Assembly (NCBI GenBank): GCA_022446795.1
Contig: JAKVBX010000001.1
Location: 438,651-502,650 of the forward strand
Length of the DNA: 64,000 nucleotides
Reading direction: 5' to 3'
From: Phycisphaerales bacterium
GTDB lineage: Bacteria; Planctomycetota; Phycisphaerae; Phycisphaerales; SM1A02
Below the pieces are notes generated by a model. The model ran no database searches, was not told the origin of the DNA, and worked only from the letters and a program-made list of their open reading frames with translations. Made by a program: the position numbers and the translations under genes. Within the stretch, counting starts at the first letter, position 1; each line of letters opens with the position of its first letter. Positions 1 to 64,000 of the stretch are shown here, piece after piece.

Positions 1-38
1 GTTGTCGTCGATGTGATCCCCCGCTGAGCCCGCGACAC

Positions 39-875
39 TCACCAGAGCATCTTCACCGCGGCCACGGCCACCACCACGAGGAAGACGGTGCGAATCGTCT
101 TGATGGGCAGGCGGTGCGTCAGCTTGGCCCCGAACCAACTGCCGATGACGCAGGTGGGAATGAGCCAGATGGCATACTTGAGGGGCTCGTACCACGGCAG
201 GAAGACCTTGGTGCCGTCCGCCTCGATAAAGGGCACGCTCGACAAGGTGGCATCCTTGACGATTGCGCCCACGATCGAGGTGAAGCACATGATCGTCGCC
301 GACGTGGCGATCGCCTTCGTCAGGGGGATGCGACAGATCTTCTGCGAGAGTGGAACGGTCAACAGCCCGCCACCGATGCCCAGGAGCCCCGCACCACCGC
401 CGGCGAGTCCGCCCAACGAGATCCCGCGAGGCACGCTCACGCGAGCGTCCGCGTCGGTGAAGTCACGCCGGCCCGGGAGCATCTTCTGGATATTGGAGAT
501 GATGACGTAGATCAGGAAGGCACCGAAGATCCGTTTCATCACGTCATTAGGCACGACGTTGCTCAGTAACACGCCACCGATGATGGCCAACACCGCGGTC
601 GGCGCAGCGATCTTCAGGAGCCTGGGATCCAGTCCGTCCTCTCGGTAATGACGAATAGCGGAAGGCAGCGCCACGAAGAAGGTGACGTTCATGGCGGCGG
701 CCTGGGCCAGGTGGATATCCCGCCCGATCAGGAGTGAAATGGCCGGGATGTTGATGACCGCGCCACCGATGCCCAGCATCCCGCCGGCCAGCCCGGCCAG
801 GACACCGATGCCGATCAGTACTCCGATCTCCCAGAGTTCAATGGACCAGATCTGGATGGCAAGGGTCGGTAGCAT
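39..875 (-). CDS. TauE/SafE family membrane exporter
   Basis: A 278-residue polytopic inner-membrane protein of the TauE/SafE family, whose members export sulfite, sulfoacetate or other small organic anions. The family's internal duplication is visible: a Gly-rich GLAGG...GIGG segment at residues 29-38 and again at about 156-170 (GLAGGGAGLLGIGGG), each opening one half of about four hydrophobic helices. The length is normal for the family. The substrate cannot be told from sequence. The ATG has no Shine-Dalgarno but is preceded by TAGTCT six bases upstream, so the transcript may be leaderless. It is divergent from the EamA transporter. Confidence 0.88.
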   Translation of the reverse strand: MLPTLAIQIWSIELWEIGVLIGIGVLAGLAGGMLGIGGAVINIPAISLLIGRDIHLAQAAAMNVTFFVALPSAIRHYREDGLDPRLLKIAAPTAVLAIIGGVLLSNVVPNDVMKRIFGAFLIYVIISNIQKMLPGRRDFTDADARVSVPRGISLGGLAGGGAGLLGIGGGLLTVPLSQKICRIPLTKAIATSATIMCFTSIVGAIVKDATLSSVPFIEADGTKVFLPWYEPLKYAIWLIPTCVIGSWFGAKLTHRLPIKTIRTVFLVVVAVAAVKMLW

Positions 876-881
876 TGCTGC

Positions 882-887
882 AGACTA
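882..887 (-). promoter_or_regulatory. candidate -10 box (TAGTCT) of the TauE gene
   Basis: TAGTCT ends six bases before the ATG on the minus strand and no purine-rich ribosome site lies between. This fits a leaderless promoter in which transcription starts at or next to the A of ATG. It is one of several like it in the window. No clear -35 box is seen. Confidence 0.4.
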
Positions 888-951
888 GCAGGGCACCGGG
901 TCCCGCAGGTCGAATCCAGGGAATCACGGAGACCGGGCAGATGCCCATCCC

Positions 952-1905
952 ATGATCAGGTCCAAGGTCCTCCGAGCCGATGCGCTGCTGCTGCTCCTGG
1001 CGATGCTGTGGGGCTCGGGCTTCATTGCGCAGAAGTGGGGACTGGAGCACGTGAGCCCCATGACCTTCGTCATGGTGCGACTGGTACTGGCGACCGCCTT
1101 CCTGGCCCCCCTGCTGTTGATCCGGCGGTCAGTACCGGCACAGATCCCCACGCCGCTTCGAAAGCTGGCGCCGATGCTGATCGGAGTCGCGGTCATGGTC
1201 TTTCTCGGCAGTTGGCTTCAGCAGTCGGGACTGCAGACCACCGAGGCAGGTACCGCTGGTTTCATCACCGGGCTGTATGTCGTGTTCACACCATTGCTGG
1301 GCCTGCTCATCGGCTACCGCGTCCGAGCCATGACGTGGCTGGCAACACTGATCGCGGTCGCCGGGCTGTTCCTGCTGACGGTTGCCGGTCGACCGGTGCT
1401 GAACATCGGCGATCTCCTGATCCTCATCTGCGCCGTGGCCTGGGGCGCCCAACTGCTCTTCGTCGGATGGCTGGCACCACGAATGGACGTGATCCTGTTG
1501 ACGGTCATCCAACTCGGTGGCGCCGCCTGCATCAGCGTGGTCGCCACGCTCATCTTCGAGCCGATCGACTTCGAGGCCATCCTGGCTGCCCGGTGGCCGA
1601 TCCTGTACACGGCCCTGGTCACCACGGGGCTGGCCTTCCTCATCCAGGTCTGGGCCCAGCAGCATGCGCCTCCGGCGCATGCGGCCATTCTCATCAGCCT
1701 GGAGTCGGTCTTCTCCGTGCTCTTCGGATGGTGGATGCTCAGTGAACGACTGAGCGATATTCAGATCATCGGTTGTGTCGTGATGTTCATTGCGATCATC
1801 GTGGCCGAACTCAAGCCGCCTCGGCAGGAGTTCTTCACAGGGCAGCCTGACGAGGTCAGCCCTCCTCCACCCGAAGCCGATCCACGATCTCGCGGACCTG
1901 CTTGA
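952..1905 (+). CDS. EamA/DMT-family transporter
   Basis: A 317-residue drug/metabolite-transporter superfamily protein with two EamA repeats. The first starts at about residue 10 with the typical LWGSGFIAQKWGL segment, the second at about residue 150 (ICAVAWGAQLLFVGWLAP), giving about ten predicted helices. The last 30 residues are a Pro-rich hydrophilic tail. That tail overlaps the 3' end of the convergent FHA-sigma gene by 50 bases. Such proteins export amino acids, metabolites or nucleotide derivatives; the substrate is not predictable here. Confidence 0.88.
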   Translation: MIRSKVLRADALLLLLAMLWGSGFIAQKWGLEHVSPMTFVMVRLVLATAFLAPLLLIRRSVPAQIPTPLRKLAPMLIGVAVMVFLGSWLQQSGLQTTEAGTAGFITGLYVVFTPLLGLLIGYRVRAMTWLATLIAVAGLFLLTVAGRPVLNIGDLLILICAVAWGAQLLFVGWLAPRMDVILLTVIQLGGAACISVVATLIFEPIDFEAILAARWPILYTALVTTGLAFLIQVWAQQHAPPAHAAILISLESVFSVLFGWWMLSERLSDIQIIGCVVMFIAIIVAELKPPRQEFFTGQPDEVSPPPPEADPRSRGPA

Positions 1906-2878
1906 CCAATCGCATCTTGGCGTGACGAATCGCTGCCGGGGTCATGTCCAGCTCCGTGCTGACCTGCTCCACGGGAACACCGCGAACGCCGTACAACTCG
2001 AAGGCCTTCCACGTTCTCTCCTCGACACCACCGCGGGCCTCGGTCATCGCCCGCTGGAGCAACTGCTCCGTCCACTGCCGATCCCAGGCGTCGTCGACAT
2101 CCGGCATCTCTCCCGGCGGATCGTAGTCCTCCTTGAGAAACGTACTGGGCCGCTTTCGACGATGTCGCGCCCGGATGGCATTGAGCGTCACCCGCTTCAG
2201 GTAGCCACGGAAACGCCCGCGATCCGGGTCGTAGACGAACTGATCCGACACCCGGAAGAACCCCAGGAGAACGTCCTGGAGAACATCGTCGGCGTCCTGT
2301 GCCCGCAGGCCCGCGTTGCGAGCGAAGCCGGCAATGACCCGGGCATACTTCTCCGTGAATTCCTGCCAGCCCAGTTCACGATCAAGCGAACCATCCGCCC
2401 GCAACCGCAGGAAGATGCTGGCACGGGTCGTGTAGGCCGAATCGGATCGGGAGGGGTCCGCCTTCTTCTTCGGCGGCGTCGCCTGCTCATCCGGCTCGGC
2501 ACCGGGCGCTCTCGTCTCGGCCTGGCTGTCGTCCTTCTCCTCGCCGAGGCGAACCAGGATCTTCCAGGGCCCGACGGTCAACAGGTCACGGTCAAAGATC
2601 TGAACCGTGTCGCCCTTCTCCAGGAACATCATGTTGACTGCGATACCCGCGCGGGACTCCAGGTCGCGAACGAAGGTCTTGCCGCCCTCGCGGAAGATCG
2701 TCGCGTGCTCCCGGGAGACACTTCCCTCGCTGAGAACGACACCGCAGTCGTTCGAACGACCCATCGTCACCGGTCCGGCGACCGATACCCGAGCCCGCTT
2801 GAATTCCTCGGGACCCGATACCGCAACGAGGTCGATTTCCTCCTGCGTTCGAGCTGGGTTGGCCGTCTCCTCAGGCAT
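1856..2878 (-). CDS. FHA domain-ECF sigma factor fusion
   Basis: A 340-residue protein with an N-terminal forkhead-associated domain (about 15-110; GRS at 40-42 and SxxH at 55-58 are the phosphothreonine-binding signature), a charged Pro/Lys linker (about 113-150), then an ECF-type sigma factor. Sigma region 2 is at about 172-240 (ADDVLQDVLLGFFR, then the YLKRVTLNAIRARHRR strand) and region 4 HTH at about 286-335. A phospho-threonine reader fused to a sigma factor suggests control by a Ser/Thr kinase, as proposed for planctomycete ECFs; that is inference. The start overlaps the putP stop by 8 bases, so the two are probably one transcript. No anti-sigma gene is next to it. Confidence 0.85.
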   Translation of the reverse strand: MPEETANPARTQEEIDLVAVSGPEEFKRARVSVAGPVTMGRSNDCGVVLSEGSVSREHATIFREGGKTFVRDLESRAGIAVNMMFLEKGDTVQIFDRDLLTVGPWKILVRLGEEKDDSQAETRAPGAEPDEQATPPKKKADPSRSDSAYTTRASIFLRLRADGSLDRELGWQEFTEKYARVIAGFARNAGLRAQDADDVLQDVLLGFFRVSDQFVYDPDRGRFRGYLKRVTLNAIRARHRRKRPSTFLKEDYDPPGEMPDVDDAWDRQWTEQLLQRAMTEARGGVEERTWKAFELYGVRGVPVEQVSTELDMTPAAIRHAKMRLVKQVREIVDRLRVEEG

Positions 2879-4391
2879 GCTTGGATGATACCCCGGGATC
2901 CGCTTCCAACGCCGGCGGCCGCGTCAGGAGGCTGACAATGACGTTCACCACCAGTGCCAGTATGAACGCAAGTGGCAGGTTGTAGATCTTGAAGCTGCCA
3001 ATGGCACCGTCGAAGACCAGTTGCCAGAGCAAGGCCACCAGGAACCCGGTAGCCATGCCCGCCACACATCCCCAGAAGGTGGCACGACGCCAGAACACCG
3101 CCAGGATGATCTGCGGACCGAATGACGCGCCGAGCACGGCCCAACCATAGGTCAGGACATACGTATAGATCGTGACGTCCTTGTCGATGACCAGGAGCAC
3201 CGCAATCGCGCCCAACACGAGAATCGTCCCCCGGTTCACCAGCAGGTGCCCCAGCCGACGGCTTCGGTCAATCAAGCGTGCGTAGACATCATTGGCCGCC
3301 GCGGACGAGGCCACGACCAGTTGGCTGTCGGCCGTGGAGCAGATCGCCGACAGCACCGCCGCGAGAATCAGCCCACCGACCAGCGGTGGGACCAGCGCCT
3401 TGGCAGCAGCCACCAGGGCGTACTCACCCGCGCCTGATCCCTGGACGGGAACACCGGCCAGCATCTCCTGTGCCCAGGGCGCGCCGTTCTCTGCCAACGC
3501 TCGCGCGATCAACCCGACCGTTACGGCACCCGCGAGAACCAGCGCCGCCCAGATGAAGGCGATGAGGCCACCGACATAGGCATCCCGACCGCGGCGAAGC
3601 GCCATGAACCGAACCAGGACATGAGGCTGACCGACGTAGCCGAAGTTGATACCCAGCGCACCGGATCCCAACAGGAAGCCGATCAGCGCCGCACCCGTTG
3701 CACGCGGCCAGAACTCAAGGAGGTTGTCTCCACCCTTGGCCAGACCCGATCGAATCATCTCGATGCCATCACCCGAGATCAACAACCACAATGGGAAGAC
3801 GACCAGGACGCCGACCATCAGCAGGCCCTGCAGCAGATCCGTCCAGCACGCGGCCCGGAATCCACCCAGGGTCACGTAGGTCAGCACGATCACGGCGCCG
3901 ATCAACACGCCCCACTGGTAGGACATGCCATCGAAACTTGCTTCAAAGGCCTTTCCCGCCGCGGCGAACTGGGCCGCGCAATAGAGCATCATGGCGACGA
4001 GGATCACCACCACCGACATCAGTCGAATCACCGGCCAGCTTTCCTTGAACCGCAAGGCGAGATAGTCCGGAATGGTGACGGCTCCCAACTTGTCGGAGCC
4101 CTCGCGCAGCGGCCTGGCCAACACGAACCAGTTGAAGAGGAACCCGATCAGACCACCGGGCAGGATCCAGTAGGCCGTGACGCCATCGGCGAATGCGAAC
4201 CCGACCAGTCCCAGCGTCACCCACCCGGACTCGCTGGATGCCGAGGCCGACAGCGATGCCACCCACGGGCCGAGCGATCGACCGGCCAGGAAATACTCCT
4301 CGTCACTCCGTGCTGCCTTGCGAGAGGTCCAGAGCCCCACGCCGATGACGAACACGGTGTATCCAATGAATGCGATGTAGAACAGTGCCAT
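2871..4391 (-). CDS. putP: Sodium:solute symporter, PutP-like
   Basis: A 506-residue member of the SSS family with about 13 transmembrane helices. The segment SASASSESGWVTLGLVG (about residues 48-64) resembles the sodium and substrate site of proline permease PutP, and YVTLGGFRAACWTDLLQG (about 173-190) is the family's hallmark. It imports proline or a related solute with sodium. The exact substrate is inferred from similarity and could be another amino or organic acid. It is first in a two-gene unit with the FHA-sigma factor. A TACCAT box lies ten bases before the ATG and no good Shine-Dalgarno is seen. Confidence 0.85.
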   Translation of the reverse strand: MALFYIAFIGYTVFVIGVGLWTSRKAARSDEEYFLAGRSLGPWVASLSASASSESGWVTLGLVGFAFADGVTAYWILPGGLIGFLFNWFVLARPLREGSDKLGAVTIPDYLALRFKESWPVIRLMSVVVILVAMMLYCAAQFAAAGKAFEASFDGMSYQWGVLIGAVIVLTYVTLGGFRAACWTDLLQGLLMVGVLVVFPLWLLISGDGIEMIRSGLAKGGDNLLEFWPRATGAALIGFLLGSGALGINFGYVGQPHVLVRFMALRRGRDAYVGGLIAFIWAALVLAGAVTVGLIARALAENGAPWAQEMLAGVPVQGSGAGEYALVAAAKALVPPLVGGLILAAVLSAICSTADSQLVVASSAAANDVYARLIDRSRRLGHLLVNRGTILVLGAIAVLLVIDKDVTIYTYVLTYGWAVLGASFGPQIILAVFWRRATFWGCVAGMATGFLVALLWQLVFDGAIGSFKIYNLPLAFILALVVNVIVSLLTRPPALEADPGVSSKHA

Positions 4392-4595
4392 TCGAACATT
4401 GATGGTAACAGCGGTTGTGCGGCCCGATGCTCCTGCCGCCCCTGTGTCACTTCAATGGTCACTTGAGCATGAATATGAGCCGTTTGTGCAACTCCCGGCT
4501 TCCCCGGCAGGGCCCGTGAACGTACCCCTCCCTTGGACCGTATTGCCCACCAGCCCTCGAGGCCGGTGCCACCGTGCCAGACGGAGACCTGCTCC

Positions 4596-5801
4596 ATGAC
4601 CACGCTTTACCAATGTGCTTCACTCCTGGTCTTGCTTCCCGCGGGAATCGCCCTGGGCCATGGCTCCATGGGCCAGCCCATCAGCAGGACCTACAACGGC
4701 TTTCTCGAGGGACCCGAGTCCCCCCAGTCCCCCGCTATCCAGGATGCCGTCCAATGCGGCGGCACCCAACCGCTGTACGACTGGCATGAGGTCGTGAACT
4801 TCTTCCCGGGTGATCCCGAGTACCAGCGGACCATCCCCTATGACCAGTACATCCCGGATGGCCGACTCGCCAGCGGCAACAACGACAAGTACGCCTGCTT
4901 CGATGAAGTACGCGATGACTGGCCCGCTACGGAGATTTCATCCGGCACTCGTGAGCTGGTCTGGGAGGCCGCGGTCGTGCACAACCCCAGTGTCTTCCGG
5001 GTCTGGCTGACAACATCGGACTGGAATCCCCAGACGCCCCTCAACTGGGCCCAGATGGAGGAACTCCAGGTCGGTCCCGTGACACTGATCGAGAACGAGT
5101 ATCGCTTCGACGTCGATCTGCCCGAGCGCACCGGTCGACACGTGCTGTACTGCATCTGGCAGCGACTGGATCCTGCCGGCGAGGGGTTCTACAGCGCCTC
5201 TGACGTGATCTTCGTTGATGATGACGGTGGCGATGACGGTGGCGATGACGGTGGCGATGACGGTGGCGATGATGACAACATCGATCCCCAGGGCCCCGAC
5301 TCGGCATCGATCTCACTCATCGATGCCTGGGAAGGTTCCTGGCAGGGCGAGATGTCCATCACCAACTCGACCGGCGACCTGGCCATGTTGAAATGGGATC
5401 TCCGCTGGGATGCGGGACCAGACATCGACAGCATCTGGAATGCCTCGATCGAACAGGCTGACAATCAGACGATTGTCCGCAACGACACCTACAACGGGTA
5501 CCTGGAACCCGGCGAAACAGCCACCTTTGGCTTCATCGCCCTGGGCACCTGGCCGCCCACGTTCAGCAACGCCACCCTCAATGGATACGACATCGACGTT
5601 GATGGAGCACCAAACGATGACTCCGCAGCGTGCGTGGGTGACGTGAACCTTGACGGCACCGTTGACGTATCTGATGTGTTGATCGTCCTTGATCAATGGG
5701 AAAGTACGGAACCGGGGAATGCCTCCGACCTGGATGGCGACGGTGTGGTGGCCGTCGGTGACCTCCTGGTCCTGCTGGAGGCTTGGGGAGCCTGCCCCTG
5801 A
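4596..5801 (+). CDS. Secreted AA10 lytic polysaccharide monooxygenase with CBM2-like domain and dockerin
   Basis: A copper LPMO of CAZy family AA10 that oxidatively cleaves crystalline polysaccharide. Starting at ATG 4596 gives 401 residues with a signal peptide (1-21) whose cleavage leaves His22 as the mature N-terminus, as the copper histidine brace requires. The second brace residue is probably His129 and the axial residue Phe198. HGSMGQPISRTYNGFLEGPE is close to cellulose-active AA10 enzymes. A DDGG repeat linker (about 208-227) joins a CBM2-like domain (about 237-335) and a C-terminal two-repeat dockerin-like module (346-401). An in-frame ATG at 4533 would bury the signal peptide and is rejected. 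It is divergent from putP across about 200 bases. Confidence 0.9.
   Translation: MTTLYQCASLLVLLPAGIALGHGSMGQPISRTYNGFLEGPESPQSPAIQDAVQCGGTQPLYDWHEVVNFFPGDPEYQRTIPYDQYIPDGRLASGNNDKYACFDEVRDDWPATEISSGTRELVWEAAVVHNPSVFRVWLTTSDWNPQTPLNWAQMEELQVGPVTLIENEYRFDVDLPERTGRHVLYCIWQRLDPAGEGFYSASDVIFVDDDGGDDGGDDGGDDGGDDDNIDPQGPDSASISLIDAWEGSWQGEMSITNSTGDLAMLKWDLRWDAGPDIDSIWNASIEQADNQTIVRNDTYNGYLEPGETATFGFIALGTWPPTFSNATLNGYDIDVDGAPNDDSAACVGDVNLDGTVDVSDVLIVLDQWESTEPGNASDLDGDGVVAVGDLLVLLEAWGACP
5220..5267 (+). repeat. Four perfect copies of a 12-bp tandem repeat
   Basis: The unit gatgacggtggc occurs four times without mismatch and encodes Asp-Asp-Gly-Gly repeats in the LPMO linker. The array is a multiple of three, so slippage would change linker length without a frameshift. 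Confidence 0.95.
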
Positions 5802-5834
5802 AGAGGCCCCTGGACCGCAGGGAAGAGAGTGGTC

Positions 5835-7394
5835 TCAGGCGTGGTCTCGAAGATCCGGAAGGACGTAGTTCTCTTCGTCCAACTGCGATCGCACGGCATG
5901 CTTGTCGATCTTCCCGGTTCCGGTCAACGGTAACGCCTCGGCGAACAGGATGTCGTCGGGGCGTTGCCATTTCTCAAGATCACTCATCGACCCGAGAATC
6001 TGCTCGGCGGTGATGGAGGCCCCGGGAGTCTTCACCACCAGTGCAATCGGTCGCTCCTCCCACCGGGGATGGGGACGGGCGACGACGGCGGACATGGCGA
6101 CGCCCGGTTGGTCGTTGATTCGAAGTTCCAACTCCAGCGAGGAGATCCACTCGCCGCCGCTCTTGATGACGTCCTTCTCCCGGTCGCGAATGGTCAGTTC
6201 TCCGCGAGGACTGATCGTCGCGAGGTCGCCGGTCAACAGCCAACCCTCCTCGACCTGGCTGCCCCCGCCCAGGTAGCCGGTCGCGACCGTCGGTCCGTGC
6301 GCCATCAGTCGTCCGATCGTCCGGCCATCATGGGGAACCGGCTTCCCGTCATCGTCCTTGAGTGCCAGGTTCAATGTCGGCAGTGGAACACCGGCATCAT
6401 CACCCTCTTCGCTGACCGAGCCCGTCCCGACCGGGTTCAGTTCAGTCATGCCCCAGCTTCGACGCACGTCGACATCGAGCTGATCGCGATACCAGCGCCG
6501 CATCTCAGCCGCGCCGGAACCCCCGCCGCAGACGATGCGCTGCAGCGATTCACAGGTCCACCGATCCGGCTGTGCCTGTACCGCTTCCATGATCATGTTC
6601 CAGATGGTTGGCACACCCGCGGCGCAAGTCGCCCGCTCGTGATCAACAAGGTCCAGCAGATCCTCGGCGCCGGGACGAACACCCGGCAGCACCAGGTCTG
6701 CACCCAACATGCAGGTGGCGTAGGGCAAGCCCCAGCCCAACGCATGGAACATGGGAACGACGCCCAATACGCGATCGCGGATCGAAAGCCCCATGAAGTC
6801 GGTCATCGACACCAGGAGCGTGTGCAGGCAGGTTGATCGATGCGTGTACACGACCCCGCGGGGACGACCCGTCGTTCCGCTGGTATGGCAGATCCCCAGC
6901 GGCGCCTCCTCCTCAAGAGACGGCCAGGGGTAGCTGGTGGTGGACTCCACCATCGCCTCCCACGAATCCTGTCCCGCGATGACGACCTCCCGAACGCCGT
7001 CGCATCGGTCCGCCAACGCCCTCGCCATGTCCTCGTTGTCACGGTCCGCCAGGATGATCGAATCACCCGCATCCTCCACGACCCAGGCCAGGTCATCCGC
7101 CCCCAGGCGCAGGTTCAAGGCATGCAGGACCGCCCCCATCGCCGGGACCGCCAGGTAGGCCTCCAGGTGGCAATGGTCATTCCACATCAGCGTGGCCACT
7201 CGATCACCGGGCTGGACGCCCCGTTCCGCCAGACCATGAGCCAGGCCTGCCGCCCGCTCGATGGTCCGGGCCAGCGTCTGGCGATGTCGCTGGGTGCCGA
7301 CACGGGTCACGATCTCGGCCTCGGGCCGGATGACCGCTCCCCGGAACACCAGTTCACTCAGGATGAGCGGCGCATGACGTGTTGATTGCGGCAC
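5835..7394 (-). CDS. AMP-forming acyl-CoA ligase, AlkK-like medium-chain type
   Basis: An acyl-adenylate-forming enzyme that activates a fatty acid to its CoA ester. Visible motifs are the phosphate loop HTSGTTGRPRGVVYTH, the segment FHALGWGLPYATCMLGADLVLPG-type (typical of AlkK medium-chain enzymes), GWLLTGDL, the hinge DREKDVIKSGGEW, and the C-terminal catalytic lysine in GTGKIDKHAVR. A GTG start at 7394 gives 519 residues and has GGGAG nine bases upstream; the longer frame to 7544 adds 50 residues of unfamily-like Arg/Pro-rich sequence and is rejected. It is divergent from glutaryl-CoA dehydrogenase, with which it could work in fatty or dicarboxylic acid breakdown. Confidence 0.88.
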   Translation of the reverse strand: MPQSTRHAPLILSELVFRGAVIRPEAEIVTRVGTQRHRQTLARTIERAAGLAHGLAERGVQPGDRVATLMWNDHCHLEAYLAVPAMGAVLHALNLRLGADDLAWVVEDAGDSIILADRDNEDMARALADRCDGVREVVIAGQDSWEAMVESTTSYPWPSLEEEAPLGICHTSGTTGRPRGVVYTHRSTCLHTLLVSMTDFMGLSIRDRVLGVVPMFHALGWGLPYATCMLGADLVLPGVRPGAEDLLDLVDHERATCAAGVPTIWNMIMEAVQAQPDRWTCESLQRIVCGGGSGAAEMRRWYRDQLDVDVRRSWGMTELNPVGTGSVSEEGDDAGVPLPTLNLALKDDDGKPVPHDGRTIGRLMAHGPTVATGYLGGGSQVEEGWLLTGDLATISPRGELTIRDREKDVIKSGGEWISSLELELRINDQPGVAMSAVVARPHPRWEERPIALVVKTPGASITAEQILGSMSDLEKWQRPDDILFAEALPLTGTGKIDKHAVRSQLDEENYVLPDLRDHA

Positions 7395-7435
7395 CAAAGG
7401 CGTCTCCCATCTACCATTCCCCGGCACGGGACGCG

Positions 7436-7441
7436 TACGAT
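7436..7441 (+). promoter_or_regulatory. candidate -10 box (TACGAT) of the gcdH-like gene
   Basis: TACGAT lies 30 bases before ATG 7472 in the gap between the divergent acyl-CoA ligase and dehydrogenase. A short leader with a strong ribosome site (GGAGGA) follows. The -35 region is not obvious. Confidence 0.3.
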
Positions 7442-7471
7442 GATCACGCTCCCGTGGCCGGAGGATACTGC

Positions 7472-8671
7472 ATGGCCCAAGGACGTTGCCCACTCGACTT
7501 CCTGGATCTCGACGCCGGGCTTCCACCCGCAGCGATCGCTGCACGGGATCGTGTCCGCGCCTGGGTTGACGAGACGTTCCGACCGATGGTTACCCGCCTG
7601 TGGCGGGACAACGACTTTCCCCGCGAGTACTTCGCTGCGCTGGGCGAATTGAACGCCTTCGGCACGACCATCTCGGGCTGGGGCTGCCCCGGGCTGGACG
7701 CCTTCACCTCCGGCGTGATCATGCGTGAACTGGAGCGCGGTGATACCGGGCTCCGCACCTGCGCCTCGGTCCAGGGCTCGCTGGCGATGACGGCCGTGTC
7801 CACGTTCGGTTCCGATGCCCAGCGTGAGGCACTGCTTCCGGGAATGGCCGCAGGCACTCACCTCTCCTGCTTCGGCCTGACCGAACCGGGCCACGGTTCA
7901 AACCCGGGCGGCATGACCACGACCGCGCGTCGAGAGGGCGATCACTACGTGCTCTCCGGTGAGAAGAAGTGGATCGGCAACGCCACCGTCGCCGACACCG
8001 CCGTCATCTGGGCCAAGGCCGATGACGTGCCTGATACCGACCCGAATTCCAGCCGGGCCATTCGAGGATTCCTCGTGGACACCTCGTTGCCGGGCTATCA
8101 CGCATCGCTCATCGAGGGACGCATGTCCCTGCGCATCGGCCTGACGGCAGAGATCCGGCTGGATGATGTTCGCATTCCTGCCGACGCCGCCATGCCTGAT
8201 GCCATCGGATTGAAGGCGGCCCTGGCCTGCCTGGATCATGCCCGCTACGGAATCGCCTGGGGCACCATCGGCGCCGGGATGGCCTGCCTGTCCGAAGCCC
8301 TCGACTACGCCAATGAACGCGAGGTCTTCGATCGCCCCCTCGCGAGCTTTCAGCTCACCCAGGACAAGCTCGCCCGCATGCTCACCGATCTCACCAACGC
8401 CCAGTTGCTGGCTCACCGGCTGGCCGCGCTCAAGGAACAGGGGACGCTTGAATCCGCGCAGATTTCCCTGGGCAAGGCCGCCAATGTCGATGCCGCCATC
8501 CGGATGGCCCGGACCGGCCGGGAACTCCTGGGCGGCGTGGGGATCTGTGACGATCGGGACTGCTTACGCCACATGTGCAACCTGGAGTCGGTGGCGACCT
8601 ACGAGGGCACCCGCGACATCCACCACCTCGTCCTGGGGCACGCGATGACCGGGCATTCGGCCTTCCGTTGA
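7472..8671 (+). CDS. gcdH: Glutaryl-CoA dehydrogenase
   Basis: A flavin-dependent acyl-CoA dehydrogenase of 399 residues that oxidises and decarboxylates glutaryl-CoA to crotonyl-CoA in lysine and aromatic degradation. The specific assignment rests on the catalytic Glu378 in YEGTRDIHHLVLGHAMTG, which is nearly the GCDH signature, Arg95 at the position of the glutaryl-binding arginine, and FGLTEPGHGSNPGG (135-147). The start at 7472 has GGAGGA a suitable distance upstream; the in-frame ATG at 7379 is rejected for lack of a ribosome site and family fit. The dCMP deaminase follows after about 30 bases on the same strand. Confidence 0.9.
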   Translation: MAQGRCPLDFLDLDAGLPPAAIAARDRVRAWVDETFRPMVTRLWRDNDFPREYFAALGELNAFGTTISGWGCPGLDAFTSGVIMRELERGDTGLRTCASVQGSLAMTAVSTFGSDAQREALLPGMAAGTHLSCFGLTEPGHGSNPGGMTTTARREGDHYVLSGEKKWIGNATVADTAVIWAKADDVPDTDPNSSRAIRGFLVDTSLPGYHASLIEGRMSLRIGLTAEIRLDDVRIPADAAMPDAIGLKAALACLDHARYGIAWGTIGAGMACLSEALDYANEREVFDRPLASFQLTQDKLARMLTDLTNAQLLAHRLAALKEQGTLESAQISLGKAANVDAAIRMARTGRELLGGVGICDDRDCLRHMCNLESVATYEGTRDIHHLVLGHAMTGHSAFR

Positions 8672-8703
8672 CGCCTGCCCCATCTCGAGAGGATCATGCC
8701 GCC

Positions 8704-9141
8704 ATGAGCAGCAAGTGGGACCAGCGGTTTCTTGAACTCGCCGAGTGCATTGCCACCTGGAGCAAGGACCCTGACCGTGGCGTCGGCTGCGTGATCGCCT
8801 CCCCGGACCGCCGGGTCTGCGCCACCGGGTTCAATGGACTGCCCTCGGGCGTGGAAGATCACCCGGAACGTCTCGAGCGTCCGGCCAAGTACGACCTCAT
8901 GTGCCACGCCGAGGCGAACGCGATCGTGCAGTGTGCCCGCCATGGTGTCTCCCCGGTCGGCGCCACGCTCTACTCGACGTTCTTCCCATGCATCCAGTGC
9001 GCCGTGATGATCGTCCAGGCGGGCCTCGCCCGCGTGGTGTCCCGGGAACTGGCCGCCGGCGACGAGCACTGGGCGGAAAGCATCGCCAAGTCACAGGCGA
9101 TCTTCACCGAGGCGGGCATCGCGTGGGAACAACTTCCATGA
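8704..9141 (+). CDS. dCMP/cytidine deaminase family zinc enzyme
   Basis: A 145-residue zinc-dependent deaminase. His68 and Glu70 in CHAEANAI and the PCIQC pair Cys96 and Cys99 form the zinc and catalytic site of the dCMP deaminase/ComEB group, which supplies dUMP for thymidylate synthesis. Length and motif spacing fit dCMP deaminase better than tRNA adenosine or riboflavin deaminases. The longer frame from 8575 only covers the previous gene. Its stop overlaps the next start (ATGA), so translation is likely coupled to the acyltransferase. Confidence 0.85.
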   Translation: MSSKWDQRFLELAECIATWSKDPDRGVGCVIASPDRRVCATGFNGLPSGVEDHPERLERPAKYDLMCHAEANAIVQCARHGVSPVGATLYSTFFPCIQCAVMIVQAGLARVVSRELAAGDEHWAESIAKSQAIFTEAGIAWEQLP

Positions 9142-10280
9142 GCCAGGCCCCGGGTGCGTCCACCCCCGCGACCAAGACGTCGCTCCGGGTGAACAACTTC
9201 GACCTGATTCGCCTGCTCGCCGCATCGCAGGTGGTCATCATGCACATGGTGCTCTACCTGCAGTTGCAACCAACCTCGGCTGTAGGAAAATTCCTGCTGG
9301 TGGTGTTTCTCAACTTCCCGGGTGTCCCCATCTTCTTCGTGATCAGCGGCTTTCTGATCTCACTGTCGTGGGAACGCAGTGGGTCACCTGGCATCTACGC
9401 GACGAATCGCTTCCTGAGACTCTTCCCCGCCCTGTGGGTCTGCCTGATCGTGACGATCATCGTGCTGCTGGCCTCTGGATATCTCACGTCCGGGGTGTTC
9501 TCCACCCAGGAATTCCTGCGGTGGATCTTCTGGCAGGCCACGATCTACCAGACCTATACCGTGGACATGCTCCGTGGATTCCCGACACACGGCGCCCCCA
9601 ACGGAAGTCTCTGGTCCATCCCAGTGGAGATGCAGTTCTACGTTGTCCTGCCGATCATCTATCTGCTGCTACCCAAGTCAAAGAAGGCTTTCACCTGGGG
9701 ACTGATCGGCATCACGATCGTGCTGGCGGCCGTGAGTGAGTGGATCATCAAGACCCAGGACCCCACGAGCAAGCAGGGATTCTTCCTGCTCATGATCTCC
9801 TGCCTGCCCTATGTGTACATGTTCCTCTTCGGGGTCATTATCCAGAAGACCCTGCCGATACTGATGCCGATCCTGCGTGGCATGTTCATCCCTTGGGTGG
9901 CTTTCTACCTGGCAGTCGTGCTGATCCTTCACTATGGATTCGATTGGTTCACCGGCATCAGGCTTGGAACGAACAATCCGCCCATACTGATCTCAGCCAT
10001 CATGGCCATGACCACGATCTCCGGGGCCTACACCTTCCCGAGACTCAGTGGATGGTTGCTCCGGAGCCAGGACATCTCGTACGGCACCTACATCTATCAC
10101 ATGGTGTTCATCAATCTCGTCCTCTATCTGGAGATCGCCAATGTCGCCTGGCAGATCATCATCGTCGTCGTGGCGACCTATGGCTGTGCGATCCTCTCCT
10201 GGAAGTTCATTGAACAACCCACGCTGGCCCTCAAGAAACGGACGCTCCGCACGTCCGCCACTGCCAAGCTCACCAAGTAG
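9138..10280 (+). CDS. Acyltransferase family 3 membrane protein (OafA-like)
   Basis: A 380-residue integral membrane O-acyltransferase with about ten helices. NNFDLIRLLAASQVVIMHM near the N-terminus holds the family's Arg and His, and FPGVPIFFVISGFLISLSW is the typical second helix. Members acetylate or acylate cell-surface sugars or lipids; the acceptor here is unknown. Translation starts at ATG 9138 inside the deaminase stop codon (4-base overlap). No glycosyltransferases flank it, so the target cannot be read from context. Confidence 0.87.
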   Translation: MSQAPGASTPATKTSLRVNNFDLIRLLAASQVVIMHMVLYLQLQPTSAVGKFLLVVFLNFPGVPIFFVISGFLISLSWERSGSPGIYATNRFLRLFPALWVCLIVTIIVLLASGYLTSGVFSTQEFLRWIFWQATIYQTYTVDMLRGFPTHGAPNGSLWSIPVEMQFYVVLPIIYLLLPKSKKAFTWGLIGITIVLAAVSEWIIKTQDPTSKQGFFLLMISCLPYVYMFLFGVIIQKTLPILMPILRGMFIPWVAFYLAVVLILHYGFDWFTGIRLGTNNPPILISAIMAMTTISGAYTFPRLSGWLLRSQDISYGTYIYHMVFINLVLYLEIANVAWQIIIVVVATYGCAILSWKFIEQPTLALKKRTLRTSATAKLTK

Positions 10281-10283
10281 AAT
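10278..10283 (+). promoter_or_regulatory. candidate -10 box (TAGAAT) of astB on the preceding stop codon
   Basis: TAGAAT is a near-consensus -10 hexamer. Its TAG is the stop of the acyltransferase and it ends six bases before the astB ATG with no Shine-Dalgarno, which suggests a leaderless astB transcript. Confidence 0.45.
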
Positions 10284-10289
10284 CCGGTC

Positions 10290-11600
10290 ATGCCGATTCG
10301 CGAGATGAACTTCGACGGCCTGGTGGGCCCCACCCACAACTACGCGGGCCTGTCGTTCGGAAACGTCGCCTCCAAGGATCACGGTGGAGAAGAAAGCCAC
10401 CCTCGGGCCGCTGCCCTGCAGGGCCTGGCCAAGATGCGGACCGTTGCCGAGATGGGATTCGAGCAGGGGTTCATTCCCCCGCTGCCGCGACCCGCGACCG
10501 ACGTCCTGCGCCGACTGGGCTTCAGCGGCGATGACGACGCGATCCTCGCGGAAGCGGGCCGGGTCGATCCCGTTCTGCTCGCGCAGGCCTGCTCGGCATC
10601 CAACATGTGGACCGCCAATGCCGCCACGGTATCACCGTCTGCCGACACCGCCGATGGTCGCGTGCACTTCACCCCGGCAAATCTCCGCGCCCAGTTTCAT
10701 CGCGCCATCGAGCCCACGGACACCGGCCGCCTGCTCCGGACCATCTTCCCGGGTGACGCCTGCTTCACGCATCACGACCCACTGCCGTCCAGCGACCAGT
10801 ATGGAGACGAAGGCGCCGCCAATCACACCCGGCTCGTCACGAGCCAGGGCGTGGTCCACCTGTTCGTATACGGAGTCGAACACCGGCGAACCGGCGGAGC
10901 GGCACCGCATCGCTTTCCCGCGCGGCAGACGCTGGAGGCCTCCCAGGCCATCGCGCGACGGCACGGCCTGGACAGCGCCATGTTCGTTCAGCAGAACCCG
11001 GACGTCATCGACCAGGGTGTCTTTCACAACGATGTCATCAGCGTCGGCACCGGCCGCGTGCTGCTGTTCCACGAACAGGCCTTCCTGGACAGTCCCCGCG
11101 TGATCCAGGAACTCCGCGATCGCCTCGGGCCGGAATTCGTCCCCCTGGAAGTCCCCACGGCCCTGCTCCCGATCGAGTCATGCATCTCGAGCTACCTCTT
11201 CAACAGCCAGTTGCTGGAACAGCCCGATGGCCAGATGGTGTTGGTCGCCCCCGCCGAGGGACAGGCCGACGATGCGGTTCGTGCCACCTGTGAGGCCTGG
11301 TGCTCGGGAGAGACGCCCATCGATCGGGTCGCGTGGATCGATGTCCGAGAATCCATGAGGAACGGCGGCGGCCCGGCCTGCCTGCGACTTCGCGTTCCAC
11401 TTGATGACCATGAGCGGGACGCGATTCACCCGGCCTTCCGGCTGACCCCGGATCGGGCTGACCAGTTGGAAGCATGGATCTGCCGCTGGTATCCCGAGTC
11501 GCTCCACCCCGGGGACCTCGCCGACCCAGCCCTGCTGGCCACCTGTCGCGAGGCCTGGGCAGATCTCACAGCAACCCTCGAAATCGGTCCGATTTTCTGA
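10290..11600 (+). CDS. astB: N-succinylarginine dihydrolase
   Basis: A 436-residue member of the amidinotransferase-fold AstB family, which converts N2-succinylarginine to succinylornithine, ammonia and CO2 in the arginine succinyltransferase pathway. The opening EMNFDGLVGPTHNYAGLSFG is the family signature and Cys364 in NGGGPACLRLRV matches the catalytic cysteine. Length is normal. None of astA, astC, astD or astE is nearby, so the pathway assignment rests on homology alone; an arginine dihydrolase role is possible. Confidence 0.9.
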   Translation: MPIREMNFDGLVGPTHNYAGLSFGNVASKDHGGEESHPRAAALQGLAKMRTVAEMGFEQGFIPPLPRPATDVLRRLGFSGDDDAILAEAGRVDPVLLAQACSASNMWTANAATVSPSADTADGRVHFTPANLRAQFHRAIEPTDTGRLLRTIFPGDACFTHHDPLPSSDQYGDEGAANHTRLVTSQGVVHLFVYGVEHRRTGGAAPHRFPARQTLEASQAIARRHGLDSAMFVQQNPDVIDQGVFHNDVISVGTGRVLLFHEQAFLDSPRVIQELRDRLGPEFVPLEVPTALLPIESCISSYLFNSQLLEQPDGQMVLVAPAEGQADDAVRATCEAWCSGETPIDRVAWIDVRESMRNGGGPACLRLRVPLDDHERDAIHPAFRLTPDRADQLEAWICRWYPESLHPGDLADPALLATCREAWADLTATLEIGPIF

Positions 11601-12056
11601 TTTCTCGTGCAAGATTCGACCCGCCTTCACACAACCAGTGGGTCGCTGCATAGTCGGTAATGAGGAATCAACTCCAGGCTCGCACCCTGGTCAAGGACCC
11701 GTGATGACCATGTACCTGCTTCGAAACGGATCACTGGCAATGGACCTGGGGCGGCGAGCGGAAGGATGCCTGTATGTCCACAGGCTGGACCTGGGCCTGG
11801 GATGCTGGATTCCCCGGGGCCTGATCCGCCTGAGATTGAACGCCCACCAGGTTGAGGCACTGGCCCGGGATGGCCAGGTGCCCATCCGAGCCGCCAGCTG
11901 ACCACTCCGCTGCGGCTCAACGGTGCCATGACTGCACCGCGTGGGGGCCCAGGCCCCTGGTGGCCCCGGAATGCCGCCTGACGCCGACAGACAACCCATC
12001 TCAAAGTAGACTCTTCGGTCCGGGTCATTGACCCGCCTAGCCTGGAGAGTCCACCT
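11601..12056. other. Intergenic stretch between astB and the amidohydrolase gene
   Basis: About 455 bases with one weak small ORF (11704-11901). The last part carries TAGCCT 13 bases before ATG 12057 with GGAGAG between, which could be the amidohydrolase promoter and ribosome site. No convincing hairpin with a T-tract or RNA gene was seen. Confidence 0.5.
11704..11901 (+). CDS. Possible small hypothetical protein (65 aa)
   Basis: A 65-residue frame beginning MTMYLLRNGSLAMDLG and ending in a stop within the intergenic stretch. It has a mild hydrophobic and basic pattern but no motif I recognise and no good ribosome site. It may be chance; the only support is its position in otherwise empty DNA and a normal high-GC codon pattern. 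Confidence 0.3.
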   Translation: MTMYLLRNGSLAMDLGRRAEGCLYVHRLDLGLGCWIPRGLIRLRLNAHQVEALARDGQVPIRAAS

Positions 12057-15000
12057 ATGCCCGTCCCCGCCATCGTGCGATTCAGTCTCTGCGTCGCCCT
12101 CGTCCCCGCCGCCCTCGCGGACACGCCTTCCCTCAAGGCCCCCAACGGCATTTATGAACGCACCTTGGAGTGCCACGCCATCGTCGGCGCGGACGTGGTG
12201 CCTGCCCCCGGCGAACGGATCGAGGATGCCATCATCGTCATCCGAGACGGCGTCATCGAGGCCATCGGAACCGACATCTCGATTCCACCGGAAGCTCGCG
12301 TTCGACACGCCGAGGACATGACGATCTACCCGGGACTGGTCGAGCCAGCCCTGATGGTCGAGACCGCCGATCCCCCCGTTGGCATCGGCTCACACTGGAA
12401 TCGACAGATCCGATCACAGATGAACCTTGGCAACCCCGGCGGTCTGGCACCGCTGGCGGAGTCCACGCGTGACTCGATGCGCAAGGCCGGCTATACCGTC
12501 GCCGCCATCCATCCCTCCCGCGGCATCTTCCGTGGCCAGGGCACGGTGCTGCCGATGGCCAAGGAAGCCGTTGATATCCGACCCTACCCGGCCAACGTGC
12601 CGATGTCGGTCGGCTTCGATCGTGGCGGATGGGGCGCGGGCTACCCGAGTTCCCTGATGGGCTCCATTGCCCTGATGCGACAGACCCTGATGGATGCCCG
12701 CTGGCACCAGGCCTGCCTGGAGACCTGGGCAGCAGACCCGGGATCGATGCAGCGACCACCACGACACGACGCGCTCGTGGCGTTGCAGGATGTCGTGGCC
12801 GGCACGCAGCCGATCCTGGTGGAAACGGGATCACTGGCCAACGCCCTGCGGGCCCATGCCGTCGCCGAGGAGTTCGGGCTGGATGTCTGGCTCGTGGGTT
12901 CCGGTGACGAGTACCACGACCTCGACACCGTGGTTGAACTGGGCCATCCAATCATCGTTCCCATCGAGTTCCCGGACCGGCCGAACCTGGCCTCGCTGGA
13001 CTCCGCCGATCGCGTGACCCTGCGAACCATGCAGGAATGGGAACAGGCCCCGACCAACCTGAGACGACTCCTGGCCGCTGATGCGGACATCCACGTCACG
13101 TCCACCGGCCTGGGCAGTCCGAACGAGGTTCGCAGCGGACTTCGGAAAGCCATCAATACCGGTGGGCTGGATGAGACCGACGCCCTCGCATTGATCACCA
13201 CCCGGCCGGCACGCCTGCTGGGCATCGAGGACCAGGTCGGGCGCATTGCTCCCGGCATGGCCGCGCACCTCGTGGTGTGCACTGGTGATCTCTTCGACAA
13301 GAAGACCAAGATTCACGAGGTCTGGGTCGCCGGCACGCGGCACGACTATCACGAGGAACCCATGATGGAACTGGCCGGGCGCGGCACGTTCACCTCGGGT
13401 GACCTGGTCCTCAAGGGCTCGATCGACACCACGAAGAAGTCCTTCTCCGTCGATGTTCCGGTCGTGGAAGAAAAAGACGAAGCGGCTGAGGAAGGCGACG
13501 AAGAAGCCGGCGAGGAAACGGAGAAGAAGGACACGGTCAAGACCGTCAAGGCCAAGTCCATCGACAAGGACGGCCATCGCTTCTGGGGAGTCATCGACTC
13601 GGCACCCTGGGACGCCGAGGGCTGGGCTCGATTCGGCGGACGGATCGAAGGCGAGGCCTTCGTGGGACGCGGTCGCCTGGCCGATGGAACGCCCTTCACC
13701 TTCCGCTTCGAGAAATCCGACGAGGAAGAAGGCGAAGACGCGACCGACGACGAGGTCGAAGAGGAAGTCCAGCCGGACGAGACCGTTGCAGCCGATCCCG
13801 TGGCCGGCACGTGGATCGTGGCCATGGAGATTCCCAATGCCGACTTCACGCCCGAGATCGAGATCAACATCGAACGCCAGGGCGAGGACCTGTCCGCTTC
13901 GGTCTCGATGATGCGCAACGAGCAGACGATGGACTCCGTCACCTTCGACCCGGGAACGAACACCCTGAAGATGGTCAACCAGCGAGACGAAGGTGACTTC
14001 GTCGTCGAAGCCAAGGTGGATGGCAACCGCGTCAGCGGAACCGCCACCAGTCCCTGGGGCGAGTTCGCCATCTCCGGATCGCGATCCGGTGGTGATGACA
14101 GCGACGACGCGGGATCCGACGATGACGAGGCCGAATCCGGCAGTCCCATTCCCGACGAGATCGCGTACCCGCTGGGGGCCTTCGGCCGTACCGAACTGCC
14201 CGAGACCGTAGACGTGCGGATCGAGAACGCGACGATCTGGACCTGTGGCCCGGCGGGGATCATCGAGGATGGTTGCCTGGTCACCCAGGACGGCATCATC
14301 ACCTGGGTCGGCCCCTGTGCCGACGCTCCGGCCGCCGATGCTGGCTCGATGATCATCGACGGCACCGACCTCCACATTACCCCGGGACTCATTGACTGCC
14401 ACAGCCATACCGGCATCACCGGTGGCGTGAACGAAGGCAGCGAGGCCTGCACGGCCGAGGTCCGGATCGGCGATGTCATCGATCCGGAGGATATCGATTG
14501 GTATCGGCAACTCTCCGGTGGCCTGACGGCCTGCCATCAGTTGCACGGCTCCGCCAATCCCATCGGTGGACAGAACACCGTGGTGAAGCTCAAGTGGGGC
14601 CACCAGGCCAAGGACTTCCGGATTCCCGATGCCATCCCAGGCATCAAGTTCGCCCTCGGCGAAAACGTCAAGCGAAGTACCGGCCGCTATCCCAACACTC
14701 GCATGGGCGTCGACGCCTTCATGCGGGATCGCTTTGCCGCCGCCCAGGCCTACCGGGACGAGTGGAACCGATGGAACGCCAAGACGGCCGAGCAGCAGGC
14801 CCAGGCGATGCCGCCACGGCAGGACATCGAGATGGACACGCTCGTGGAGATCCTCGAGGGGCGGCGGCTGATCCACTGCCACTCGTACCGCCAGGACGAG
14901 ATCCTCGCGCTCCTTCGCACGGCCGAGGAGTACGGATTCACGATCGGCACGCTCCAGCACATCCTGGAGGGATACAAGGTCGCCGATGCGATTGCAGACC

Positions 15001-15623
15001 ACGGCGCGGGCGCCAGTTCGTTCAGCGACTGGTGGGCCTACAAGGTCGAGGTCATGGATGCGATTCCCTACAACGGCTCCATCATGCGGGACGTGGGCGT
15101 CAACGTGTCCTTCAACTCCGATGACAACGAACTCGCCACGCGGATGAACGACGAAGCCGCCAAGGCGGTCCGCTACGGCGGCGTTCCGCGAGCCGAGGCC
15201 CTGCACTTCGTGACCATCAACCCGGCCTACCAGCTTCGGATCGACCATCGAACCGGTTCGCTGGAAACCAACAAGGACGCCGACTTCGTCATCTGGTCCG
15301 AGGACCCGCTGAGTTCCTACAGTCGGTGTCTCCAGACCTGGATCGAGGGCGCCCGCTACTACGACGAGGACGAGGACTTCAAGATGCGAGAGGCGGTTGC
15401 CTCGGAGCGACGACGACTCACCGCGAAGATTCTCGCGGAAGCGGTCGGCGCACCGGCCTCGCCCACGCCGAGTGACGGTGCCGGAGAGGCCCCGCCACCG
15501 GTTCGCGACGGGCCACCCCAGCGACGGCGTTGGCGTGAACGTCCCACCGAGGTCATCCTCGATTTCCCCTATGAAGACCAAGACCACCGCGGTGTCTGCG
15601 GTTGCAACGAGGTGCAACAATGA
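12057..15623 (+). CDS. Secreted two-barrel amidohydrolase, one barrel degenerate
   Basis: A 1188-residue protein with a signal peptide (about 1-21). Residues about 30-430 form an imidazolonepropionase-like amidohydrolase domain whose usual PGLIDxHxH metal strand reads PGLVEPALMVE, so metal ligands are missing. A Glu/Asp/Lys-rich middle (about 450-700) contains a beta-rich repeat. Residues about 720-1130 are a second amidohydrolase domain with HITPGLIDCHSHTG intact (His782 and His784), further histidines at 940 and 942, and FNSDDNELATR. It probably hydrolyses a cyclic amide or similar substrate in the periplasm; the substrate is unknown. The next amidohydrolase overlaps its stop by four bases. 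Confidence 0.87.
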   Translation: MPVPAIVRFSLCVALVPAALADTPSLKAPNGIYERTLECHAIVGADVVPAPGERIEDAIIVIRDGVIEAIGTDISIPPEARVRHAEDMTIYPGLVEPALMVETADPPVGIGSHWNRQIRSQMNLGNPGGLAPLAESTRDSMRKAGYTVAAIHPSRGIFRGQGTVLPMAKEAVDIRPYPANVPMSVGFDRGGWGAGYPSSLMGSIALMRQTLMDARWHQACLETWAADPGSMQRPPRHDALVALQDVVAGTQPILVETGSLANALRAHAVAEEFGLDVWLVGSGDEYHDLDTVVELGHPIIVPIEFPDRPNLASLDSADRVTLRTMQEWEQAPTNLRRLLAADADIHVTSTGLGSPNEVRSGLRKAINTGGLDETDALALITTRPARLLGIEDQVGRIAPGMAAHLVVCTGDLFDKKTKIHEVWVAGTRHDYHEEPMMELAGRGTFTSGDLVLKGSIDTTKKSFSVDVPVVEEKDEAAEEGDEEAGEETEKKDTVKTVKAKSIDKDGHRFWGVIDSAPWDAEGWARFGGRIEGEAFVGRGRLADGTPFTFRFEKSDEEEGEDATDDEVEEEVQPDETVAADPVAGTWIVAMEIPNADFTPEIEINIERQGEDLSASVSMMRNEQTMDSVTFDPGTNTLKMVNQRDEGDFVVEAKVDGNRVSGTATSPWGEFAISGSRSGGDDSDDAGSDDDEAESGSPIPDEIAYPLGAFGRTELPETVDVRIENATIWTCGPAGIIEDGCLVTQDGIITWVGPCADAPAADAGSMIIDGTDLHITPGLIDCHSHTGITGGVNEGSEACTAEVRIGDVIDPEDIDWYRQLSGGLTACHQLHGSANPIGGQNTVVKLKWGHQAKDFRIPDAIPGIKFALGENVKRSTGRYPNTRMGVDAFMRDRFAAAQAYRDEWNRWNAKTAEQQAQAMPPRQDIEMDTLVEILEGRRLIHCHSYRQDEILALLRTAEEYGFTIGTLQHILEGYKVADAIADHGAGASSFSDWWAYKVEVMDAIPYNGSIMRDVGVNVSFNSDDNELATRMNDEAAKAVRYGGVPRAEALHFVTINPAYQLRIDHRTGSLETNKDADFVIWSEDPLSSYSRCLQTWIEGARYYDEDEDFKMREAVASERRRLTAKILAEAVGAPASPTPSDGAGEAPPPVRDGPPQRRRWRERPTEVILDFPYEDQDHRGVCGCNEVQQ

Positions 15624-16912
15624 AGTCCAGCCCGTTCCTCCTGTGCAGCGTCCTGTTGACCGCCTCCATCGCCGCGGCGCAATCCCGGCAGGTGCCGGCG
15701 CCTGAGCAGACCACGCCCATTCTCCTGATCGGCGGACAGATCCACCCGGTCTCCGGCCCGATGATTCCCGATGGCTGGGTCCTGCTGAACGACGGCAAGA
15801 TCGAGGAAGTCGGTTCCGGCATGGTTCCGGAGGCCGATGGCGAGATCCGCGTGGTCGAGTTGAATGGTCGAAGCGTCTACCCCGGTCTCGTCGCCGCCGA
15901 CAGCCAACTGGGGCTGGTCGAAACGGGCGCGGTCGACGTCACCCATGATCACGATGAGTATGGCTCCTGGACGCCCGAGACCCGGGCGTACATCGCGCTC
16001 AACCCCGACAGCGACCTGCTCCCCGTCACTCGGGCCGCAGGCATCCTGACGGCGCTCGTATCACCCGATGGCGGTCGCGTGCCCGGTCGCAGCACGGTCA
16101 TCCGACTGGATGGCTGGACCCCCGAGGACCTGGCCATCGACCGCGAGGCCTGCCTGGTCGTGGAATGGCCACGCACTGGTGGCCGTCGCGGCGGCGGCGG
16201 CGGACGAGCCGAGTCACAGATCCGCGAGATCGACGAGTTCTTTGAAGACGCGGAGGCGTACTACGCCGCCCGCGAAAACGATCCGACGGTCCGCCCGGAC
16301 CTCCGTTACGAGGCCATGCGTGAAGCGATCGCCGGCGAGGTGCCGCTGCTGATTCGCGCCTCGACCGCGGCCCAGATCGAAGCGGCCGTGACCTGGGCCA
16401 CTTCCCGGGATCTCGAGGTCGTGATCCTCGGCGGCGAAGAGTCCGACCGCGTGTCGGATCTGCTGGTCGAGCATGATGTGCCCGTGATCGTCCGTGGCGT
16501 GCACCGCCTGCCGGTATCACGTCACGTGGCACCACACTCTCCCCACGAGTTGCCGCTTCGGCTGCATGAAGCCGGGGTCACGTTCTGCATCGCCCCGCGC
16601 GACCGCCCCGCCCACATCCGGAATCTCCCCCATCACGCCGCAACGGCCGCTGCTCACGGGCTCCCCCGTGACGTCGCCCTGCGTTCGGTGACGCTGGATG
16701 CAGCCAAGATCATCGGCATGGGTGATCGACTGGGGTCGATCGAACCGGGCAAGGCTGCCACGGTCATCATCACGACCGGCGATCCCCTCGAGATGACCAC
16801 CAACGTGGACATGGCCTTCATCGATGGTCGAGAGATCGAACTGACCAGTCGCCACACGCAACTTCGGGACAAGTACCGCGAGAAGTACCGCCAGAAGGGC
16901 CGAATCGACTGA
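15620..16912 (+). CDS. Secreted amidohydrolase-like protein lacking the HxH metal motif
   Basis: A 430-residue protein with a signal peptide (MKSSPFLLCSVLLTASIAAA) and an amidohydrolase fold: an N-terminal beta segment, RSVYPGLVAADSQLGL where active enzymes have PGLIDxHxH, and a C-terminal DAAKIIGMGDRLGSIEPGKAAT segment typical of the family. The lost metal ligands point to a non-catalytic partner. ATG 15620 overlaps the preceding stop (ATGA), so it is translationally coupled to the two-barrel protein and the two may form one complex. A Gly-Arg-rich loop lies at about residues 184-194. Confidence 0.83.
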   Translation: MKSSPFLLCSVLLTASIAAAQSRQVPAPEQTTPILLIGGQIHPVSGPMIPDGWVLLNDGKIEEVGSGMVPEADGEIRVVELNGRSVYPGLVAADSQLGLVETGAVDVTHDHDEYGSWTPETRAYIALNPDSDLLPVTRAAGILTALVSPDGGRVPGRSTVIRLDGWTPEDLAIDREACLVVEWPRTGGRRGGGGGRAESQIREIDEFFEDAEAYYAARENDPTVRPDLRYEAMREAIAGEVPLLIRASTAAQIEAAVTWATSRDLEVVILGGEESDRVSDLLVEHDVPVIVRGVHRLPVSRHVAPHSPHELPLRLHEAGVTFCIAPRDRPAHIRNLPHHAATAAAHGLPRDVALRSVTLDAAKIIGMGDRLGSIEPGKAATVIITTGDPLEMTTNVDMAFIDGREIELTSRHTQLRDKYREKYRQKGRID

Positions 16913-16947
16913 ACCTGGTCGAAGTCGAAGTCCGACATGGGATCGGG

Positions 16948-16953
16948 TAGCGT
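16948..16953 (+). promoter_or_regulatory. candidate -10 box (TAGCGT) of the aldehyde dehydrogenase gene
   Basis: TAGCGT ends seven bases before ATG 16961 with no ribosome-binding sequence in between, which fits a leaderless start. Confidence 0.35.
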
Positions 16954-16960
16954 ATCCGCC

Positions 16961-18337
16961 ATGTCTGCCACCGCGCTGTCGTCCGTGAACCCGACCGACG
17001 GATCCCTCATCCAACACTGGGATCCCATGACCGCCAAAGACGTGGATGGCATCCTCGCCTCCACGGCGGAGGCCTGGCAGACGTGGCGAGCGATGAGTTT
17101 CGACGACCGGGGCGAGTGTTTCCGTCGCGTCGCCGACCTGCTGGAACACCGTGCCGATGAGTTCGCCCTGCTGATCACGCGGGAGATGGGAAAGCCGGTC
17201 TCGGAAAGCCGGGCCGAGGCGTTCAAGTGCGCCCTGGTCTGCCGCTACTTCGCCGACGAGGCGGCCGGGTTGCTCGTGGACCGTGAATTCGACTCGGACA
17301 ACCGGGAGGCCTTTGCCACGTTCGAGCCACTGGGCGTGATCTACGCCATCATGCCGTGGAACCTCCCCTTCTGGCAGGTCTTTCGTGCTGCGGCACCGAC
17401 GATGATGGCCGGCAACGGCATGGTGCTGAAACACGCACCGTGCGTGATCGGCTGCGCGATGATGATCGAGTCCCTGTTCGCGGAAGCAGGCTTCCCACCC
17501 GATATCTTCCGCACGCTCGTGATTGATCTCGATCTCTCCCAACGGGTCATCGATCATCACGCGGTCGGTGGCGTCACGCTGACCGGCAGTGAGCGGGCTG
17601 GCCGAGCCGTGGCCGCCCAGGCTGGCGCCGCCCTGAAGAAGTCCGTCCTGGAACTCGGAGGCAGCGACCCCTATGTCATTCTCGAGGACGCTGATCTTGA
17701 GTTGGCCGCCCAGACGTGTGTCGCCTCGCGAATGCTCAACTGTGGACAGGTCTGCATCGCTGCCAAGCGGTTCATCGCCGTCGATGCCATTCGTCCAGAC
17801 TTGACCGAACGGGTCATCGAGTTGATGAAGACCTACGAGATGGGTGATCCGGAAGATCCCGATTGCCGCCTCGGACCCATGGCTCGCGAGGACCTGCGTG
17901 ACCAGCACCATGACCAGGTCCAGCAGACGATCAACCAGGGGGCGACGTGCGTGCTTGGCGGCACCGTCCCCGACCAGCCCGGGTGGTGGTACTCGCCAAC
18001 GGTCCTGGTTGATGTCACGTCCGAGATGGTCGGCTTCACGGATGAACTGTTCGGACCGACTGCCGCCATCGTGGCCGCTCGGGACGAAGCGCAGGCCATC
18101 GAACTGGCCAACCACTCCCGGTACGGCCTCGGAGGCGCCGTCTTCACCCGTGACCTGGACCGTGGTCGAGCCCTGGCCCGTGACCGGGTGACCGTCGGCT
18201 GCTGTGCCGTCAACGGACTGGTGAAGAGCGATCCCCGGCTTCCCTTCGGAGGCGTTCGTGACAGCGGCTATGGCCGCGAACTGGGACCGTTCGGGATCCA
18301 CGAATTCGTCAATATCAAGACCGTCGTGGTGTCCTAG
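16961..18337 (+). CDS. NAD(P)-dependent aldehyde dehydrogenase, succinate-semialdehyde type
   Basis: A 458-residue aldehyde dehydrogenase. Visible signatures are the cofactor region MPWNLPFWQVFR (131-142), the general-base Glu231 in ELGGSDPYVI and the catalytic Cys265 in NCGQVCIAAKRF. The short length and these motif variants are typical of the succinate-semialdehyde/GabD1-like group, which feeds succinate to the TCA cycle, but other short aldehydes are possible. ATG 16961 was chosen over the upstream in-frame 16937 because homologues begin close to the SVNPTDGSLI segment. Confidence 0.85.
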   Translation: MSATALSSVNPTDGSLIQHWDPMTAKDVDGILASTAEAWQTWRAMSFDDRGECFRRVADLLEHRADEFALLITREMGKPVSESRAEAFKCALVCRYFADEAAGLLVDREFDSDNREAFATFEPLGVIYAIMPWNLPFWQVFRAAAPTMMAGNGMVLKHAPCVIGCAMMIESLFAEAGFPPDIFRTLVIDLDLSQRVIDHHAVGGVTLTGSERAGRAVAAQAGAALKKSVLELGGSDPYVILEDADLELAAQTCVASRMLNCGQVCIAAKRFIAVDAIRPDLTERVIELMKTYEMGDPEDPDCRLGPMAREDLRDQHHDQVQQTINQGATCVLGGTVPDQPGWWYSPTVLVDVTSEMVGFTDELFGPTAAIVAARDEAQAIELANHSRYGLGGAVFTRDLDRGRALARDRVTVGCCAVNGLVKSDPRLPFGGVRDSGYGRELGPFGIHEFVNIKTVVVS

Positions 18338-18429
18338 CTGCCTCGATCCCTCGTTCCTGCCGGGATCCGGGATTGGCTGCTTGTCCCGCGTTCCGAGCGT
18401 GCTACGCTGCTCACAAGAGGAGGGGCGAC

Positions 18430-19449
18430 ATGTTCAGCCTGGCCGTTACCGCAGTCCTGCCCGCGATCCTGGGCGCCGACCTGACCGTTCAAGATGCAGA
18501 CAGCAGCTTTGCCGTCAACCTGTCGACGTCCATCTTCAACCTCGGCTCACTGATCGGCGACTACGACGCCGAGACCAATCCCGGTGGCACCATCACCATC
18601 CCGGGTGCCTGGGGCGGTGGCGACAACCAGGCCATCCCGATCGAATTCACCTCGGGGACCGAGGTGGCTGGCAACAGCAACCCCCGCGGCGGCCTCGGCC
18701 TGGAGCCCTTCGAAGACCAGGGCACGGCCATCCTGTACGGCATCGATCTTGATGGACTCAATGGATCGACGATCCCGGTCAACCTGTCACTGACGCTGCT
18801 GTACGAGACCTTCCACACCCAGAACCCAACGGCGCTCTTTCCCGGTGGCGTCCCGATCACGCTTCCCATTGGCGAAGCCACGCTCGACACGTGCCAGGTC
18901 CAGCAGACCCAGAGCGTCTCGGTGCCCCTGGAACCACTGGATGAGTCGTCCTACTCGATCACGGCCGCCGTACCGGTCGTCATCAACTTGCAGGCGACCT
19001 ACCAGGGACAGCCACTGCCGCTTCCCGCCCTGCCAGCCATCCTGGCCGTGACCGGCGAGTACTCGATCACCGACGAGGGCCCCGTGTTCGTCATGACATA
19101 CAGCTTCGACCAGGAGGAGGTCGTGGATCTCCCCGGTGACGAACCGCTGCCACCGATTCCGGTCGAATTGCCCACGCTCATCCCCCCGGGCAGCGTGGCC
19201 AATGTCCTGATCTCGCTCATCCCCGATTCCTCGACGACCACGCTCGCCGTGAACGGCACCATCGTGGCCACGGGTGAACCGGATACGCTCCCCTGCGACG
19301 CCACCGGAGATGGTGTCATCGATGCCAATGACATCCTGGCCGTGCTGGCCGACTGGGGGCCGTGCCCCGGCTGCGACGCCGACACCAACGGCGACAACGT
19401 GGTGGACGTCAACGACATCCTGGACGTGCTGGAGTGCTGGCCGTCCTGA
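18430..19449 (+). CDS. Secreted protein of unknown function with C-terminal GC-type dockerin
   Basis: A 339-residue exported protein. The start at 18430 is preceded by GAGGAGGGG, a strong ribosome site, and gives a signal peptide of about 18 residues. The body (about 20-280) is beta-rich and resembles no enzyme family I know; it looks like a structural or carbohydrate-binding layer. The C-terminus is a two-repeat dockerin-like module (GDGVIDANDILAVLADWG and GDNVVDVNDILDVLECW) with Cys residues around the inter-repeat turn. It may be anchored or sorted by this tail. Confidence 0.8.
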   Translation: MFSLAVTAVLPAILGADLTVQDADSSFAVNLSTSIFNLGSLIGDYDAETNPGGTITIPGAWGGGDNQAIPIEFTSGTEVAGNSNPRGGLGLEPFEDQGTAILYGIDLDGLNGSTIPVNLSLTLLYETFHTQNPTALFPGGVPITLPIGEATLDTCQVQQTQSVSVPLEPLDESSYSITAAVPVVINLQATYQGQPLPLPALPAILAVTGEYSITDEGPVFVMTYSFDQEEVVDLPGDEPLPPIPVELPTLIPPGSVANVLISLIPDSSTTTLAVNGTIVATGEPDTLPCDATGDGVIDANDILAVLADWGPCPGCDADTNGDNVVDVNDILDVLECWPS

Positions 19450-19473
19450 TCGGCCGACGGGATTTGCAGGCGA

Positions 19474-20391
19474 TCAGAGGCGAGCGGCCTTTCGCTGCGC
19501 CATGGCTTCCTTCCTGGCGTACCAGCGCTTCTGCCCGAGCAGCTTGGTCATACCGTGGTCCCCCACGGCCAGGGCCAGGACGCGATAGAGCATGCGACTG
19601 CGACCGACGGGCCCCGTGATCGGGGACCGGAGGGCCAGGGAAAAACCACCAGTCAGGTAGTAGACATAGTGCCACCACCCACTGGGCATGTAGACGGTGT
19701 CGCCATGCTCGATGACGCACTCGAAGCCCTCGGCGTCCAGCAGGCGGGGATACCGTTCGAAATCGGGATTACCCAGGTCCACGTTGTGCGACACGGTGAA
19801 CTTGTGGCGGTACAGGTGGCTGGACCACTGCGGCCCATACAGAACCACTCGCTTGGTTCCATGGAACTGGGTCAGGAAGACATGCGACAGGTCGACATCG
19901 AAGTGCCCGTCGACATGACTCGTCTCGCCCCCGAAGAACATGAAGGGATGCCGAGTCGCCCACTTCCGGGCGAACACCGGGTAGTCGAAGTCATGACAGA
20001 GTTCCGGCGCATACTTGAAGATGTTGAACAGGAACAACCGCTTCTTGGTGGGCTCGTGATCGATCAGGTCAAGGTAGTCCCGGAACGGCATGCGATCGTC
20101 CGTGCTGCCATAGCTGGCCCCCGAGTCCGCGAAGGCTTCCTCGTAGACCGGAACACTGATGTCGCCATAGGTTTCCCGAAAGTAGTCCAGGGTCCACTTC
20201 TCTCGCGCGGGCCATGCGTTGGAGAAAGAGCGGAAGACCACGGGGCGGCGTGGCCGAAAGTAGTTCTCGAGAAACTCCTCCGGCGAAAGCTCATCTCGCC
20301 GTTCCAGGGGCGACAGGTTGAGCGTCATCGATCCACGTCCAGCGTCAACACTCGACGTCACAGCCGACTCCATGACCGTACTCTCACTCAT
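19474..20391 (-). CDS. JmjC-like cupin protein (Cupin_8)
   Basis: A 305-residue Fe(II)/2-oxoglutarate oxygenase-like protein. The likely iron triad is His163 and Asp165 (GHFDVD) with His241 in MPSGWWHYV, and HGTKRVVLYGP provides the 2-oxoglutarate lysine. These features match the Cupin_8/JmjC hydroxylase group, whose members hydroxylate proteins or small molecules. The substrate is unknown. A GGAG site lies about seven bases before the ATG. It is transcribed away from the lipoprotein gene's start but on the same strand, directly downstream of it, so the two may be co-transcribed. Confidence 0.8.
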   Translation of the reverse strand: MSESTVMESAVTSSVDAGRGSMTLNLSPLERRDELSPEEFLENYFRPRRPVVFRSFSNAWPAREKWTLDYFRETYGDISVPVYEEAFADSGASYGSTDDRMPFRDYLDLIDHEPTKKRLFLFNIFKYAPELCHDFDYPVFARKWATRHPFMFFGGETSHVDGHFDVDLSHVFLTQFHGTKRVVLYGPQWSSHLYRHKFTVSHNVDLGNPDFERYPRLLDAEGFECVIEHGDTVYMPSGWWHYVYYLTGGFSLALRSPITGPVGRSRMLYRVLALAVGDHGMTKLLGQKRWYARKEAMAQRKAARL

Positions 20392-20418
20392 GCACGAACT
20401 CCGGCAGTCACTCGGCGA

Positions 20419-20841
20419 TCAGGAACCGTCCGCGTTACGGTAGAACCGCGCGTGGTAGCGGTACCACTTCTCGCGAACCGGCTGCTCGACATCAACCATT
20501 GAACCGCCCTCGGCCCAGGCCGCACCACTGGTGTAGGGGCCGAAGATGGGCTGAAGTTCCAACTGGGTGGAGGTCCCCTGGTAACTGCGATCCCACTGGA
20601 CCATGTTGGCACCGATGTCCTCGGCAGCAGCGACAGCGGCATCTCGACCGGGATCATTCGTGGCCGCGAACGTAGACACACCAATCAGGTGTGCCTGCTC
20701 GGAAGCGGGTGTCGTGGTCACCACGACGACGGAAGTCGTCCGTGGAAACTTCTGACCCTGGTAGTTGGTCAGGTAGGGATTGCTGCACCCTGCCGCCAGC
20801 AGGACCAGTCCACCAAGCATGCCGATGACGATTCGCCTCAT
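20419..20841 (-). CDS. Small lipoprotein of unknown function
   Basis: A 140-residue predicted lipoprotein. The lipobox LLAAGC places the lipid-bearing cysteine at residue 19. The mature part has no family signature that I recognise and ends in an aromatic and basic run (EKWYRYHARFYRN). The start at 20841 has AGGAG eight bases upstream and a TATCAT box 25 bases upstream; the longer frame to 21384 has no ribosome site and opposes the sulfatase gene, so it is rejected. Confidence 0.75.
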   Translation of the reverse strand: MRRIVIGMLGGLVLLAAGCSNPYLTNYQGQKFPRTTSVVVVTTTPASEQAHLIGVSTFAATNDPGRDAAVAAAEDIGANMVQWDRSYQGTSTQLELQPIFGPYTSGAAWAEGGSMVDVEQPVREKWYRYHARFYRNADGS

Positions 20842-20865
20842 GAGAAGATCTCCTGGATGGCCGTC

Positions 20866-20871
20866 ATGATA
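20866..20871 (-). promoter_or_regulatory. candidate -10 box (TATCAT) of the lipoprotein gene
   Basis: TATCAT on the minus strand, 24 bases before ATG 20841, leaves room for a short leader carrying the AGGAG ribosome site. No convincing -35 box is seen. Confidence 0.35.
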
Positions 20872-21013
20872 GCGCAGGCAGGGAAAATCCGCCGGGGGAA
20901 CGGGGTCTCGACCCCGCCAGGCTGCCCCGGCCGCCCGACATCGCCAGATCACGACCCTGGGCAGACTGGCCTTCGGACCCTGCCTCGATGTCGATTTCGT
21001 GGGATGATCAGGC

Positions 21014-22507
21014 ATGCCTTCAACCGGTTGCGCCCTGCCCACGATTCTCCTTGCGGCCATCGCCCTGTGCCTGGCCTTCCTGGTCGCCGCCACGGACAAC
21101 CCGGCGCCACCACAGGCCCCGCCCAACATCGTGATCGTCTTCGCAGACGACCTGGGCATCGGCGACGTGACCTGCATGAACTCCAACTCGAAGATCCCCA
21201 CGCCGCGGATGGACCAGGTCGCGGCCTCGGGCATGAGGTTCACGGACGCCCACAGCCCCGCCGCCGTCTGCACGCCCAGTCGATACGCCCTGCTGACCGG
21301 ACGGTACCCGTGGCGCAGCAGCCTGAAGCGTTGGGTCCTCGGTGGCTCCAGCCCGGCCCTGCTCGAACCGGATCGCCCAACCATGGCGTCACTGCTGGCC
21401 GACCAGGGCTACCAGACCTCGTGCATCGGCAAATGGCACCTGGGCCTCGGAACCCAGGATCCGGTCGACTGGGAGGCCCCACTTCGACCAGGGCCCCAGG
21501 ATGCCGGCTTTGACGAGTTTTATGGAATCTCCGCCTCGCTGGACATGCCCCCATACGTCTTCATCGAGAACGACCGGCCGGTTGCCGAACTCACGGGCCA
21601 GGTCGACAAGAGTGGCCATCGTCGCCAGGGCGGTGGTGGATTCTGGAGGGCTGGCCGAGCGTCCGAGGACTTCGAGTTCGACCAGGTCCTCCCTCGCATC
21701 ACCAGCCGGGCCGAGGAGACGATCAAGCGATTTGCCGCCGATGATCGCCCCTTCCTGGTCTACGTCCCACTGACCGCACCTCACACCCCATGGGTGCCCA
21801 CGACGGCCTTCGACGGTCGAACCTCGATCGGACACTACGGCGACTTCACCGCACAGGTGGATGACACCGTGGGTCGCATCGTCGACGCGCTGGATGAGGC
21901 TGGAGCTCTTGGCAACACCCTCCTGATCGTGACCAGTGACAACGGAAGCCACTGGCCGGATGCCGACATTGAAAAATGGAAGCACGACGGCAACATGGGA
22001 TACCGCGGCCAGAAGGCCGACATCTGGGAAGGCGGTCACCGCATCCCATTGCTGGTGAGTTGGCCGGGCGTGATCGAACCGGGATCAACCTGTGACAAGA
22101 CCATCTGCCTGACCGACCTGTTTGCCACCTGCGTCACCGCCGGTGGTGGACAGTGGGATACCAACGCCGGTGAGGACAGCGTCGACCTCGGGCCACTGTT
22201 GCGTAACGAAACATGGTCCGATCCCCGGGAAGGCATCATCCACCAGTCCGGCGATGGGCTCCTCGCGATCCGATGCGGCAAGTGGAAGTTGATCGAAGCC
22301 CTTGGATCCGGAGGATTCAGTTCGCCCAAGCGACCCAAGCCGGACGCCGATGGTCCCGCTGGTCAACTCTATGACCTTGAGGTTGATCCCGCCGAAACAA
22401 CCAATCTCTACAACAGTAGACCCGAGATCGTCGCGCGACTGACCACGCTGCTCGAACAGATCAGAACGCAGCCCGCCTCCGTTCCGCCGGGCTGGAATCG
22501 TCGCTGA
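21014..22507 (+). CDS. Secreted arylsulfatase A-type sulfatase
   Basis: A 497-residue type I sulfatase. A hydrophobic N-terminal segment (about 8-26) is a signal peptide or anchor. Asp45-Asp46 (FADDLG) bind calcium, and Cys86 in VCTPSRYALLTGR is the cysteine converted to formylglycine, followed by the conserved Arg. Further family motifs are GKWHLG and TSDNGSHW. It removes sulfate esters, probably from algal polysaccharides, as planctomycete sulfatases do; the exact substrate is unknown. No sulfatase-modifying enzyme is in this window. Confidence 0.9.
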   Translation: MPSTGCALPTILLAAIALCLAFLVAATDNPAPPQAPPNIVIVFADDLGIGDVTCMNSNSKIPTPRMDQVAASGMRFTDAHSPAAVCTPSRYALLTGRYPWRSSLKRWVLGGSSPALLEPDRPTMASLLADQGYQTSCIGKWHLGLGTQDPVDWEAPLRPGPQDAGFDEFYGISASLDMPPYVFIENDRPVAELTGQVDKSGHRRQGGGGFWRAGRASEDFEFDQVLPRITSRAEETIKRFAADDRPFLVYVPLTAPHTPWVPTTAFDGRTSIGHYGDFTAQVDDTVGRIVDALDEAGALGNTLLIVTSDNGSHWPDADIEKWKHDGNMGYRGQKADIWEGGHRIPLLVSWPGVIEPGSTCDKTICLTDLFATCVTAGGGQWDTNAGEDSVDLGPLLRNETWSDPREGIIHQSGDGLLAIRCGKWKLIEALGSGGFSSPKRPKPDADGPAGQLYDLEVDPAETTNLYNSRPEIVARLTTLLEQIRTQPASVPPGWNRR

Positions 22508-22748
22508 GCGAGGATCCGGCAGTTCGACACCGGACTCTTGCCGGAACCAGATCCCACGCCAAAGACAGCCTCTCTCCACAAGCCGTCCCGCCGGAGTGGC
22601 GATAGCGATGTCAATACCGGCACCGCAGTCGAAACGGATGACTTCAGCATTGACGGCTGGCTACCGCGGATTCACACTGAATTGATGGGACATGGGGGGC
22701 TTGCCCACCCTGGGGTCCTCGATCAAATCGAGAGTGGGAGAAAATCAG

Positions 22749-25700
22749 ATGAACAGCAGAGTATCCGGTTGGATGATGACCGCGTTCAGCGTACTTCTTG
22801 GGACTGTCGCCGTTGCTGACGTGCGACAGATGACATTCCATGAAGTTGTTCATACGGCAGATGCAATCTTCATCGGCCGCGTCGCCTCAACTGAAGGCTT
22901 CGAAACCCCCGGCATGGTCTGCACGAGGGTGACGTTCGACGCCATTTCGCCCATCGCCTTTCGGCCGACGGCCGCACCATACATGGGCGACACGATTGAC
23001 CTCGAGTATGCCGGCGGCACCGTACCGGGCCGGAGCACCAGCGTGTGCTGCCAACCGACCTTCGAGGTCGGCACCGAGGTGATCGTCATGACACAACTCG
23101 ACGGCCGGCGCCTGATGGTCCCCTTTGCCGGGGGAACACAGGGACTGTTCCGCGTCATCCGCGATGCCGACGGCACGCCCTGGCCCCTCACGTGGTCTCG
23201 CCGAGGCCTGCTTCCAGGCAGCCTCTATCGAATGCGGCAGACCGATCCCATCGCGGAGATACACGGCGGCGTCCCGAGCTACATCGATCTCCAGCAGACT
23301 GAGACCATCGAGGCCCCGGTCGCCTTGATGAGCGGCAACGCCTCGACTCGCCAGCCAGATCGGCCGCAGGCGATCCTCTCACTGGACGCTTTCACCGAGG
23401 CCATCTCCAATGCACTCGCGATATCAGCCCCACCCGTGGTCGAGACCCTTCACGGCAAGCGGGCCGCATTCGGACCGGTCAAGCCAGTCGCGGACCGACC
23501 CGTCCTGACGCCATTCGCCCCAACAGGCTACTCGGCTACGGCACGCGGATCGCTCTGCTACTGCGGCTATGTCGACCCCTATCAGAACATGCAGCAGTAT
23601 CCCAGCTCATGGGGCACGTCCTACGACAACAACAACTGGACGATGGGTACCTGGAATCTCATTTCCGACATCTTCGTCTATCACGCATCCGACGGCAGCT
23701 GGGCAAACAACACCACCAGCGAATTCTGTGGCTGGCCCAGCGGCTCCGACATCTCGGGCCAGTACTCATCCTTCTCGGGCTGGGGCACCGCGACAGCCTT
23801 GTGTGTCACCACGACGTGGTGCGAGTGTTGCAAGATCCGCGAGGCCGACATCATGTTCAACCCGGCCTACAGTTGGAGATACGACATCGAGCAGGTCGTG
23901 GGGACCACCGGCACACAGGCCCTGTACCGACGATCCCTGAGACATGAATTGGGACACTCGGTCGGGCTCGAAACTGGCGGATCCTGTGGCACCGAGGACT
24001 ACCAGTACAACGTGCCATGCTCCATGGGCCGGCACAACTCCCAGACCTGCGTGGAAAGTGCACAGGGCAACCATGCGATCGATGCCGCCGCCATCCGGGA
24101 CTACTATCCCGATAACAGCCTTGAGGATGTTGGCGCCGAGTCCTGGTACGCATCAGGCGAAGCCGTCTCAGCGAGCGTTGACCCCCCGTCCGTCTTGCAG
24201 GGCGAGACCTTCACGGTCGACGGCGTCTCCGTTGAGAACATCTCCAGCACCGTGCAGCAGGATGTCCGGCTCCGTGTCTATCTCTCGGAGAACACCACCA
24301 TCACGACACACGACGACCTCGTCGCGGAATACCAGTTCACCAACATGTCCAAGGACTCAAGTTGGTCGGGCAACCTCAACAACATCGAGGTCCCCTTCAC
24401 GGTCGATCCCGGCGAATACTACGTCGGCCTCATGGTGACGATCGATGGCGACTCGTACAACGACGACGACTACTCGTTCAACGACACGACCTGGGTTCCG
24501 GAGACCATTGCCATCGGCGAAGGTAATCCCTGGGACCACTGGACAATCAGCCAGTTCATGCCATTCGACTATCTCCATGCCAACATCTACATCAACAGTT
24601 CCAACTCCAGCGACGACGGTGGCGGGGACTGTGGAAGCGGTCCATTCATGAACGGGGCCTGGGTCAGGGTTCACATCCCCTATGACGGCCTGCTTCGCCT
24701 CCTCATGCAGGGCGATGAAGGCGCAGGTCTCGATGGCCAACCCAGTTGCGAATCCTTCATCCAGGTCTTCCCCGAGGTCGATGGCACACCGGGCCAACTG
24801 ATCGCGCAGGGCTGCTACACCTGCCTGGATCCCCTGGAACTGGAGGTTCAGCAGAACAGCAAGTTCTTCATTCGAGTCGGTGGACTTGGTGACATCCCGG
24901 CTGACGGCTGGCTCAACGCCGAGATCCTGACACCCGTGACACCCGGTGATGAGCCGGCGTTCGCCTTCCCCGCCCGCTGGGCGCCCTCGATCGTGGACAT
25001 GGGAATGTTCACGCCGACCTATGAAAATGGTGTCTGTGGCCAGGACGACCTGGTCGATGCCTGGCACGCCGTAACAGCCCCCATGTTCATCGGCGACGTG
25101 GCCACCATGCAGGCGACGACCTGCTCCCAGAACACCAACTTCGACACGACGCTCGCGGTCTTCGACAACCAGGGCACGCTGATCGAATGCAATGATGACG
25201 CGCCCTGCGATGACGATTCCAGCTCGGTCACCTCCACGGTTTCCTGGAACGCCTCACCAGGACAGAAGTTCTTTGTCCGCGTGGCCTGCAAGGGCCAGGA
25301 CTGCGGCAGTTACAGCCTGCAGTTCGGGTACGACGGACCAGCCCCACCGGGCAACGATTGCGACAGCCCATTCCCGATGGAGGGGACGACCCAGGCCTTC
25401 AACAACTGGGGCGCCCAGGGATCCAACCTGTACGACTGCGAGGGCACGGTGATCGACAAGGACGTGTGGATGAAGTGGTCGGCTCCCGAGGACGGATGGG
25501 TTCTGATCGGAACGAATCCCGACATCGGCGGCGGCGCCAGCTTCGACACCATCGTGGCGGTCTACGAGTCCTGCGACCCCTCGACGATGCTCGCCTGTAA
25601 CAACGACTCCGCCAGTGACGGCAGCTCCATCGTTCAACTGGAGGTCCAGCAGGGCAAGACCTACCTCATCCAGGTCGGCACCGCGTTCAGCGAGACCGAT

Positions 25701-25925
25701 GTCAGTGGCGGCGGTACGCTCTCGATCATTCCGTTCGAGCCTGACATCCTCCCCTGCGACGGCGACGTCACTGGTGACGGCACCACCGGCATCGACGACC
25801 TGTTGATGGTGCTGGAGGCCTGGGGAACGGATGACCCGGAAGCCGACGTCGCCCCCGATGGTGGTGACGGCACCGTCGGCATCGACGACCTGCTCTTCAT
25901 CATCGAGCACTGGGGCTGCGGCTAG
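22749..25925 (+). CDS. Secreted putative metalloprotease with CARDB-like, PPC-like and GC-type dockerin domains
   Basis: A 1058-residue exported protein. It has a signal peptide (about 1-24), then a domain shared by planctomycete secreted proteins, then a metzincin-like motif HELGHSVGLE with His399, Glu400 and His403. The tenth residue after His399 is Thr, not the usual His or Asp ligand, while a Met-turn-like CSMG follows. The order after that is a CARDB-like beta sandwich (about 465-590), two PPC-like beta domains (about 735-860 and 865-990), and a dockerin-like tail (GDVTGDGTTGIDDLLMVLEAWG...). GGGAG before ATG 22749 decides the start. The protease role is inferred from HExxH. Confidence 0.78.
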   Translation: MNSRVSGWMMTAFSVLLGTVAVADVRQMTFHEVVHTADAIFIGRVASTEGFETPGMVCTRVTFDAISPIAFRPTAAPYMGDTIDLEYAGGTVPGRSTSVCCQPTFEVGTEVIVMTQLDGRRLMVPFAGGTQGLFRVIRDADGTPWPLTWSRRGLLPGSLYRMRQTDPIAEIHGGVPSYIDLQQTETIEAPVALMSGNASTRQPDRPQAILSLDAFTEAISNALAISAPPVVETLHGKRAAFGPVKPVADRPVLTPFAPTGYSATARGSLCYCGYVDPYQNMQQYPSSWGTSYDNNNWTMGTWNLISDIFVYHASDGSWANNTTSEFCGWPSGSDISGQYSSFSGWGTATALCVTTTWCECCKIREADIMFNPAYSWRYDIEQVVGTTGTQALYRRSLRHELGHSVGLETGGSCGTEDYQYNVPCSMGRHNSQTCVESAQGNHAIDAAAIRDYYPDNSLEDVGAESWYASGEAVSASVDPPSVLQGETFTVDGVSVENISSTVQQDVRLRVYLSENTTITTHDDLVAEYQFTNMSKDSSWSGNLNNIEVPFTVDPGEYYVGLMVTIDGDSYNDDDYSFNDTTWVPETIAIGEGNPWDHWTISQFMPFDYLHANIYINSSNSSDDGGGDCGSGPFMNGAWVRVHIPYDGLLRLLMQGDEGAGLDGQPSCESFIQVFPEVDGTPGQLIAQGCYTCLDPLELEVQQNSKFFIRVGGLGDIPADGWLNAEILTPVTPGDEPAFAFPARWAPSIVDMGMFTPTYENGVCGQDDLVDAWHAVTAPMFIGDVATMQATTCSQNTNFDTTLAVFDNQGTLIECNDDAPCDDDSSSVTSTVSWNASPGQKFFVRVACKGQDCGSYSLQFGYDGPAPPGNDCDSPFPMEGTTQAFNNWGAQGSNLYDCEGTVIDKDVWMKWSAPEDGWVLIGTNPDIGGGASFDTIVAVYESCDPSTMLACNNDSASDGSSIVQLEVQQGKTYLIQVGTAFSETDVSGGGTLSIIPFEPDILPCDGDVTGDGTTGIDDLLMVLEAWGTDDPEADVAPDGGDGTVGIDDLLFIIEHWGCG

Positions 25926-25951
25926 CCCTGGAAAAACCACCCTGGAATCAA

Positions 25952-25980
25952 CAAGCCCCCTCGCATTGCGAGGGGGCTTG
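25952..25980. terminator. GC-rich hairpin between the dockerin gene and tRNA-Ala
   Basis: A perfect 14-base inverted repeat around a single T (25952-25965 and 25967-25980; practical stem about 11-12 bp). It lies between two convergent transcripts, so it can stop both the metalloprotease gene on the plus strand and tRNA-Ala on the minus strand. No long T-tract follows on the plus strand; on the minus strand TTGTTGATT follows. Confidence 0.7.
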
Positions 25981-25988
25981 TCATCGAG

Positions 25989-26061
25989 TGGAGCCGATCG
26001 GGCTTGAACCGACGACCTCCTGCATGCCATGCAGGCGCTCTCCCAACTGAGCTACGGCCCC
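25989..26061 (-). tRNA. tRNA-Ala (anticodon GGC)
   Basis: 73 nt with a complete cloverleaf. The acceptor GGGGCCG pairs with CGGCTCC (one G-U), the D-arm is GCTCAGTTGGGAGAGC, the anticodon stem CCTGC/GCAGG carries loop ATGGCAT with GGC as anticodon, and the T-arm contains GGTTCAAGCC. The discriminator is A and the CCA end is not encoded, so it must be added by CCA nucleotidyltransferase. The sequence is very close to bacterial tRNA-Ala(GGC). Confidence 0.96.
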
Positions 26062-26122
26062 ATGAATTCGAATTGTCGCGGCCGAGGCCGCATCGCACAG
26101 TCTATCAGGACTGGAGGCGGTC

Positions 26123-26452
26123 CTACATGGCCGCTTCAAGCGCCTCCGCCATCTTCTCCTTGGGGGTGATACCCACGAAGGTCTGGGTGACTTCGCCACC
26201 CTTGAAGATCAGCACGGTCGGGATGCTCTGGATATTCCGAGCCACGGCGACCTGCTGGTTGTCATCGATGTTCACCTTGCCGACCTTGGCCCGCCCCGCG
26301 TACTCCTCCGCGAGTGCATCAATCGTCGGGGTCAGCATCTTGCAGGGTTGGCACCACTCCGCCCAGAAATCCACGAGCACCGGGACATCGGAGTCGAGAA
26401 CGTCAGATTGGAACCCATCGTCGGTGAAGGTCAGAACGGCTTCAGCTGCCAC
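26123..26452 (-). CDS. trxA: Thioredoxin
   Basis: A 109-residue cytosolic thioredoxin starting at GTG 26452, with GGAG about nine bases upstream. The redox pair is Cys34-Cys37. The active site reads WCQPC rather than the canonical WCGPC, and the fold markers LVDFWAEWC, VNIDDN and SIPTVLIFKGGE (cis-Pro76) are all present. Gln in place of Gly may shift its redox potential. The longer upstream frame to 26677 runs into folP and is rejected. A TATGAT box overlapping the folP stop probably gives it its own promoter. Confidence 0.93.
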   Translation of the reverse strand: MAAEAVLTFTDDGFQSDVLDSDVPVLVDFWAEWCQPCKMLTPTIDALAEEYAGRAKVGKVNIDDNQQVAVARNIQSIPTVLIFKGGEVTQTFVGITPKEKMAEALEAAM

Positions 26453-26494
26453 GGCAATTCTCCGGAGGTTGGGGGGAACACTGGTAGACCGGGC

Positions 26495-26500
26495 ATCATA
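26495..26500 (-). promoter_or_regulatory. candidate -10 box (TATGAT) of trxA on the folP stop codon
   Basis: TATGAT on the minus strand contains the folP TGA stop and sits 42 bases before the trxA GTG. It is one base from the TATAAT consensus. Confidence 0.4.
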
Positions 26501-27398
26501 GCAAGGTCGAAACCGGTCCCGGCACCGTTGGAGAGCCTTCCCGATGGGCCCGGGCCAGACCGGCGGCATGCAGCCCCACGTCATGGACCCGGAACAGCCG
26601 TATCCCGCCCCGATACTGGATGATCGAGGCGGCCACAGAGGCCGGCCCTCGCCGCGAGGCGGGCACGTCCGGCCCACAGATCACCTCCAGGAAGGACTTG
26701 CGAGAGGCCGCCCCGAGGACCGGGTAGCCCTCTGCCACCAGGCGATCGCTCTGGCGGATCAGTTCCCAGTTCTGGGCCACCGACTTGCCGAACCCCAGGC
26801 CGGGATCCACCACGATGGTCTCAGCCGCGACACCCGCCTCCCGGGCGGCTTGGGCCCGGTCACGGAGGAAGCGGCCGACCTCGCCGACGACGTCGTCATA
26901 CGACGGCGGTTGCCGGTACTGGGTGCTGAAGCAGTCCTCGCCAGGTGGTCGCAACCGGTGCATCAGGATCAACCCACAGTTCCGCCGGGCAGCCAGGGCC
27001 AGGATCCCGGGATCCTCCAACCCGGCCGAGACGTCATTGATCGCCTGGGCACCGGCATCCACCGCCGCCTCGGCCACCGCCGAAAGGGTCGTGTCGATCG
27101 AGATGGGGATCTCGCTGTGACGACGAATGGCGGTGATGACCGGAACCACTCGAGCGACCTGGTCCCGAGCATCGATCCGGTCGGCGCCCGGTCGAGTCGA
27201 CTCCCCACCCACGTCGATGATCGTCGCCCCCTGGGATTCCATCTCGAGGGCGCGTTCCGCCGCCAGGTCGGCAGAGGCGTATGAGCCGCCGTCGGAAAAC
27301 GAGTCCGGGGTGATGTTCAGAATGCCCATCAGCCGCGGCTGATCAAGCTCGATCGACAGGGTCGGCGACAGGCGCCATTGGCTCCCCGATCGGTTCAT
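26496..27398 (-). CDS. folP: Dihydropteroate synthase
   Basis: A 300-residue folate-synthesis enzyme joining p-aminobenzoate to dihydropterin pyrophosphate. The signature MGILNITPDSFSDGG is at about residues 24-38, followed by the second motif IIDVGGESTRPGA and the conserved NDVSAGLEDPG, DPGLGFGKSVAQN and SRKSFLEV segments. Its ATG lies four bases after the glmS stop, so it is probably co-transcribed with glmS. Length is slightly above average. Confidence 0.95.
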   Translation of the reverse strand: MNRSGSQWRLSPTLSIELDQPRLMGILNITPDSFSDGGSYASADLAAERALEMESQGATIIDVGGESTRPGADRIDARDQVARVVPVITAIRRHSEIPISIDTTLSAVAEAAVDAGAQAINDVSAGLEDPGILALAARRNCGLILMHRLRPPGEDCFSTQYRQPPSYDDVVGEVGRFLRDRAQAAREAGVAAETIVVDPGLGFGKSVAQNWELIRQSDRLVAEGYPVLGAASRKSFLEVICGPDVPASRRGPASVAASIIQYRGGIRLFRVHDVGLHAAGLARAHREGSPTVPGPVSTLL

Positions 27399-27401
27399 GG
27401 G

Positions 27402-29237
27402 CTACTCCACGGTGACGCTCTTGGCGAGATTGCGGGGCTTGTCCACGTCATGACCACGCATCACGGCGGCGTGATAGGCCAGGATCTGCAATGGCACGAC
27501 GGTCAACAGCGGCTGCAGGACCTCGGGAACATCCGGGACGAAGAAGACGTCTTCGCAGATGTTCCGGATCGAGTCATCCCCCTCGGTCGCCACGGCGATG
27601 ACATGTCCCCCGCGGGATCGGACTTCCTCGATGTTCGACAGCACTTTCTCGTACTGGCTGCTTCGGGTGGCCACGACCACCACCGGCATGCCCTTGTCAA
27701 TCAAGGCGATGGGACCATGCTTCATCTCGGCCGCGGGCATGCCCTCGGCGTGGATGTAGGAGATCTCCTTGAGCTTCAGGGCGCCCTCCATGGCCACTGG
27801 GTAATTCACCCCACGACCCAGGAACAGCCAGTTGTCACGCTGAACGTACTTACCCACCACCTCGGCGATCTGGTCACTCTGGTCGAGGACACGGGAGATG
27901 AGTGTCGGCACCGTGTTGAGCGTCTCCAGCATCGAGCTGGCTTCCATGGGCGAGAGGAAGCGGCGACGACCCAGCCAGGTCGCCAGGAGGACCGAGGCTG
28001 TCACCTGACCGAGAAAGGCCTTGGTCGATGCCACCCCGATCTCCGGGCCCACGCGAAGGTAGACCCCGGCATCCGATTCCCGCGTGATGGTCGATCCCAC
28101 GACATTCACCAGTCCCAGCGTCATCGCACCCTTCCGCGAGGCTTCGCGGAGGGCGGCATGGGTATCAGCGGTCTCACCGGACTGACTGATCGCCACGACC
28201 ACGGTGCCATCCTCGATGATGGCATTGCGATAGCGGAACTCACTGGCAAAGTCCGCTCGGCTGGGTATCTTCGCCAGGCCTTCCACGAGGTAGGACGCGA
28301 TCATCCCCGCGTGAAGCGCCGTGCCTTGTCCCAGGAAGACAACACGACGCGTGCGACCCAGTTCCCGGGCAAACTCGTTCAAGCCACCCAGGACCACGGA
28401 ACCATCACGAGCGGAGACGCGGCCCTTGAGGCATCGACGGATGGCCTCGGGCTGCTCATGGATCTCCTTGAGCATGTAGTGCGGATAGCTGCCCAGTTCG
28501 ATCTGCTCGAGATCGACTTCCAGCTCACGCATCTGCGGCGTGATGGTCACGTTTTCAAGCGTCGACGTCCGGAATGAATCCGTCGTCAACCGGGCAATGG
28601 TGTCATCATCAAGCTCGATGGCCTGGTTGGTGTGAGCCACGATGGCGCTGGCATCGGATGCGACGATGTACTCATCGCTGCCCACGCCGATCATCAGCGG
28701 CGAACCCTTGCGGGCCACCACCAGGACATCCGGCTCCTGGGCACAGACCACGGCGATGGCGTAGGCCCCCGTGACTTCCCGCAGGGCCTGTCGGACGCTG
28801 GCCTCGAGATCACCCTCGTAGAAGTGACCGATGAGATGGGCCAGGACCTCGGTATCGGTATCCGAGGCAAAGACATGCCCGTTGTCCATCAGGTAGGTCT
28901 TCAGGGCCGCGTGATTCTCGATGATCCCGTTGTGGACGATCGCGATGCCATGCCCCAGCTCGGGGTCATCCTCGTGGGGATGGGCATTGCGATCACTGGG
29001 TTCGCCATGGGTGGCCCAGCGGGTGTGAGCCAGCCCGATGGTCCCGTCAAAGCGGTCATCCTGGCCCAACTGGTCCTCGAGGACCCGGACCCGCCCGGCG
29101 GTCTTGCTCAATTGGAGGCCGCCATTGATCACGGCGATCCCCGCCGAATCGTACCCACGGTACTCCAGACGCTTGAGGCCCTCCAGGAGCAGCTCCCGGG
29201 CAGGCTTTCCACCGATATAGGCGACGATTCCGCACAT
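27402..29237 (-). CDS. glmS: Glutamine-fructose-6-phosphate aminotransferase
   Basis: A 611-residue enzyme making glucosamine-6-phosphate, the first step toward UDP-GlcNAc. Cys2 (MCGIVAYIGG) is the glutaminase nucleophile, RWATHGEPSDRNAHPH belongs to the glutaminase domain, and two SIS sugar-isomerase domains occupy about residues 285-600 (AISQSGETADTHAAL, GRGVNYPVAMEGALKLKE), with the terminal PRNLAKSVTVE. Length matches E. coli GlmS. No glmS ribozyme-like structure was looked for beyond the short 54-base gap, which is too small to hold one. It is divergent from rarA. Confidence 0.97.
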   Translation of the reverse strand: MCGIVAYIGGKPARELLLEGLKRLEYRGYDSAGIAVINGGLQLSKTAGRVRVLEDQLGQDDRFDGTIGLAHTRWATHGEPSDRNAHPHEDDPELGHGIAIVHNGIIENHAALKTYLMDNGHVFASDTDTEVLAHLIGHFYEGDLEASVRQALREVTGAYAIAVVCAQEPDVLVVARKGSPLMIGVGSDEYIVASDASAIVAHTNQAIELDDDTIARLTTDSFRTSTLENVTITPQMRELEVDLEQIELGSYPHYMLKEIHEQPEAIRRCLKGRVSARDGSVVLGGLNEFARELGRTRRVVFLGQGTALHAGMIASYLVEGLAKIPSRADFASEFRYRNAIIEDGTVVVAISQSGETADTHAALREASRKGAMTLGLVNVVGSTITRESDAGVYLRVGPEIGVASTKAFLGQVTASVLLATWLGRRRFLSPMEASSMLETLNTVPTLISRVLDQSDQIAEVVGKYVQRDNWLFLGRGVNYPVAMEGALKLKEISYIHAEGMPAAEMKHGPIALIDKGMPVVVVATRSSQYEKVLSNIEEVRSRGGHVIAVATEGDDSIRNICEDVFFVPDVPEVLQPLLTVVPLQILAYHAAVMRGHDVDKPRNLAKSVTVE

Positions 29238-29279
29238 GGATCCGGGGGAAGTCTAGCCGAGTATCTGGCGCAGGCGACT

Positions 29280-29285
29280 TAGTAT
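29280..29285 (+). promoter_or_regulatory. candidate -10 box (TAGTAT) of rarA
   Basis: TAGTAT ends six bases before ATG 29292 in the short gap shared with glmS, with no ribosome site, so rarA may be read from a leaderless mRNA. Confidence 0.4.
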
Positions 29286-29291
29286 GCCCAC

Positions 29292-30599
29292 ATGGGTGAT
29301 CTTTGGGCCCAACAGAAGGCGGATCGACTGGCACAGGCCAAGCCCCTTGCCGACCGCATGAGACCGACCACGCTCGATGAGGTGGTCGGGCAGGCCCATG
29401 TTCTGGGACCAGGAACCCTGCTTCACCGGATGATCACCGCGGATCGGATGGGCTCGATCCTCCTCTGGGGACCGCCCGGAACCGGCAAGACAACCATTGC
29501 CGCCCTGGTCGCCAAGCACACCGGCCGGACGTTCGTCTCGACGAATGCCTCCATGATCGGCGTCCGAGAGATCCGGGACGTCATCGACCAGTCCTGTCGA
29601 CGAATCCAGGAGGGTGGCACCGGGACGATCCTGTTCCTGGACGAAATTCATCGCTTCGCGAGGAACCAGCAGGACGTTCTCCTGGGTGATGTCGAACGGG
29701 GTGTCCTGACACTGATCGGCGCCACCACCGAGAACCCCTGGTACGCAGTCAACTCGGCCCTGGCCAGTCGATCCACCGTGTTCCAACTGGAGTCGCTGTC
29801 GGAAGACGACATCATCACGCTGCTGCAACGCGCGCTCGAGACCGATGCCCTGGTCCGAGCACGCAAGCCACGGGTCAGTGACGATGCCCTCGCGACCTGG
29901 GCTACGCGATGCGACGGCGATGCCAGGCGAGCCCTGAACGCGCTGGAGGTTGCCGTCCTGGGGCATTCCTCCGACGAACCACTGGTCATCGGCGTTGACG
30001 AAGCGGCCCAGTCCATCCAGGCCAAGGCCCTGCGGTACGACCGGGCCGGCGATGCTCACTACGACCACATCAGCGCGCTGATCAAGGCGATTCGCGGCTC
30101 GGATCCCGATGCGGCGATCCACTGGCTGGCCGTGATGCTCTCCTCTGGCGAAGACCCCCGCTTCATCTGCCGCCGGCTGGCCATCCTCGCCTCCGAGGAC
30201 ATCGGGCTGGCCTCACCACAGGCGATCCAGATGGCCGCCGCCGCGTGGATGGTGACGGAACGCATCGGCATGCCCGAGTGCCAGCTGACCCTCTCGGAGC
30301 TGGTGCTCTACCTGGCCACCTGTCCCAAGTCGAATGCGTCGGCCCAGGCTATCTGGCAGGCCATGGCGGATGTCCGCGAGGAACGGTCCATCAGCGTTCC
30401 CGATGCGCTTCGAAGCGGCCACGATCCCACTCACGATGCCTCGGGCGACTGCTACGTCAACCCACACCATGATCCCGAGTCGGCGGAGTCACAGGACTAC
30501 CTGGGAGAAGCCAAGGTCTACTATCGACCGGGAACCGAGGGGTTTGAAACCGAGATCAGCCGCCGCCTGCAGGAGGATCGCCCCGATGACTCCGCCTGA
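29292..30599 (+). CDS. rarA: Replication-associated recombination ATPase RarA/MgsA
   Basis: A 435-residue AAA+ ATPase of the clamp-loader clade acting at stalled replication forks. Walker A is GPPGTGKTT, Walker B is LFLDEIHRF, sensor 1 is GATTENP, and the RarA C-terminal tetramerisation region is present (AAAWMVTERIGMPECQLTLSE). The opening RMRPTTLDEVVGQAHVLGPG is the family hallmark. The following cyclo-ligase gene overlaps its 3' end by 14 bases. Confidence 0.95.
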   Translation: MGDLWAQQKADRLAQAKPLADRMRPTTLDEVVGQAHVLGPGTLLHRMITADRMGSILLWGPPGTGKTTIAALVAKHTGRTFVSTNASMIGVREIRDVIDQSCRRIQEGGTGTILFLDEIHRFARNQQDVLLGDVERGVLTLIGATTENPWYAVNSALASRSTVFQLESLSEDDIITLLQRALETDALVRARKPRVSDDALATWATRCDGDARRALNALEVAVLGHSSDEPLVIGVDEAAQSIQAKALRYDRAGDAHYDHISALIKAIRGSDPDAAIHWLAVMLSSGEDPRFICRRLAILASEDIGLASPQAIQMAAAAWMVTERIGMPECQLTLSELVLYLATCPKSNASAQAIWQAMADVREERSISVPDALRSGHDPTHDASGDCYVNPHHDPESAESQDYLGEAKVYYRPGTEGFETEISRRLQEDRPDDSA

Positions 30600-31152
30600 C
30601 ACGAAGGCCCAACTTCGCCACGAGATCTCAAGACGGATCGAACGCCTGACTGAGGATCAGCGCGAGTCCGCATCGCGGCTGCTCTGCCAGCGGCTGGATC
30701 AGGCGACCGCGGCGTTCGATGGCATCATCATGGCCTTCCTCCCGATACCCGATGAGATCGACCTGCTGCCATTTCTTCGCAGCCGGATCGACCGCGGCAT
30801 CGCCGTCCCGATCGTGGATTGGAATGCCCGGACCATGCAGGCCGGAAGACTCCACGGCCTGGCAAAGAGTGACCTTCAGGCCGATCGGCATGGCCTGCAG
30901 GTTCCAGTGCAACACGCCATCGTTCCGAAAGATGAGATCGGTCTCGTGCTCGTGCCGGGCGTCGCCTTCGATCGATCAGGACACCGCCTCGGCCGCGGAG
31001 GTGGCTTCTATGACCGCTTCCTGTCAGGCCGATCCCCCGCCACGATCGGCGTGGGTTTTGATGAACAACTCGTCGACGCTGTCCCCATGGACAACTGGGA
31101 CCGATCAGTCGACCGGGTCCTCACGCCATCGAATGACTTCGACGGCACTTGA
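30586..31152 (+). CDS. 5-formyltetrahydrofolate cyclo-ligase
   Basis: A 188-residue ATP-dependent enzyme that converts 5-formyl-THF to 5,10-methenyl-THF. The ATP loop GRGGGFYDRFL (about residues 135-145) and FDRSGHRLG just before it are diagnostic, and the N-terminal basic helix is normal. ATG 30586 has AGGAGG nine bases upstream and overlaps rarA by 14 bases; the longer frame from 30334 lies inside rarA and is rejected. The folate link to folP nearby may be coincidental. Confidence 0.9.
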   Translation: MTPPDTKAQLRHEISRRIERLTEDQRESASRLLCQRLDQATAAFDGIIMAFLPIPDEIDLLPFLRSRIDRGIAVPIVDWNARTMQAGRLHGLAKSDLQADRHGLQVPVQHAIVPKDEIGLVLVPGVAFDRSGHRLGRGGGFYDRFLSGRSPATIGVGFDEQLVDAVPMDNWDRSVDRVLTPSNDFDGT

Positions 31153-31163
31153 TAGCACTGCGT

Positions 31164-32366
31164 TCACTGCCGGACGTCGACGGTGCTGACACCCTCGGCC
31201 AGGACGGCATAGACCATGTCGATCTCACCATCACGAAGCCGTATGCAGCCCATCGAGGCGTCGGTGCCGATCGTGTCGGGCTCAATCGTGCCGTGGATGC
31301 CGAAACTCCGCTCGTCCCGGTTGGTGGGATCGAGCCCGGCCAGGCCCAGCCAGTACTCACCGAGGGGGTTGTCAGGATCGTCCGCGGGATAGAACTCACC
31401 CGTCTGGGGATTGACCCAGGTGGGATTGACGACCTTGCGACCCTTCTTCACTTTGAACCTCCCAAGTGGTGTCGAGTCATGAGCCCCCAACCCGACCTCG
31501 TATGAGCGGACGAACACCCGCTCTGGCCCCTCGCCCATGTACAGGTCCATTCGATGCGTCGCCTTGTCGACCTCGGCATGGAATGGCCCGCGAACGAGCT
31601 TGATGGACTGGCCGACCCGGAGGCTCTCGGGACGAGCCATGCCGTTGACATATTGCAACAGACGCCAGTCAACTTCAAGGTCCTGCGTGCTGACAATCCG
31701 GGAAAGGGAGTCACCCGGCCGCACTTCGTAACTGACCGCCCACGTGTCCTCGGGGTAGACGCGTGGCCCGAATACGAGTTCTTCGTTGATCTGCCCGAGC
31801 ATCATCCGGGCATCGGAGGCCTCGAGACCCCTGACCGCATCGCTGTCGATCGCCTGGGTCAGCAGGGCCCGTGCCTCAACCAGCCGACCCTGGGCAACCA
31901 GGCCCTCGGCCAGGCCCAGCGGTCCACTCCCGGTGGGCGCTGGACGAGCTGGTGGTGGTGTCGTCGACCAATCGGCGACCTCTGCTGGTGGCGTCGTCTC
32001 GATGGGCTCAATTGGCTCCGCCGGCTCGACCCGTTCGTTCACGATCGGATCCGGGGTCCACTGCGGCAGGTCGATGACCGGGTTGTCTTCAATCGGCGGT
32101 GCCGGGGGGATGGCCCGGCGAGTGGCCAGGCTCGTTTCCTCGCGACGATCCTCGATGATTGGCGGTGGTTCTGGTGCCAGCGTGGCCTGCGTGTTCTCGT
32201 CGGCCTGCGTCGGCGCAGGGCTCCCCCAACCGAAGGCCAACCAGACACCAAGGCCCACGATCACCACAATGGCGACCAGGGCGGCTGGGCCGCGGCGGCG
32301 GCGCTTGCGACGATAGACGTACCGCCCGCGTACCGGGCTCGACTGCATCTGGCTTGGAAGGGCCAT
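31164..32366 (-). CDS. LysM-containing L,D-transpeptidase (YkuD)
   Basis: A 400-residue peptidoglycan-modifying enzyme. A basic N-terminus (RRKRRRR) and one helix (about 28-46) anchor it, a Pro/Thr-rich spacer follows, a LysM domain (VSYEVRPGDSLSRI..., about 205-255) binds glycan, and a YkuD domain ends the protein with His358 and Cys374 in the HGT...SMGCIRL signature. It forms 3-3 cross-links or attaches proteins to peptidoglycan. ATG 32366 has an AGGAGTACAGG ribosome site; the frame to 32426 is rejected. It supports a peptidoglycan wall in this organism. Confidence 0.9.
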   Translation of the reverse strand: MALPSQMQSSPVRGRYVYRRKRRRRGPAALVAIVVIVGLGVWLAFGWGSPAPTQADENTQATLAPEPPPIIEDRREETSLATRRAIPPAPPIEDNPVIDLPQWTPDPIVNERVEPAEPIEPIETTPPAEVADWSTTPPPARPAPTGSGPLGLAEGLVAQGRLVEARALLTQAIDSDAVRGLEASDARMMLGQINEELVFGPRVYPEDTWAVSYEVRPGDSLSRIVSTQDLEVDWRLLQYVNGMARPESLRVGQSIKLVRGPFHAEVDKATHRMDLYMGEGPERVFVRSYEVGLGAHDSTPLGRFKVKKGRKVVNPTWVNPQTGEFYPADDPDNPLGEYWLGLAGLDPTNRDERSFGIHGTIEPDTIGTDASMGCIRLRDGEIDMVYAVLAEGVSTVDVRQ

Positions 32367-32396
32367 CCTGTACTCCTGCCTCAAGAACGGGTGGAG

Positions 32397-32402
32397 TCTA
32401 TA
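32397..32402 (-). promoter_or_regulatory. candidate -10 box (TATAGA) of the L,D-transpeptidase gene
   Basis: TATAGA on the minus strand, 30 bases before ATG 32366, leaves room for a leader with the AGGAG site. The -35 region is not recognisable. Confidence 0.3.
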
Positions 32403-32496
32403 CCGTCCCACCCCCAGGGGGTTCATCGACCCAAGTGCCTGTGGATCAACAGGGGAGAGCGTCTGAGGCGTCGCCAGGAGAGCGGCGTTGGCCCCC

Positions 32497-34014
32497 CTAG
32501 AACATCAACTGGAGCTGGCTGCGGACGAGGAACTGGGCGTGATGGTTGTCCGGATCCGTCCGCCAGCCCGTCTGCTCGATGTTCATGAAGGCCGTGATGG
32601 GGTCGAAGGAGACGCCGAAATCGGTCGTCCACTTGACGTCCTGGCCGTCGATGTACCAGTTGACGCCCGCCGTCAGGATCGAGACGCCCTGGGTATCGAA
32701 TCCATCGTTGCCATCGGGGTCTGCCAGGTCCTGGTTGAAGGGCCCACCCATCTCGTAGCGGGTGTAGATCTCCCACTTGGGATCGACATACACGCTGCCC
32801 TGGACGACCATGCCCCAGTAGTCGATGCTGTTGATATTCCCGCTGGTGTCCGGGTTCACCTGCCGTTCGTAGACGAACGACGCGAACGCCGAGGCCCCGC
32901 CGAAGTCCATCGAGACGTCCGCGGTGACACCGTAGAGCGACCCCTTCACCACGTCGACACTGCGGTCCCGCTCCTGGGACTGCCCGTGGCCCGCGACGCC
33001 GATCATCATGCCGAACTCTTCGTGGGTCGGGCTCGTGAACTGCTTGAACTGCTCCCACTCACCGTGAAGCAGCCACTCGAGGCGGCCTGTCACCGCCCAC
33101 TCGGTATCCGGTACGTAGGCGGCCCAGGGCGGCACGATGAAGTCGGCGCTGCGGAATGAGAACAGCGCCGCGCTGCCATCGGTGTAGGCAACCTGGGTCC
33201 GGACCGGACCGAAGTACGTATCCAGCTCAACACCCATCGAGCGGCCCAGGCCGAATCGATAGTCGATGAGCGATCGGTCCACGGCCAACTGCAGGCCTTC
33301 GTAGACCAGGAACTCACGGGTGAATGGCAGCTTGAACAGTCCGGCCTTGACCGCGATGTTTTCGGTCAGGCGCTGACGCGCCCAGGCCTCGTAGAGCCGG
33401 GAGCCGAATCGCTGGAAGTTCTGGCTGATCTGGTAGGGATCGAGGCGTCCGAACCCCATTTCGATGAAGTAATCCGTGTCGTTGAAAACGTGACCGCCCA
33501 GGTTCATCCGGGTCGTCGTGTTCTCAAAGCCATACCGCGTGTTGTCCTGGTCGAGCACCTGGCCCTCGTCGCCATTGAGGATGTTGACCATCAGGCGGGT
33601 CTGCATCAGGGCACCGATCTTCAGCCGAAACCGACCATCAGCGCTGGCCAGGAAGAAGCCATCCGACCATCCTGCCATGAGGCCGCTGCCCATCAGGCTT
33701 GCCCGGGTATCGGCATCCGCCAGGACGTCCTGGACGAGTTCCTTGATGTCTTCCGCTCGCTGCTCGGTCAACCAGTCACGCGTCGCATCGGCGTGGAGAA
33801 AGTCGATCTCCTCACGCATCTGCTCGTTCTCGCGACGGATTTCGTCGTTCTGCCCTCGAAGTTCATCCAGCTGACGCCGGATGTCCTCGATGTCGACGCC
33901 GGAGACCCCGGTGGCGTCATCCGCCATGGCGGGTGACCAGGCGACAAGACCGCCCAGCACCAGGACGATGGTGGACAGGATGGGATTCAGGCCAGCGGGT
34001 ATTCGAACCGGCAT
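32497..34014 (-). CDS. Outer-membrane porin, phosphate-selective O/P-like
   Basis: A 505-residue outer-membrane beta-barrel with a signal peptide (about 1-31), a short coiled coil (about 42-75; ELRGQNDEIRRENEQMREE), a conserved stalk (TEQRAEDIKELVQDVLADAD) and a barrel of alternating beta strands ending in LQLMF with the terminal Phe used by the BAM complex. The coiled coil could tie it to peptidoglycan or form a trimer. It is a paralogue of the next porin upstream. The solute is unknown; phosphate or anions is an inference from family name only. Confidence 0.85.
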   Translation of the reverse strand: MPVRIPAGLNPILSTIVLVLGGLVAWSPAMADDATGVSGVDIEDIRRQLDELRGQNDEIRRENEQMREEIDFLHADATRDWLTEQRAEDIKELVQDVLADADTRASLMGSGLMAGWSDGFFLASADGRFRLKIGALMQTRLMVNILNGDEGQVLDQDNTRYGFENTTTRMNLGGHVFNDTDYFIEMGFGRLDPYQISQNFQRFGSRLYEAWARQRLTENIAVKAGLFKLPFTREFLVYEGLQLAVDRSLIDYRFGLGRSMGVELDTYFGPVRTQVAYTDGSAALFSFRSADFIVPPWAAYVPDTEWAVTGRLEWLLHGEWEQFKQFTSPTHEEFGMMIGVAGHGQSQERDRSVDVVKGSLYGVTADVSMDFGGASAFASFVYERQVNPDTSGNINSIDYWGMVVQGSVYVDPKWEIYTRYEMGGPFNQDLADPDGNDGFDTQGVSILTAGVNWYIDGQDVKWTTDFGVSFDPITAFMNIEQTGWRTDPDNHHAQFLVRSQLQLMF

Positions 34015-34092
34015 GGGTGCAAGGCTCCGAGCGGGGGCCGATCTCTACTGCGAGCAGTGTATCCAGCCGACTGCTCTCGCGTCGGAACCTGG

Positions 34093-34128
34093 ACAAAAGA
34101 CACCGGCCGACCCCGAGGGGTCGGCCGG
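34093..34128 (-). terminator. Rho-independent terminator after the long porin gene
   Basis: A perfect 12-bp GC stem (34103-34114 with 34117-34128, loop GA) followed on the minus strand by TGTCTTTTGTCC. It lies about 40 bases after the porin stop and before the next porin start, so the two porins are separate transcription units. Confidence 0.88.
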
Positions 34129-34169
34129 CGCGAACATCGAGAGATGTAACTGGGTTGTGGCCAGTTAAC

Positions 34170-36020
34170 TCAGAAGAAGAGCTGCAGCTGCGTACGCAGC
34201 AGCCACTCTCCACCATTGTCGCCCGAAGGCAGCCAGTTGGTGTAACCGTAGCCGGAACCAAGGGCGACGACCTGGCTGAAGGACCAGCTCCAGTCGAGGC
34301 TCAGCTTGGCATTGTTGCCGGCGAGGTAGTAGTTGGCACCGAAGGTGAGCATGTTGAGCTCGTCGCTGCTCCCGTAGGTCTGGGAGTAGGACGGGTCAAG
34401 CCACTGGTAGCGGCCGTACAGCTCGACATCGTCAGTGACGTAGAAGCCACCGCTGACCTCGAAGCCCCACGGGTTGTTGTTGCCGGACTCACGCTGATCA
34501 CCAACGGAGATCGAGCCCATGACATTCCAACCACCCATGTCGACAGACAGGTCACCCGTGACCATCCAGTTGCTCCGGCTGGTGAACGGGAAGAGGCTGT
34601 CGTCAGAATCCAAGTAGGCAGCACCGACACCGGCGAGGATACCCATCTCTTCGCCAGGCATGGAGCTGATCTCGTTGAACTGATCCCAGGTACCACCGAG
34701 GAGGACCTCGGCGCGACCGGAGAAGGCGTACTCGGCAGCATTGGTGTAGTAGGCACCATTGGTGGCAGAACCGAAGTCCTGGCCAGCGTTGGAGTACATC
34801 GCATTGACGCGGAACATGTCAGTCTGCCAGTTGACCTTCACACCATTGGTGATGGAGGACGTGGCCCAGAAGTAGGTGTAGAGCGAACGCTCGATGGCCT
34901 GCTGGTACTCAGCATTGACCATGAAGCCACGCATCACGTCGTACTTCTGACGACCGATCTGAACGCTGAACTCGTCGTTGAACTTGATGCCGGCATAAGC
35001 CCACTCAAGAACGCCGTCGGAGATGCCCGGCTGGGGCGTCGCAGCGGCAACACCGGTGGGGCTGAACGCGCCAGTTCCACCAAGAGTCGTTGCGGTCAGT
35101 GCATTCACGGACTGGGCCGACTGGTTGTACGGCGACCAATCCAGACGCATGTTGTAGTAGTAGTCCTCGGCGACGACACCAGAAAGGTTGATCGCAGCAC
35201 GAGTCGTCTCGAAGCCATTGTTCGTGTGGTTGCCGTACTCGAACGGGAAACCAAAGCCAGTGCTGAAGGCACCAGGCTCAGCGTAGACCACCTGGCCCGT
35301 CGGCATGACGTAGTAGTCACCGACTGAGTAGGACAGGCCCGGAAGAGTTCCGGCGGGGACCGGCGTGATGCCCGGAAGCACCGTGCCGAAGTTGACTGCA
35401 CCCGGGATGTTCAGGACCGGGACGCCACCAACAGCACCGAGACCGGCGGCGTTGGGAACGACGGTTCCGTCATAGCGGGTGTTGGTTCCGGTGATCGCAC
35501 CGTTGTAGGAAGCGACCGGGGCATTGAACGGAACGGCATTGGGGAAGACACCCGTGGCCGTCGGATTGTTCGGCCAGTTGGGGGAGGGACGCAGGGTGTT
35601 GGTTGCCAAGGCGTTTGCCAGGGCGGCGCCCGTCAGGGGGGTGTTGCGGGTCTCATTGCGGCTGAGAACCCAGCGATTCTGCAGAAGACCGTTGATACGG
35701 AGCTTCCACTTACCGTCGGAACTCGAAATCACGAAGCCGTTGTCATAACCGGCCGACATGTTCGAGCCCTGGAGGCTGGCACGCGTGTCCGCATCAGCGA
35801 GAACGTCCTGGACGATCTCTCGGATTTCGTCGGCACGCTGCTCAGTCAGCCAGTCGGCATCCGTCTGGGCAGACAGCTCAGCGATCTTTGATTCGGCTGC
35901 TTCCAGCCGGGCCTGCATATCAGTGTTGCTGATGTCACTGGACGGCGTTGCTGCAAATGCAGCCCCCGTCAGCATGGTTGCGGTGGCTCCGAAGAGGCCT
36001 ACCTTCGTCGTCAGACTCAT
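34170..36020 (-). CDS. Outer-membrane porin with a large inserted loop
   Basis: A 616-residue paralogue of the downstream porin. It has a signal peptide (about 1-24), a coiled-coil segment (MQARLEAAESKIAELSAQ), the same stalk (DWLTEQRADEIREIVQDVLADADTRASL), and a barrel ending in QLQLFF. The extra length sits at about residues 115-265, an Asn/Ala/Pro/Gly-rich low-complexity stretch in the place of a short loop in the paralogue, likely extracellular. TTAGGAG before the ATG is a good ribosome site. Codon use appears biased and less GC-rich than neighbours, as in highly expressed genes. Confidence 0.85.
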   Translation of the reverse strand: MSLTTKVGLFGATATMLTGAAFAATPSSDISNTDMQARLEAAESKIAELSAQTDADWLTEQRADEIREIVQDVLADADTRASLQGSNMSAGYDNGFVISSSDGKWKLRINGLLQNRWVLSRNETRNTPLTGAALANALATNTLRPSPNWPNNPTATGVFPNAVPFNAPVASYNGAITGTNTRYDGTVVPNAAGLGAVGGVPVLNIPGAVNFGTVLPGITPVPAGTLPGLSYSVGDYYVMPTGQVVYAEPGAFSTGFGFPFEYGNHTNNGFETTRAAINLSGVVAEDYYYNMRLDWSPYNQSAQSVNALTATTLGGTGAFSPTGVAAATPQPGISDGVLEWAYAGIKFNDEFSVQIGRQKYDVMRGFMVNAEYQQAIERSLYTYFWATSSITNGVKVNWQTDMFRVNAMYSNAGQDFGSATNGAYYTNAAEYAFSGRAEVLLGGTWDQFNEISSMPGEEMGILAGVGAAYLDSDDSLFPFTSRSNWMVTGDLSVDMGGWNVMGSISVGDQRESGNNNPWGFEVSGGFYVTDDVELYGRYQWLDPSYSQTYGSSDELNMLTFGANYYLAGNNAKLSLDWSWSFSQVVALGSGYGYTNWLPSGDNGGEWLLRTQLQLFF

Positions 36021-36143
36021 CTGTCGACACTCCTAATCTCTCGAACGCGTCGGCCGACTCCCAGCCCTGTGCGCTCTCTATGTTCGTGCCACATTCGCGA
36101 CAATCCGGACCAACACGGCCCGGCACGAATGGGATCTTCGCCT

Positions 36144-36163
36144 ATCGGCCATCCTCGGCCGAT
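36144..36163. repeat. Inverted repeat upstream of the porin gene
   Basis: ATCGGCC and GGCCGAT separated by six bases, about 125 bases before the porin ATG. It could be an operator or a leader hairpin. Confidence 0.4.
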
Positions 36164-36502
36164 TTGTTGAAGGCGAGATGATACCGATTTGGCCCCTGAT
36201 CGCTACTCCAGGGAGCGGAAACGTCGACTTTCTTCGGTCCCCTCTTGGGTCCGGGGACCGGTTATCAGCCTGTAAAGCATTGGAAATGGCAGTTTTATGG
36301 TTCACTGGACAAAGAACTTTCTCCAGCTTTGATGTCAGGTAATCCACCTGAGGGCCGAATCGGCCCCTCAGGGGGCCTGGATGGCGGTTTACCCCCCTCA
36401 ATGGCCTGTGAGCGTGGGGCAAAAAAGATGCAAATTCTCGTCGCCGGAGCCCCCATCGGGCAGAAAATCAGGGGGCAGGCAAAGTCCTGGATCTCGAGTT
36501 GG

Positions 36503-36709
36503 TCAGGATCGCTTCATCAGCCAGGACCAGCGAGCGTAGGACAGGACCGCCCGACGCCTGGACTGGCGGCTCATCGGCCATCGGCCGTCGGGGCCGAATG
36601 CCGTCTCTCGCCTCCAGGCCCAGTAGGTAGACCTCATTCGCCCACGCTGGCCGATCACGAGGGCCATCAACCCGAATCCGGCCTGAAAGGCCCTCAGAAG
36701 TCGATCCAT
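36503..36709 (-). CDS. Small basic hypothetical protein (68 aa)
   Basis: A 68-residue frame rich in Arg and Trp: a short hydrophobic helix (AFQAGFGLMALVIG), then a basic region containing STYWAWRRETAFGPDGRW and ending RYARW-like (SYARWSWLMKRS). The spaced Trp and Arg pattern looks like a real conserved small protein rather than a shadow, and GGGAGG lies 11 bases before the ATG. A TATATA site about 40-55 bases upstream could be its promoter. Function unknown; nucleic-acid or membrane binding is a guess. Confidence 0.45.
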   Translation of the reverse strand: MDRLLRAFQAGFGLMALVIGQRGRMRSTYWAWRRETAFGPDGRWPMSRQSRRRAVLSYARWSWLMKRS

Positions 36710-37144
36710 GGCGGTTCATGCCTCCCGTGGCCCCTCGGCCACTACGTTCTATATATAGACGGGCATGCCGGTCGCGTCCAGATCGCCACGGGCCCGCACG
36801 GCCTTCTTCACTGCGGCCAGGCCAAGCCTTTTCCTGCGATGGTCCGGTGTATCGACCAACGTCATCTGACACGTGGCCCACCGTCAATGGCATGCCATGA
36901 ACACGATGTGCACGTGATTACCCTCTCGTGGTGAACGTGTTTTCGACACCGAGACACGACATTTGACCGTTACGGCAACGAGAAAACACATGCAGGTACT
37001 TGAGTCGACATTCATGCTGCGCTTACACTCAAGGACACCGGGTGTTCAACGCCCACTGCATTCCATCAATACACAGGCGTCGATCGCTGCTCCGACACGA
37101 TCGGCGTCTGTTCTTTATGGAGTGAAGCGGAGTGTGTCGCTGGT

Positions 37145-38350
37145 TCAGCCAGAGCCCGCCAGGCGTGAACTGGATTCGTCCTCGCCCGGGCTGAATCGAC
37201 TTCCGACCAGTCCAATCCGGCGATTGGCCCGCGAGTGCGATGGCAGAATAGTCTGCAGGGCCAGCAGAATCACAATGGCACCGAGTGATCCGGCCCAGAG
37301 CCACTGCGTCCAACCGAGGTAGACGAACAGGGACGTCATCAGCAGCAGACCAAGGGACAGCGGAATCATGCCTTCCCAGGCGAGCTTCATGAGCTGATCG
37401 AAGCGGAAGCGGGGAAGCGTCCACCGGATCATCATCCCGAAGAAGATCAACAGGAAGCACTTGCCCAGGACAATGCTGAACTGAAGCAGGATCAACCAGA
37501 TGCCGCCCGCCTGTGGAAGGTCCCAGCCCGTGATCGGGTTGATCGACCAGCCGCCGAGGAACAGCGTCGTGAAGAAGGCCGCTCCGACCACGAGGTGGAC
37601 ATACTCGCCCATGAAGAAAAGGGCCCACTTCATGGAGGAATACTCGGTATGCCAGCCCCCGACGAGCTCCTGCTCGGCCTCCGCCAGGTCAAAGGGCGCC
37701 CGGTTGGCCTCTGCCAGGAGACAGATGAAGAAGATCGCCGCCGCGACCGGCTGCTGGACCAGGAACCACTGGCCTTCCAGCTGCTGCGCGACGATCTGCT
37801 GGGGAAGAAGTGTCCCGGCCGCGAGGATGACGCAGAGCAGCGCCAGCCCCATGGGAATCTCGTAGGAAATCATCTGGGCCGTGGCCCGGAGGCCGCCCAG
37901 GAAGGAGTACTTGTTGTTGGAGGCCCAGCCGCCAAGCCCGACGCCATAGACCCCCAGGGAACCCGTGGCCACCAGGTAGATGACCCCGATGTTGATGTCG
38001 GCACCGATGATCGAGACCGTCCGACCATTCCCCAGTTCCAGGATGCCGGCCCATGGAATGACCACGAATCCGATCAGGGCCACGATCGCCGTCAGGGCCG
38101 GCGCCATGATGAACATGGCCCGATCCACGCCCCGGGGCATGAATTCCTCCTTGACGAAGAGCTTCAAGCCATCCGCAAGCGGCTGCAGCAGCCCCATGGG
38201 CCCAACCCGATTGGGGCCACATCGATCCTGCACCCAGGCACAGACCTTGCGTTCCAGCAGGATCAGGTAGGCCGCGGCCCCGAGGCACAGGTGAAGCACC
38301 ACGAGAATGACGACCATCGATGCAATGAACTGGGGAACCCAAGGAGCCAT
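37145..38350 (-). CDS. nuoH: NADH-quinone oxidoreductase subunit H
   Basis: A 401-residue membrane subunit of respiratory complex I that forms part of the quinone channel. Diagnostic segments are LLERKVCAWVQDRCGPNRVGPMGLLQPLADGLKL-type (about 30-65), the loop LAEANRAPFDLAEAEQELVGG with its conserved acidic residues, and the C-terminal RWTLPRFRFDQLMKLAW. Length is typical with a hydrophilic C-terminal tail of about 40 residues. No other nuo gene is next to it. It lies about 90 bases after carB on the same strand, and a TACACT box is nine bases before its ATG. Confidence 0.93.
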   Translation of the reverse strand: MAPWVPQFIASMVVILVVLHLCLGAAAYLILLERKVCAWVQDRCGPNRVGPMGLLQPLADGLKLFVKEEFMPRGVDRAMFIMAPALTAIVALIGFVVIPWAGILELGNGRTVSIIGADINIGVIYLVATGSLGVYGVGLGGWASNNKYSFLGGLRATAQMISYEIPMGLALLCVILAAGTLLPQQIVAQQLEGQWFLVQQPVAAAIFFICLLAEANRAPFDLAEAEQELVGGWHTEYSSMKWALFFMGEYVHLVVGAAFFTTLFLGGWSINPITGWDLPQAGGIWLILLQFSIVLGKCFLLIFFGMMIRWTLPRFRFDQLMKLAWEGMIPLSLGLLLMTSLFVYLGWTQWLWAGSLGAIVILLALQTILPSHSRANRRIGLVGSRFSPGEDESSSRLAGSG

Positions 38351-38440
38351 GGAGGACGCAGTGTAGCCGCCCGTGGACCCACAGGAGAAGGGAAATGGAA
38401 CCGACAGGGCGAGATCGTGAGCCTTGATTCCGGTTGGCCG

Positions 38441-41400
38441 CTACCGGCTTGCCACGGGAGTCGAGGCAATCACCATCTCCGGGAATGCATCCTGGAGTGC
38501 ATTGACCGACCAGTCGCCCGCCCGCAGGGCACTGATGGCACGGACGGCCGCCAGGGCACCGGTGCCGGTCGTGATCATGGGGACCCGGTTGAGTACGGCC
38601 ATGGCCCGGATCCGACCCTCGTCCGTATCCGCCCCGGTCCGAGTGGGCGTGTTGATGATCAGATCGATGGTGCCGTTGGCCAGGAGATCGAGGATGTTCG
38701 GCCGGACGCCTTCCGAGATCTTTCGGATGAGGTCCGTCTCGACGCTGTGCCGCAGCAGCAGTTCCCGGGTGCCAGCAGTCGTGTAGACCGTGAATCCCAT
38801 GGAGGCCAGGGATCGCGCAACCTCGATGCAGATGTCCTTGTCCGAGTCACGCACGCTCAGGAAGACCGTGCCGCCTACCGGCAGCGAGAGTCCTGCAGCC
38901 ATCTTCGCCTTGGCGAAGGCGATGGCCGCCGACCGGTCCAGGCCCATGACCTCACCAGTCGACCGCATCTCCGGACCGAGGACCACGTCCACGCCGGGGA
39001 ACTTCTCAAAGGGGAAGACCGGCTCCTTGACCGCGATGAACTCGCCGGTGGGCTCTTCCTGCACTTCCAGGTCGGACAGTGAACTGCCCATCATGACCTT
39101 GGCCGCGATACGGGACCAGGGCCTGCCGGTCGACTTGGCGACATAGGGCACGGTCCGCGATGCCCGGGGATTCACCTCCAGGACGTAGATCTCGTCATCC
39201 TTGATGGCCATCTGGATGTTCATCAGGCCACGGACGTCCAGGTGTTCCGCCAGCAGGCGGGCCGTCTCCCGGATCTTCTTGCGGATCGCCGGCCGCAGGG
39301 ATGCCGGCGGCAGCGTGCAGGCGGAATCACCGGAGTGCACCCCCGCCTGCTCGATGTGTTCCATCACGCCGCAGACCACCGCCCGCGGTGGATCGTCGCC
39401 CAACGTCAGCTGCCGGCTGGAGGTCGCCTGGTTCGGGGTGAAGTCGGCGACAACGTCCACGTCGACCTCAACGGCCTCGGACAGGAAACGATCGATCAGG
39501 ACCGGGGCCTGCCTCAGTTCCGAGACGTCGACCGCGGTCCGCATGTAATTGTCCAGCGACTCCGGATCGAAGCAGATCTCCATGCCCCGCCCACCCAGCA
39601 CGTAGCTGGGCCGCACCAGCACCGGGTAGCCGATCGACTCGGCAATGGTCCGGGCCTCTTCCAGGGAATGCGCGATGCCGTTGTCCGGCTGCCGCAGCCC
39701 CAGCCCCTGGAGCATGGTCTTGAAGCGGTCGCGATCCTCGGCAGCATCGATCGAGTCCAGGCCGGTCCCGATGATGGGCACGCCCGCAGCCGCCAGCCCA
39801 TGCGCGAGATTCAGCGGCGTCTGGCCACCGAACTGGACGATCACGCCGACGACCCCACCACTGCGATCCGGAACATCAACGCCACCACCATTGAGGGCCT
39901 CGATGATGTCGAGCGTGTCCTCGAGTGTCAGGGGTTCGAAGAAGAGCAGGTCGCTGGTGTCGTAGTCGGTACTGACGGTCTCCGGATTGGAATTGACCAT
40001 GACAGACTCGAAGTCCATCTCGGCGCAGGCAAAGGCGGCCTGGCAGCAGCAGTAGTCGAACTCGATCCCCTGGCCGATCCGGTTGGGACCACCACCCAGG
40101 ATGATGATCTTCTGCCGATCGCTGATCCGGACCTCGTTGTCCACGATCGATTCGCCGCCACGGGTGAAGGGCAGCTCATAGGTCGAGTAGTAGTACGGCG
40201 TGATGGCGTCGAATTCCGCAGCGCACGTATCGACGAGCTTGAAGACCGGTTTGATTCCAAGCTTCTTCCGATGATCTCGCACGGCGAGGATCGTCTCGGT
40301 CCGGATCTCCCCGAGGTACAGGCAGGCCAGTTGAGGATCGGAATAGCCCAGTCGCTTCGCCTCTGCCAGGACGTCCGCAGGAACGTCCTCGAGACGATCC
40401 CACTGGATCAGTCGCTCCTCGAAGTCCACGAGTTGCTGGAACTGGTCCAGGAACCACGGGTCGATTCCGGTGAGCTCGTGAATGCGATCGATCCCCCAGC
40501 CCATCTTCATCGCATAGCGGACGTAGTAGTGCCGGCCCTGGCAGGGAACGCTCAACTTGCGGCTGACCGTGTCCTCATCCAACGGCCAGGGCTGGTCACC
40601 CCCGTCACGACGGGCAGACAGCCAGCGGTCCTGTTCGTCAAGACCGAAGCCGAACCGCTTGACCTCCATGGACCGGATGGCCTTCTGGAAACTCTCCTTG
40701 AACGTCCGGCCGATGCTCATCGCTTCCCCGACCGATTTCATCTGCGTGGTCAGGGTCTCGTCCGCCTCCGGGAACTTCTCGAACGTCCACCGGGGCATCT
40801 TGGTCACGACGTAGTCGATCGAAGGCTCGAAACAGGCGGATGTGGTCCCGGTGATGTCATTGCGAAGCTCGTCCAGCGTGTAGCCGACGGCGAGCTTCGT
40901 CGCGATCCGGGCAATGGGAAATCCCGTGGCCTTCGAGGCCAGGGCTGATGACCGCGACACCCGCGGATTCATCTCGACCACGACCATCTGGCCATCACGG
41001 GGATTCACGGCGAACTGCACGTTGGCCCCGCCGGTATCGACCCCAACGGCCCGCAGGATCGCGAAGGCGGCATCCCGCATCTTCTGGTACTCGCGATCGG
41101 AGAGCGTCATGATCGGCGCCACGGTGATGGAATCTCCCGTGTGCACCCCCATCGCATCGATGTTCTCGATCCCGCAGACCACGACGCAGTTGTCGTTGCG
41201 ATCCCGGACGACCTCGAGCTCGTATTCCTTCCAACCCAGAACCGACTGATCGATCTGCACCTGGCCGATCCGGGAGGCGGACAGCCCGCGACGGATCAGG
41301 TCATCGAATTCCTCACGGTTGTAGGCAATTCCGCCGCCGCTTCCGCCCAACGTGAACGCGGGCCGGATGATGGCCGGCAGCCCGATCTCCTCGACGAAGG

Positions 41401-41884
41401 CCTCGGCCTCCTCCATGGTCGTGACAATCGATGCTCGTGGCATCTCCAGGCCGCAGTCGTCCACGATGTCGCGGAACGCCCCGCGGTCTTCGGCGCGATG
41501 GATCACCTCGCGAGTCGCTCCGATCATCTCGACATCAAACTCGGCCAGCGTGCCGTTCTCATCCAGTTCGGTGGCGCAGTTCAATGCCGTCTGTCCGCCA
41601 AGTGTCGGCAACAGGACATCGACCGGGGTCCCGAGTTCACGCTCACGCTTGAGAATCCGCCGAACGGCTTCCGCCGTGATCGGCTCGATATAGGTCCGGT
41701 CCGAGAAGGCCGGATCCGTCATGATCGTGGCTGGATTCGAGTTCACCAGGACGACGCGATAACCGTCTTCCTGGAGTGCCTTGCAGGCCTGCGTCCCGGA
41801 ATAATCAAATTCACACCCTTGGCCGATGACGATGGGTCCCGAGCCAAGCAGCAGAACAGTCTGGATATCCTCTCGGCGTGGCAT
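38441..41884 (-). CDS. carB: Carbamoyl-phosphate synthase large subunit
   Basis: A 1147-residue enzyme using ammonia from CarA, bicarbonate and two ATP to make carbamoyl phosphate for arginine and pyrimidines. Two ATP-grasp halves are seen: the N-terminal half from [20 protein letters not shown] through its ATP-grasp region, and the second carbamate-phosphorylating half starting near [20 protein letters not shown], then an MGS-like allosteric domain at the C-terminus. It is about 75 residues longer than E. coli CarB. ATG 41884 matches the family start; the frame extending to 42145 overlaps the divergent acyltransferase and is rejected. carA is not in the window. Confidence 0.95.
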
Positions 41885-42017
41885 ATTCGCGGGGAAAACG
41901 GATCTGGGACAGGCTACCGCACTCCAGCCGCGGAAACAATCCGAGCAGGTTCTCCCCAATCCACTCCGACCACCCCGCCACGTTGACACGGCCTGCCGAA
42001 ACAGCCACCCTCCCCTC

Positions 42018-42770
42018 ATGACTACCTTGGGAGTCGTGGCCCTGGCCGTCGGCATTCCGCTGTTCCTGGTGGCGTTCTGGCAGCTCTGGATCACGCCCCG
42101 GCTCCGGCGTGGGCCCTCTGGCGACGCCGTGGTCACATTCGCCACCCTCCTGACCCGCTGGTATGTCCGCTTGGTGCACCGGGTCCATTACGACGGCCTC
42201 GATGTGCTCCCGAGCGAGCCTGGACCGCTGATCGTGGTGGCCAATCATGGCTCCGCCCTCGACCCCTTCCTGATCCAATCAGGGTGCCCCTTCTTCATTC
42301 ACTGGATGATGGCCCGGGACCAGATGGCCCCGGGGCTTGAGGACATCTGGCGGGCCACCAGGGTGATCCCCACCGACCGGCTCAAGGGCGATCCCAGCGC
42401 GGCCCGGGCCGCCCTGAGACTGCTGAAAGCCGGCAAGGTGGTCGGGATCTTCCCGGAGGGGCAGTTCTCCAGGCCCCACGACCAACTACTGCCCTTTCAC
42501 GACGGCGTCGGAACCCTGGTCTCCCGCACCCGGGCCCGGGTCCTGCTGGCCTGTGTCGACGGAACCCCGGAGACGACACACGTGGCCGGCGCCTTCTTCC
42601 GCCCCAGTCGATCGCGGGTGCGGTTTCTGGACGTACTGACCTTCCCCGCCGGCACGGAACCCTCGACCATCACCGCCACGCTTCGCGATCGACTCCTCGC
42701 CGAGACGGGCTGGACCGATTGTCCATCCGCGGACCCGCTGCCGCGGCCACCTGGTCCATTCCTGGGGTAA
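42018..42770 (+). CDS. 1-acylglycerol-3-phosphate acyltransferase-like protein
   Basis: A 250-residue PlsC-family acyltransferase with one N-terminal membrane helix (about 3-24), the catalytic NHGSALDPF motif (His77, Asp82) and the FPEG motif (145-148). It would transfer an acyl chain to lysophosphatidate or a related glycerolipid in the inner membrane. Its exact acceptor is uncertain, since planctomycetes carry several paralogues. It is divergent from carB, and the ruvA start follows 38 bases after its stop. Confidence 0.85.
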
Positions 42771-42796
42771 GCCCCATTGATCCGCCTCGACCCCGT

Positions 42797-42802
42797 TACC
42801 AT
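42797..42802 (+). promoter_or_regulatory. candidate -10 box (TACCAT) of ruvA
   Basis: TACCAT ends six bases before the ruvA ATG at 42809, with no ribosome site. It overlaps another in-frame-unrelated ATG (42801), which could confuse start calling. Confidence 0.35.
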
Positions 42803-42808
42803 GAAGTC

Positions 42809-43435
42809 ATGATCAGCCGGATCGCCGGACGCTTGATCGAAGCCCGTGACGGACGGGCCCTCCTGGAATGCGATCACCTCGTATACGAGATTCTCGTTCC
42901 CACGGGAAGCGTCCCTCACCTCAGCAGCCAGACCGGCTCGACCATCATCTTCCACACGCTGCACTACCACGAGTCACATGGCCAGGGCGCTTCGTTCGTT
43001 CCCCGCCTCGTGGGCTTTGACAGCGAACGAGACCGGGCCTTCTTCGAGCTGTTCACCACGGTGAAGAACATCGGGTACCGCAAGGCCCTTCGTGCGCTGC
43101 AGCTGCCCTTCGATCGCGTCGCGACCGCCATCGCCGGCAAGGATGCGGCATTACTGACATCGCTTCCGGAGATCGGACGGCGGACCGCCGAGACGATCAT
43201 CGCGGAACTCAGCGGCAAGGTCGATGACTTCATCGACGAGACGCCCACGGTCGCCATCGAAGACGATGCCACCTCCGCCCTCATCGGTGACACGGTGTCG
43301 ATGCTGACCGCGTTGGGTGAGAGTCGGACCGAGGCCCATGCCCTCGCGGAGCGGGCCCTGGCCGTGGAACCGAAGATCACGACACCCGATGCCCTCCTGT
43401 CGGCCGTCTTCCGACTGCGAGAGACGATCCGGTAG
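42809..43435 (+). CDS. ruvA: Holliday junction DNA-binding subunit RuvA
   Basis: A 208-residue RuvA that holds the Holliday junction for the RuvB motor. The OB-fold N-terminus MISRIAGRLIEARDGRALLE and the helix-hairpin-helix LPEIGRRTAETIIAEL fit the family, as does the C-terminal RuvB-contact domain. The N-terminal half is diverged from the common pattern. ruvB and ruvC are not in the window. manC follows and ruvX lies just after that, giving two recombination genes around a sugar nucleotide gene. Confidence 0.85.
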   Translation: MISRIAGRLIEARDGRALLECDHLVYEILVPTGSVPHLSSQTGSTIIFHTLHYHESHGQGASFVPRLVGFDSERDRAFFELFTTVKNIGYRKALRALQLPFDRVATAIAGKDAALLTSLPEIGRRTAETIIAELSGKVDDFIDETPTVAIEDDATSALIGDTVSMLTALGESRTEAHALAERALAVEPKITTPDALLSAVFRLRETIR

Positions 43436-43438
43436 AAT
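43433..43438 (+). promoter_or_regulatory. candidate -10 box (TAGAAT) of manC on the ruvA stop codon
   Basis: TAGAAT begins with the TAG stop of ruvA. TTCCGA lies 18 bases upstream as a possible -35. The leader would be about 20 bases and carries GAGGAG before GTG 43466. Confidence 0.45.
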
Positions 43439-43465
43439 TCGTGCCCCCGGAATCGAGGAGCACCC

Positions 43466-44545
43466 GTGGAATACGCGATGATCATGGCCGGCGGGGCCGG
43501 CACCCGACTGTGGCCGATGAGCCGCCGCCAGCAGCCCAAGCAGCTGATCCCGTTCATCGACGGTCGCTGCCTGCTCGAGGTCGCCGCCGATCGACTGGAT
43601 GATGTCGTCCCAGCGGATCGGCGCCTGATCTGTACCGGGGAGGCCTTCCGTGAACCGATTCTCCAGCGACTGTCCGCCTTCACGGATGATCAGATTCTCG
43701 GTGAGCCCGAGGGCCGTGACACGGTCAACGCGATCGGACTGACCGCCGCCGTGCTGCACCAGCAGGACCCGGATGCGATCTTCGCGGTCCTGACCGCCGA
43801 TCACCTCATCGAACCCCAGGACCGATTCCGCGCCGCCCTGCGAACGGGCTTCGACCTGGTTGCCGCAGACGCCAATCGACTCGTGACGTTCGGCATCACA
43901 CCGACCTACGCGGCCACGGGCTATGGCTACGTGGAACTGGGCGATCCCGTCGAGGGATTCGGTGAGACGCGGCAGACTGTCCAGTTCGTTGAGAAGCCCG
44001 ATGAAGCCACGGCCGAGGGGTATCTCCAGGCCGGCAACTTCCTGTGGAACAGCGGCATGTTCATCTTCTCCGCGGCCGGCTTCCTCGATGCCCTCGCGTC
44101 CTACCTGCCCGAGGCCCGGGATGGACTGGCCCAGATTGCCGACGCCTGGGACGGCCCCGATCGCCTGTCGACCCTCGGCACGGTCTACCCCACGCTTCCC
44201 AAGATCAGCGTCGACTACGCCATCATGGAACCCGCCTCCCGCGATGACACGCGACCGGTCTGCACCGTCCCGATGGACATCCAGTGGCTGGATGTCGGCA
44301 GTTGGACGTCCTATGGCGAGACCCTCGCCCCCGACGCGGACGGTTGCCGAAGCAATGTCGACTCGGTCAACCTGGACTCGCACGGGATTCTCGCCGTAAG
44401 CGAGGACCCGGATCATGTCATCGCCACCGTCGGCTGCCGGGACCTGGTGATCGTGCACACCGAGCGGGTCACGATGATCTGCCCCGCCGCCGATGCCCAG
44501 CGAGTGAAGGACCTGGCCACTTCGGTGGGCGAGTCACTCCGCTGA
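43466..44545 (+). CDS. manC: Mannose-1-phosphate guanylyltransferase
   Basis: A 359-residue nucleotidyltransferase that makes GDP-mannose. The nucleotide loop MAGGAGTRLWPMSRRQQPKQL (about residues 7-27) and FVEKPDEATAEGYL plus NSGMFIFSA are diagnostic, and AIMEPASRDD and WLDVGSWTSYGE follow. It lacks the C-terminal isomerase domain of bifunctional ManC. The start codon is GTG, preceded by GAGGAG. It feeds mannose- or fucose-containing surface polysaccharide. Confidence 0.92.
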   Translation: MEYAMIMAGGAGTRLWPMSRRQQPKQLIPFIDGRCLLEVAADRLDDVVPADRRLICTGEAFREPILQRLSAFTDDQILGEPEGRDTVNAIGLTAAVLHQQDPDAIFAVLTADHLIEPQDRFRAALRTGFDLVAADANRLVTFGITPTYAATGYGYVELGDPVEGFGETRQTVQFVEKPDEATAEGYLQAGNFLWNSGMFIFSAAGFLDALASYLPEARDGLAQIADAWDGPDRLSTLGTVYPTLPKISVDYAIMEPASRDDTRPVCTVPMDIQWLDVGSWTSYGETLAPDADGCRSNVDSVNLDSHGILAVSEDPDHVIATVGCRDLVIVHTERVTMICPAADAQRVKDLATSVGESLR

Positions 44546-44548
44546 CCC

Positions 44549-44956
44549 ATGCGTGTGCTGGCCATCGATCTGGGCGACAAGCGAACCGGGCTGGCCATCG
44601 GTGACGAGGACACGTCCATGGTCATGCCCGTGGAGGTCCTGGAGATTCCGCGGGGCCCTCGCCTCCTGGATGCGGTCAAGACGGCGATCGAGACCCATGG
44701 CGCCGAACGACTGGTGATCGGGCTGCCACTCAACATGGATGGCACCGAGGGCGATCGAGCCCGGATCTGCAGGGCGTTCGGGAAGGAACTCGAGGACGTC
44801 AGCAGCCTGCCAATCGCCTTCCAGGATGAGCGACTCAGCTCGGACGAGGCCAATCGTCGAATGGCTCGTTCCGGCCGGACGCACGGCGAAAAGAAACGAC
44901 TTCGGGACGCCTTGGCGGCCTGCGTGGTGCTCGAGGATCACTTCGGTCAGATTTGA
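44549..44956 (+). CDS. ruvX: Putative pre-16S rRNA nuclease / Holliday junction resolvase-like RuvX
   Basis: A 135-residue RNase H-fold protein of the YqgF family, which acts in 16S rRNA 5'-end processing and has been called a resolvase. MRVLAIDLGDKRTGLAIGD is the hallmark start, VIGLPLNMDGTEGDRA the second motif, and FQDERLSSDEANR carries the third acidic site. The start lies four bases after the manC stop, so it is probably co-transcribed with manC. Confidence 0.92.
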   Translation: MRVLAIDLGDKRTGLAIGDEDTSMVMPVEVLEIPRGPRLLDAVKTAIETHGAERLVIGLPLNMDGTEGDRARICRAFGKELEDVSSLPIAFQDERLSSDEANRRMARSGRTHGEKKRLRDALAACVVLEDHFGQI

Positions 44957-45061
44957 TCGAAGTGTCCTGTGAGATCCATCGGGATCTCATCGCATGCACA
45001 GGGTGCGGGGAGTTCTTGCAGCTCCCGGCATCGCGCGTACCCGTTAGATGGAGCCTGACAC

Positions 45062-47314
45062 ATGTCACCTGATACCCCCCGTGGCCGAAAGGCCTGTACT
45101 GTCGTTGCGCTAGGCCTCTCCATGGCCCTGTGCGGAATTGCCTCGGCCCAGGACCGGGAGTGGGTGTCATTCGACAACGCTCCCGCCGGCACACCACCGA
45201 CGGTGAGCCTCGTTCCCGGCCAGAGCAATCCAGAGCAGTCCACCTTCGAGATCAAGATCCACGGCCTGTGGCTTGAGCAGAAGACATCCCCGGACAACGG
45301 CCAGATTTTCCAGCGAGTCATCCTGCCCGGCAGTTCCACCCGCACCGATGCCTTGGGCTGGCCCGAGCTTCCCAGCATTCCGCTGAACCTGGCGATCCCG
45401 ACCAAGAACCCCGACTACGCATTCGACCTCACGATCCGCGAGCAGGTCATCCTTGACGGCATCCAGACCTTCCCGGCCCAGCCGGATCATGGCGAGGACC
45501 AGGCCGGCGGCGATGGAGAGAACGACCAGTTCTTCTTCGACGCCGAGTTCTACCAGCAGACCGACCAGCCCTGGCCGGCGGAAGGCGCCCGCCCCCTTGG
45601 CGGCACGCACGTCAACCGTGGCATCTCCACGCAGGCGGTCGGCATGCAGTGCCTTCAGGCCATCCCCGCGAGCAAGCAGCTGGTGGTCAACACCAACTTC
45701 GAGTTCACGGCCCGCTATCCCGGCCAGTTGCTGGACCCCGTGGTCATGACCCCACGCCTCGCGGCCAACTTCGACTTCCATTACGACAACGCCCTGCTGT
45801 GGTGGCAACTGCAGTTGGCGATCCTCAACATGGGCGCCAACGAGGGGTGCTACCTCATCGTCACGCCCTATCACTACATCAACGAGTTGATGCCCCTGGT
45901 CCAGCAGAAGACCGAGCGTGGCCTGCGGGTCACGATCGTCACGACCGAGAGCCTCGGCTCCGGCTTCGATCACGAGGACGTGAAGGCCGCGATCAGCGAC
46001 TGGTACACCGACTGCGACAGCCAGTGCGAGGCCTATGTCCTGCTCGTGGGTGATGTCGACGAGATGCCGATGCATATCGATCCCGCCAACAGCCTGCCCT
46101 CCGATCACTACTACGTCTGCCTGGAGGACGAGGTATTCCCCTCCTGTGAGATCGGCCGATTCTCGGTGGACTCGGAAGAGGACCTCGATGAGCAGATCAA
46201 GAAGACCCTCGCGTACTCTGAAAACCCGCTGCTGTTCTCCGGTCACTACGAGCGATCACTGCTCGCCGCCCACAAGGAAGAAGGCAAGGAATACGTCGAG
46301 TGCATCGAGGATATCGCTGCCGCCTCCTACTTGGGATACAACCCGAACTTCACGCTCTACTCCGGCCGTGAACTCAACTCCCAGGTGTCCAACGTGCTCA
46401 CTGACATCAGTGACACCCGGTACGGACTCGTCATGTATCGCGGCCATGGCTGGAAGCTCAAGTGGGGCAACAACTGGAACCTCTTCAACGAGGAACTCTG
46501 GGACACCGACGTGGAAACCCTGACCAACGGTCGATATACGCCAATCGTCGTCGCCGTGGCCTGTGGCAACAATGCCATCGACCTCGAGGATGATTCGATC
46601 GGCGAGACATGGATGGAAGGCACCGAGAACGGCGCCGTCGCACACATCGGTTCGATCCGATCCAGTTACACCACGCCCAATCACGAGTTTGCCAAGTGCT
46701 TCCACAACTACTACTGGTCCGGCTTCAACATGAGCATCGGCAGCGTGATGCAGTACTCCTGGATCGCAGCCCGCATGCTGGTATCCAGCACGAGCAATGC
46801 CGAGAAGAACATGTACATGTCCCAACTCCTGGGTGACCCGGAACTGCGCCCGCGGCAGAAGTCACCCTGGCAGATCACCCTCCAGGGCATCCCCACGGTC
46901 CTGCAGCCCGGTCCGCAGGTGATCAATCTCGGCCTCGGCGGTGACGTCGGCGGCACTCAGCCCGAGTTGCCCCATGACGTTCTCGTCTCGGCGACGATCA
47001 ACGGCGAACTCGTCGACCTGGCCCGTGTCCAGGAAGATGGCTCCGTGACCGTGTCCGTCGACATGCCCGAGGCTGGCGATCTGGTCATCCGGGCTTTCAG
47101 TGAACTCGGCTCCGGCGCCGATGGTCGCTACGAGATCCCGGTCGAGCCGAACGACTGCCCCGCCGATCTCGACGGCGACGGTGAGGTCGAGATCGATGAC
47201 CTCCTCGCGGTGATTGCCGCCTGGGACACGGCGGATGCCGATGTCAGTGGTGACGGCACCACCAACATTGATGATCTGCTCGCGGTGCTTTCCGCCTACG
47301 GCAACTGCCCGTGA
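45062..47314 (+). CDS. Secreted gingipain-like (peptidase C25) protein with GC-type dockerin
   Basis: A 750-residue exported cysteine-peptidase-like protein. It has a signal peptide (about 1-29), a prodomain-like N-terminal part, and a C25 catalytic domain with His462 in VMYRGHGWKL and Cys501 in VVAVACGNNAI, the gingipain dyad. SMARTly placed neighbours of the dyad (AYVLLVGDVDEMP, GRFSVDSEEDL) match the fold. A beta sandwich (about 600-695) and a two-repeat dockerin-like tail ending GNCP follow. It probably digests external protein. A TTAGAT box lies 12 bases before the ATG. Confidence 0.86.
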   Translation: MSPDTPRGRKACTVVALGLSMALCGIASAQDREWVSFDNAPAGTPPTVSLVPGQSNPEQSTFEIKIHGLWLEQKTSPDNGQIFQRVILPGSSTRTDALGWPELPSIPLNLAIPTKNPDYAFDLTIREQVILDGIQTFPAQPDHGEDQAGGDGENDQFFFDAEFYQQTDQPWPAEGARPLGGTHVNRGISTQAVGMQCLQAIPASKQLVVNTNFEFTARYPGQLLDPVVMTPRLAANFDFHYDNALLWWQLQLAILNMGANEGCYLIVTPYHYINELMPLVQQKTERGLRVTIVTTESLGSGFDHEDVKAAISDWYTDCDSQCEAYVLLVGDVDEMPMHIDPANSLPSDHYYVCLEDEVFPSCEIGRFSVDSEEDLDEQIKKTLAYSENPLLFSGHYERSLLAAHKEEGKEYVECIEDIAAASYLGYNPNFTLYSGRELNSQVSNVLTDISDTRYGLVMYRGHGWKLKWGNNWNLFNEELWDTDVETLTNGRYTPIVVAVACGNNAIDLEDDSIGETWMEGTENGAVAHIGSIRSSYTTPNHEFAKCFHNYYWSGFNMSIGSVMQYSWIAARMLVSSTSNAEKNMYMSQLLGDPELRPRQKSPWQITLQGIPTVLQPGPQVINLGLGGDVGGTQPELPHDVLVSATINGELVDLARVQEDGSVTVSVDMPEAGDLVIRAFSELGSGADGRYEIPVEPNDCPADLDGDGEVEIDDLLAVIAAWDTADADVSGDGTTNIDDLLAVLSAYGNCP

Positions 47315-47340
47315 TCTGATTCGACAACCTGCCGCTTCAG

Positions 47341-47370
47341 CGAGGCGCCCGACTTCAGTCGGGCGTCTCG
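47341..47370. terminator. Hairpin between the convergent C25 and pgl genes
   Basis: CGAGGCGCCCGAC and GTCGGGCGTCTCG pair (13 bp, one G-U) around loop TTCA. It overlaps the last codons of the minus-strand pgl gene and lies 27 bases after the C25 stop, so it may stop the plus-strand transcript. No T-tract follows. Confidence 0.5.
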
Positions 47371-48170
47371 TCGTTGGCCCCCGCCGCATCGCGATCCAGG
47401 TACCACTTGAGCAGCCCCTCGTCACCATTGAGACCAACAACCGGGAAGTCCCGCACCGAGGGAGGACAACTGGCTACGCGGTGCAGGGCCTGGCCGGTCG
47501 CCTCGCCACGAGCCAGGACCGCGATCATCCGCGAGGCGTTGATCACGGGCAGGGTCAGTGACACCCAGTGGGGATAGGCATCGTGCGTGCTTCGCGTGAA
47601 CCGCACACGCCGCGTGGTCTCCATCGAGGCGTCGTCTCCCGGGAACAGTCCGCCCACGCGGCCGGTCTGGTCCACGTCAAGCACGATGCAGTCGAGTCGA
47701 CCCGCGCCATGGGACCGACTGTCCAGTTCGAGGCGGAGGCGGTCCTCGACCATCTCGTCAGCGGTCTCTTCCGTGCTGGGAATCGGATGGACATGGGGCA
47801 AGGGAATGCCCGCCGGCATGATCAACGTATCTCGCAGTCGCCAGAAACACGAGAGCGGGTCGTTCCGCGGAACGCAGCGATCATCCGCGATCCAGAGATG
47901 CGTGCGGTCCCATGGGAACCGGCGAAGATCAGGATCGAACATCATGCGACGGCAGAGCGGCTCCAGGCCTTCGCTTCCACTGATCGCCATATGGAACGAT
48001 CCGTAGCGATGGCTGCAGTCGAGGGCCTGGGCCAGCATGTCAGCGGTCAGGAGATCCAGGATGTCCTCACCCGCTTCAGCCACCTCGACGATGCCCGGCA
48101 GTTTCGGCGGTACCGGCTCCGTGGCCCCCTCAAGGGAATACCCGTCACCCCCGGCATCTGATCGACCCAT
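47355..48170 (-). CDS. pgl: 6-phosphogluconolactonase
   Basis: A 271-residue Pgl/DevB enzyme hydrolysing 6-phosphogluconolactone in the oxidative pentose phosphate pathway. Family segments are FHMAISGSEGLEPL (usual SGGSTP region altered), LWIADDRCVPRNDPLSCFWR and LDVDQTGRVGGLFPGD, all in order. ATG 48170 has GGAGG eight bases upstream; the frame to 48635 opposes another gene and is rejected. The nearly complete N-terminal motif change from the common GG.TP loop may alter phosphate binding. zwf and gnd are not in the window. Confidence 0.85.
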   Translation of the reverse strand: MGRSDAGGDGYSLEGATEPVPPKLPGIVEVAEAGEDILDLLTADMLAQALDCSHRYGSFHMAISGSEGLEPLCRRMMFDPDLRRFPWDRTHLWIADDRCVPRNDPLSCFWRLRDTLIMPAGIPLPHVHPIPSTEETADEMVEDRLRLELDSRSHGAGRLDCIVLDVDQTGRVGGLFPGDDASMETTRRVRFTRSTHDAYPHWVSLTLPVINASRMIAVLARGEATGQALHRVASCPPSVRDFPVVGLNGDEGLLKWYLDRDAAGANDETPD

Positions 48171-48252
48171 GGCAGTCGCCTCCCGATTTCCGATCACGCC
48201 TAAGATTAGTCTCTTCCCAAGGCCATGGGCTGAACCCACAGGATCATCAACC

Positions 48253-49587
48253 ATGTTTCTTCCCGTCATCCTGCTTCTCGCACCAGTCATCGGCCTGGCA
48301 CCGCCACTGGACACGCGAATCGACCCGTCCCGGATCACCACCATGCCGGCCCCCGCGGCACAGGATGAGGTCATCCCGGCGACATCTGCCGTCCACCGAA
48401 TTGCCAAGGACCTCGCCGATGTCCCCATGCCGTTGCCGGAAGCCACTCGAGCCCGGGCCGCCCTCGAACGCGGCGTGAGTTGGTTGCTGGTGCACCAGGA
48501 CACGGGCGGTGGCTGGGGTGGCGGCGCCATGGCCACACCCACGGATGCGCCGGATGATCCGCCGACACCGGCTGCGGCCGCGATCACCGGACTGGGAATC
48601 AAGGCCGTCGCCCAGTGTGGGTGTACCCCGAGCACGGCGCTTCAGCCGGCCATCGAGCGGCTGCGGCTGGCTCGCCGCGCCGACTTCGGCATCGACGGCG
48701 GACCGTTGACCACCTACGTCGTCGCGACCATCACCAGCGGCCTGGCCAGTCTCCAGGATCCCGCGATGGACGATCTCGTGCAGGACGGCGTCGCTTCGCT
48801 TCGCAACATGCAATGGGACCAGGGTGAGGGACTGCAGGCAAACCAGGACTGGTATGGCGGCGCGGGATACGGGTCCCGTGGACGGCCCGACCTGTCCAAT
48901 ACGCAGATCGTGCTGGATGCGCTGCACGATGCCGATGTCCCGTCGGATGACCTGGCCTTCCAACGCGCCGTGGTCTTTCTGACGCGTTGCCAGAATCTCA
49001 ATGCCACCAATCCCGCGGACTGGGCCGGTACCGACGGTGGCTTCGTCTATACGCCTGCCAATGGCGGCGAGTCGCTCGGATCCGAGTTCGCCGGGCACGG
49101 CCGACATGGCAACGAGAACCTGGCCCCGGGTGAAGCCCGATCACTGCGAAGCTACGGTTCGATGACCTATGCCGGCTACAAGAGCATGCTCTATGCCGGC
49201 CTGGGACCGGATGACCCCCGCGTGCATGCCGCCCTGGACTGGATTCGAGGGCACTGGACGTTCGCCTCCAACCCCGGTCTCGGCCAACAAGGCTATTTCT
49301 ACTACCTGTACACCATGTCACGGGCCCTGCGGGCATCGGGACTCGACGACGTCATCGCAACCAACGGACTGAGCCATGACTGGCGATCCGAGATGGCTCG
49401 CGCGATCATCCGCCGACAGAATGATGACGGCAGTTGGGTGAATCCCGAGGACCGATGGCTGGAAGGTCGCCCCGACTTGTCGACGATCTATGCCGTACTG
49501 GCGCTGGAGGAGATCCTGAAGCCCGCGGCCAGCAAGAGGTCTGAACCGGCAACGCCCCCCACTACCCCGAAGGACACGCAACGATGA
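48253..49587 (+). CDS. Secreted prenyltransferase/squalene-cyclase-repeat protein
   Basis: A 444-residue protein with a signal peptide (about 1-16) and alpha/alpha-barrel repeats of the squalene-hopene cyclase/prenyltransferase type: WLLVHQDTGGGWGGG, YGSRGRPDLSNTQ and IIRRQNDDGSWVNPEDRW are the QW-like motifs. It lacks the DxDD catalytic aspartates of hopene cyclases and is short, so it is probably not a cyclase. Related planctomycete proteins of this kind are uncharacterised. Its stop overlaps the esterase start (ATGA), so the two are coupled. Confidence 0.8.
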   Translation: MFLPVILLLAPVIGLAPPLDTRIDPSRITTMPAPAAQDEVIPATSAVHRIAKDLADVPMPLPEATRARAALERGVSWLLVHQDTGGGWGGGAMATPTDAPDDPPTPAAAAITGLGIKAVAQCGCTPSTALQPAIERLRLARRADFGIDGGPLTTYVVATITSGLASLQDPAMDDLVQDGVASLRNMQWDQGEGLQANQDWYGGAGYGSRGRPDLSNTQIVLDALHDADVPSDDLAFQRAVVFLTRCQNLNATNPADWAGTDGGFVYTPANGGESLGSEFAGHGRHGNENLAPGEARSLRSYGSMTYAGYKSMLYAGLGPDDPRVHAALDWIRGHWTFASNPGLGQQGYFYYLYTMSRALRASGLDDVIATNGLSHDWRSEMARAIIRRQNDDGSWVNPEDRWLEGRPDLSTIYAVLALEEILKPAASKRSEPATPPTTPKDTQR

Positions 49588-51080
49588 TCACCCTGCAGAC
49601 ACTCGCCCTGGCCACGATCGTCGCCACCCCTCCGGCCTCGGTCGCACCGAGCGATGCCGCGACCACGGCAGCGAAGTCGGCACCGACCGTCCAACTGACG
49701 TACCCAGCGGCAATCACCGATTCCTTCACTGGCCCCGTGTACGTCATGTTCACGTCGTCCCGCCGTCGCAGTCCGTCCTCGGGTCCGGACTGGTTCTCAC
49801 CGGAACCCTTGTACCGGGTGGACGTCGTCGACTGGACGCCCGGCGAGGTTCTCACCATGGGCCCAGAGACCAAGGGGTTCCCGGCAACGCTTGGTGAATT
49901 GGAGCCCGGGAACTGGCGCCTCCAGGCCGTCATGCGGTCCGATCCGGATGTCGCCTCGATCGGCGGAGGTGATGTCACGGTCAGCGGCATCGAGACGATC
50001 TCGCTGGAAGACGAGAACACCTGGCCGCTGTCACTGGTCATCGACACACCGAAGTCGCCCCGCGAGTTGTGGGAGATCCCCGGATCGAAGAGCCTGTCGC
50101 ACCGCAGCGAGTTGCTGAGCACGTTCCATGGACGCGACATCACCATGCGAGCCATGGCGTTCTTCCCGGATGACTTCGAGCCCGAGGCCGACCGCAACTG
50201 GCCCGTGCTCTACGTCATCGGTGGATTTGCCGGCGGACTCGAACAGGCCCCAATGGCCAAGTGGATGTGGGGCGGCGACAGCGGCGTCAAGGACATGATC
50301 ATCGTGTACCTCGAAGGCGAATGCGGCACGGGCCACCATGTCTTCGCCGACTCCGCCAACAACGGCCCGTGGGGACAGGCCCTGGTCGAGGAGTTCATCC
50401 CCTGGCTGGAATCCCAGTACCCGCTGGTCGATGATTCCCAGGGCCGTCTCCTGACCGGGCACTCCTCCGGCGGGTGGTCATCCCTGTGGCTGCAGGTCAC
50501 CTACCCCGAGTTCTTCGGCGGCACGTGGTCCACGGCCCCGGACCCCGTCGACTTCCGGGCCTTCCAGGACATTGACATCTACGCGGAGAATGCCAACGCC
50601 TATCGACACACCGATGGCACCCGGGTCCCGCTCGCTCGAAATGGGAAAACGCCGACACTGTTCTATGACGACTTCTGTGCCATGGAAGAGGCCATCGGTG
50701 ATGGTGGTCAGATCCGCTCTTTCGAGTGGGTCTTCTCTCCACGAGGCGACGATGATCGTCCACGACCGCTGTTCGATCGAACAACCGGCGAGGTCGATCC
50801 CGCCGTTGCCAAGGCCTGGGCCCGGTATGACATCAGCCGGATCCTGCACGAGAACTGGAAGACCCTCGGCCCGAAGCTCGCAGGCAAGATCCATGTCTAC
50901 ATGGGTGACATGGACACCTTCTACCTCACCCGGGCCACGGAACTCCTCAAGGAACGGATGGACGCCATGAACACGGATGCCGTGATCGAGATCATGCCTG
51001 GTGATCACTCCAGCATCCTGCAGGGCACGCTCCGACAGCGGATCGCCAACGACATGAATGCGACGATCCAGGCCCGCTAG
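49584..51080 (+). CDS. Secreted alpha/beta-hydrolase esterase, enterochelin-esterase/esterase D-like
   Basis: A 498-residue protein with a weak N-terminal signal segment, a beta-rich N-terminal domain (about 30-165) and an esterase domain with the nucleophile Ser294 in LTGHSSGGWSSLW and a likely catalytic His in MPGDHSSIL near the C-terminus. LPVYVIGGFAG-type and FSPRGDDDRPRPLF-type segments support the esterase fold. It would cleave an ester outside or in the periplasm; the substrate is unknown. Overlap with the upstream repeat protein suggests a shared role. Confidence 0.82.
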   Translation: MITLQTLALATIVATPPASVAPSDAATTAAKSAPTVQLTYPAAITDSFTGPVYVMFTSSRRRSPSSGPDWFSPEPLYRVDVVDWTPGEVLTMGPETKGFPATLGELEPGNWRLQAVMRSDPDVASIGGGDVTVSGIETISLEDENTWPLSLVIDTPKSPRELWEIPGSKSLSHRSELLSTFHGRDITMRAMAFFPDDFEPEADRNWPVLYVIGGFAGGLEQAPMAKWMWGGDSGVKDMIIVYLEGECGTGHHVFADSANNGPWGQALVEEFIPWLESQYPLVDDSQGRLLTGHSSGGWSSLWLQVTYPEFFGGTWSTAPDPVDFRAFQDIDIYAENANAYRHTDGTRVPLARNGKTPTLFYDDFCAMEEAIGDGGQIRSFEWVFSPRGDDDRPRPLFDRTTGEVDPAVAKAWARYDISRILHENWKTLGPKLAGKIHVYMGDMDTFYLTRATELLKERMDAMNTDAVIEIMPGDHSSILQGTLRQRIANDMNATIQAR

Positions 51081-52489
51081 CAGGCGGCCGGATCAACTGG
51101 TGGCGACGTCGACCGCGCCGTCGGTCGGATCAACCTCACGTACCAGCACAGCAGCACCGTACTGAACGCCAGGAGCAGGGCCCCATTGGCCTGGTGCGCA
51201 CTGGTTGCCAGGACTTCCAGCGCTGGAATGCCCTCGTCCTCCCCACCCATCAGCACCGCAATGGTCGCCAGCATGCCCAGGATCAATTGAACACCCACGA
51301 GAATCAGCAGGATGAGACCCACCCGCTTCAGGATCCGATGCGGCTGGTCAGCGGAAGCCGCCCGCAGCCCGTTGATGAAGGCCAGCCCGGCCACGACAAC
51401 CGCCATGAAGATGTGCCCGGTCAGGACGAGCATGGATTGCTCCGTCTTCACCCCGATTTCACCGATGCGGTGCCGATAGGTCGCCCCGATGATCAACTGG
51501 ATCACGAGGGCGATGACGAGCAGGACGCCAAGTGCTCGATCCGTTCCCCCGGATTCGCTGGGGGTTGCCCGGGGGCCACGCGTCCATCGAGTGGTCGTCA
51601 CAACGGCCAGCCAGACGACGACGGCGAAGCAGATCTGGCCAAAGACCCCGTGCACGATTCCAAGGGCCGTGTTCGGTGACAGAAGTGTCGGATCATCGCT
51701 CAGGGTCAGTCGGCCAGTCACCCGCAGGCCACCGAGCACCCCCTGCCCGATCACCATCAGCAGCACGAGAGTTCCCACGACGCCGACCCAGGGTCGGCGA
51801 TCACCCCACCACAACATGACACACAAGATGATCGTCGTGAGTCCCACGTACATGCCGGTCAATCGATGGGCATGCTCCCAGTAGATGTCCTGGTCCGCGA
51901 CCATCTCGGACAACGGATAGAGCAGCATGTTGTGCCCATACGAATTGGGCCAGTCGGGCACGGCCAGCCCGGCTTCGAATCCGGTGACGATGCCACCCGT
52001 GATGATCATGAGAAACACGATGCAGGCGGAGACGAGGGTGAAGGCCCCCAGCCAGTTGCCACTGAAACGTTCCCCGGGGCCCAATCGAGCGGCGGCACCG
52101 ATCACGCCGCCCACGGCGCCGACCACGATCGAGCCTGCCAGCAATCCGAGAATCCAGGTCGCCAGGCCGGCCCCCGACTCACGTCCAAGGAGGCTCCCGA
52201 TGAGCAGGAGGTTCAATACGGCGCTGACGAGACCGACCCATCCACCCCGCCAGGCACCATGAGCCCAGGATCGGGTCGTCGACGTCGCCAGGGCCGCACC
52301 GGCCAACAGGGCCAGGACCACCAGGACGAACAGAACCTCGCCCACGGCCTTTCCCGGCTGCAGCATGGCGACATAGCACAGCAACCACATCACGGTGGTG
52401 GCCCCGAATCCAAAGGTGAGGACCTGAGCGACCCGATCCGCCATGCGAGGCGTCGACAGGTCAGGCGAGATGGTGGTCTCCGTGGTCAT
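51077..52489 (-). CDS. ctaA: Heme A synthase (COX15/CtaA-like) with extra N-terminal helices
   Basis: A 470-residue integral membrane protein converting heme O to heme A for cytochrome oxidase. Heme-ligand histidines are visible in EHAHRLTGMYVG, GIVHGVFGQ, TGHIFMA and TSAHQANGALLL. GGIVTGFEAGLAVPDWPNSYG is a diagnostic segment. The protein is about 130 residues longer at the N-terminus than typical CtaA, with about four extra hydrophobic segments. ATG 52489 has GGGAG seven bases upstream; the frame to 53101 runs across ctaB and is rejected. It is divergent from ctaB. Confidence 0.88.
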   Translation of the reverse strand: MTTETTISPDLSTPRMADRVAQVLTFGFGATTVMWLLCYVAMLQPGKAVGEVLFVLVVLALLAGAALATSTTRSWAHGAWRGGWVGLVSAVLNLLLIGSLLGRESGAGLATWILGLLAGSIVVGAVGGVIGAAARLGPGERFSGNWLGAFTLVSACIVFLMIITGGIVTGFEAGLAVPDWPNSYGHNMLLYPLSEMVADQDIYWEHAHRLTGMYVGLTTIILCVMLWWGDRRPWVGVVGTLVLLMVIGQGVLGGLRVTGRLTLSDDPTLLSPNTALGIVHGVFGQICFAVVVWLAVVTTTRWTRGPRATPSESGGTDRALGVLLVIALVIQLIIGATYRHRIGEIGVKTEQSMLVLTGHIFMAVVVAGLAFINGLRAASADQPHRILKRVGLILLILVGVQLILGMLATIAVLMGGEDEGIPALEVLATSAHQANGALLLAFSTVLLCWYVRLIRPTARSTSPPVDPAAC

Positions 52490-52512
52490 GCAGGCTCCCG
52501 TGGCCGGGTCCG

Positions 52513-52540
52513 CTGGACCCGAAGCAAGGGGATCTATACT
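52513..52540 (+). promoter_or_regulatory. candidate promoter of ctaB
   Basis: CTGGAC (52513-52518) and TATACT (52535-52540) are separated by 16 bases, in the ctaA-ctaB divergent gap, 52 bases before ATG 52593. Confidence 0.4.
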
Positions 52541-52592
52541 AGCCGTCCCGACTGAACGGAGCCGCGATCCCGCGGTGCGCACCTGGCCGAAA

Positions 52593-53561
52593 ATGCACGT
52601 CGATACCCCAACCATCCCGACGACGCGGCTCGCGGATCTCCCGCGGCTGTATGCGACCCTCACCAAGGCACGCCTGAGCACCCTCGTGGTCGTGACCACG
52701 GCCGTGGGCTTCCTCATGAGCAGTGGCCCGGTCATCGAGTGGTGGCGACTGCTCTGGACCGTCCTGGGCACCATGGCCTGCGCCCTGTCCGCCAATGCCC
52801 TCAACCAGGTCATTGAAACGCGACGTGACCGGCTCATGGATCGAACCAAGAATCGCCCCACGCCCAGTGGTTCCCTGAGCGTCCCGCACGCATTCATCTT
52901 CGCCATCGTCCTTGGGTATGCCGGACTGTTCGTTCTCGCCCTGCTCGTGAACCTCGCCGCCGCCGCCCTCGCGCTGGCCACGCTCCTGCTGTACCTGCTG
53001 GCGTACACGCCACTGAAACCCGTCAGTACGCTGAACACCCTCGTGGGCGCCATCGTCGGTGGCATTCCACCGGTGATCGGATGGGTTGCCGTCCGGGACA
53101 CATTCGACGTCCAGGCCTGGAGCCTCGGCGCTATCCTGTTCGTATGGCAGCTTCCTCACTTCCTCTCGCTGGCCTGGCTCTACCGCGACCAGTACGCCGA
53201 CGCGGGGTTCCGCATGCTCCCCGTGGTCCGAGGCGGGACCACCCTGACCGCCGAGATCACGCTGCTCACCACGCTGCTGCTGGTTCCGCTGGCATTGACC
53301 GCCACGCTCAGTGGCATGGCCGGACTGGTCTATGCCGTGATCTCCTTCGTGCTGGGACTGGGATTCGCGTGGTTTGCCCTGCAGTTCTTCCGCAAGCGGG
53401 ATCGGTCCACGGCCCGTGCCACCTTCCTCTTCAGCCTGCTCTACCTGCCGGTGCTGCTGGCCGCAATGGTCCTGGACCGCAACATTGTTCCATCGGACGA
53501 ACTCATCACGGTCGACATGAATCCAGACGCCATCATGCAACCGCTGCCCGCTCGTGACTGA
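52593..53561 (+). CDS. ctaB: Protoheme IX farnesyltransferase (heme O synthase)
   Basis: A 322-residue UbiA-family prenyltransferase that adds farnesyl to heme B, the step before CtaA. The Asp-rich motif is NALNQVIETRRDRLMDRTKNRP with Asn71, Asp79 and Asp83, and the second motif YRDQYADAGFRML follows. Eight to nine helices are predicted. ATG 52593 was chosen since the frame upstream to 52443 lies within the divergent gap and lacks a ribosome site. The next gene starts inside its 3' end. Confidence 0.92.
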   Translation: MHVDTPTIPTTRLADLPRLYATLTKARLSTLVVVTTAVGFLMSSGPVIEWWRLLWTVLGTMACALSANALNQVIETRRDRLMDRTKNRPTPSGSLSVPHAFIFAIVLGYAGLFVLALLVNLAAAALALATLLLYLLAYTPLKPVSTLNTLVGAIVGGIPPVIGWVAVRDTFDVQAWSLGAILFVWQLPHFLSLAWLYRDQYADAGFRMLPVVRGGTTLTAEITLLTTLLLVPLALTATLSGMAGLVYAVISFVLGLGFAWFALQFFRKRDRSTARATFLFSLLYLPVLLAAMVLDRNIVPSDELITVDMNPDAIMQPLPARD

Positions 53562-54624
53562 CCCTTCCCCATTACGTGAAACGCCCAAGGGCCGACTTCG
53601 ATTCAACGAAGGAGGCTGGCTGTTGGCACTGACAGCCCTGGTGGCACTGGCCCTGATCGCCTGGGCACTCGCGCCAGCACTGTTCCGGATGGTGGAACGG
53701 CCCCCGGGCGATGGTCAGACGATCGAGTCCTACGCGTTTGATCTCTCGCAGCGGGACGAGGGCGCCATCATGGAGCCCGCAACGCTCTACCGGGACATGA
53801 TCCCGGTATTGGATCATCCCGAGATTCTCGATCCGCCAGCGATCGCCGAAGTCAACGACGGACGCCGCAAGTACCTCATCTCAAGTGACCTGGTCATCGG
53901 TGTCGAACTTGATGGCGAAGCGAGAGCCTGGCCGCTTTCCATCCTGAATGTCCACGAGGTCATCAACGACCAGGTCGGGGATACACCCGTCTCCGTCACC
54001 TGGCACTGGCCCTCCGGCACCACGCGGGTCTTCGATCGTCGCCTGGCTGGCACCGAGCAACTGCTGGGTGTCAGTGGCCTGGTCTATGGCGGCAACCTCC
54101 TCCTCTATCCACGCCGGGCCGATGGCGAGACGGGCGGCGAACAGTTGATCTCGCAGGCCCTGGGACGATCCGTCACCGGCCCACCGCTGGAGTTGGATGC
54201 CATTCCCCACGAGGTCGTGCCCTGGAGCAACTGGGTGGCTCGTCACCCGGAGACGTCTGTTGCCGCTGGCCGACCCGATTTCAAGCAGCGGTACAAGAAG
54301 GGCAAGCCGGACCACTGGTTTGCCTCCGAGGAGTTGATCTTCACGACCCCTCCACCGTCGGCGGGCCCGCCACCCAAGACACACCTGCTGCTGCTGAGGA
54401 GCCCAGAAGGCGTCTCCCTGCTGGCCATTGACGACCTCGTGGAGGCCTCGGATGCCACGGGGCGGATCACGGTTGATCACGCCGGAATGCCCCTGGAAAT
54501 CCAGACCACCGCCCGGCCGGCGACGGCCCGAGTCATCGATCCGCCCGAGGGCCTCGAGTCCATGCGGATCCTGTGGATCTCGGCCCATGCCCTGTTCCCG
54601 CAGGCAGGCGTGCCGGAGGTCTGA
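53554..54624 (+). CDS. DUF3179 protein with an altered core motif
   Basis: A 356-residue protein with one N-terminal helix (about 22-44) and a DUF3179 domain (about 75-290). Landmarks are IGVELDGEARAWPLSILNVHEVINDQ and FDRRLAGTEQLLGVSGLVYGGNLLLY. The family consensus CPLCGTG-like cysteine pair is replaced by HWPSG at about 151-155, so any metal or disulfide role of those cysteines is gone. A GTG start at 53554 overlaps the ctaB stop by eight bases, so it is likely coupled to ctaB. Function unknown. Confidence 0.8.
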   Translation: MTDPSPLRETPKGRLRFNEGGWLLALTALVALALIAWALAPALFRMVERPPGDGQTIESYAFDLSQRDEGAIMEPATLYRDMIPVLDHPEILDPPAIAEVNDGRRKYLISSDLVIGVELDGEARAWPLSILNVHEVINDQVGDTPVSVTWHWPSGTTRVFDRRLAGTEQLLGVSGLVYGGNLLLYPRRADGETGGEQLISQALGRSVTGPPLELDAIPHEVVPWSNWVARHPETSVAAGRPDFKQRYKKGKPDHWFASEELIFTTPPPSAGPPPKTHLLLLRSPEGVSLLAIDDLVEASDATGRITVDHAGMPLEIQTTARPATARVIDPPEGLESMRILWISAHALFPQAGVPEV

Positions 54625-54796
54625 TTTCTGCGGAAATCGGCCCTGAAACCTCCGCTTTGGCCCATTCGAGGGATGACTCGACCGCTGGATACCGTAAGGT
54701 GATAGTGGGTCAAAGGAAGCGCGATCGGTCTCCACTTGAGCCGATCGGGCCGCCCTGGGGAGGGCGGTCTTCACGTGAGAGCACACGAGGAGAGCC
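54625..54796. other. Leader region of the HEYGH peptidase gene
   Basis: About 170 bases. It contains TACCGT and TAGTGG boxes near 54690-54708, a 7-bp GC hairpin with GGGG loop at 54750-54767, and GAGGAGAGCC before the ATG at 54797. The hairpin lies in the probable mRNA leader and may regulate the gene. Confidence 0.5.
54750..54770 (+). terminator. Possible attenuator hairpin in the peptidase leader
   Basis: CCGCCCT-GGGG-AGGGCGG followed by TCTTC, 27 bases before the ATG. With only a short T-run it may be a weak terminator or simply a leader hairpin. Confidence 0.4.
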
Positions 54797-57637
54797 ATGA
54801 ATATTCGAATCCTGCCGTCCATCGCCCTGGGTCTCTTGGCGACCAGCCTGTCATCCGCCAATCCGACCGAGCTGGCCCTGGAGCGGATGCTGTCGGACAA
54901 CCCCGCCCTTCGGACGCATACCAACCAGGATGGTCGAATCGACCGGCTCTACGGCACGATCTTCTCCCAGGGTCATTCACCCCAGGAATCCGCCCAGAAC
55001 TTCCTCACGCAGCACGCCGGGATCTGGGGCGTCTCCGAAGCGGAACTCGCCCCGATCGGTCGGTTCGCTGATGGTCGTCACCTTCAGCCGATCATGCCCG
55101 AGCGCAATGAGCAGGGCGAGATGGTTGGCTATCGATTCACCGGCGTCTACTACACGCAGCAGGCGGGCCCCTACCCGGTATGGAATACCAGCCTGTGCCT
55201 GCTTGTTCGCAACAGCGAGCAGCATGAACTGGTGCTGGCCGCGTCAGACCTGCGAGCCGTGAACGGATTCGTCCCCGAGGTACTTCCTCCGCAAGCCGCC
55301 ACCATCGATCGCGTTGCGGCAGTCGCCAAGGACCTGATGGGACCGGCCGCCGTGGTCGAGAACGCCCCCGAGGTCGTTGTCTTCGCCGGAGCCGGCGACC
55401 AGTCGGCTCCGCCGCAGGTCGCCCTGGTCTTCGAGGCCCGGGTCGGAACCAATCGTGATGGCAACGCCTATCGGCGTGTCAAGTACGTCATCAATGCCGA
55501 GGACGGCACCCTGCTCCACGAGGAAAACCGCGTGCTCAACTGCGGCATCGGCAACCAGTTGCTCCCGCTGGCCTCCGCGACTGCGGGCCTGGCCACCGGC
55601 GGCCTCACCGGCGCCATCGAGGCCAATGCCGGTGATGGCTGGAGTGCAGAGGAATGTGATCCCGAAGCCCAGCTCGGGCTGCCCTACGCCTCACTGCTGG
55701 TCGATGGTGTCGAGATATTTGCCGACGCCAATGGTCAGTTCAATGTCGATGGCGATATCGGCGACAACGTCACCCTCAGTTCGCAGATTCGAGGACTCTA
55801 CTTCGTCGTGAACAATCAGCAGGGCGGCGATTCCCTGGTCGAGGCCAACGTCAACGATGGCGATGAGGTCACGATCGTCCACAACGAAGATGCCACCGAG
55901 TTCACCTTCGCCGAGGTCGATACCTACATCGCGGCCAATGAAGTGCGTGAACTGATCCTGGATTCGAACCCCGACTTCCCGACGATTGCCACGGAAACCG
56001 GCTGGCCCATCAACGTGAACCTCGCGGACACGTGCAATGCCTACTACGACTACTCGTCCATCAACTTCTTCGCGTCCGGCGGTAGTTGCAACAACACCGG
56101 ATTCGGAACCATCGCGCACCACGAGTATGGTCACCACATGATCGCCTGCGCCGGCTCGGGCCAGGGCGAGTATGGCGAGGGCTACAGCGATTGCCTGGCA
56201 CTCGTGATGACGCTCGACCCGGTGCTCGCCCGCGGCTTCTTCATCGGCAACTGCGTCAGCGGCATCCGTAACGCGGACAACGCCTGCCAGTACCTCACGT
56301 CGGGATGCTCCTCCTGCGGAAGCGCGATCCACGCCTGCGGCCAGCTGATTTCCGGTTGTGTCTATGACACCTGGGAAGCACTCATGGTGTCATCGCCTTT
56401 CACGGGCACGCAGTTGATCCGCGACCTGACCATCAACGCTGTTCTCGTCCACACGGGAACCTCGATCAACCCGGCGATCACGATCGACTTCCTGACCCTG
56501 AATGATGATGATGGCGACCTCTCCAACGGCAGCCCCCACTACGAGGAAATCGCCCTGGGATTCGGTCTCCATGACATGGATGCCCCGCAACTGGCCTACC
56601 TGAGCCTGTCCCTTCCTGACGGCATCCCGACCTATGTCGATCCGGACGGCGGAACGGAAATCCGGGTTCGCATCGAGGAGAGCCTCGGCACCTATGCACC
56701 GGGAACGGCCAAGATGTACGTGGGTGTCGACAATATCTACGACATCATTCCACTGATCGATGAAGGCAACGGCGACTTCACCGGTGTCTTCTCCGAGTCC
56801 AACTGTGGCGAAGGTGTCGACTTCTGGTTCTCCGCCCAGACCACGAGCGGTGAACTGCAGCGATATCCCGACGGTGCCCCCGACAACCAGTTCGCCACCC
56901 TCTCGGCCCAGTCCGAGCCGACGGTCGCCTTCCAGGATGACTGCACCACGGATCCAGGCTGGACCGTCGCCGGTGATGCGACCGACGGCCTGTGGGAGCG
57001 AGGCATTCCTGCCGGGGGCAACAACCGACCCGTGACGGACTGCGACAGCGCCGCCTCCTTCTGCTGGCTCACCGAGAACACCGCCGCCGGTGGTGGTGAT
57101 GTCGATGGCGGCGAGACCCTGCTGATCTCACCTCGCATCGACGCCACGGGCGTCGGCAGCGTGTCCTATTGCTACTGGTATCGCAATATCGGTGGCGGGC
57201 AGAACGTCGAGGACGACGTCTTCCGGGTCCATGTCTCTGATGACGATGGCGCTACCTGGACGCAGATCCTCTCCGTCGGCCCCACCGGCCCGGGAACAGA
57301 AGGCGACTGGCGAACCGAGGAGACGTTCTTCGCCGATCTCCCGGACTTCCAGGTCAATGACCAGTTCCGGATCCGCTTCAACGCCTCGGATCTCAACCAG
57401 ACGTCACGCGTGGAAGCCGCCATCGACAACATCGTCATGGTGTCCATCGACTGCGAACCCGATGAACCTGGGTGCGATGGTGATGTCAACGGCGACAATG
57501 TCGTCGATGTCAATGACATCCTCCTGATGCTCAATGACTGGGGCAACTGCTCGGGCTGCCCCAGCGACACCAATGACGACGGGGTCGTCGATGTGAACGA
57601 CATCCTCGCCCTGTTGGCCAACTATGGTGACTGCTGA
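54797..57637 (+). CDS. Secreted M36/M4-like zinc metallopeptidase with GC-type dockerin
   Basis: A 946-residue exported protease. It has a signal peptide (about 1-21), an FTP-like propeptide (about 35-105) and a gluzincin domain with HHEYGHH (His442, Glu443, His446) and third ligand Glu461 in GEGYSD, the fungalysin/thermolysin pattern. Residues about 600-705 are a beta domain, and residues about 715-946 form a beta-sandwich plus two-repeat dockerin-like tail that is almost identical to the tail of the next gene (699 bp alignable without a gap). GAGGAGAGCC precedes the ATG. It would digest external protein together with the neighbouring subtilase. Confidence 0.85.
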   Translation: MNIRILPSIALGLLATSLSSANPTELALERMLSDNPALRTHTNQDGRIDRLYGTIFSQGHSPQESAQNFLTQHAGIWGVSEAELAPIGRFADGRHLQPIMPERNEQGEMVGYRFTGVYYTQQAGPYPVWNTSLCLLVRNSEQHELVLAASDLRAVNGFVPEVLPPQAATIDRVAAVAKDLMGPAAVVENAPEVVVFAGAGDQSAPPQVALVFEARVGTNRDGNAYRRVKYVINAEDGTLLHEENRVLNCGIGNQLLPLASATAGLATGGLTGAIEANAGDGWSAEECDPEAQLGLPYASLLVDGVEIFADANGQFNVDGDIGDNVTLSSQIRGLYFVVNNQQGGDSLVEANVNDGDEVTIVHNEDATEFTFAEVDTYIAANEVRELILDSNPDFPTIATETGWPINVNLADTCNAYYDYSSINFFASGGSCNNTGFGTIAHHEYGHHMIACAGSGQGEYGEGYSDCLALVMTLDPVLARGFFIGNCVSGIRNADNACQYLTSGCSSCGSAIHACGQLISGCVYDTWEALMVSSPFTGTQLIRDLTINAVLVHTGTSINPAITIDFLTLNDDDGDLSNGSPHYEEIALGFGLHDMDAPQLAYLSLSLPDGIPTYVDPDGGTEIRVRIEESLGTYAPGTAKMYVGVDNIYDIIPLIDEGNGDFTGVFSESNCGEGVDFWFSAQTTSGELQRYPDGAPDNQFATLSAQSEPTVAFQDDCTTDPGWTVAGDATDGLWERGIPAGGNNRPVTDCDSAASFCWLTENTAAGGGDVDGGETLLISPRIDATGVGSVSYCYWYRNIGGGQNVEDDVFRVHVSDDDGATWTQILSVGPTGPGTEGDWRTEETFFADLPDFQVNDQFRIRFNASDLNQTSRVEAAIDNIVMVSIDCEPDEPGCDGDVNGDNVVDVNDILLMLNDWGNCSGCPSDTNDDGVVDVNDILALLANYGDC
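56939..57637 (+). repeat. Duplicated 699-bp C-terminal module, copy 1
   Basis: Colinear with 59368-60066, offset 2429 bases, with no gap and ending at both stop codons. It encodes a beta sandwich (FWERGIPAGG-like opening), then the dockerin. The last part is identical over more than 40 bases. Confidence 0.9.
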
Positions 57638-57720
57638 GCCGGAACCGAACCAGGCAACAAATCAAGACAACAGGCTGCGGTCGCCGCAGCCGTAAGACCA
57701 GAGACACCAGGAGAGAACCC

Positions 57721-60066
57721 GTGTCCGCGCTGAATTCCCGCCCCCTCGTCGGCCTCGCCATCGGCGGAGCCCTGTTGATCACAAGCATCACCCTCGGCCA
57801 GGCCGAACTGACCAAGCCCGCTGGCTGGTCGCTGGTCTCCGATGACACGCCACTGGCACACGAGTACGCCCCCAATCGACTGGTGATGCGTTTCCGTGAT
57901 ACCGCCTCCGCCGACGCCCGGGCCAAGATCCTGGCCGAGATCGGCGGAACCATCGATGACTCCTGGTGGCTGGTTCCGGGCCTGGTCTCCGTGGACATGG
58001 AACTCGACGTTCCCACGGCCCTGGATCGGATCGGCGCCCGGGACGATGTCCTCCTCTACGTCGAGCCCGATTACATCGTCCGCACCTTCGACACCATTCC
58101 GAACGATCCCATGTACGGCGACCTCTATGGCATGCCTCAGATCCGGGCACCGCAAGCCTGGGATGACCACGTGGGCACCCAGTCCTTCGAGGTCGTGGTG
58201 ATCGACACCGGCGTGGACTATGGCCACGTCGATCTCATCCAGAACGCCTGGACCAACCCGGGTGAGATCGCGGGCAATGGCGTCGATGATGACGGCAACG
58301 GTTACGTCGACGACATTCACGGCTATGACTTCTACAACAACGACGGCAATCCGATGGATGACAACAGTCATGGCACGCACTGTGCCGGCACCATCGGCGG
58401 ACGGGGCAACAACTTCGTCGGCGTCGTCGGCGTGAGCTGGTACTGCCGTATCGTCGGCGCGAAGTTCCTTGGTGGAAATGGCAGCGGATCAACCGCCGAT
58501 GCCATCTCCGCCGTCCAGTACTGCGCCGCGAATTCATTCCCGCTGTCCAGCAATTCCTGGGGCGGAGGCGGCTTCACCCAGGGCCTGTATGACGCCATCC
58601 AGACGGCTGGCGACAACCACGGGCACCTGTTCATCGCCGCCGCCGGAAACAGTGGCAGCAATGGTGCCAGTTACCCCGGCGGATATGACTGCAGCAACAT
58701 CATCTGTGTCGCTGCGACGGACAGCAATGAGAACCTGGCTGGCTTCAGCCAGTACCACGCCACGGAAGTCGATCTCGGCGCACCGGGCGTGGACATCATG
58801 AGCACCACCCCCAACGGCGGCTACTCGTCCTTCAGCGGCACCTCCATGGCGACGCCTCATGTCGCCGGTGGCGTCGCGCTGGTCTACTCCGTCATGGGAG
58901 AGACCGCCACGGCAGCGGAAGTCAAGGCCCTCATCCTGGACCATGTCCGACCCGTGTCCAGCCTCAATGGCTACGTCGCCACGGGCGGCATCCTCGACGT
59001 CGACGCGTCGCTGGAAAACACCTACCTGGGACCCAAGATCGAGCTCCTCACCAGCGTTCCCGAGTCCATGGACCCGGGCGTCTCCAGCGAACTTCGCATC
59101 AGCGTCGACCCCCGCGAGGATGTTCTCGTCGCGGACTCGATCGTGATGCAGTATCGGCTTGGCGGCGGTGCCTTCACCTCCATGTCGATGACGGACGAGG
59201 GCAATGGCGAATGGTCCGCGGTCCTGCCCGGTGCTGATTGCGACGACACCCCGGAGTTCTTCTTCCAGGTGGAAGGCGAAACCGCAGGCATGGTCGAGCA
59301 TCCCAGCGGTGGCGCATCGAGCGCCCTGAACTTCGTCATCGGCGACCTGATTGTCGCCTTTGCAGACAACTGCGACACGGATCCCGGCTGGACCGTGACT
59401 GGTGATGCCAGCGACGGACTGTGGGAGCGAGGCATTCCCGCTGGCGGCGGTAACCGACCCCAGAGTGACTGCGACAGCGCCGCCTCCTACTGCTGGCTGA
59501 CCGAGAACACCCCCAACGGCGGTGGCGACGTCGACGACGGCGAGACCATCCTCGTCTCACCCCGGATCGATGCGACGGGCGTCGGAAGCGTGTCCTACTG
59601 CTTCTGGTACCGGAATATCGGTGGCGGACAGAACGTCGAAGACGATGTGTTCCAGGTGGACATCTCGGATGATGACGGCACGACGTGGACCAACGTCCTC
59701 ACCGTCGGTCCAACCGGACCTGGCACGACCGGGAACTGGAGCACGGAGGAAACCTTCTTCGCTGACGTCCCCGGCTTCGAGGTCAATGACAGCTTCCGGA
59801 TCCGGTTCAACGCCTCGGATCTCAACCAGACGTCCCGGGTGGAAGCCGCCGTGGACAACATCATGATGGTGTCCCTGACCTGTGAGCCCGACACCCCGGA
59901 CTGCACGGGCGACGTCAATGGCGATGACGTGGTCGATGTCAACGACATCCTGGCCATGCTCAACGACTGGGGCGACTGCGGGGACTGCCCCAGCGACACC
60001 AATGACGACGGGGTCGTCGATGTGAACGATATCCTCGCCCTGCTGGCCAATTACGGGGACTGCTGA
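57721..60066 (+). CDS. Secreted subtilase (S8) with GC-type dockerin
   Basis: A 781-residue serine protease starting at GTG 57721 with GGAGAG just upstream. A signal peptide (about 1-28) and an inhibitor-like propeptide (about 40-120) precede the S8 domain: Asp162 in VVIDTGVDYGHVDL, His217 in SHGTHCAGTIGG, Asn310 in AAAGNSG and Ser375 in SGTSMATPHVAGG. A beta domain (about 435-545) and the shared tail module (about 550-781) follow, ending NYGDC. It follows the HEYGH peptidase by 83 bases on the same strand and probably works with it. Confidence 0.93.
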   Translation: MSALNSRPLVGLAIGGALLITSITLGQAELTKPAGWSLVSDDTPLAHEYAPNRLVMRFRDTASADARAKILAEIGGTIDDSWWLVPGLVSVDMELDVPTALDRIGARDDVLLYVEPDYIVRTFDTIPNDPMYGDLYGMPQIRAPQAWDDHVGTQSFEVVVIDTGVDYGHVDLIQNAWTNPGEIAGNGVDDDGNGYVDDIHGYDFYNNDGNPMDDNSHGTHCAGTIGGRGNNFVGVVGVSWYCRIVGAKFLGGNGSGSTADAISAVQYCAANSFPLSSNSWGGGGFTQGLYDAIQTAGDNHGHLFIAAAGNSGSNGASYPGGYDCSNIICVAATDSNENLAGFSQYHATEVDLGAPGVDIMSTTPNGGYSSFSGTSMATPHVAGGVALVYSVMGETATAAEVKALILDHVRPVSSLNGYVATGGILDVDASLENTYLGPKIELLTSVPESMDPGVSSELRISVDPREDVLVADSIVMQYRLGGGAFTSMSMTDEGNGEWSAVLPGADCDDTPEFFFQVEGETAGMVEHPSGGASSALNFVIGDLIVAFADNCDTDPGWTVTGDASDGLWERGIPAGGGNRPQSDCDSAASYCWLTENTPNGGGDVDDGETILVSPRIDATGVGSVSYCFWYRNIGGGQNVEDDVFQVDISDDDGTTWTNVLTVGPTGPGTTGNWSTEETFFADVPGFEVNDSFRIRFNASDLNQTSRVEAAVDNIMMVSLTCEPDTPDCTGDVNGDDVVDVNDILAMLNDWGDCGDCPSDTNDDGVVDVNDILALLANYGDC
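59368..60066 (+). repeat. Duplicated 699-bp C-terminal module, copy 2
   Basis: Partner of 56939-57637. The two copies differ mostly at scattered positions and keep the same length, which indicates recent tandem exchange or gene conversion. Confidence 0.9.
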
Positions 60067-60093
60067 AGCCCCGCCTTGATAGTGCTACGATCA

Positions 60094-60123
60094 CCTCCCG
60101 GGCCACGGCCCGGGAGGTTTTTT
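60094..60123 (+). terminator. Rho-independent terminator that also hides the M1 peptidase ribosome site
   Basis: A perfect 11-bp stem (60094-60104 with 60107-60117, loop AC) followed by six T residues at 60118-60123, ending one base before ATG 60125. The 3' arm ends GGGAGG, which is the only Shine-Dalgarno for the M1 gene. In a read-through transcript from the subtilase the stem would both stop transcription and block that site. Confidence 0.88.
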
Positions 60124-60124
60124 C

Positions 60125-62740
60125 ATGCGTATCCTGACTGGCGTCTTCACCCTTTTCCTGGTCACCCTGCCAGCATCGGCAATGCATCCGGATCACCATC
60201 CCTGGCGACCGGAAGTGGAACTACCCCGAACGGATCCCTTCGCCCGGCTGGATGACGATGCCCTGCCCAGCCCCAATCGATTCCGTACGGCCTCCGGCGC
60301 CCCGGGCCCGGACTACTGGCAGCAGCAGGCTGACTACGACATCGAAGCCACCCTCGATACCGAGACGCACTCGATCATCGGGAAGGAACGCATCACCTAC
60401 TACAACAACAGTCCCGACACGCTGGACTACCTCTGGGTTCAACTGGACCAGAACCGGTTCCGTCCGGACGCCAAGGGCAAGATGGCGCAGCCAGCACCGG
60501 ATCTCTCCGGCGGCATGAGCTTCGACCAGCTCCGCTCCCACCTGGGCAAGGAAACCTTCCCGGGCGGCTTCAACATCAGCGCCGTTCTTGATGCACAAGG
60601 CAAACCGCTGCCCCACGTGATCACGGGAACAATGATGCGGATCGACCTGCCGGAGCCGATGGCCCCGGGCGACCAGATGGCGTTCTCGATCGACTGGACC
60701 CATCGGATCGTGCCCCGTGAGCAGTTCCGGGCCCGCAGCGGTTTCGAGGTCTTCGATGATGGCCGCACGGTCTATGCCATCGCCCAGTGGTTCCCACGGA
60801 TGGCCGCCTATACCGACTACGACGGCTGGCAGACGCGTCCCTTCCTGGGACGCGGCGAGTTCACGCTGGAGTTCGGCGAGTACAACGTCGCCCTCACCGT
60901 TCCGGAGAACCACGTCGTGGCCTCGACGGGCTCACTCCAGAACCCCGAGGAGGTCCTCACTTCAACACAACGTGACCGGCTGGAAGAGGCCTCCTCTTCT
61001 GATCGCCCGGTCATGATCGTGACCCGTGATGAAGCGGATGCCCTGAGTACCCGTGATCCGGACGGAACCAGGACCTGGCGATTCCATGCGGACAATGTCC
61101 GTGACTTCGCCTGGGCCAGTTCCACCGACTTTGCCTGGGACGCCATGGCGGTCGAGATCGAGGGATCTGACAACCGCCCCATGGCCATGTCCTTCTGGCC
61201 CCGCGAGGGTGACCCGCTGTGGGACAAGTACTCCACCCACGCCGTCGCGCACGGCATCGAGCAGTACTCCAAGTATGTCTTCCCCTACCCCTGGCCGGTC
61301 GCCATTTCCGTCAATGGTGTTGTCGGTGGTGGCATGGAATATCCCATGATCACCTACAACGGCCCCCGCCCGGAGGATGACGGGACCTACAGCCAGCGAA
61401 GCAAGTACGGCCTGATCTCCGTGGTCATCCACGAGGTCGGACACTTCTGGTTCCCGATGATCGTCAACTCCGACGAACGGCAGTGGACCTGGATGGACGA
61501 GGGCCTCAATACCTATGTCCAGTTCCTCGCGGAGCGGGAATGGGAAGAGAACTATGCTCGCGAGCGAGGCCTGCCGCGCGACATCACGAGCTACATGGCC
61601 AGTCCCCACCAGCGACCGATCATGACGGCCAGCGAATCCGTGCTCCAGTTCGGCCCCAATGCCTACGCCAAGCCGGCGACCGCCTTGAACATCCTGCGGG
61701 AGACGGTCGTGGGTCGCGATCTGTTCGACCATGCCTTCAAGACCTACTCCCGCCGCTGGGCATTCAAGCGACCGGAGCCTGCGGACTTCTTCCGCACGAT
61801 CGAGGATGCCTCGGGCGAGGACCTGGACTGGTTCTGGCGTGGCTGGTTCTACACGACCCAGCCCGTGGATATCCGCCTGACCGGCGTCGAGACCTGGCGA
61901 GTCCACAGTGAGAAACCGGAAGTCGAGAACGAAGAGGACCGTCGCGAAGAATCCGAGCAGGCCCCGACGCCCATCACCGAGGTCCGCAACGAGGGCATCG
62001 ACCGGCGGACCGATCGCTACCCGGAACTCATCGACTTCTACAGCACCTATGACGAGCACGAGGTGACCCCCGGTGACAAGCGTGCCCGGGAGCGCCTCCT
62101 CGCGGAGATCGATGAGAAGGACCAGGGCCTCCTGGACACCACGGACTACTTCCACGTCCTCCGGTTCTCCAGCAATGGTGCCCAGGTCATGCCCCTGCCA
62201 CTTCGCATTGAGTTCGAGGACGGATCCATCGAGGAACTGACGCTGCCGGCGGACCTCTGGCGAGCGGATCATCGAAACACCTCCACGATGCTGATCCGGC
62301 CCCAGGCCATCGCACGCGTCACCCTCGATCCCAATGATGAGATCGCGGACGTGGACCGCAGTGACAACACCTATCCGCCGCTGGTCGACTCCAGTCGCTT
62401 CCGGCTCCGCCCCGATGGACCGCGTACGAACCCGATGCGACAAGCACGCGATGAAACCGCACGTACGGCCACCGAGGAAGCAGCCGCCGCCTGGGCCCGC
62501 GATGTCGCCCAGGGGTCGGGGCTGCCTGGCAGCAATCGTCCCGACGATGGCTGGGGCCGTCCCATGCTGTTGATCATGTTGCCAGAGTCGACTGATACGG
62601 GAGCGGCGATTGCCCGCATCGTGAGTGATGGCCCTGACGGCGCACCAGGCACCCTGGACGATCTCAGCGGTGACGTCACCCCTGATGGCCGGTTGAGCCC
62701 AATGCAGACCGCAGAGGAACGAGTACCGCCGAAACGATAG
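60125..62740 (+). CDS. Secreted M1-family zinc metallopeptidase
   Basis: An 871-residue aminopeptidase-like enzyme. A signal peptide (about 1-19) leads to an N-terminal beta domain, GGGMEYPMITY exopeptidase-type motif, and HEVGHFWFP with His436, Glu437, His440 and Glu459 in MDEGLN (HExxH-18-E, gluzincin). A long acidic and basic C-terminal half (about 590-871) has no clear family. It may trim peptides produced by the secreted proteases next to it. There is no dockerin, unlike its two neighbours. Its only ribosome site lies in the preceding terminator stem. Confidence 0.88.
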   Translation: MRILTGVFTLFLVTLPASAMHPDHHPWRPEVELPRTDPFARLDDDALPSPNRFRTASGAPGPDYWQQQADYDIEATLDTETHSIIGKERITYYNNSPDTLDYLWVQLDQNRFRPDAKGKMAQPAPDLSGGMSFDQLRSHLGKETFPGGFNISAVLDAQGKPLPHVITGTMMRIDLPEPMAPGDQMAFSIDWTHRIVPREQFRARSGFEVFDDGRTVYAIAQWFPRMAAYTDYDGWQTRPFLGRGEFTLEFGEYNVALTVPENHVVASTGSLQNPEEVLTSTQRDRLEEASSSDRPVMIVTRDEADALSTRDPDGTRTWRFHADNVRDFAWASSTDFAWDAMAVEIEGSDNRPMAMSFWPREGDPLWDKYSTHAVAHGIEQYSKYVFPYPWPVAISVNGVVGGGMEYPMITYNGPRPEDDGTYSQRSKYGLISVVIHEVGHFWFPMIVNSDERQWTWMDEGLNTYVQFLAEREWEENYARERGLPRDITSYMASPHQRPIMTASESVLQFGPNAYAKPATALNILRETVVGRDLFDHAFKTYSRRWAFKRPEPADFFRTIEDASGEDLDWFWRGWFYTTQPVDIRLTGVETWRVHSEKPEVENEEDRREESEQAPTPITEVRNEGIDRRTDRYPELIDFYSTYDEHEVTPGDKRARERLLAEIDEKDQGLLDTTDYFHVLRFSSNGAQVMPLPLRIEFEDGSIEELTLPADLWRADHRNTSTMLIRPQAIARVTLDPNDEIADVDRSDNTYPPLVDSSRFRLRPDGPRTNPMRQARDETARTATEEAAAAWARDVAQGSGLPGSNRPDDGWGRPMLLIMLPESTDTGAAIARIVSDGPDGAPGTLDDLSGDVTPDGRLSPMQTAEERVPPKR

Positions 62741-62747
62741 GGACGCC

Positions 62748-63233
62748 ATGACGACACCTGAGCGCACAACGCACGATCTGCTGATTTCCTACCTGGAGCA
62801 GGACACACGGTGTTGTCCCACGTGCGGATACCTCCTGGCTCCCATTGATCGCTGCTCGGAATGCGGCCAGCCGCTCGCGCTCACGATCCAGGCCGGTCGC
62901 ACGCTGCCATTGCCATGGCTCTTTGCCTTCGTGCCCTGGCTCGCCCTGCTGGACTCGGGCATCCAGGCGTGGATCATGGGTATCGAGATGCTCGCCAACG
63001 GGATCCTCTTCCCGGCGTTGGGGAACGTCGCAAGAGCCATGTCGAGCGCCTGGTTCATGGTGCTGCTGTACTTCACCCTGGTCACGCTCGCGGCACCGAT
63101 TGTCACGACGATCCTGTGGACAAAGCGGCGACGAGTTCACCTGTGGTCCCCGCGGACGGTGTTCTTCGTTGGTCTTTCTCCGATCCTGGCCATCGGGATC
63201 TCTCTGCTGCAGACCTTTCTCTCGCTTTTTTGA
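62748..63233 (+). CDS. Small membrane protein with N-terminal double-CxxC zinc ribbon
   Basis: A 161-residue protein: zinc-ribbon pairs Cys23/Cys26 (CPTCGYLL) and Cys36/Cys39 (CSECGQ), then three to four hydrophobic segments (about 54-75, 100-120 and 136-158). I do not recognise a named family. It starts eight bases after the M1 stop and may be in its operon. The next gene is a paralogue with the same architecture, so the pair arose by duplication. Confidence 0.75.
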   Translation: MTTPERTTHDLLISYLEQDTRCCPTCGYLLAPIDRCSECGQPLALTIQAGRTLPLPWLFAFVPWLALLDSGIQAWIMGIEMLANGILFPALGNVARAMSSAWFMVLLYFTLVTLAAPIVTTILWTKRRRVHLWSPRTVFFVGLSPILAIGISLLQTFLSLF

Positions 63234-63271
63234 TATCCAATTGACTCTTGCCCCGTGTCACGGGAATCACC

Positions 63272-63745
63272 ATGAACCAGATCCTCCAGGCCTACATCAA
63301 ACAGACTGAAGCCACCTGCCCCAGTTGCAGCCATCGGCTCTCGGGGCACGACTCCTGTGATCACTGCGGTGATCGGATCTGCCTGGCGCTGGAGGGCGAA
63401 GCCCCCCGCACGATGGGGCTACGGCCCCGCTGGTGCCTGGTATTCATCCCCTGGTTCCTGTCCTGCCTCAAGGGGATCTCCTTCTTGATCTACAGAATCC
63501 GAGACCTGATCATCGACCCAACGAGCCTGTGGAACAGTCTCATTCCCTCGGTGGCGACCCCGACCACCATCATGCTCACGGCATACATGTGGCTGCTCCT
63601 GGCCGCACCACTGGTCTGCCTCTTACTGTGGTGGACCCGACATCGCGCTCCATCGTGGCCGACCTGGTTCGTCGTCATTGGATGTGGGCTTGGTTCCGCC
63701 CAGATCCTGATCGGACTGCTGTTGACACTGGACGTCTTCCACTGA
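63272..63745 (+). CDS. Paralogous zinc-ribbon membrane protein
   Basis: A 157-residue protein with the same layout as its neighbour: CxxC pairs at Cys16/Cys19 (CPSCSHRL) and Cys29/Cys32 (CDHCGD), then three to four helices (about 51-75, 90-120 and 133-155). Sequence identity between the two is modest. ATG 63272 places the zinc ribbon near the N-terminus as in the paralogue; 63248 is an alternative. It is convergent with the cytochrome oxidase gene, 9 bases apart. Confidence 0.72.
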   Translation: MNQILQAYIKQTEATCPSCSHRLSGHDSCDHCGDRICLALEGEAPRTMGLRPRWCLVFIPWFLSCLKGISFLIYRIRDLIIDPTSLWNSLIPSVATPTTIMLTAYMWLLLAAPLVCLLLWWTRHRAPSWPTWFVVIGCGLGSAQILIGLLLTLDVFH

Positions 63746-63754
63746 CGAACTGAT

Positions 63755-64000
63755 CTACAGGACCAGCACCAGCGTCACGACCAGCAGGACCCAGACCAGG
63801 TCCAGGAAGTGCCAGTACATCGCCGTGTAGTGAATGCCCCGGCGTCGGTCGGGACCCCACGCCGCGACAACAACGAGGACCGTGATGATCCCCAGCGGCA
63901 CCAGGCCACCGAGCACGTGAGCCGCATGAACACCGGTCATGACGTAGAAGCCCGAGACGGCCAGCCCGGCAGCCTCGTCACGATCGACCAGCCCCTGCAT
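63755..64000 (-). CDS. ctaE: Cytochrome c oxidase subunit III, C-terminal fragment (cut by window edge)
   Basis: The last 81 residues of a heme-copper oxidase subunit III. GFYVMTGVHAAHVLGGLVPLG and YWHFLDLVWVLLVVTLVLVL-type segments are the conserved last two helices. The gene continues beyond the right edge, so start and length cannot be given. It is probably the 3' end of an oxidase operon; ctaA/ctaB lie about 10 kb away. Confidence 0.9.
   Translation of the reverse strand: MQGLVDRDEAAGLAVSGFYVMTGVHAAHVLGGLVPLGIITVLVVVAAWGPDRRRGIHYTAMYWHFLDLVWVLLVVTLVLVL

Follow-up and report, generated by a model that had tools for sequence, protein, structure and literature searches.

A TANNNT box at close spacing before predicted start codons points to leaderless or nearly leaderless mRNAs in a Phycisphaerales bacterium

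Boxed genes in the analyzed window

The stretch of DNA analyzed here (the window) comprises 64,000 nucleotides (bases 438651-502650 of contig C1) of a Phycisphaerales draft genome that amounts to 3.54 Mb in 78 contigs and possesses a G+C content of about 63%. The initial annotation had drawn attention to seven genes of this window in which a hexamer of the form TANNNT closely precedes the ATG and a Shine-Dalgarno sequence is missing. All seven hexamers were indeed read at the claimed spacing, and the motifs GGAG, GAGG, and AGGA were absent from positions -18 to -5 in each of the seven genes. On the forward strand, a spacer of 6 nt separates the box from the ATG in astB (TAGAAT, 10278-10283; ATG at 10290; Pfam AstB), rarA (TAGTAT, 29280-29285; ATG at 29292; Pfam MgsA_C/AAA of the RarA type), and ruvA (TACCAT, 42797-42802; ATG at 42809; Pfam RuvA_N); the same spacer is found on the reverse strand for the TAGTCT box (882-887) of the TauE gene (39-875; ATG at 875; Pfam TauE). 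The sodium:solute symporter (putP-like) gene (2871-4391, reverse strand; Pfam SSF) carries TACCAT (4402-4407) 10 nt before its ATG at 4391. Two of the boxes depend on the choice of the start codon. In the forward-strand aldehyde dehydrogenase gene (Pfam Aldedh), TAGCGT (16948-16953) lies 7 nt before the ATG at 16961, and an ATG at 16937 has no box; in nuoH (reverse strand; Pfam NADHdh), TACACT (38360-38365) lies 9 nt before the ATG at 38350, and our gene caller preferred a start at 38317 that is likewise without a box.

Beyond these seven, two further genes of the window are boxed, both on the reverse strand. A gene encoding a protein with FHA and sigma-70 region 2 domains (1856-2878) has TATCAT (2885-2890) 6 nt before the ATG at 2878, and a gene for a GlmS-like amidotransferase (27402-29237; GATase and SIS domains according to Pfam) has TAGACT (29250-29255) 12 nt before the ATG at 29237. 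GlmS-type amidotransferases begin at the cysteine, and the N-terminal MCG of this protein supports the start at 29237. The GlmS-like gene and rarA are divergently oriented, with a distance of 54 nt from ATG to ATG. The window also encodes a large protein (12057-15623) that has relatives with 58-68% identity in the draft genomes of Phycisphaerae SP4366 and SP4365 and Phycisphaerales UBA3158.

Spacing, composition, and context of the box across the genome

We predicted genes in 2,317,563 bases (2.32 of 3.54 Mb, 65% of the genome) with a purpose-written script that uses codon usage and start-codon type and disregards upstream motifs. This yielded 1786 genes; those with sufficient flanking sequence and an upstream neighbor constitute the set of 1748 computationally called starts used below. 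TANNNT is positioned exactly 6 nt before the start codon in 99 of these 1748 predicted starts. When the 40 bases preceding each start were shuffled 200 times with their dinucleotides preserved, the mean at this spacer was 4.8 (sd 2.2, maximum 11), and the excess over a shuffled control that the initial annotation had proposed as a check is thus present by a wide margin in the examined 65% of the genome. The occurrence of the box at spacer 6 is beyond chance. Counts at spacers 0 to 12 were 1, 3, 1, 4, 1, 5, 99, 39, 31, 27, 16, 10, and 12, a peak that rises abruptly from 5 of 1748 at spacer 5 and then tails off as far as about spacer 12. When only starts were considered that are the first start codon within 45 nt of an in-frame stop, the box was found at spacer 6 in 62 of 468 genes. 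A blind scan of three-base gapped words ranked TA...T at -12 first (z = 27.8), with Shine-Dalgarno words following. Simply counting TANNNT-N6-ATG throughout the genome, irrespective of gene starts, gave almost no contrast (264 vs. 245 for the reversed pattern); such a count is uninformative because the coding background swamps the signal, and two of the seven places listed for the window (about 53132 and 56126) fall within predicted genes.

Among the 99 spacer-6 genes, G is found at -14 in 64%, which corresponds to an extended -10 motif (GnTAnnnT), A or C at -8 in 83%, and ATG serves as the start codon in 90%. Between -50 and -15, the matrix built from these genes does not exceed 0.13 bit at any position, and a -35 element was not enriched at any single spacing. 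When the best match (at least 4) to a TTGACA-like -35 sequence was taken over spacings of 15-19, it was present in 16% of 196 leaderless-type promoters vs. 11% in shuffled sequences, and in 21% of 58 leadered promoters vs. 11%, a signal that is weak at best. Neither single-mismatch boxes (632 promoter-position genes with neither signal) nor lower thresholds of the position weight matrix (PWM) gave clear extra enrichment. In-frame stop codons were considered as a source of the boxes; TAC (37), TAG (35), and TAT (24) types are all enriched at spacer 6 and TGANNT, with only 3 occurrences, is not, which speaks against such an effect.

A spacer of 6 nt is the usual distance at which a -10 element places the +1 position at the A of the ATG. 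In the spacer-7 ATG genes, a pyrimidine precedes the start codon in 31 of 35 cases vs. 363 of 635 controls, consistent with transcription from the A of the start codon. The 58 leadered promoters are likewise pyrimidine-rich (78%) at that distance from the box and have no purine peak, so that this test is not clean; the spacer-10 genes showed no effect at the expected +1 (1 of 13).

Genes with a box are depleted of Shine-Dalgarno sequences. Cores were found in 13 of 99, 2 of 39, 7 of 58, and 3 of 38 genes with boxes at spacers 6, 7, 8-9, and 10-12, respectively, and in 660 of the 1514 genes without a box; the 13% rate in spacer-6 genes equals that of a far upstream control window (234 of 1748). 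Neither signal precedes 854 of the 1748 starts, about half of them. No 16S rRNA gene was found in the assembly; Phycisphaerae are included in a class-level table of anti-Shine-Dalgarno types (PMC10783764).

Gene context differs as well. We define a promoter position by an opposite-strand neighbor or an upstream gap of at least 30 nt. Spacer-6 boxes occur at 87 of 1250 such positions vs. 12 of 498 at gaps below 30 nt (Fisher p = 9e-5); they are few (13 of 368) in same-strand genes with gaps of at least 100 nt. Shine-Dalgarno cores without a box reach their highest share at gaps below 30 nt (241 of 498) and their lowest where the upstream neighbor lies on the opposite strand (158 of 540), which bears out the suggestion of the initial annotation that operon-internal genes favor Shine-Dalgarno initiation. 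Its corresponding suggestion for genes of secreted proteins did not hold: when a hydrophobic stretch at the N-terminus was taken as a rough indicator of secretion, 92 of 234 boxed and 288 of 660 Shine-Dalgarno genes encoded one (p = 0.28). The enrichment of the box, the depletion of cores, and the bias in gene context are best fitted by what had been surmised from the window, the coexistence of a putative leaderless and a Shine-Dalgarno start mode.

The same box is also found further upstream. Among the 351 Shine-Dalgarno genes whose upstream region spans 60 nt or more, boxes in sense vs. reverse orientation numbered 3 vs. 2 at spacers 13-17, 9 vs. 5 at 18-23, 35 vs. 4 at 24-29, 37 vs. 11 at 30-39, and 59 vs. 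28 at 40-59; the box is thus enriched at 24 nt and more upstream of these genes and sparse at spacers 13-23. The corresponding numbers for 638 non-Shine-Dalgarno genes were 112 vs. 16 at spacers 6-12, 7 vs. 8 at 13-17, 9 vs. 7 at 18-23, and 26 vs. 5 at 24-29. If +1 lies seven bases past the box, the 5' leaders would fall into two classes, one of 0 to about 6 nt and one from about 18 nt upward, with few between. A leader of 7-17 nt would be too short for a Shine-Dalgarno sequence and yet not leaderless, so a gap in the spacers would be expected of a box that acts as a promoter.

A box at spacers 6-12 precedes 234 of the 1748 genes and about 34 are expected from the shuffles, which leaves about 200 genes (11%); at promoter positions, a PWM count gave an excess over background of about 180 of 1250 genes in the same spacer range. 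We also inspected alternative in-frame starts within 90 nt of the called start. In the 854 genes with neither signal, boxes at spacers 6-10 of such starts numbered 24, 21, 9, 14, and 11, as against 3, 3, 3, and 1 at spacers 2-5; the 660 Shine-Dalgarno genes showed no comparable rise at their alternative starts (2, 6, 1, 3, and 2). Judging from this excess, perhaps 60-70 more starts are boxed, which would bring the total to about 15% of the genes. In about one of eight genes, the box appears to lie close enough to the start codon for an mRNA that would start at or just before it.

Conservation in relatives and distribution in Planctomycetota

To assess conservation, we compared genes of the window with those of three related Phycisphaerae (L026, L027, and L028) in 44 comparisons, 13 of them of boxed genes. 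The spacing is kept in 9 of these 13 comparisons and within 1 nt in 11, and the spacer bases differ between relatives although the box is kept. astB has TAGAAT at 6 nt in all three relatives, and the FHA/sigma gene has TATCAT at 6 nt in both L026 and L027 with different spacer sequences. TAGGCT lies at 6 nt in the one TauE orthologue (L026), and TACCAT at 10 nt in the one putP orthologue (L027). The GlmS-like gene has its box at 11 nt, not 12, in both relatives compared (TAGACT in L027, TAGAAT in L026). For rarA, TAATAT is found at 6 nt in L027 and AGGAGG in place of the box in L026; for the aldehyde dehydrogenase, TAAAGT precedes by 7 nt a start three codons further up in L027, and the box is absent in L026. 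The boxed comparisons align from residue 1 in 11 of 13 cases and from residues 2 and 4 in the remaining two. Among the 31 comparisons of unboxed genes, 28 were readable (one of these of only 36% identity), and none had a box at the first-listed start; in two, a box preceded the start listed second, with spacers of 12 and 4.

The sole gene that we followed across the phylum was ruvA, for which 30 loci with 26 readable starts were retrieved. Apart from the gene of the window, only 1 of the 25 other readable starts (L131, same order) has a box at 6 nt; the box of this gene is not retained across most of the order or phylum. In a separate reading of ruvA from L155, one of the four loci without an alignment, TACACT was found at 6 nt.

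We searched 118 planctomycete genomes, including our own, for TANNMT-N6-ATG and compared the counts with those of the frame-matched pattern TANNMT-N3-ATG; an excess of at least twofold with z of at least 4 was scored as a signal. In our own genome, 180 matches were found vs. 41 for the N3 control and 105 for the reversed pattern, which gives the smaller contrast of the two. The signal was present in 5 of 6 genomes of the same order and in none of 4 from other orders of the class; of 107 genomes from the rest of the phylum, 40 had it. When the order was sampled a second time (61 genomes), the signal was found in all 15 further members of our genome's family, at 4.3- to 103-fold, and in 34 of the remaining 45. 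Among the 107 genomes, none of the 24 with more than 300 control matches and 39 of the 51 with at most 100 had the signal; a high background of control matches renders a genome uninformative by pattern counting. Family f24, represented by genomes that are 99-100% complete, reached 1.0- to 1.6-fold in 7 of 7 cases.

Gene-start profiles were obtained with the same gene caller from 100 kb each of four relatives. G070 has 5 starts at spacer 5 and 5 at spacer 6 among 86, and G025 (same order) has 3 at spacer 5 and 1 at spacer 6 among 65; since both include spacer 5, the exact spacing may vary by lineage. No spacer-6 peak was found in G093 (1 of 65) or G042 (3 of 77), both of which belong to the same class and are A+T-richer.

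A candidate -10 element for leaderless and leadered transcripts

The fixed spacing and the enrichment of the box, the scarcity of Shine-Dalgarno cores on boxed genes, the bias toward promoter positions, and the conservation in near relatives are very probably accounted for by a -10 element that gives rise to mRNAs with no or almost no leader, alongside genes with Shine-Dalgarno initiation; the 5' ends of the transcripts and the mechanism of their translation are what we infer from these observations. In its extended form GnTAnnnT and without a clear -35 region, the box would direct transcription to begin with the A of the start codon or a few nucleotides away from it. The resulting mRNAs would have no leader, or one not exceeding about 6 nt, and would be translated without a Shine-Dalgarno sequence. 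Their 5'-terminal AUG would presumably be recognized by 70S ribosomes or by IF2-primed 30S subunits, a mechanism known from other bacteria. For other genes of the same genome, the same box would operate at least 24 nt upstream together with a Shine-Dalgarno sequence.

Since enrichment extends to spacers 7-12, a 1-6 nt leader may precede the ATG in part of the transcripts, or the +1 position may be flexible. That most of the mRNAs possess such a leader is a possibility to which we give distinctly less weight; it retains the box as a -10 element, overlaps with the preferred reading, and differs from it in degree. The tail at spacers 7-12 holds 135 genes vs. 99 at spacer 6, and putP keeps its spacer of 10 (L027) and the GlmS-like gene one of 11-12 (L026, L027), as this alternative would have it; yet spacer 6 is the largest single class, and purines are rare before the ATG in the spacer-7 group, although that test is not clean. 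It is very improbable that the hexamer is a translation signal, e.g., an AT-rich contact for S1 or a breaker of structure, instead of a promoter. AT-rich patches before non-Shine-Dalgarno starts have been discussed as S1 sites or leaderless promoters (PMC5397173), but the spacing breaks off within a single base on its near side, boxes with one mismatch show no enrichment, GnTAnnnT is also enriched far upstream of Shine-Dalgarno genes, and boxes are rarer at gaps below 30 nt inside operons. An artefact of start calling, of stop codons of upstream genes, or of base composition is hardly credible: although the starts stem from a codon-usage script, their choice relied on codon scores and start-codon type and on no upstream motif, the spacer-6 signal survives both the dinucleotide shuffles and the restriction to strict starts, TGANNT is not enriched, the boxed comparisons align from residue 1 or, in two cases, from residues 2 and 4, and the same caller gave no spacer-6 peak in the two A+T-richer genomes of the class.

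A promoter that yields leaderless transcripts is known in kind from Deinococcus and Actinobacteria, and the lineage is the addition made here. TA-led genes, in which TANNNT lies about 12 bp upstream of the start, were described by Zheng 2011 (PMC3160421), who reported leaderless genes in 207 of 953 bacterial genomes, including 8 of 20 'Other Bacteria' that could include planctomycetes; the text of that paper, as far as it was accessible, makes no mention of planctomycetes. For Deinococcus-Thermus, a 2025 paper reports experiments according to which TANNNT is the -10 element of leaderless genes and works as a promoter without a -35 element, which only enhances it (PMC12340547). The same hexamer is found there a few bases before the start, beside genes with ribosome-binding sites (PMC12340547; PMC3160421). 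That phylum is a different one, the box precedes about 30% of its genes (PMC12340547) as compared to about 11% by the strict count and perhaps 15% here, and promoter activity was established there by experiment, whereas the box considered here is a putative promoter. A G at -14, as in an extended -10 motif, is present in 64% of our spacer-6 genes; the text of PMC12340547 does not use the term 'extended'. Actinobacteria resemble our genome in their high G+C content and in TANNNT about 12 bp upstream, and average 19.2% leaderless genes in 86 of 89 genomes (PMC3160421); they too represent another phylum, for which transcript maps exist (Mycobacterium smegmatis). For one planctomycete species, Nakagawa 2017 (PMC5397173) reported a base bias compatible with leaderless mRNA and/or S1; the portion of that paper accessible to us describes neither a box and its spacing nor the genes concerned or their occurrence across the phylum. 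Apart from it, we found neither a claim of planctomycete leaderless genes nor a planctomycete transcription-start map in the open-licence literature available to us, a scope outside which the phylum-wide figure S7 of PMC12340547 lies. Within these bounds, the start mode is little documented in the phylum, and a planctomycete case with spacing, conservation, and distribution was not found.

On a wider proposal we are evenly divided between belief and doubt: in Phycisphaerales and several other planctomycete families, a single extended -10 element poor in -35 sequences may drive both start modes, with a two-peaked distribution of leaders (0 to about 6 and about 18 nt or more) and genes that change from one mode to the other in the course of lineage divergence. 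rarA, which has a box in two genomes and AGGAGG in the third, would be an example of such a change. If the proposal is true, leaderless starts would be common throughout the high-G+C portion of the phylum and rare in some families like f24; their rarity in families with near-complete genomes may be why they have been little noticed. Leaderless initiation has mostly been studied in Deinococcus, Actinobacteria, and archaea, and has been discussed as possibly ancestral (PMC3160421, in the portion accessible to us). If families that have the signal adjoin families that lack it in a single phylum, gain, loss, and gene-by-gene switching of this start mode would become traceable there. A practical point concerns annotation: the starts of boxed genes are easily misplaced, and the additional boxed starts estimated above came into view only via alternative start codons.

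The base downstream of the box in leadered promoters

In the draft genome that holds the window, 58 leadered promoters carry the extended GnTAnnnT form; 78% of them have a pyrimidine seven bases downstream of the box, where +1 would be expected, and these promoters display no purine peak near this position.

Divergent starts of the GlmS-like gene and rarA

Two divergent boxed starts, those of the GlmS-like gene and rarA, share a single 54-nt stretch (29238-29291), so that the predicted promoters of the two genes overlap head to head. As found by comparing orthologue upstream sequences, both genes are also divergent neighbours in the related Phycisphaerae loci L027 and L026. The box stands 6 nt before rarA in the window and in L027, while AGGAGG takes its place in L026, where the start mode of rarA may have switched from leaderless to Shine-Dalgarno.

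Genes for a sigma-70 region 2 protein and putative porins

A TATCAT box, kept in L026 and L027, lies 6 nt before a minus-strand gene (1856-2878) whose predicted product would unusually pair a phosphopeptide reader with a sigma factor. Pfam places its FHA domain first, followed by sigma-70 region 2, and yields no match to sigma-70 region 4 in this protein.

Two adjoining minus-strand genes (32497-36020) possibly encode outer-membrane porins, as suggested by weak Pfam matches to Porin_O_P; this pair lies beside a gene (31164-32426) for an L,D-transpeptidase that has LysM.
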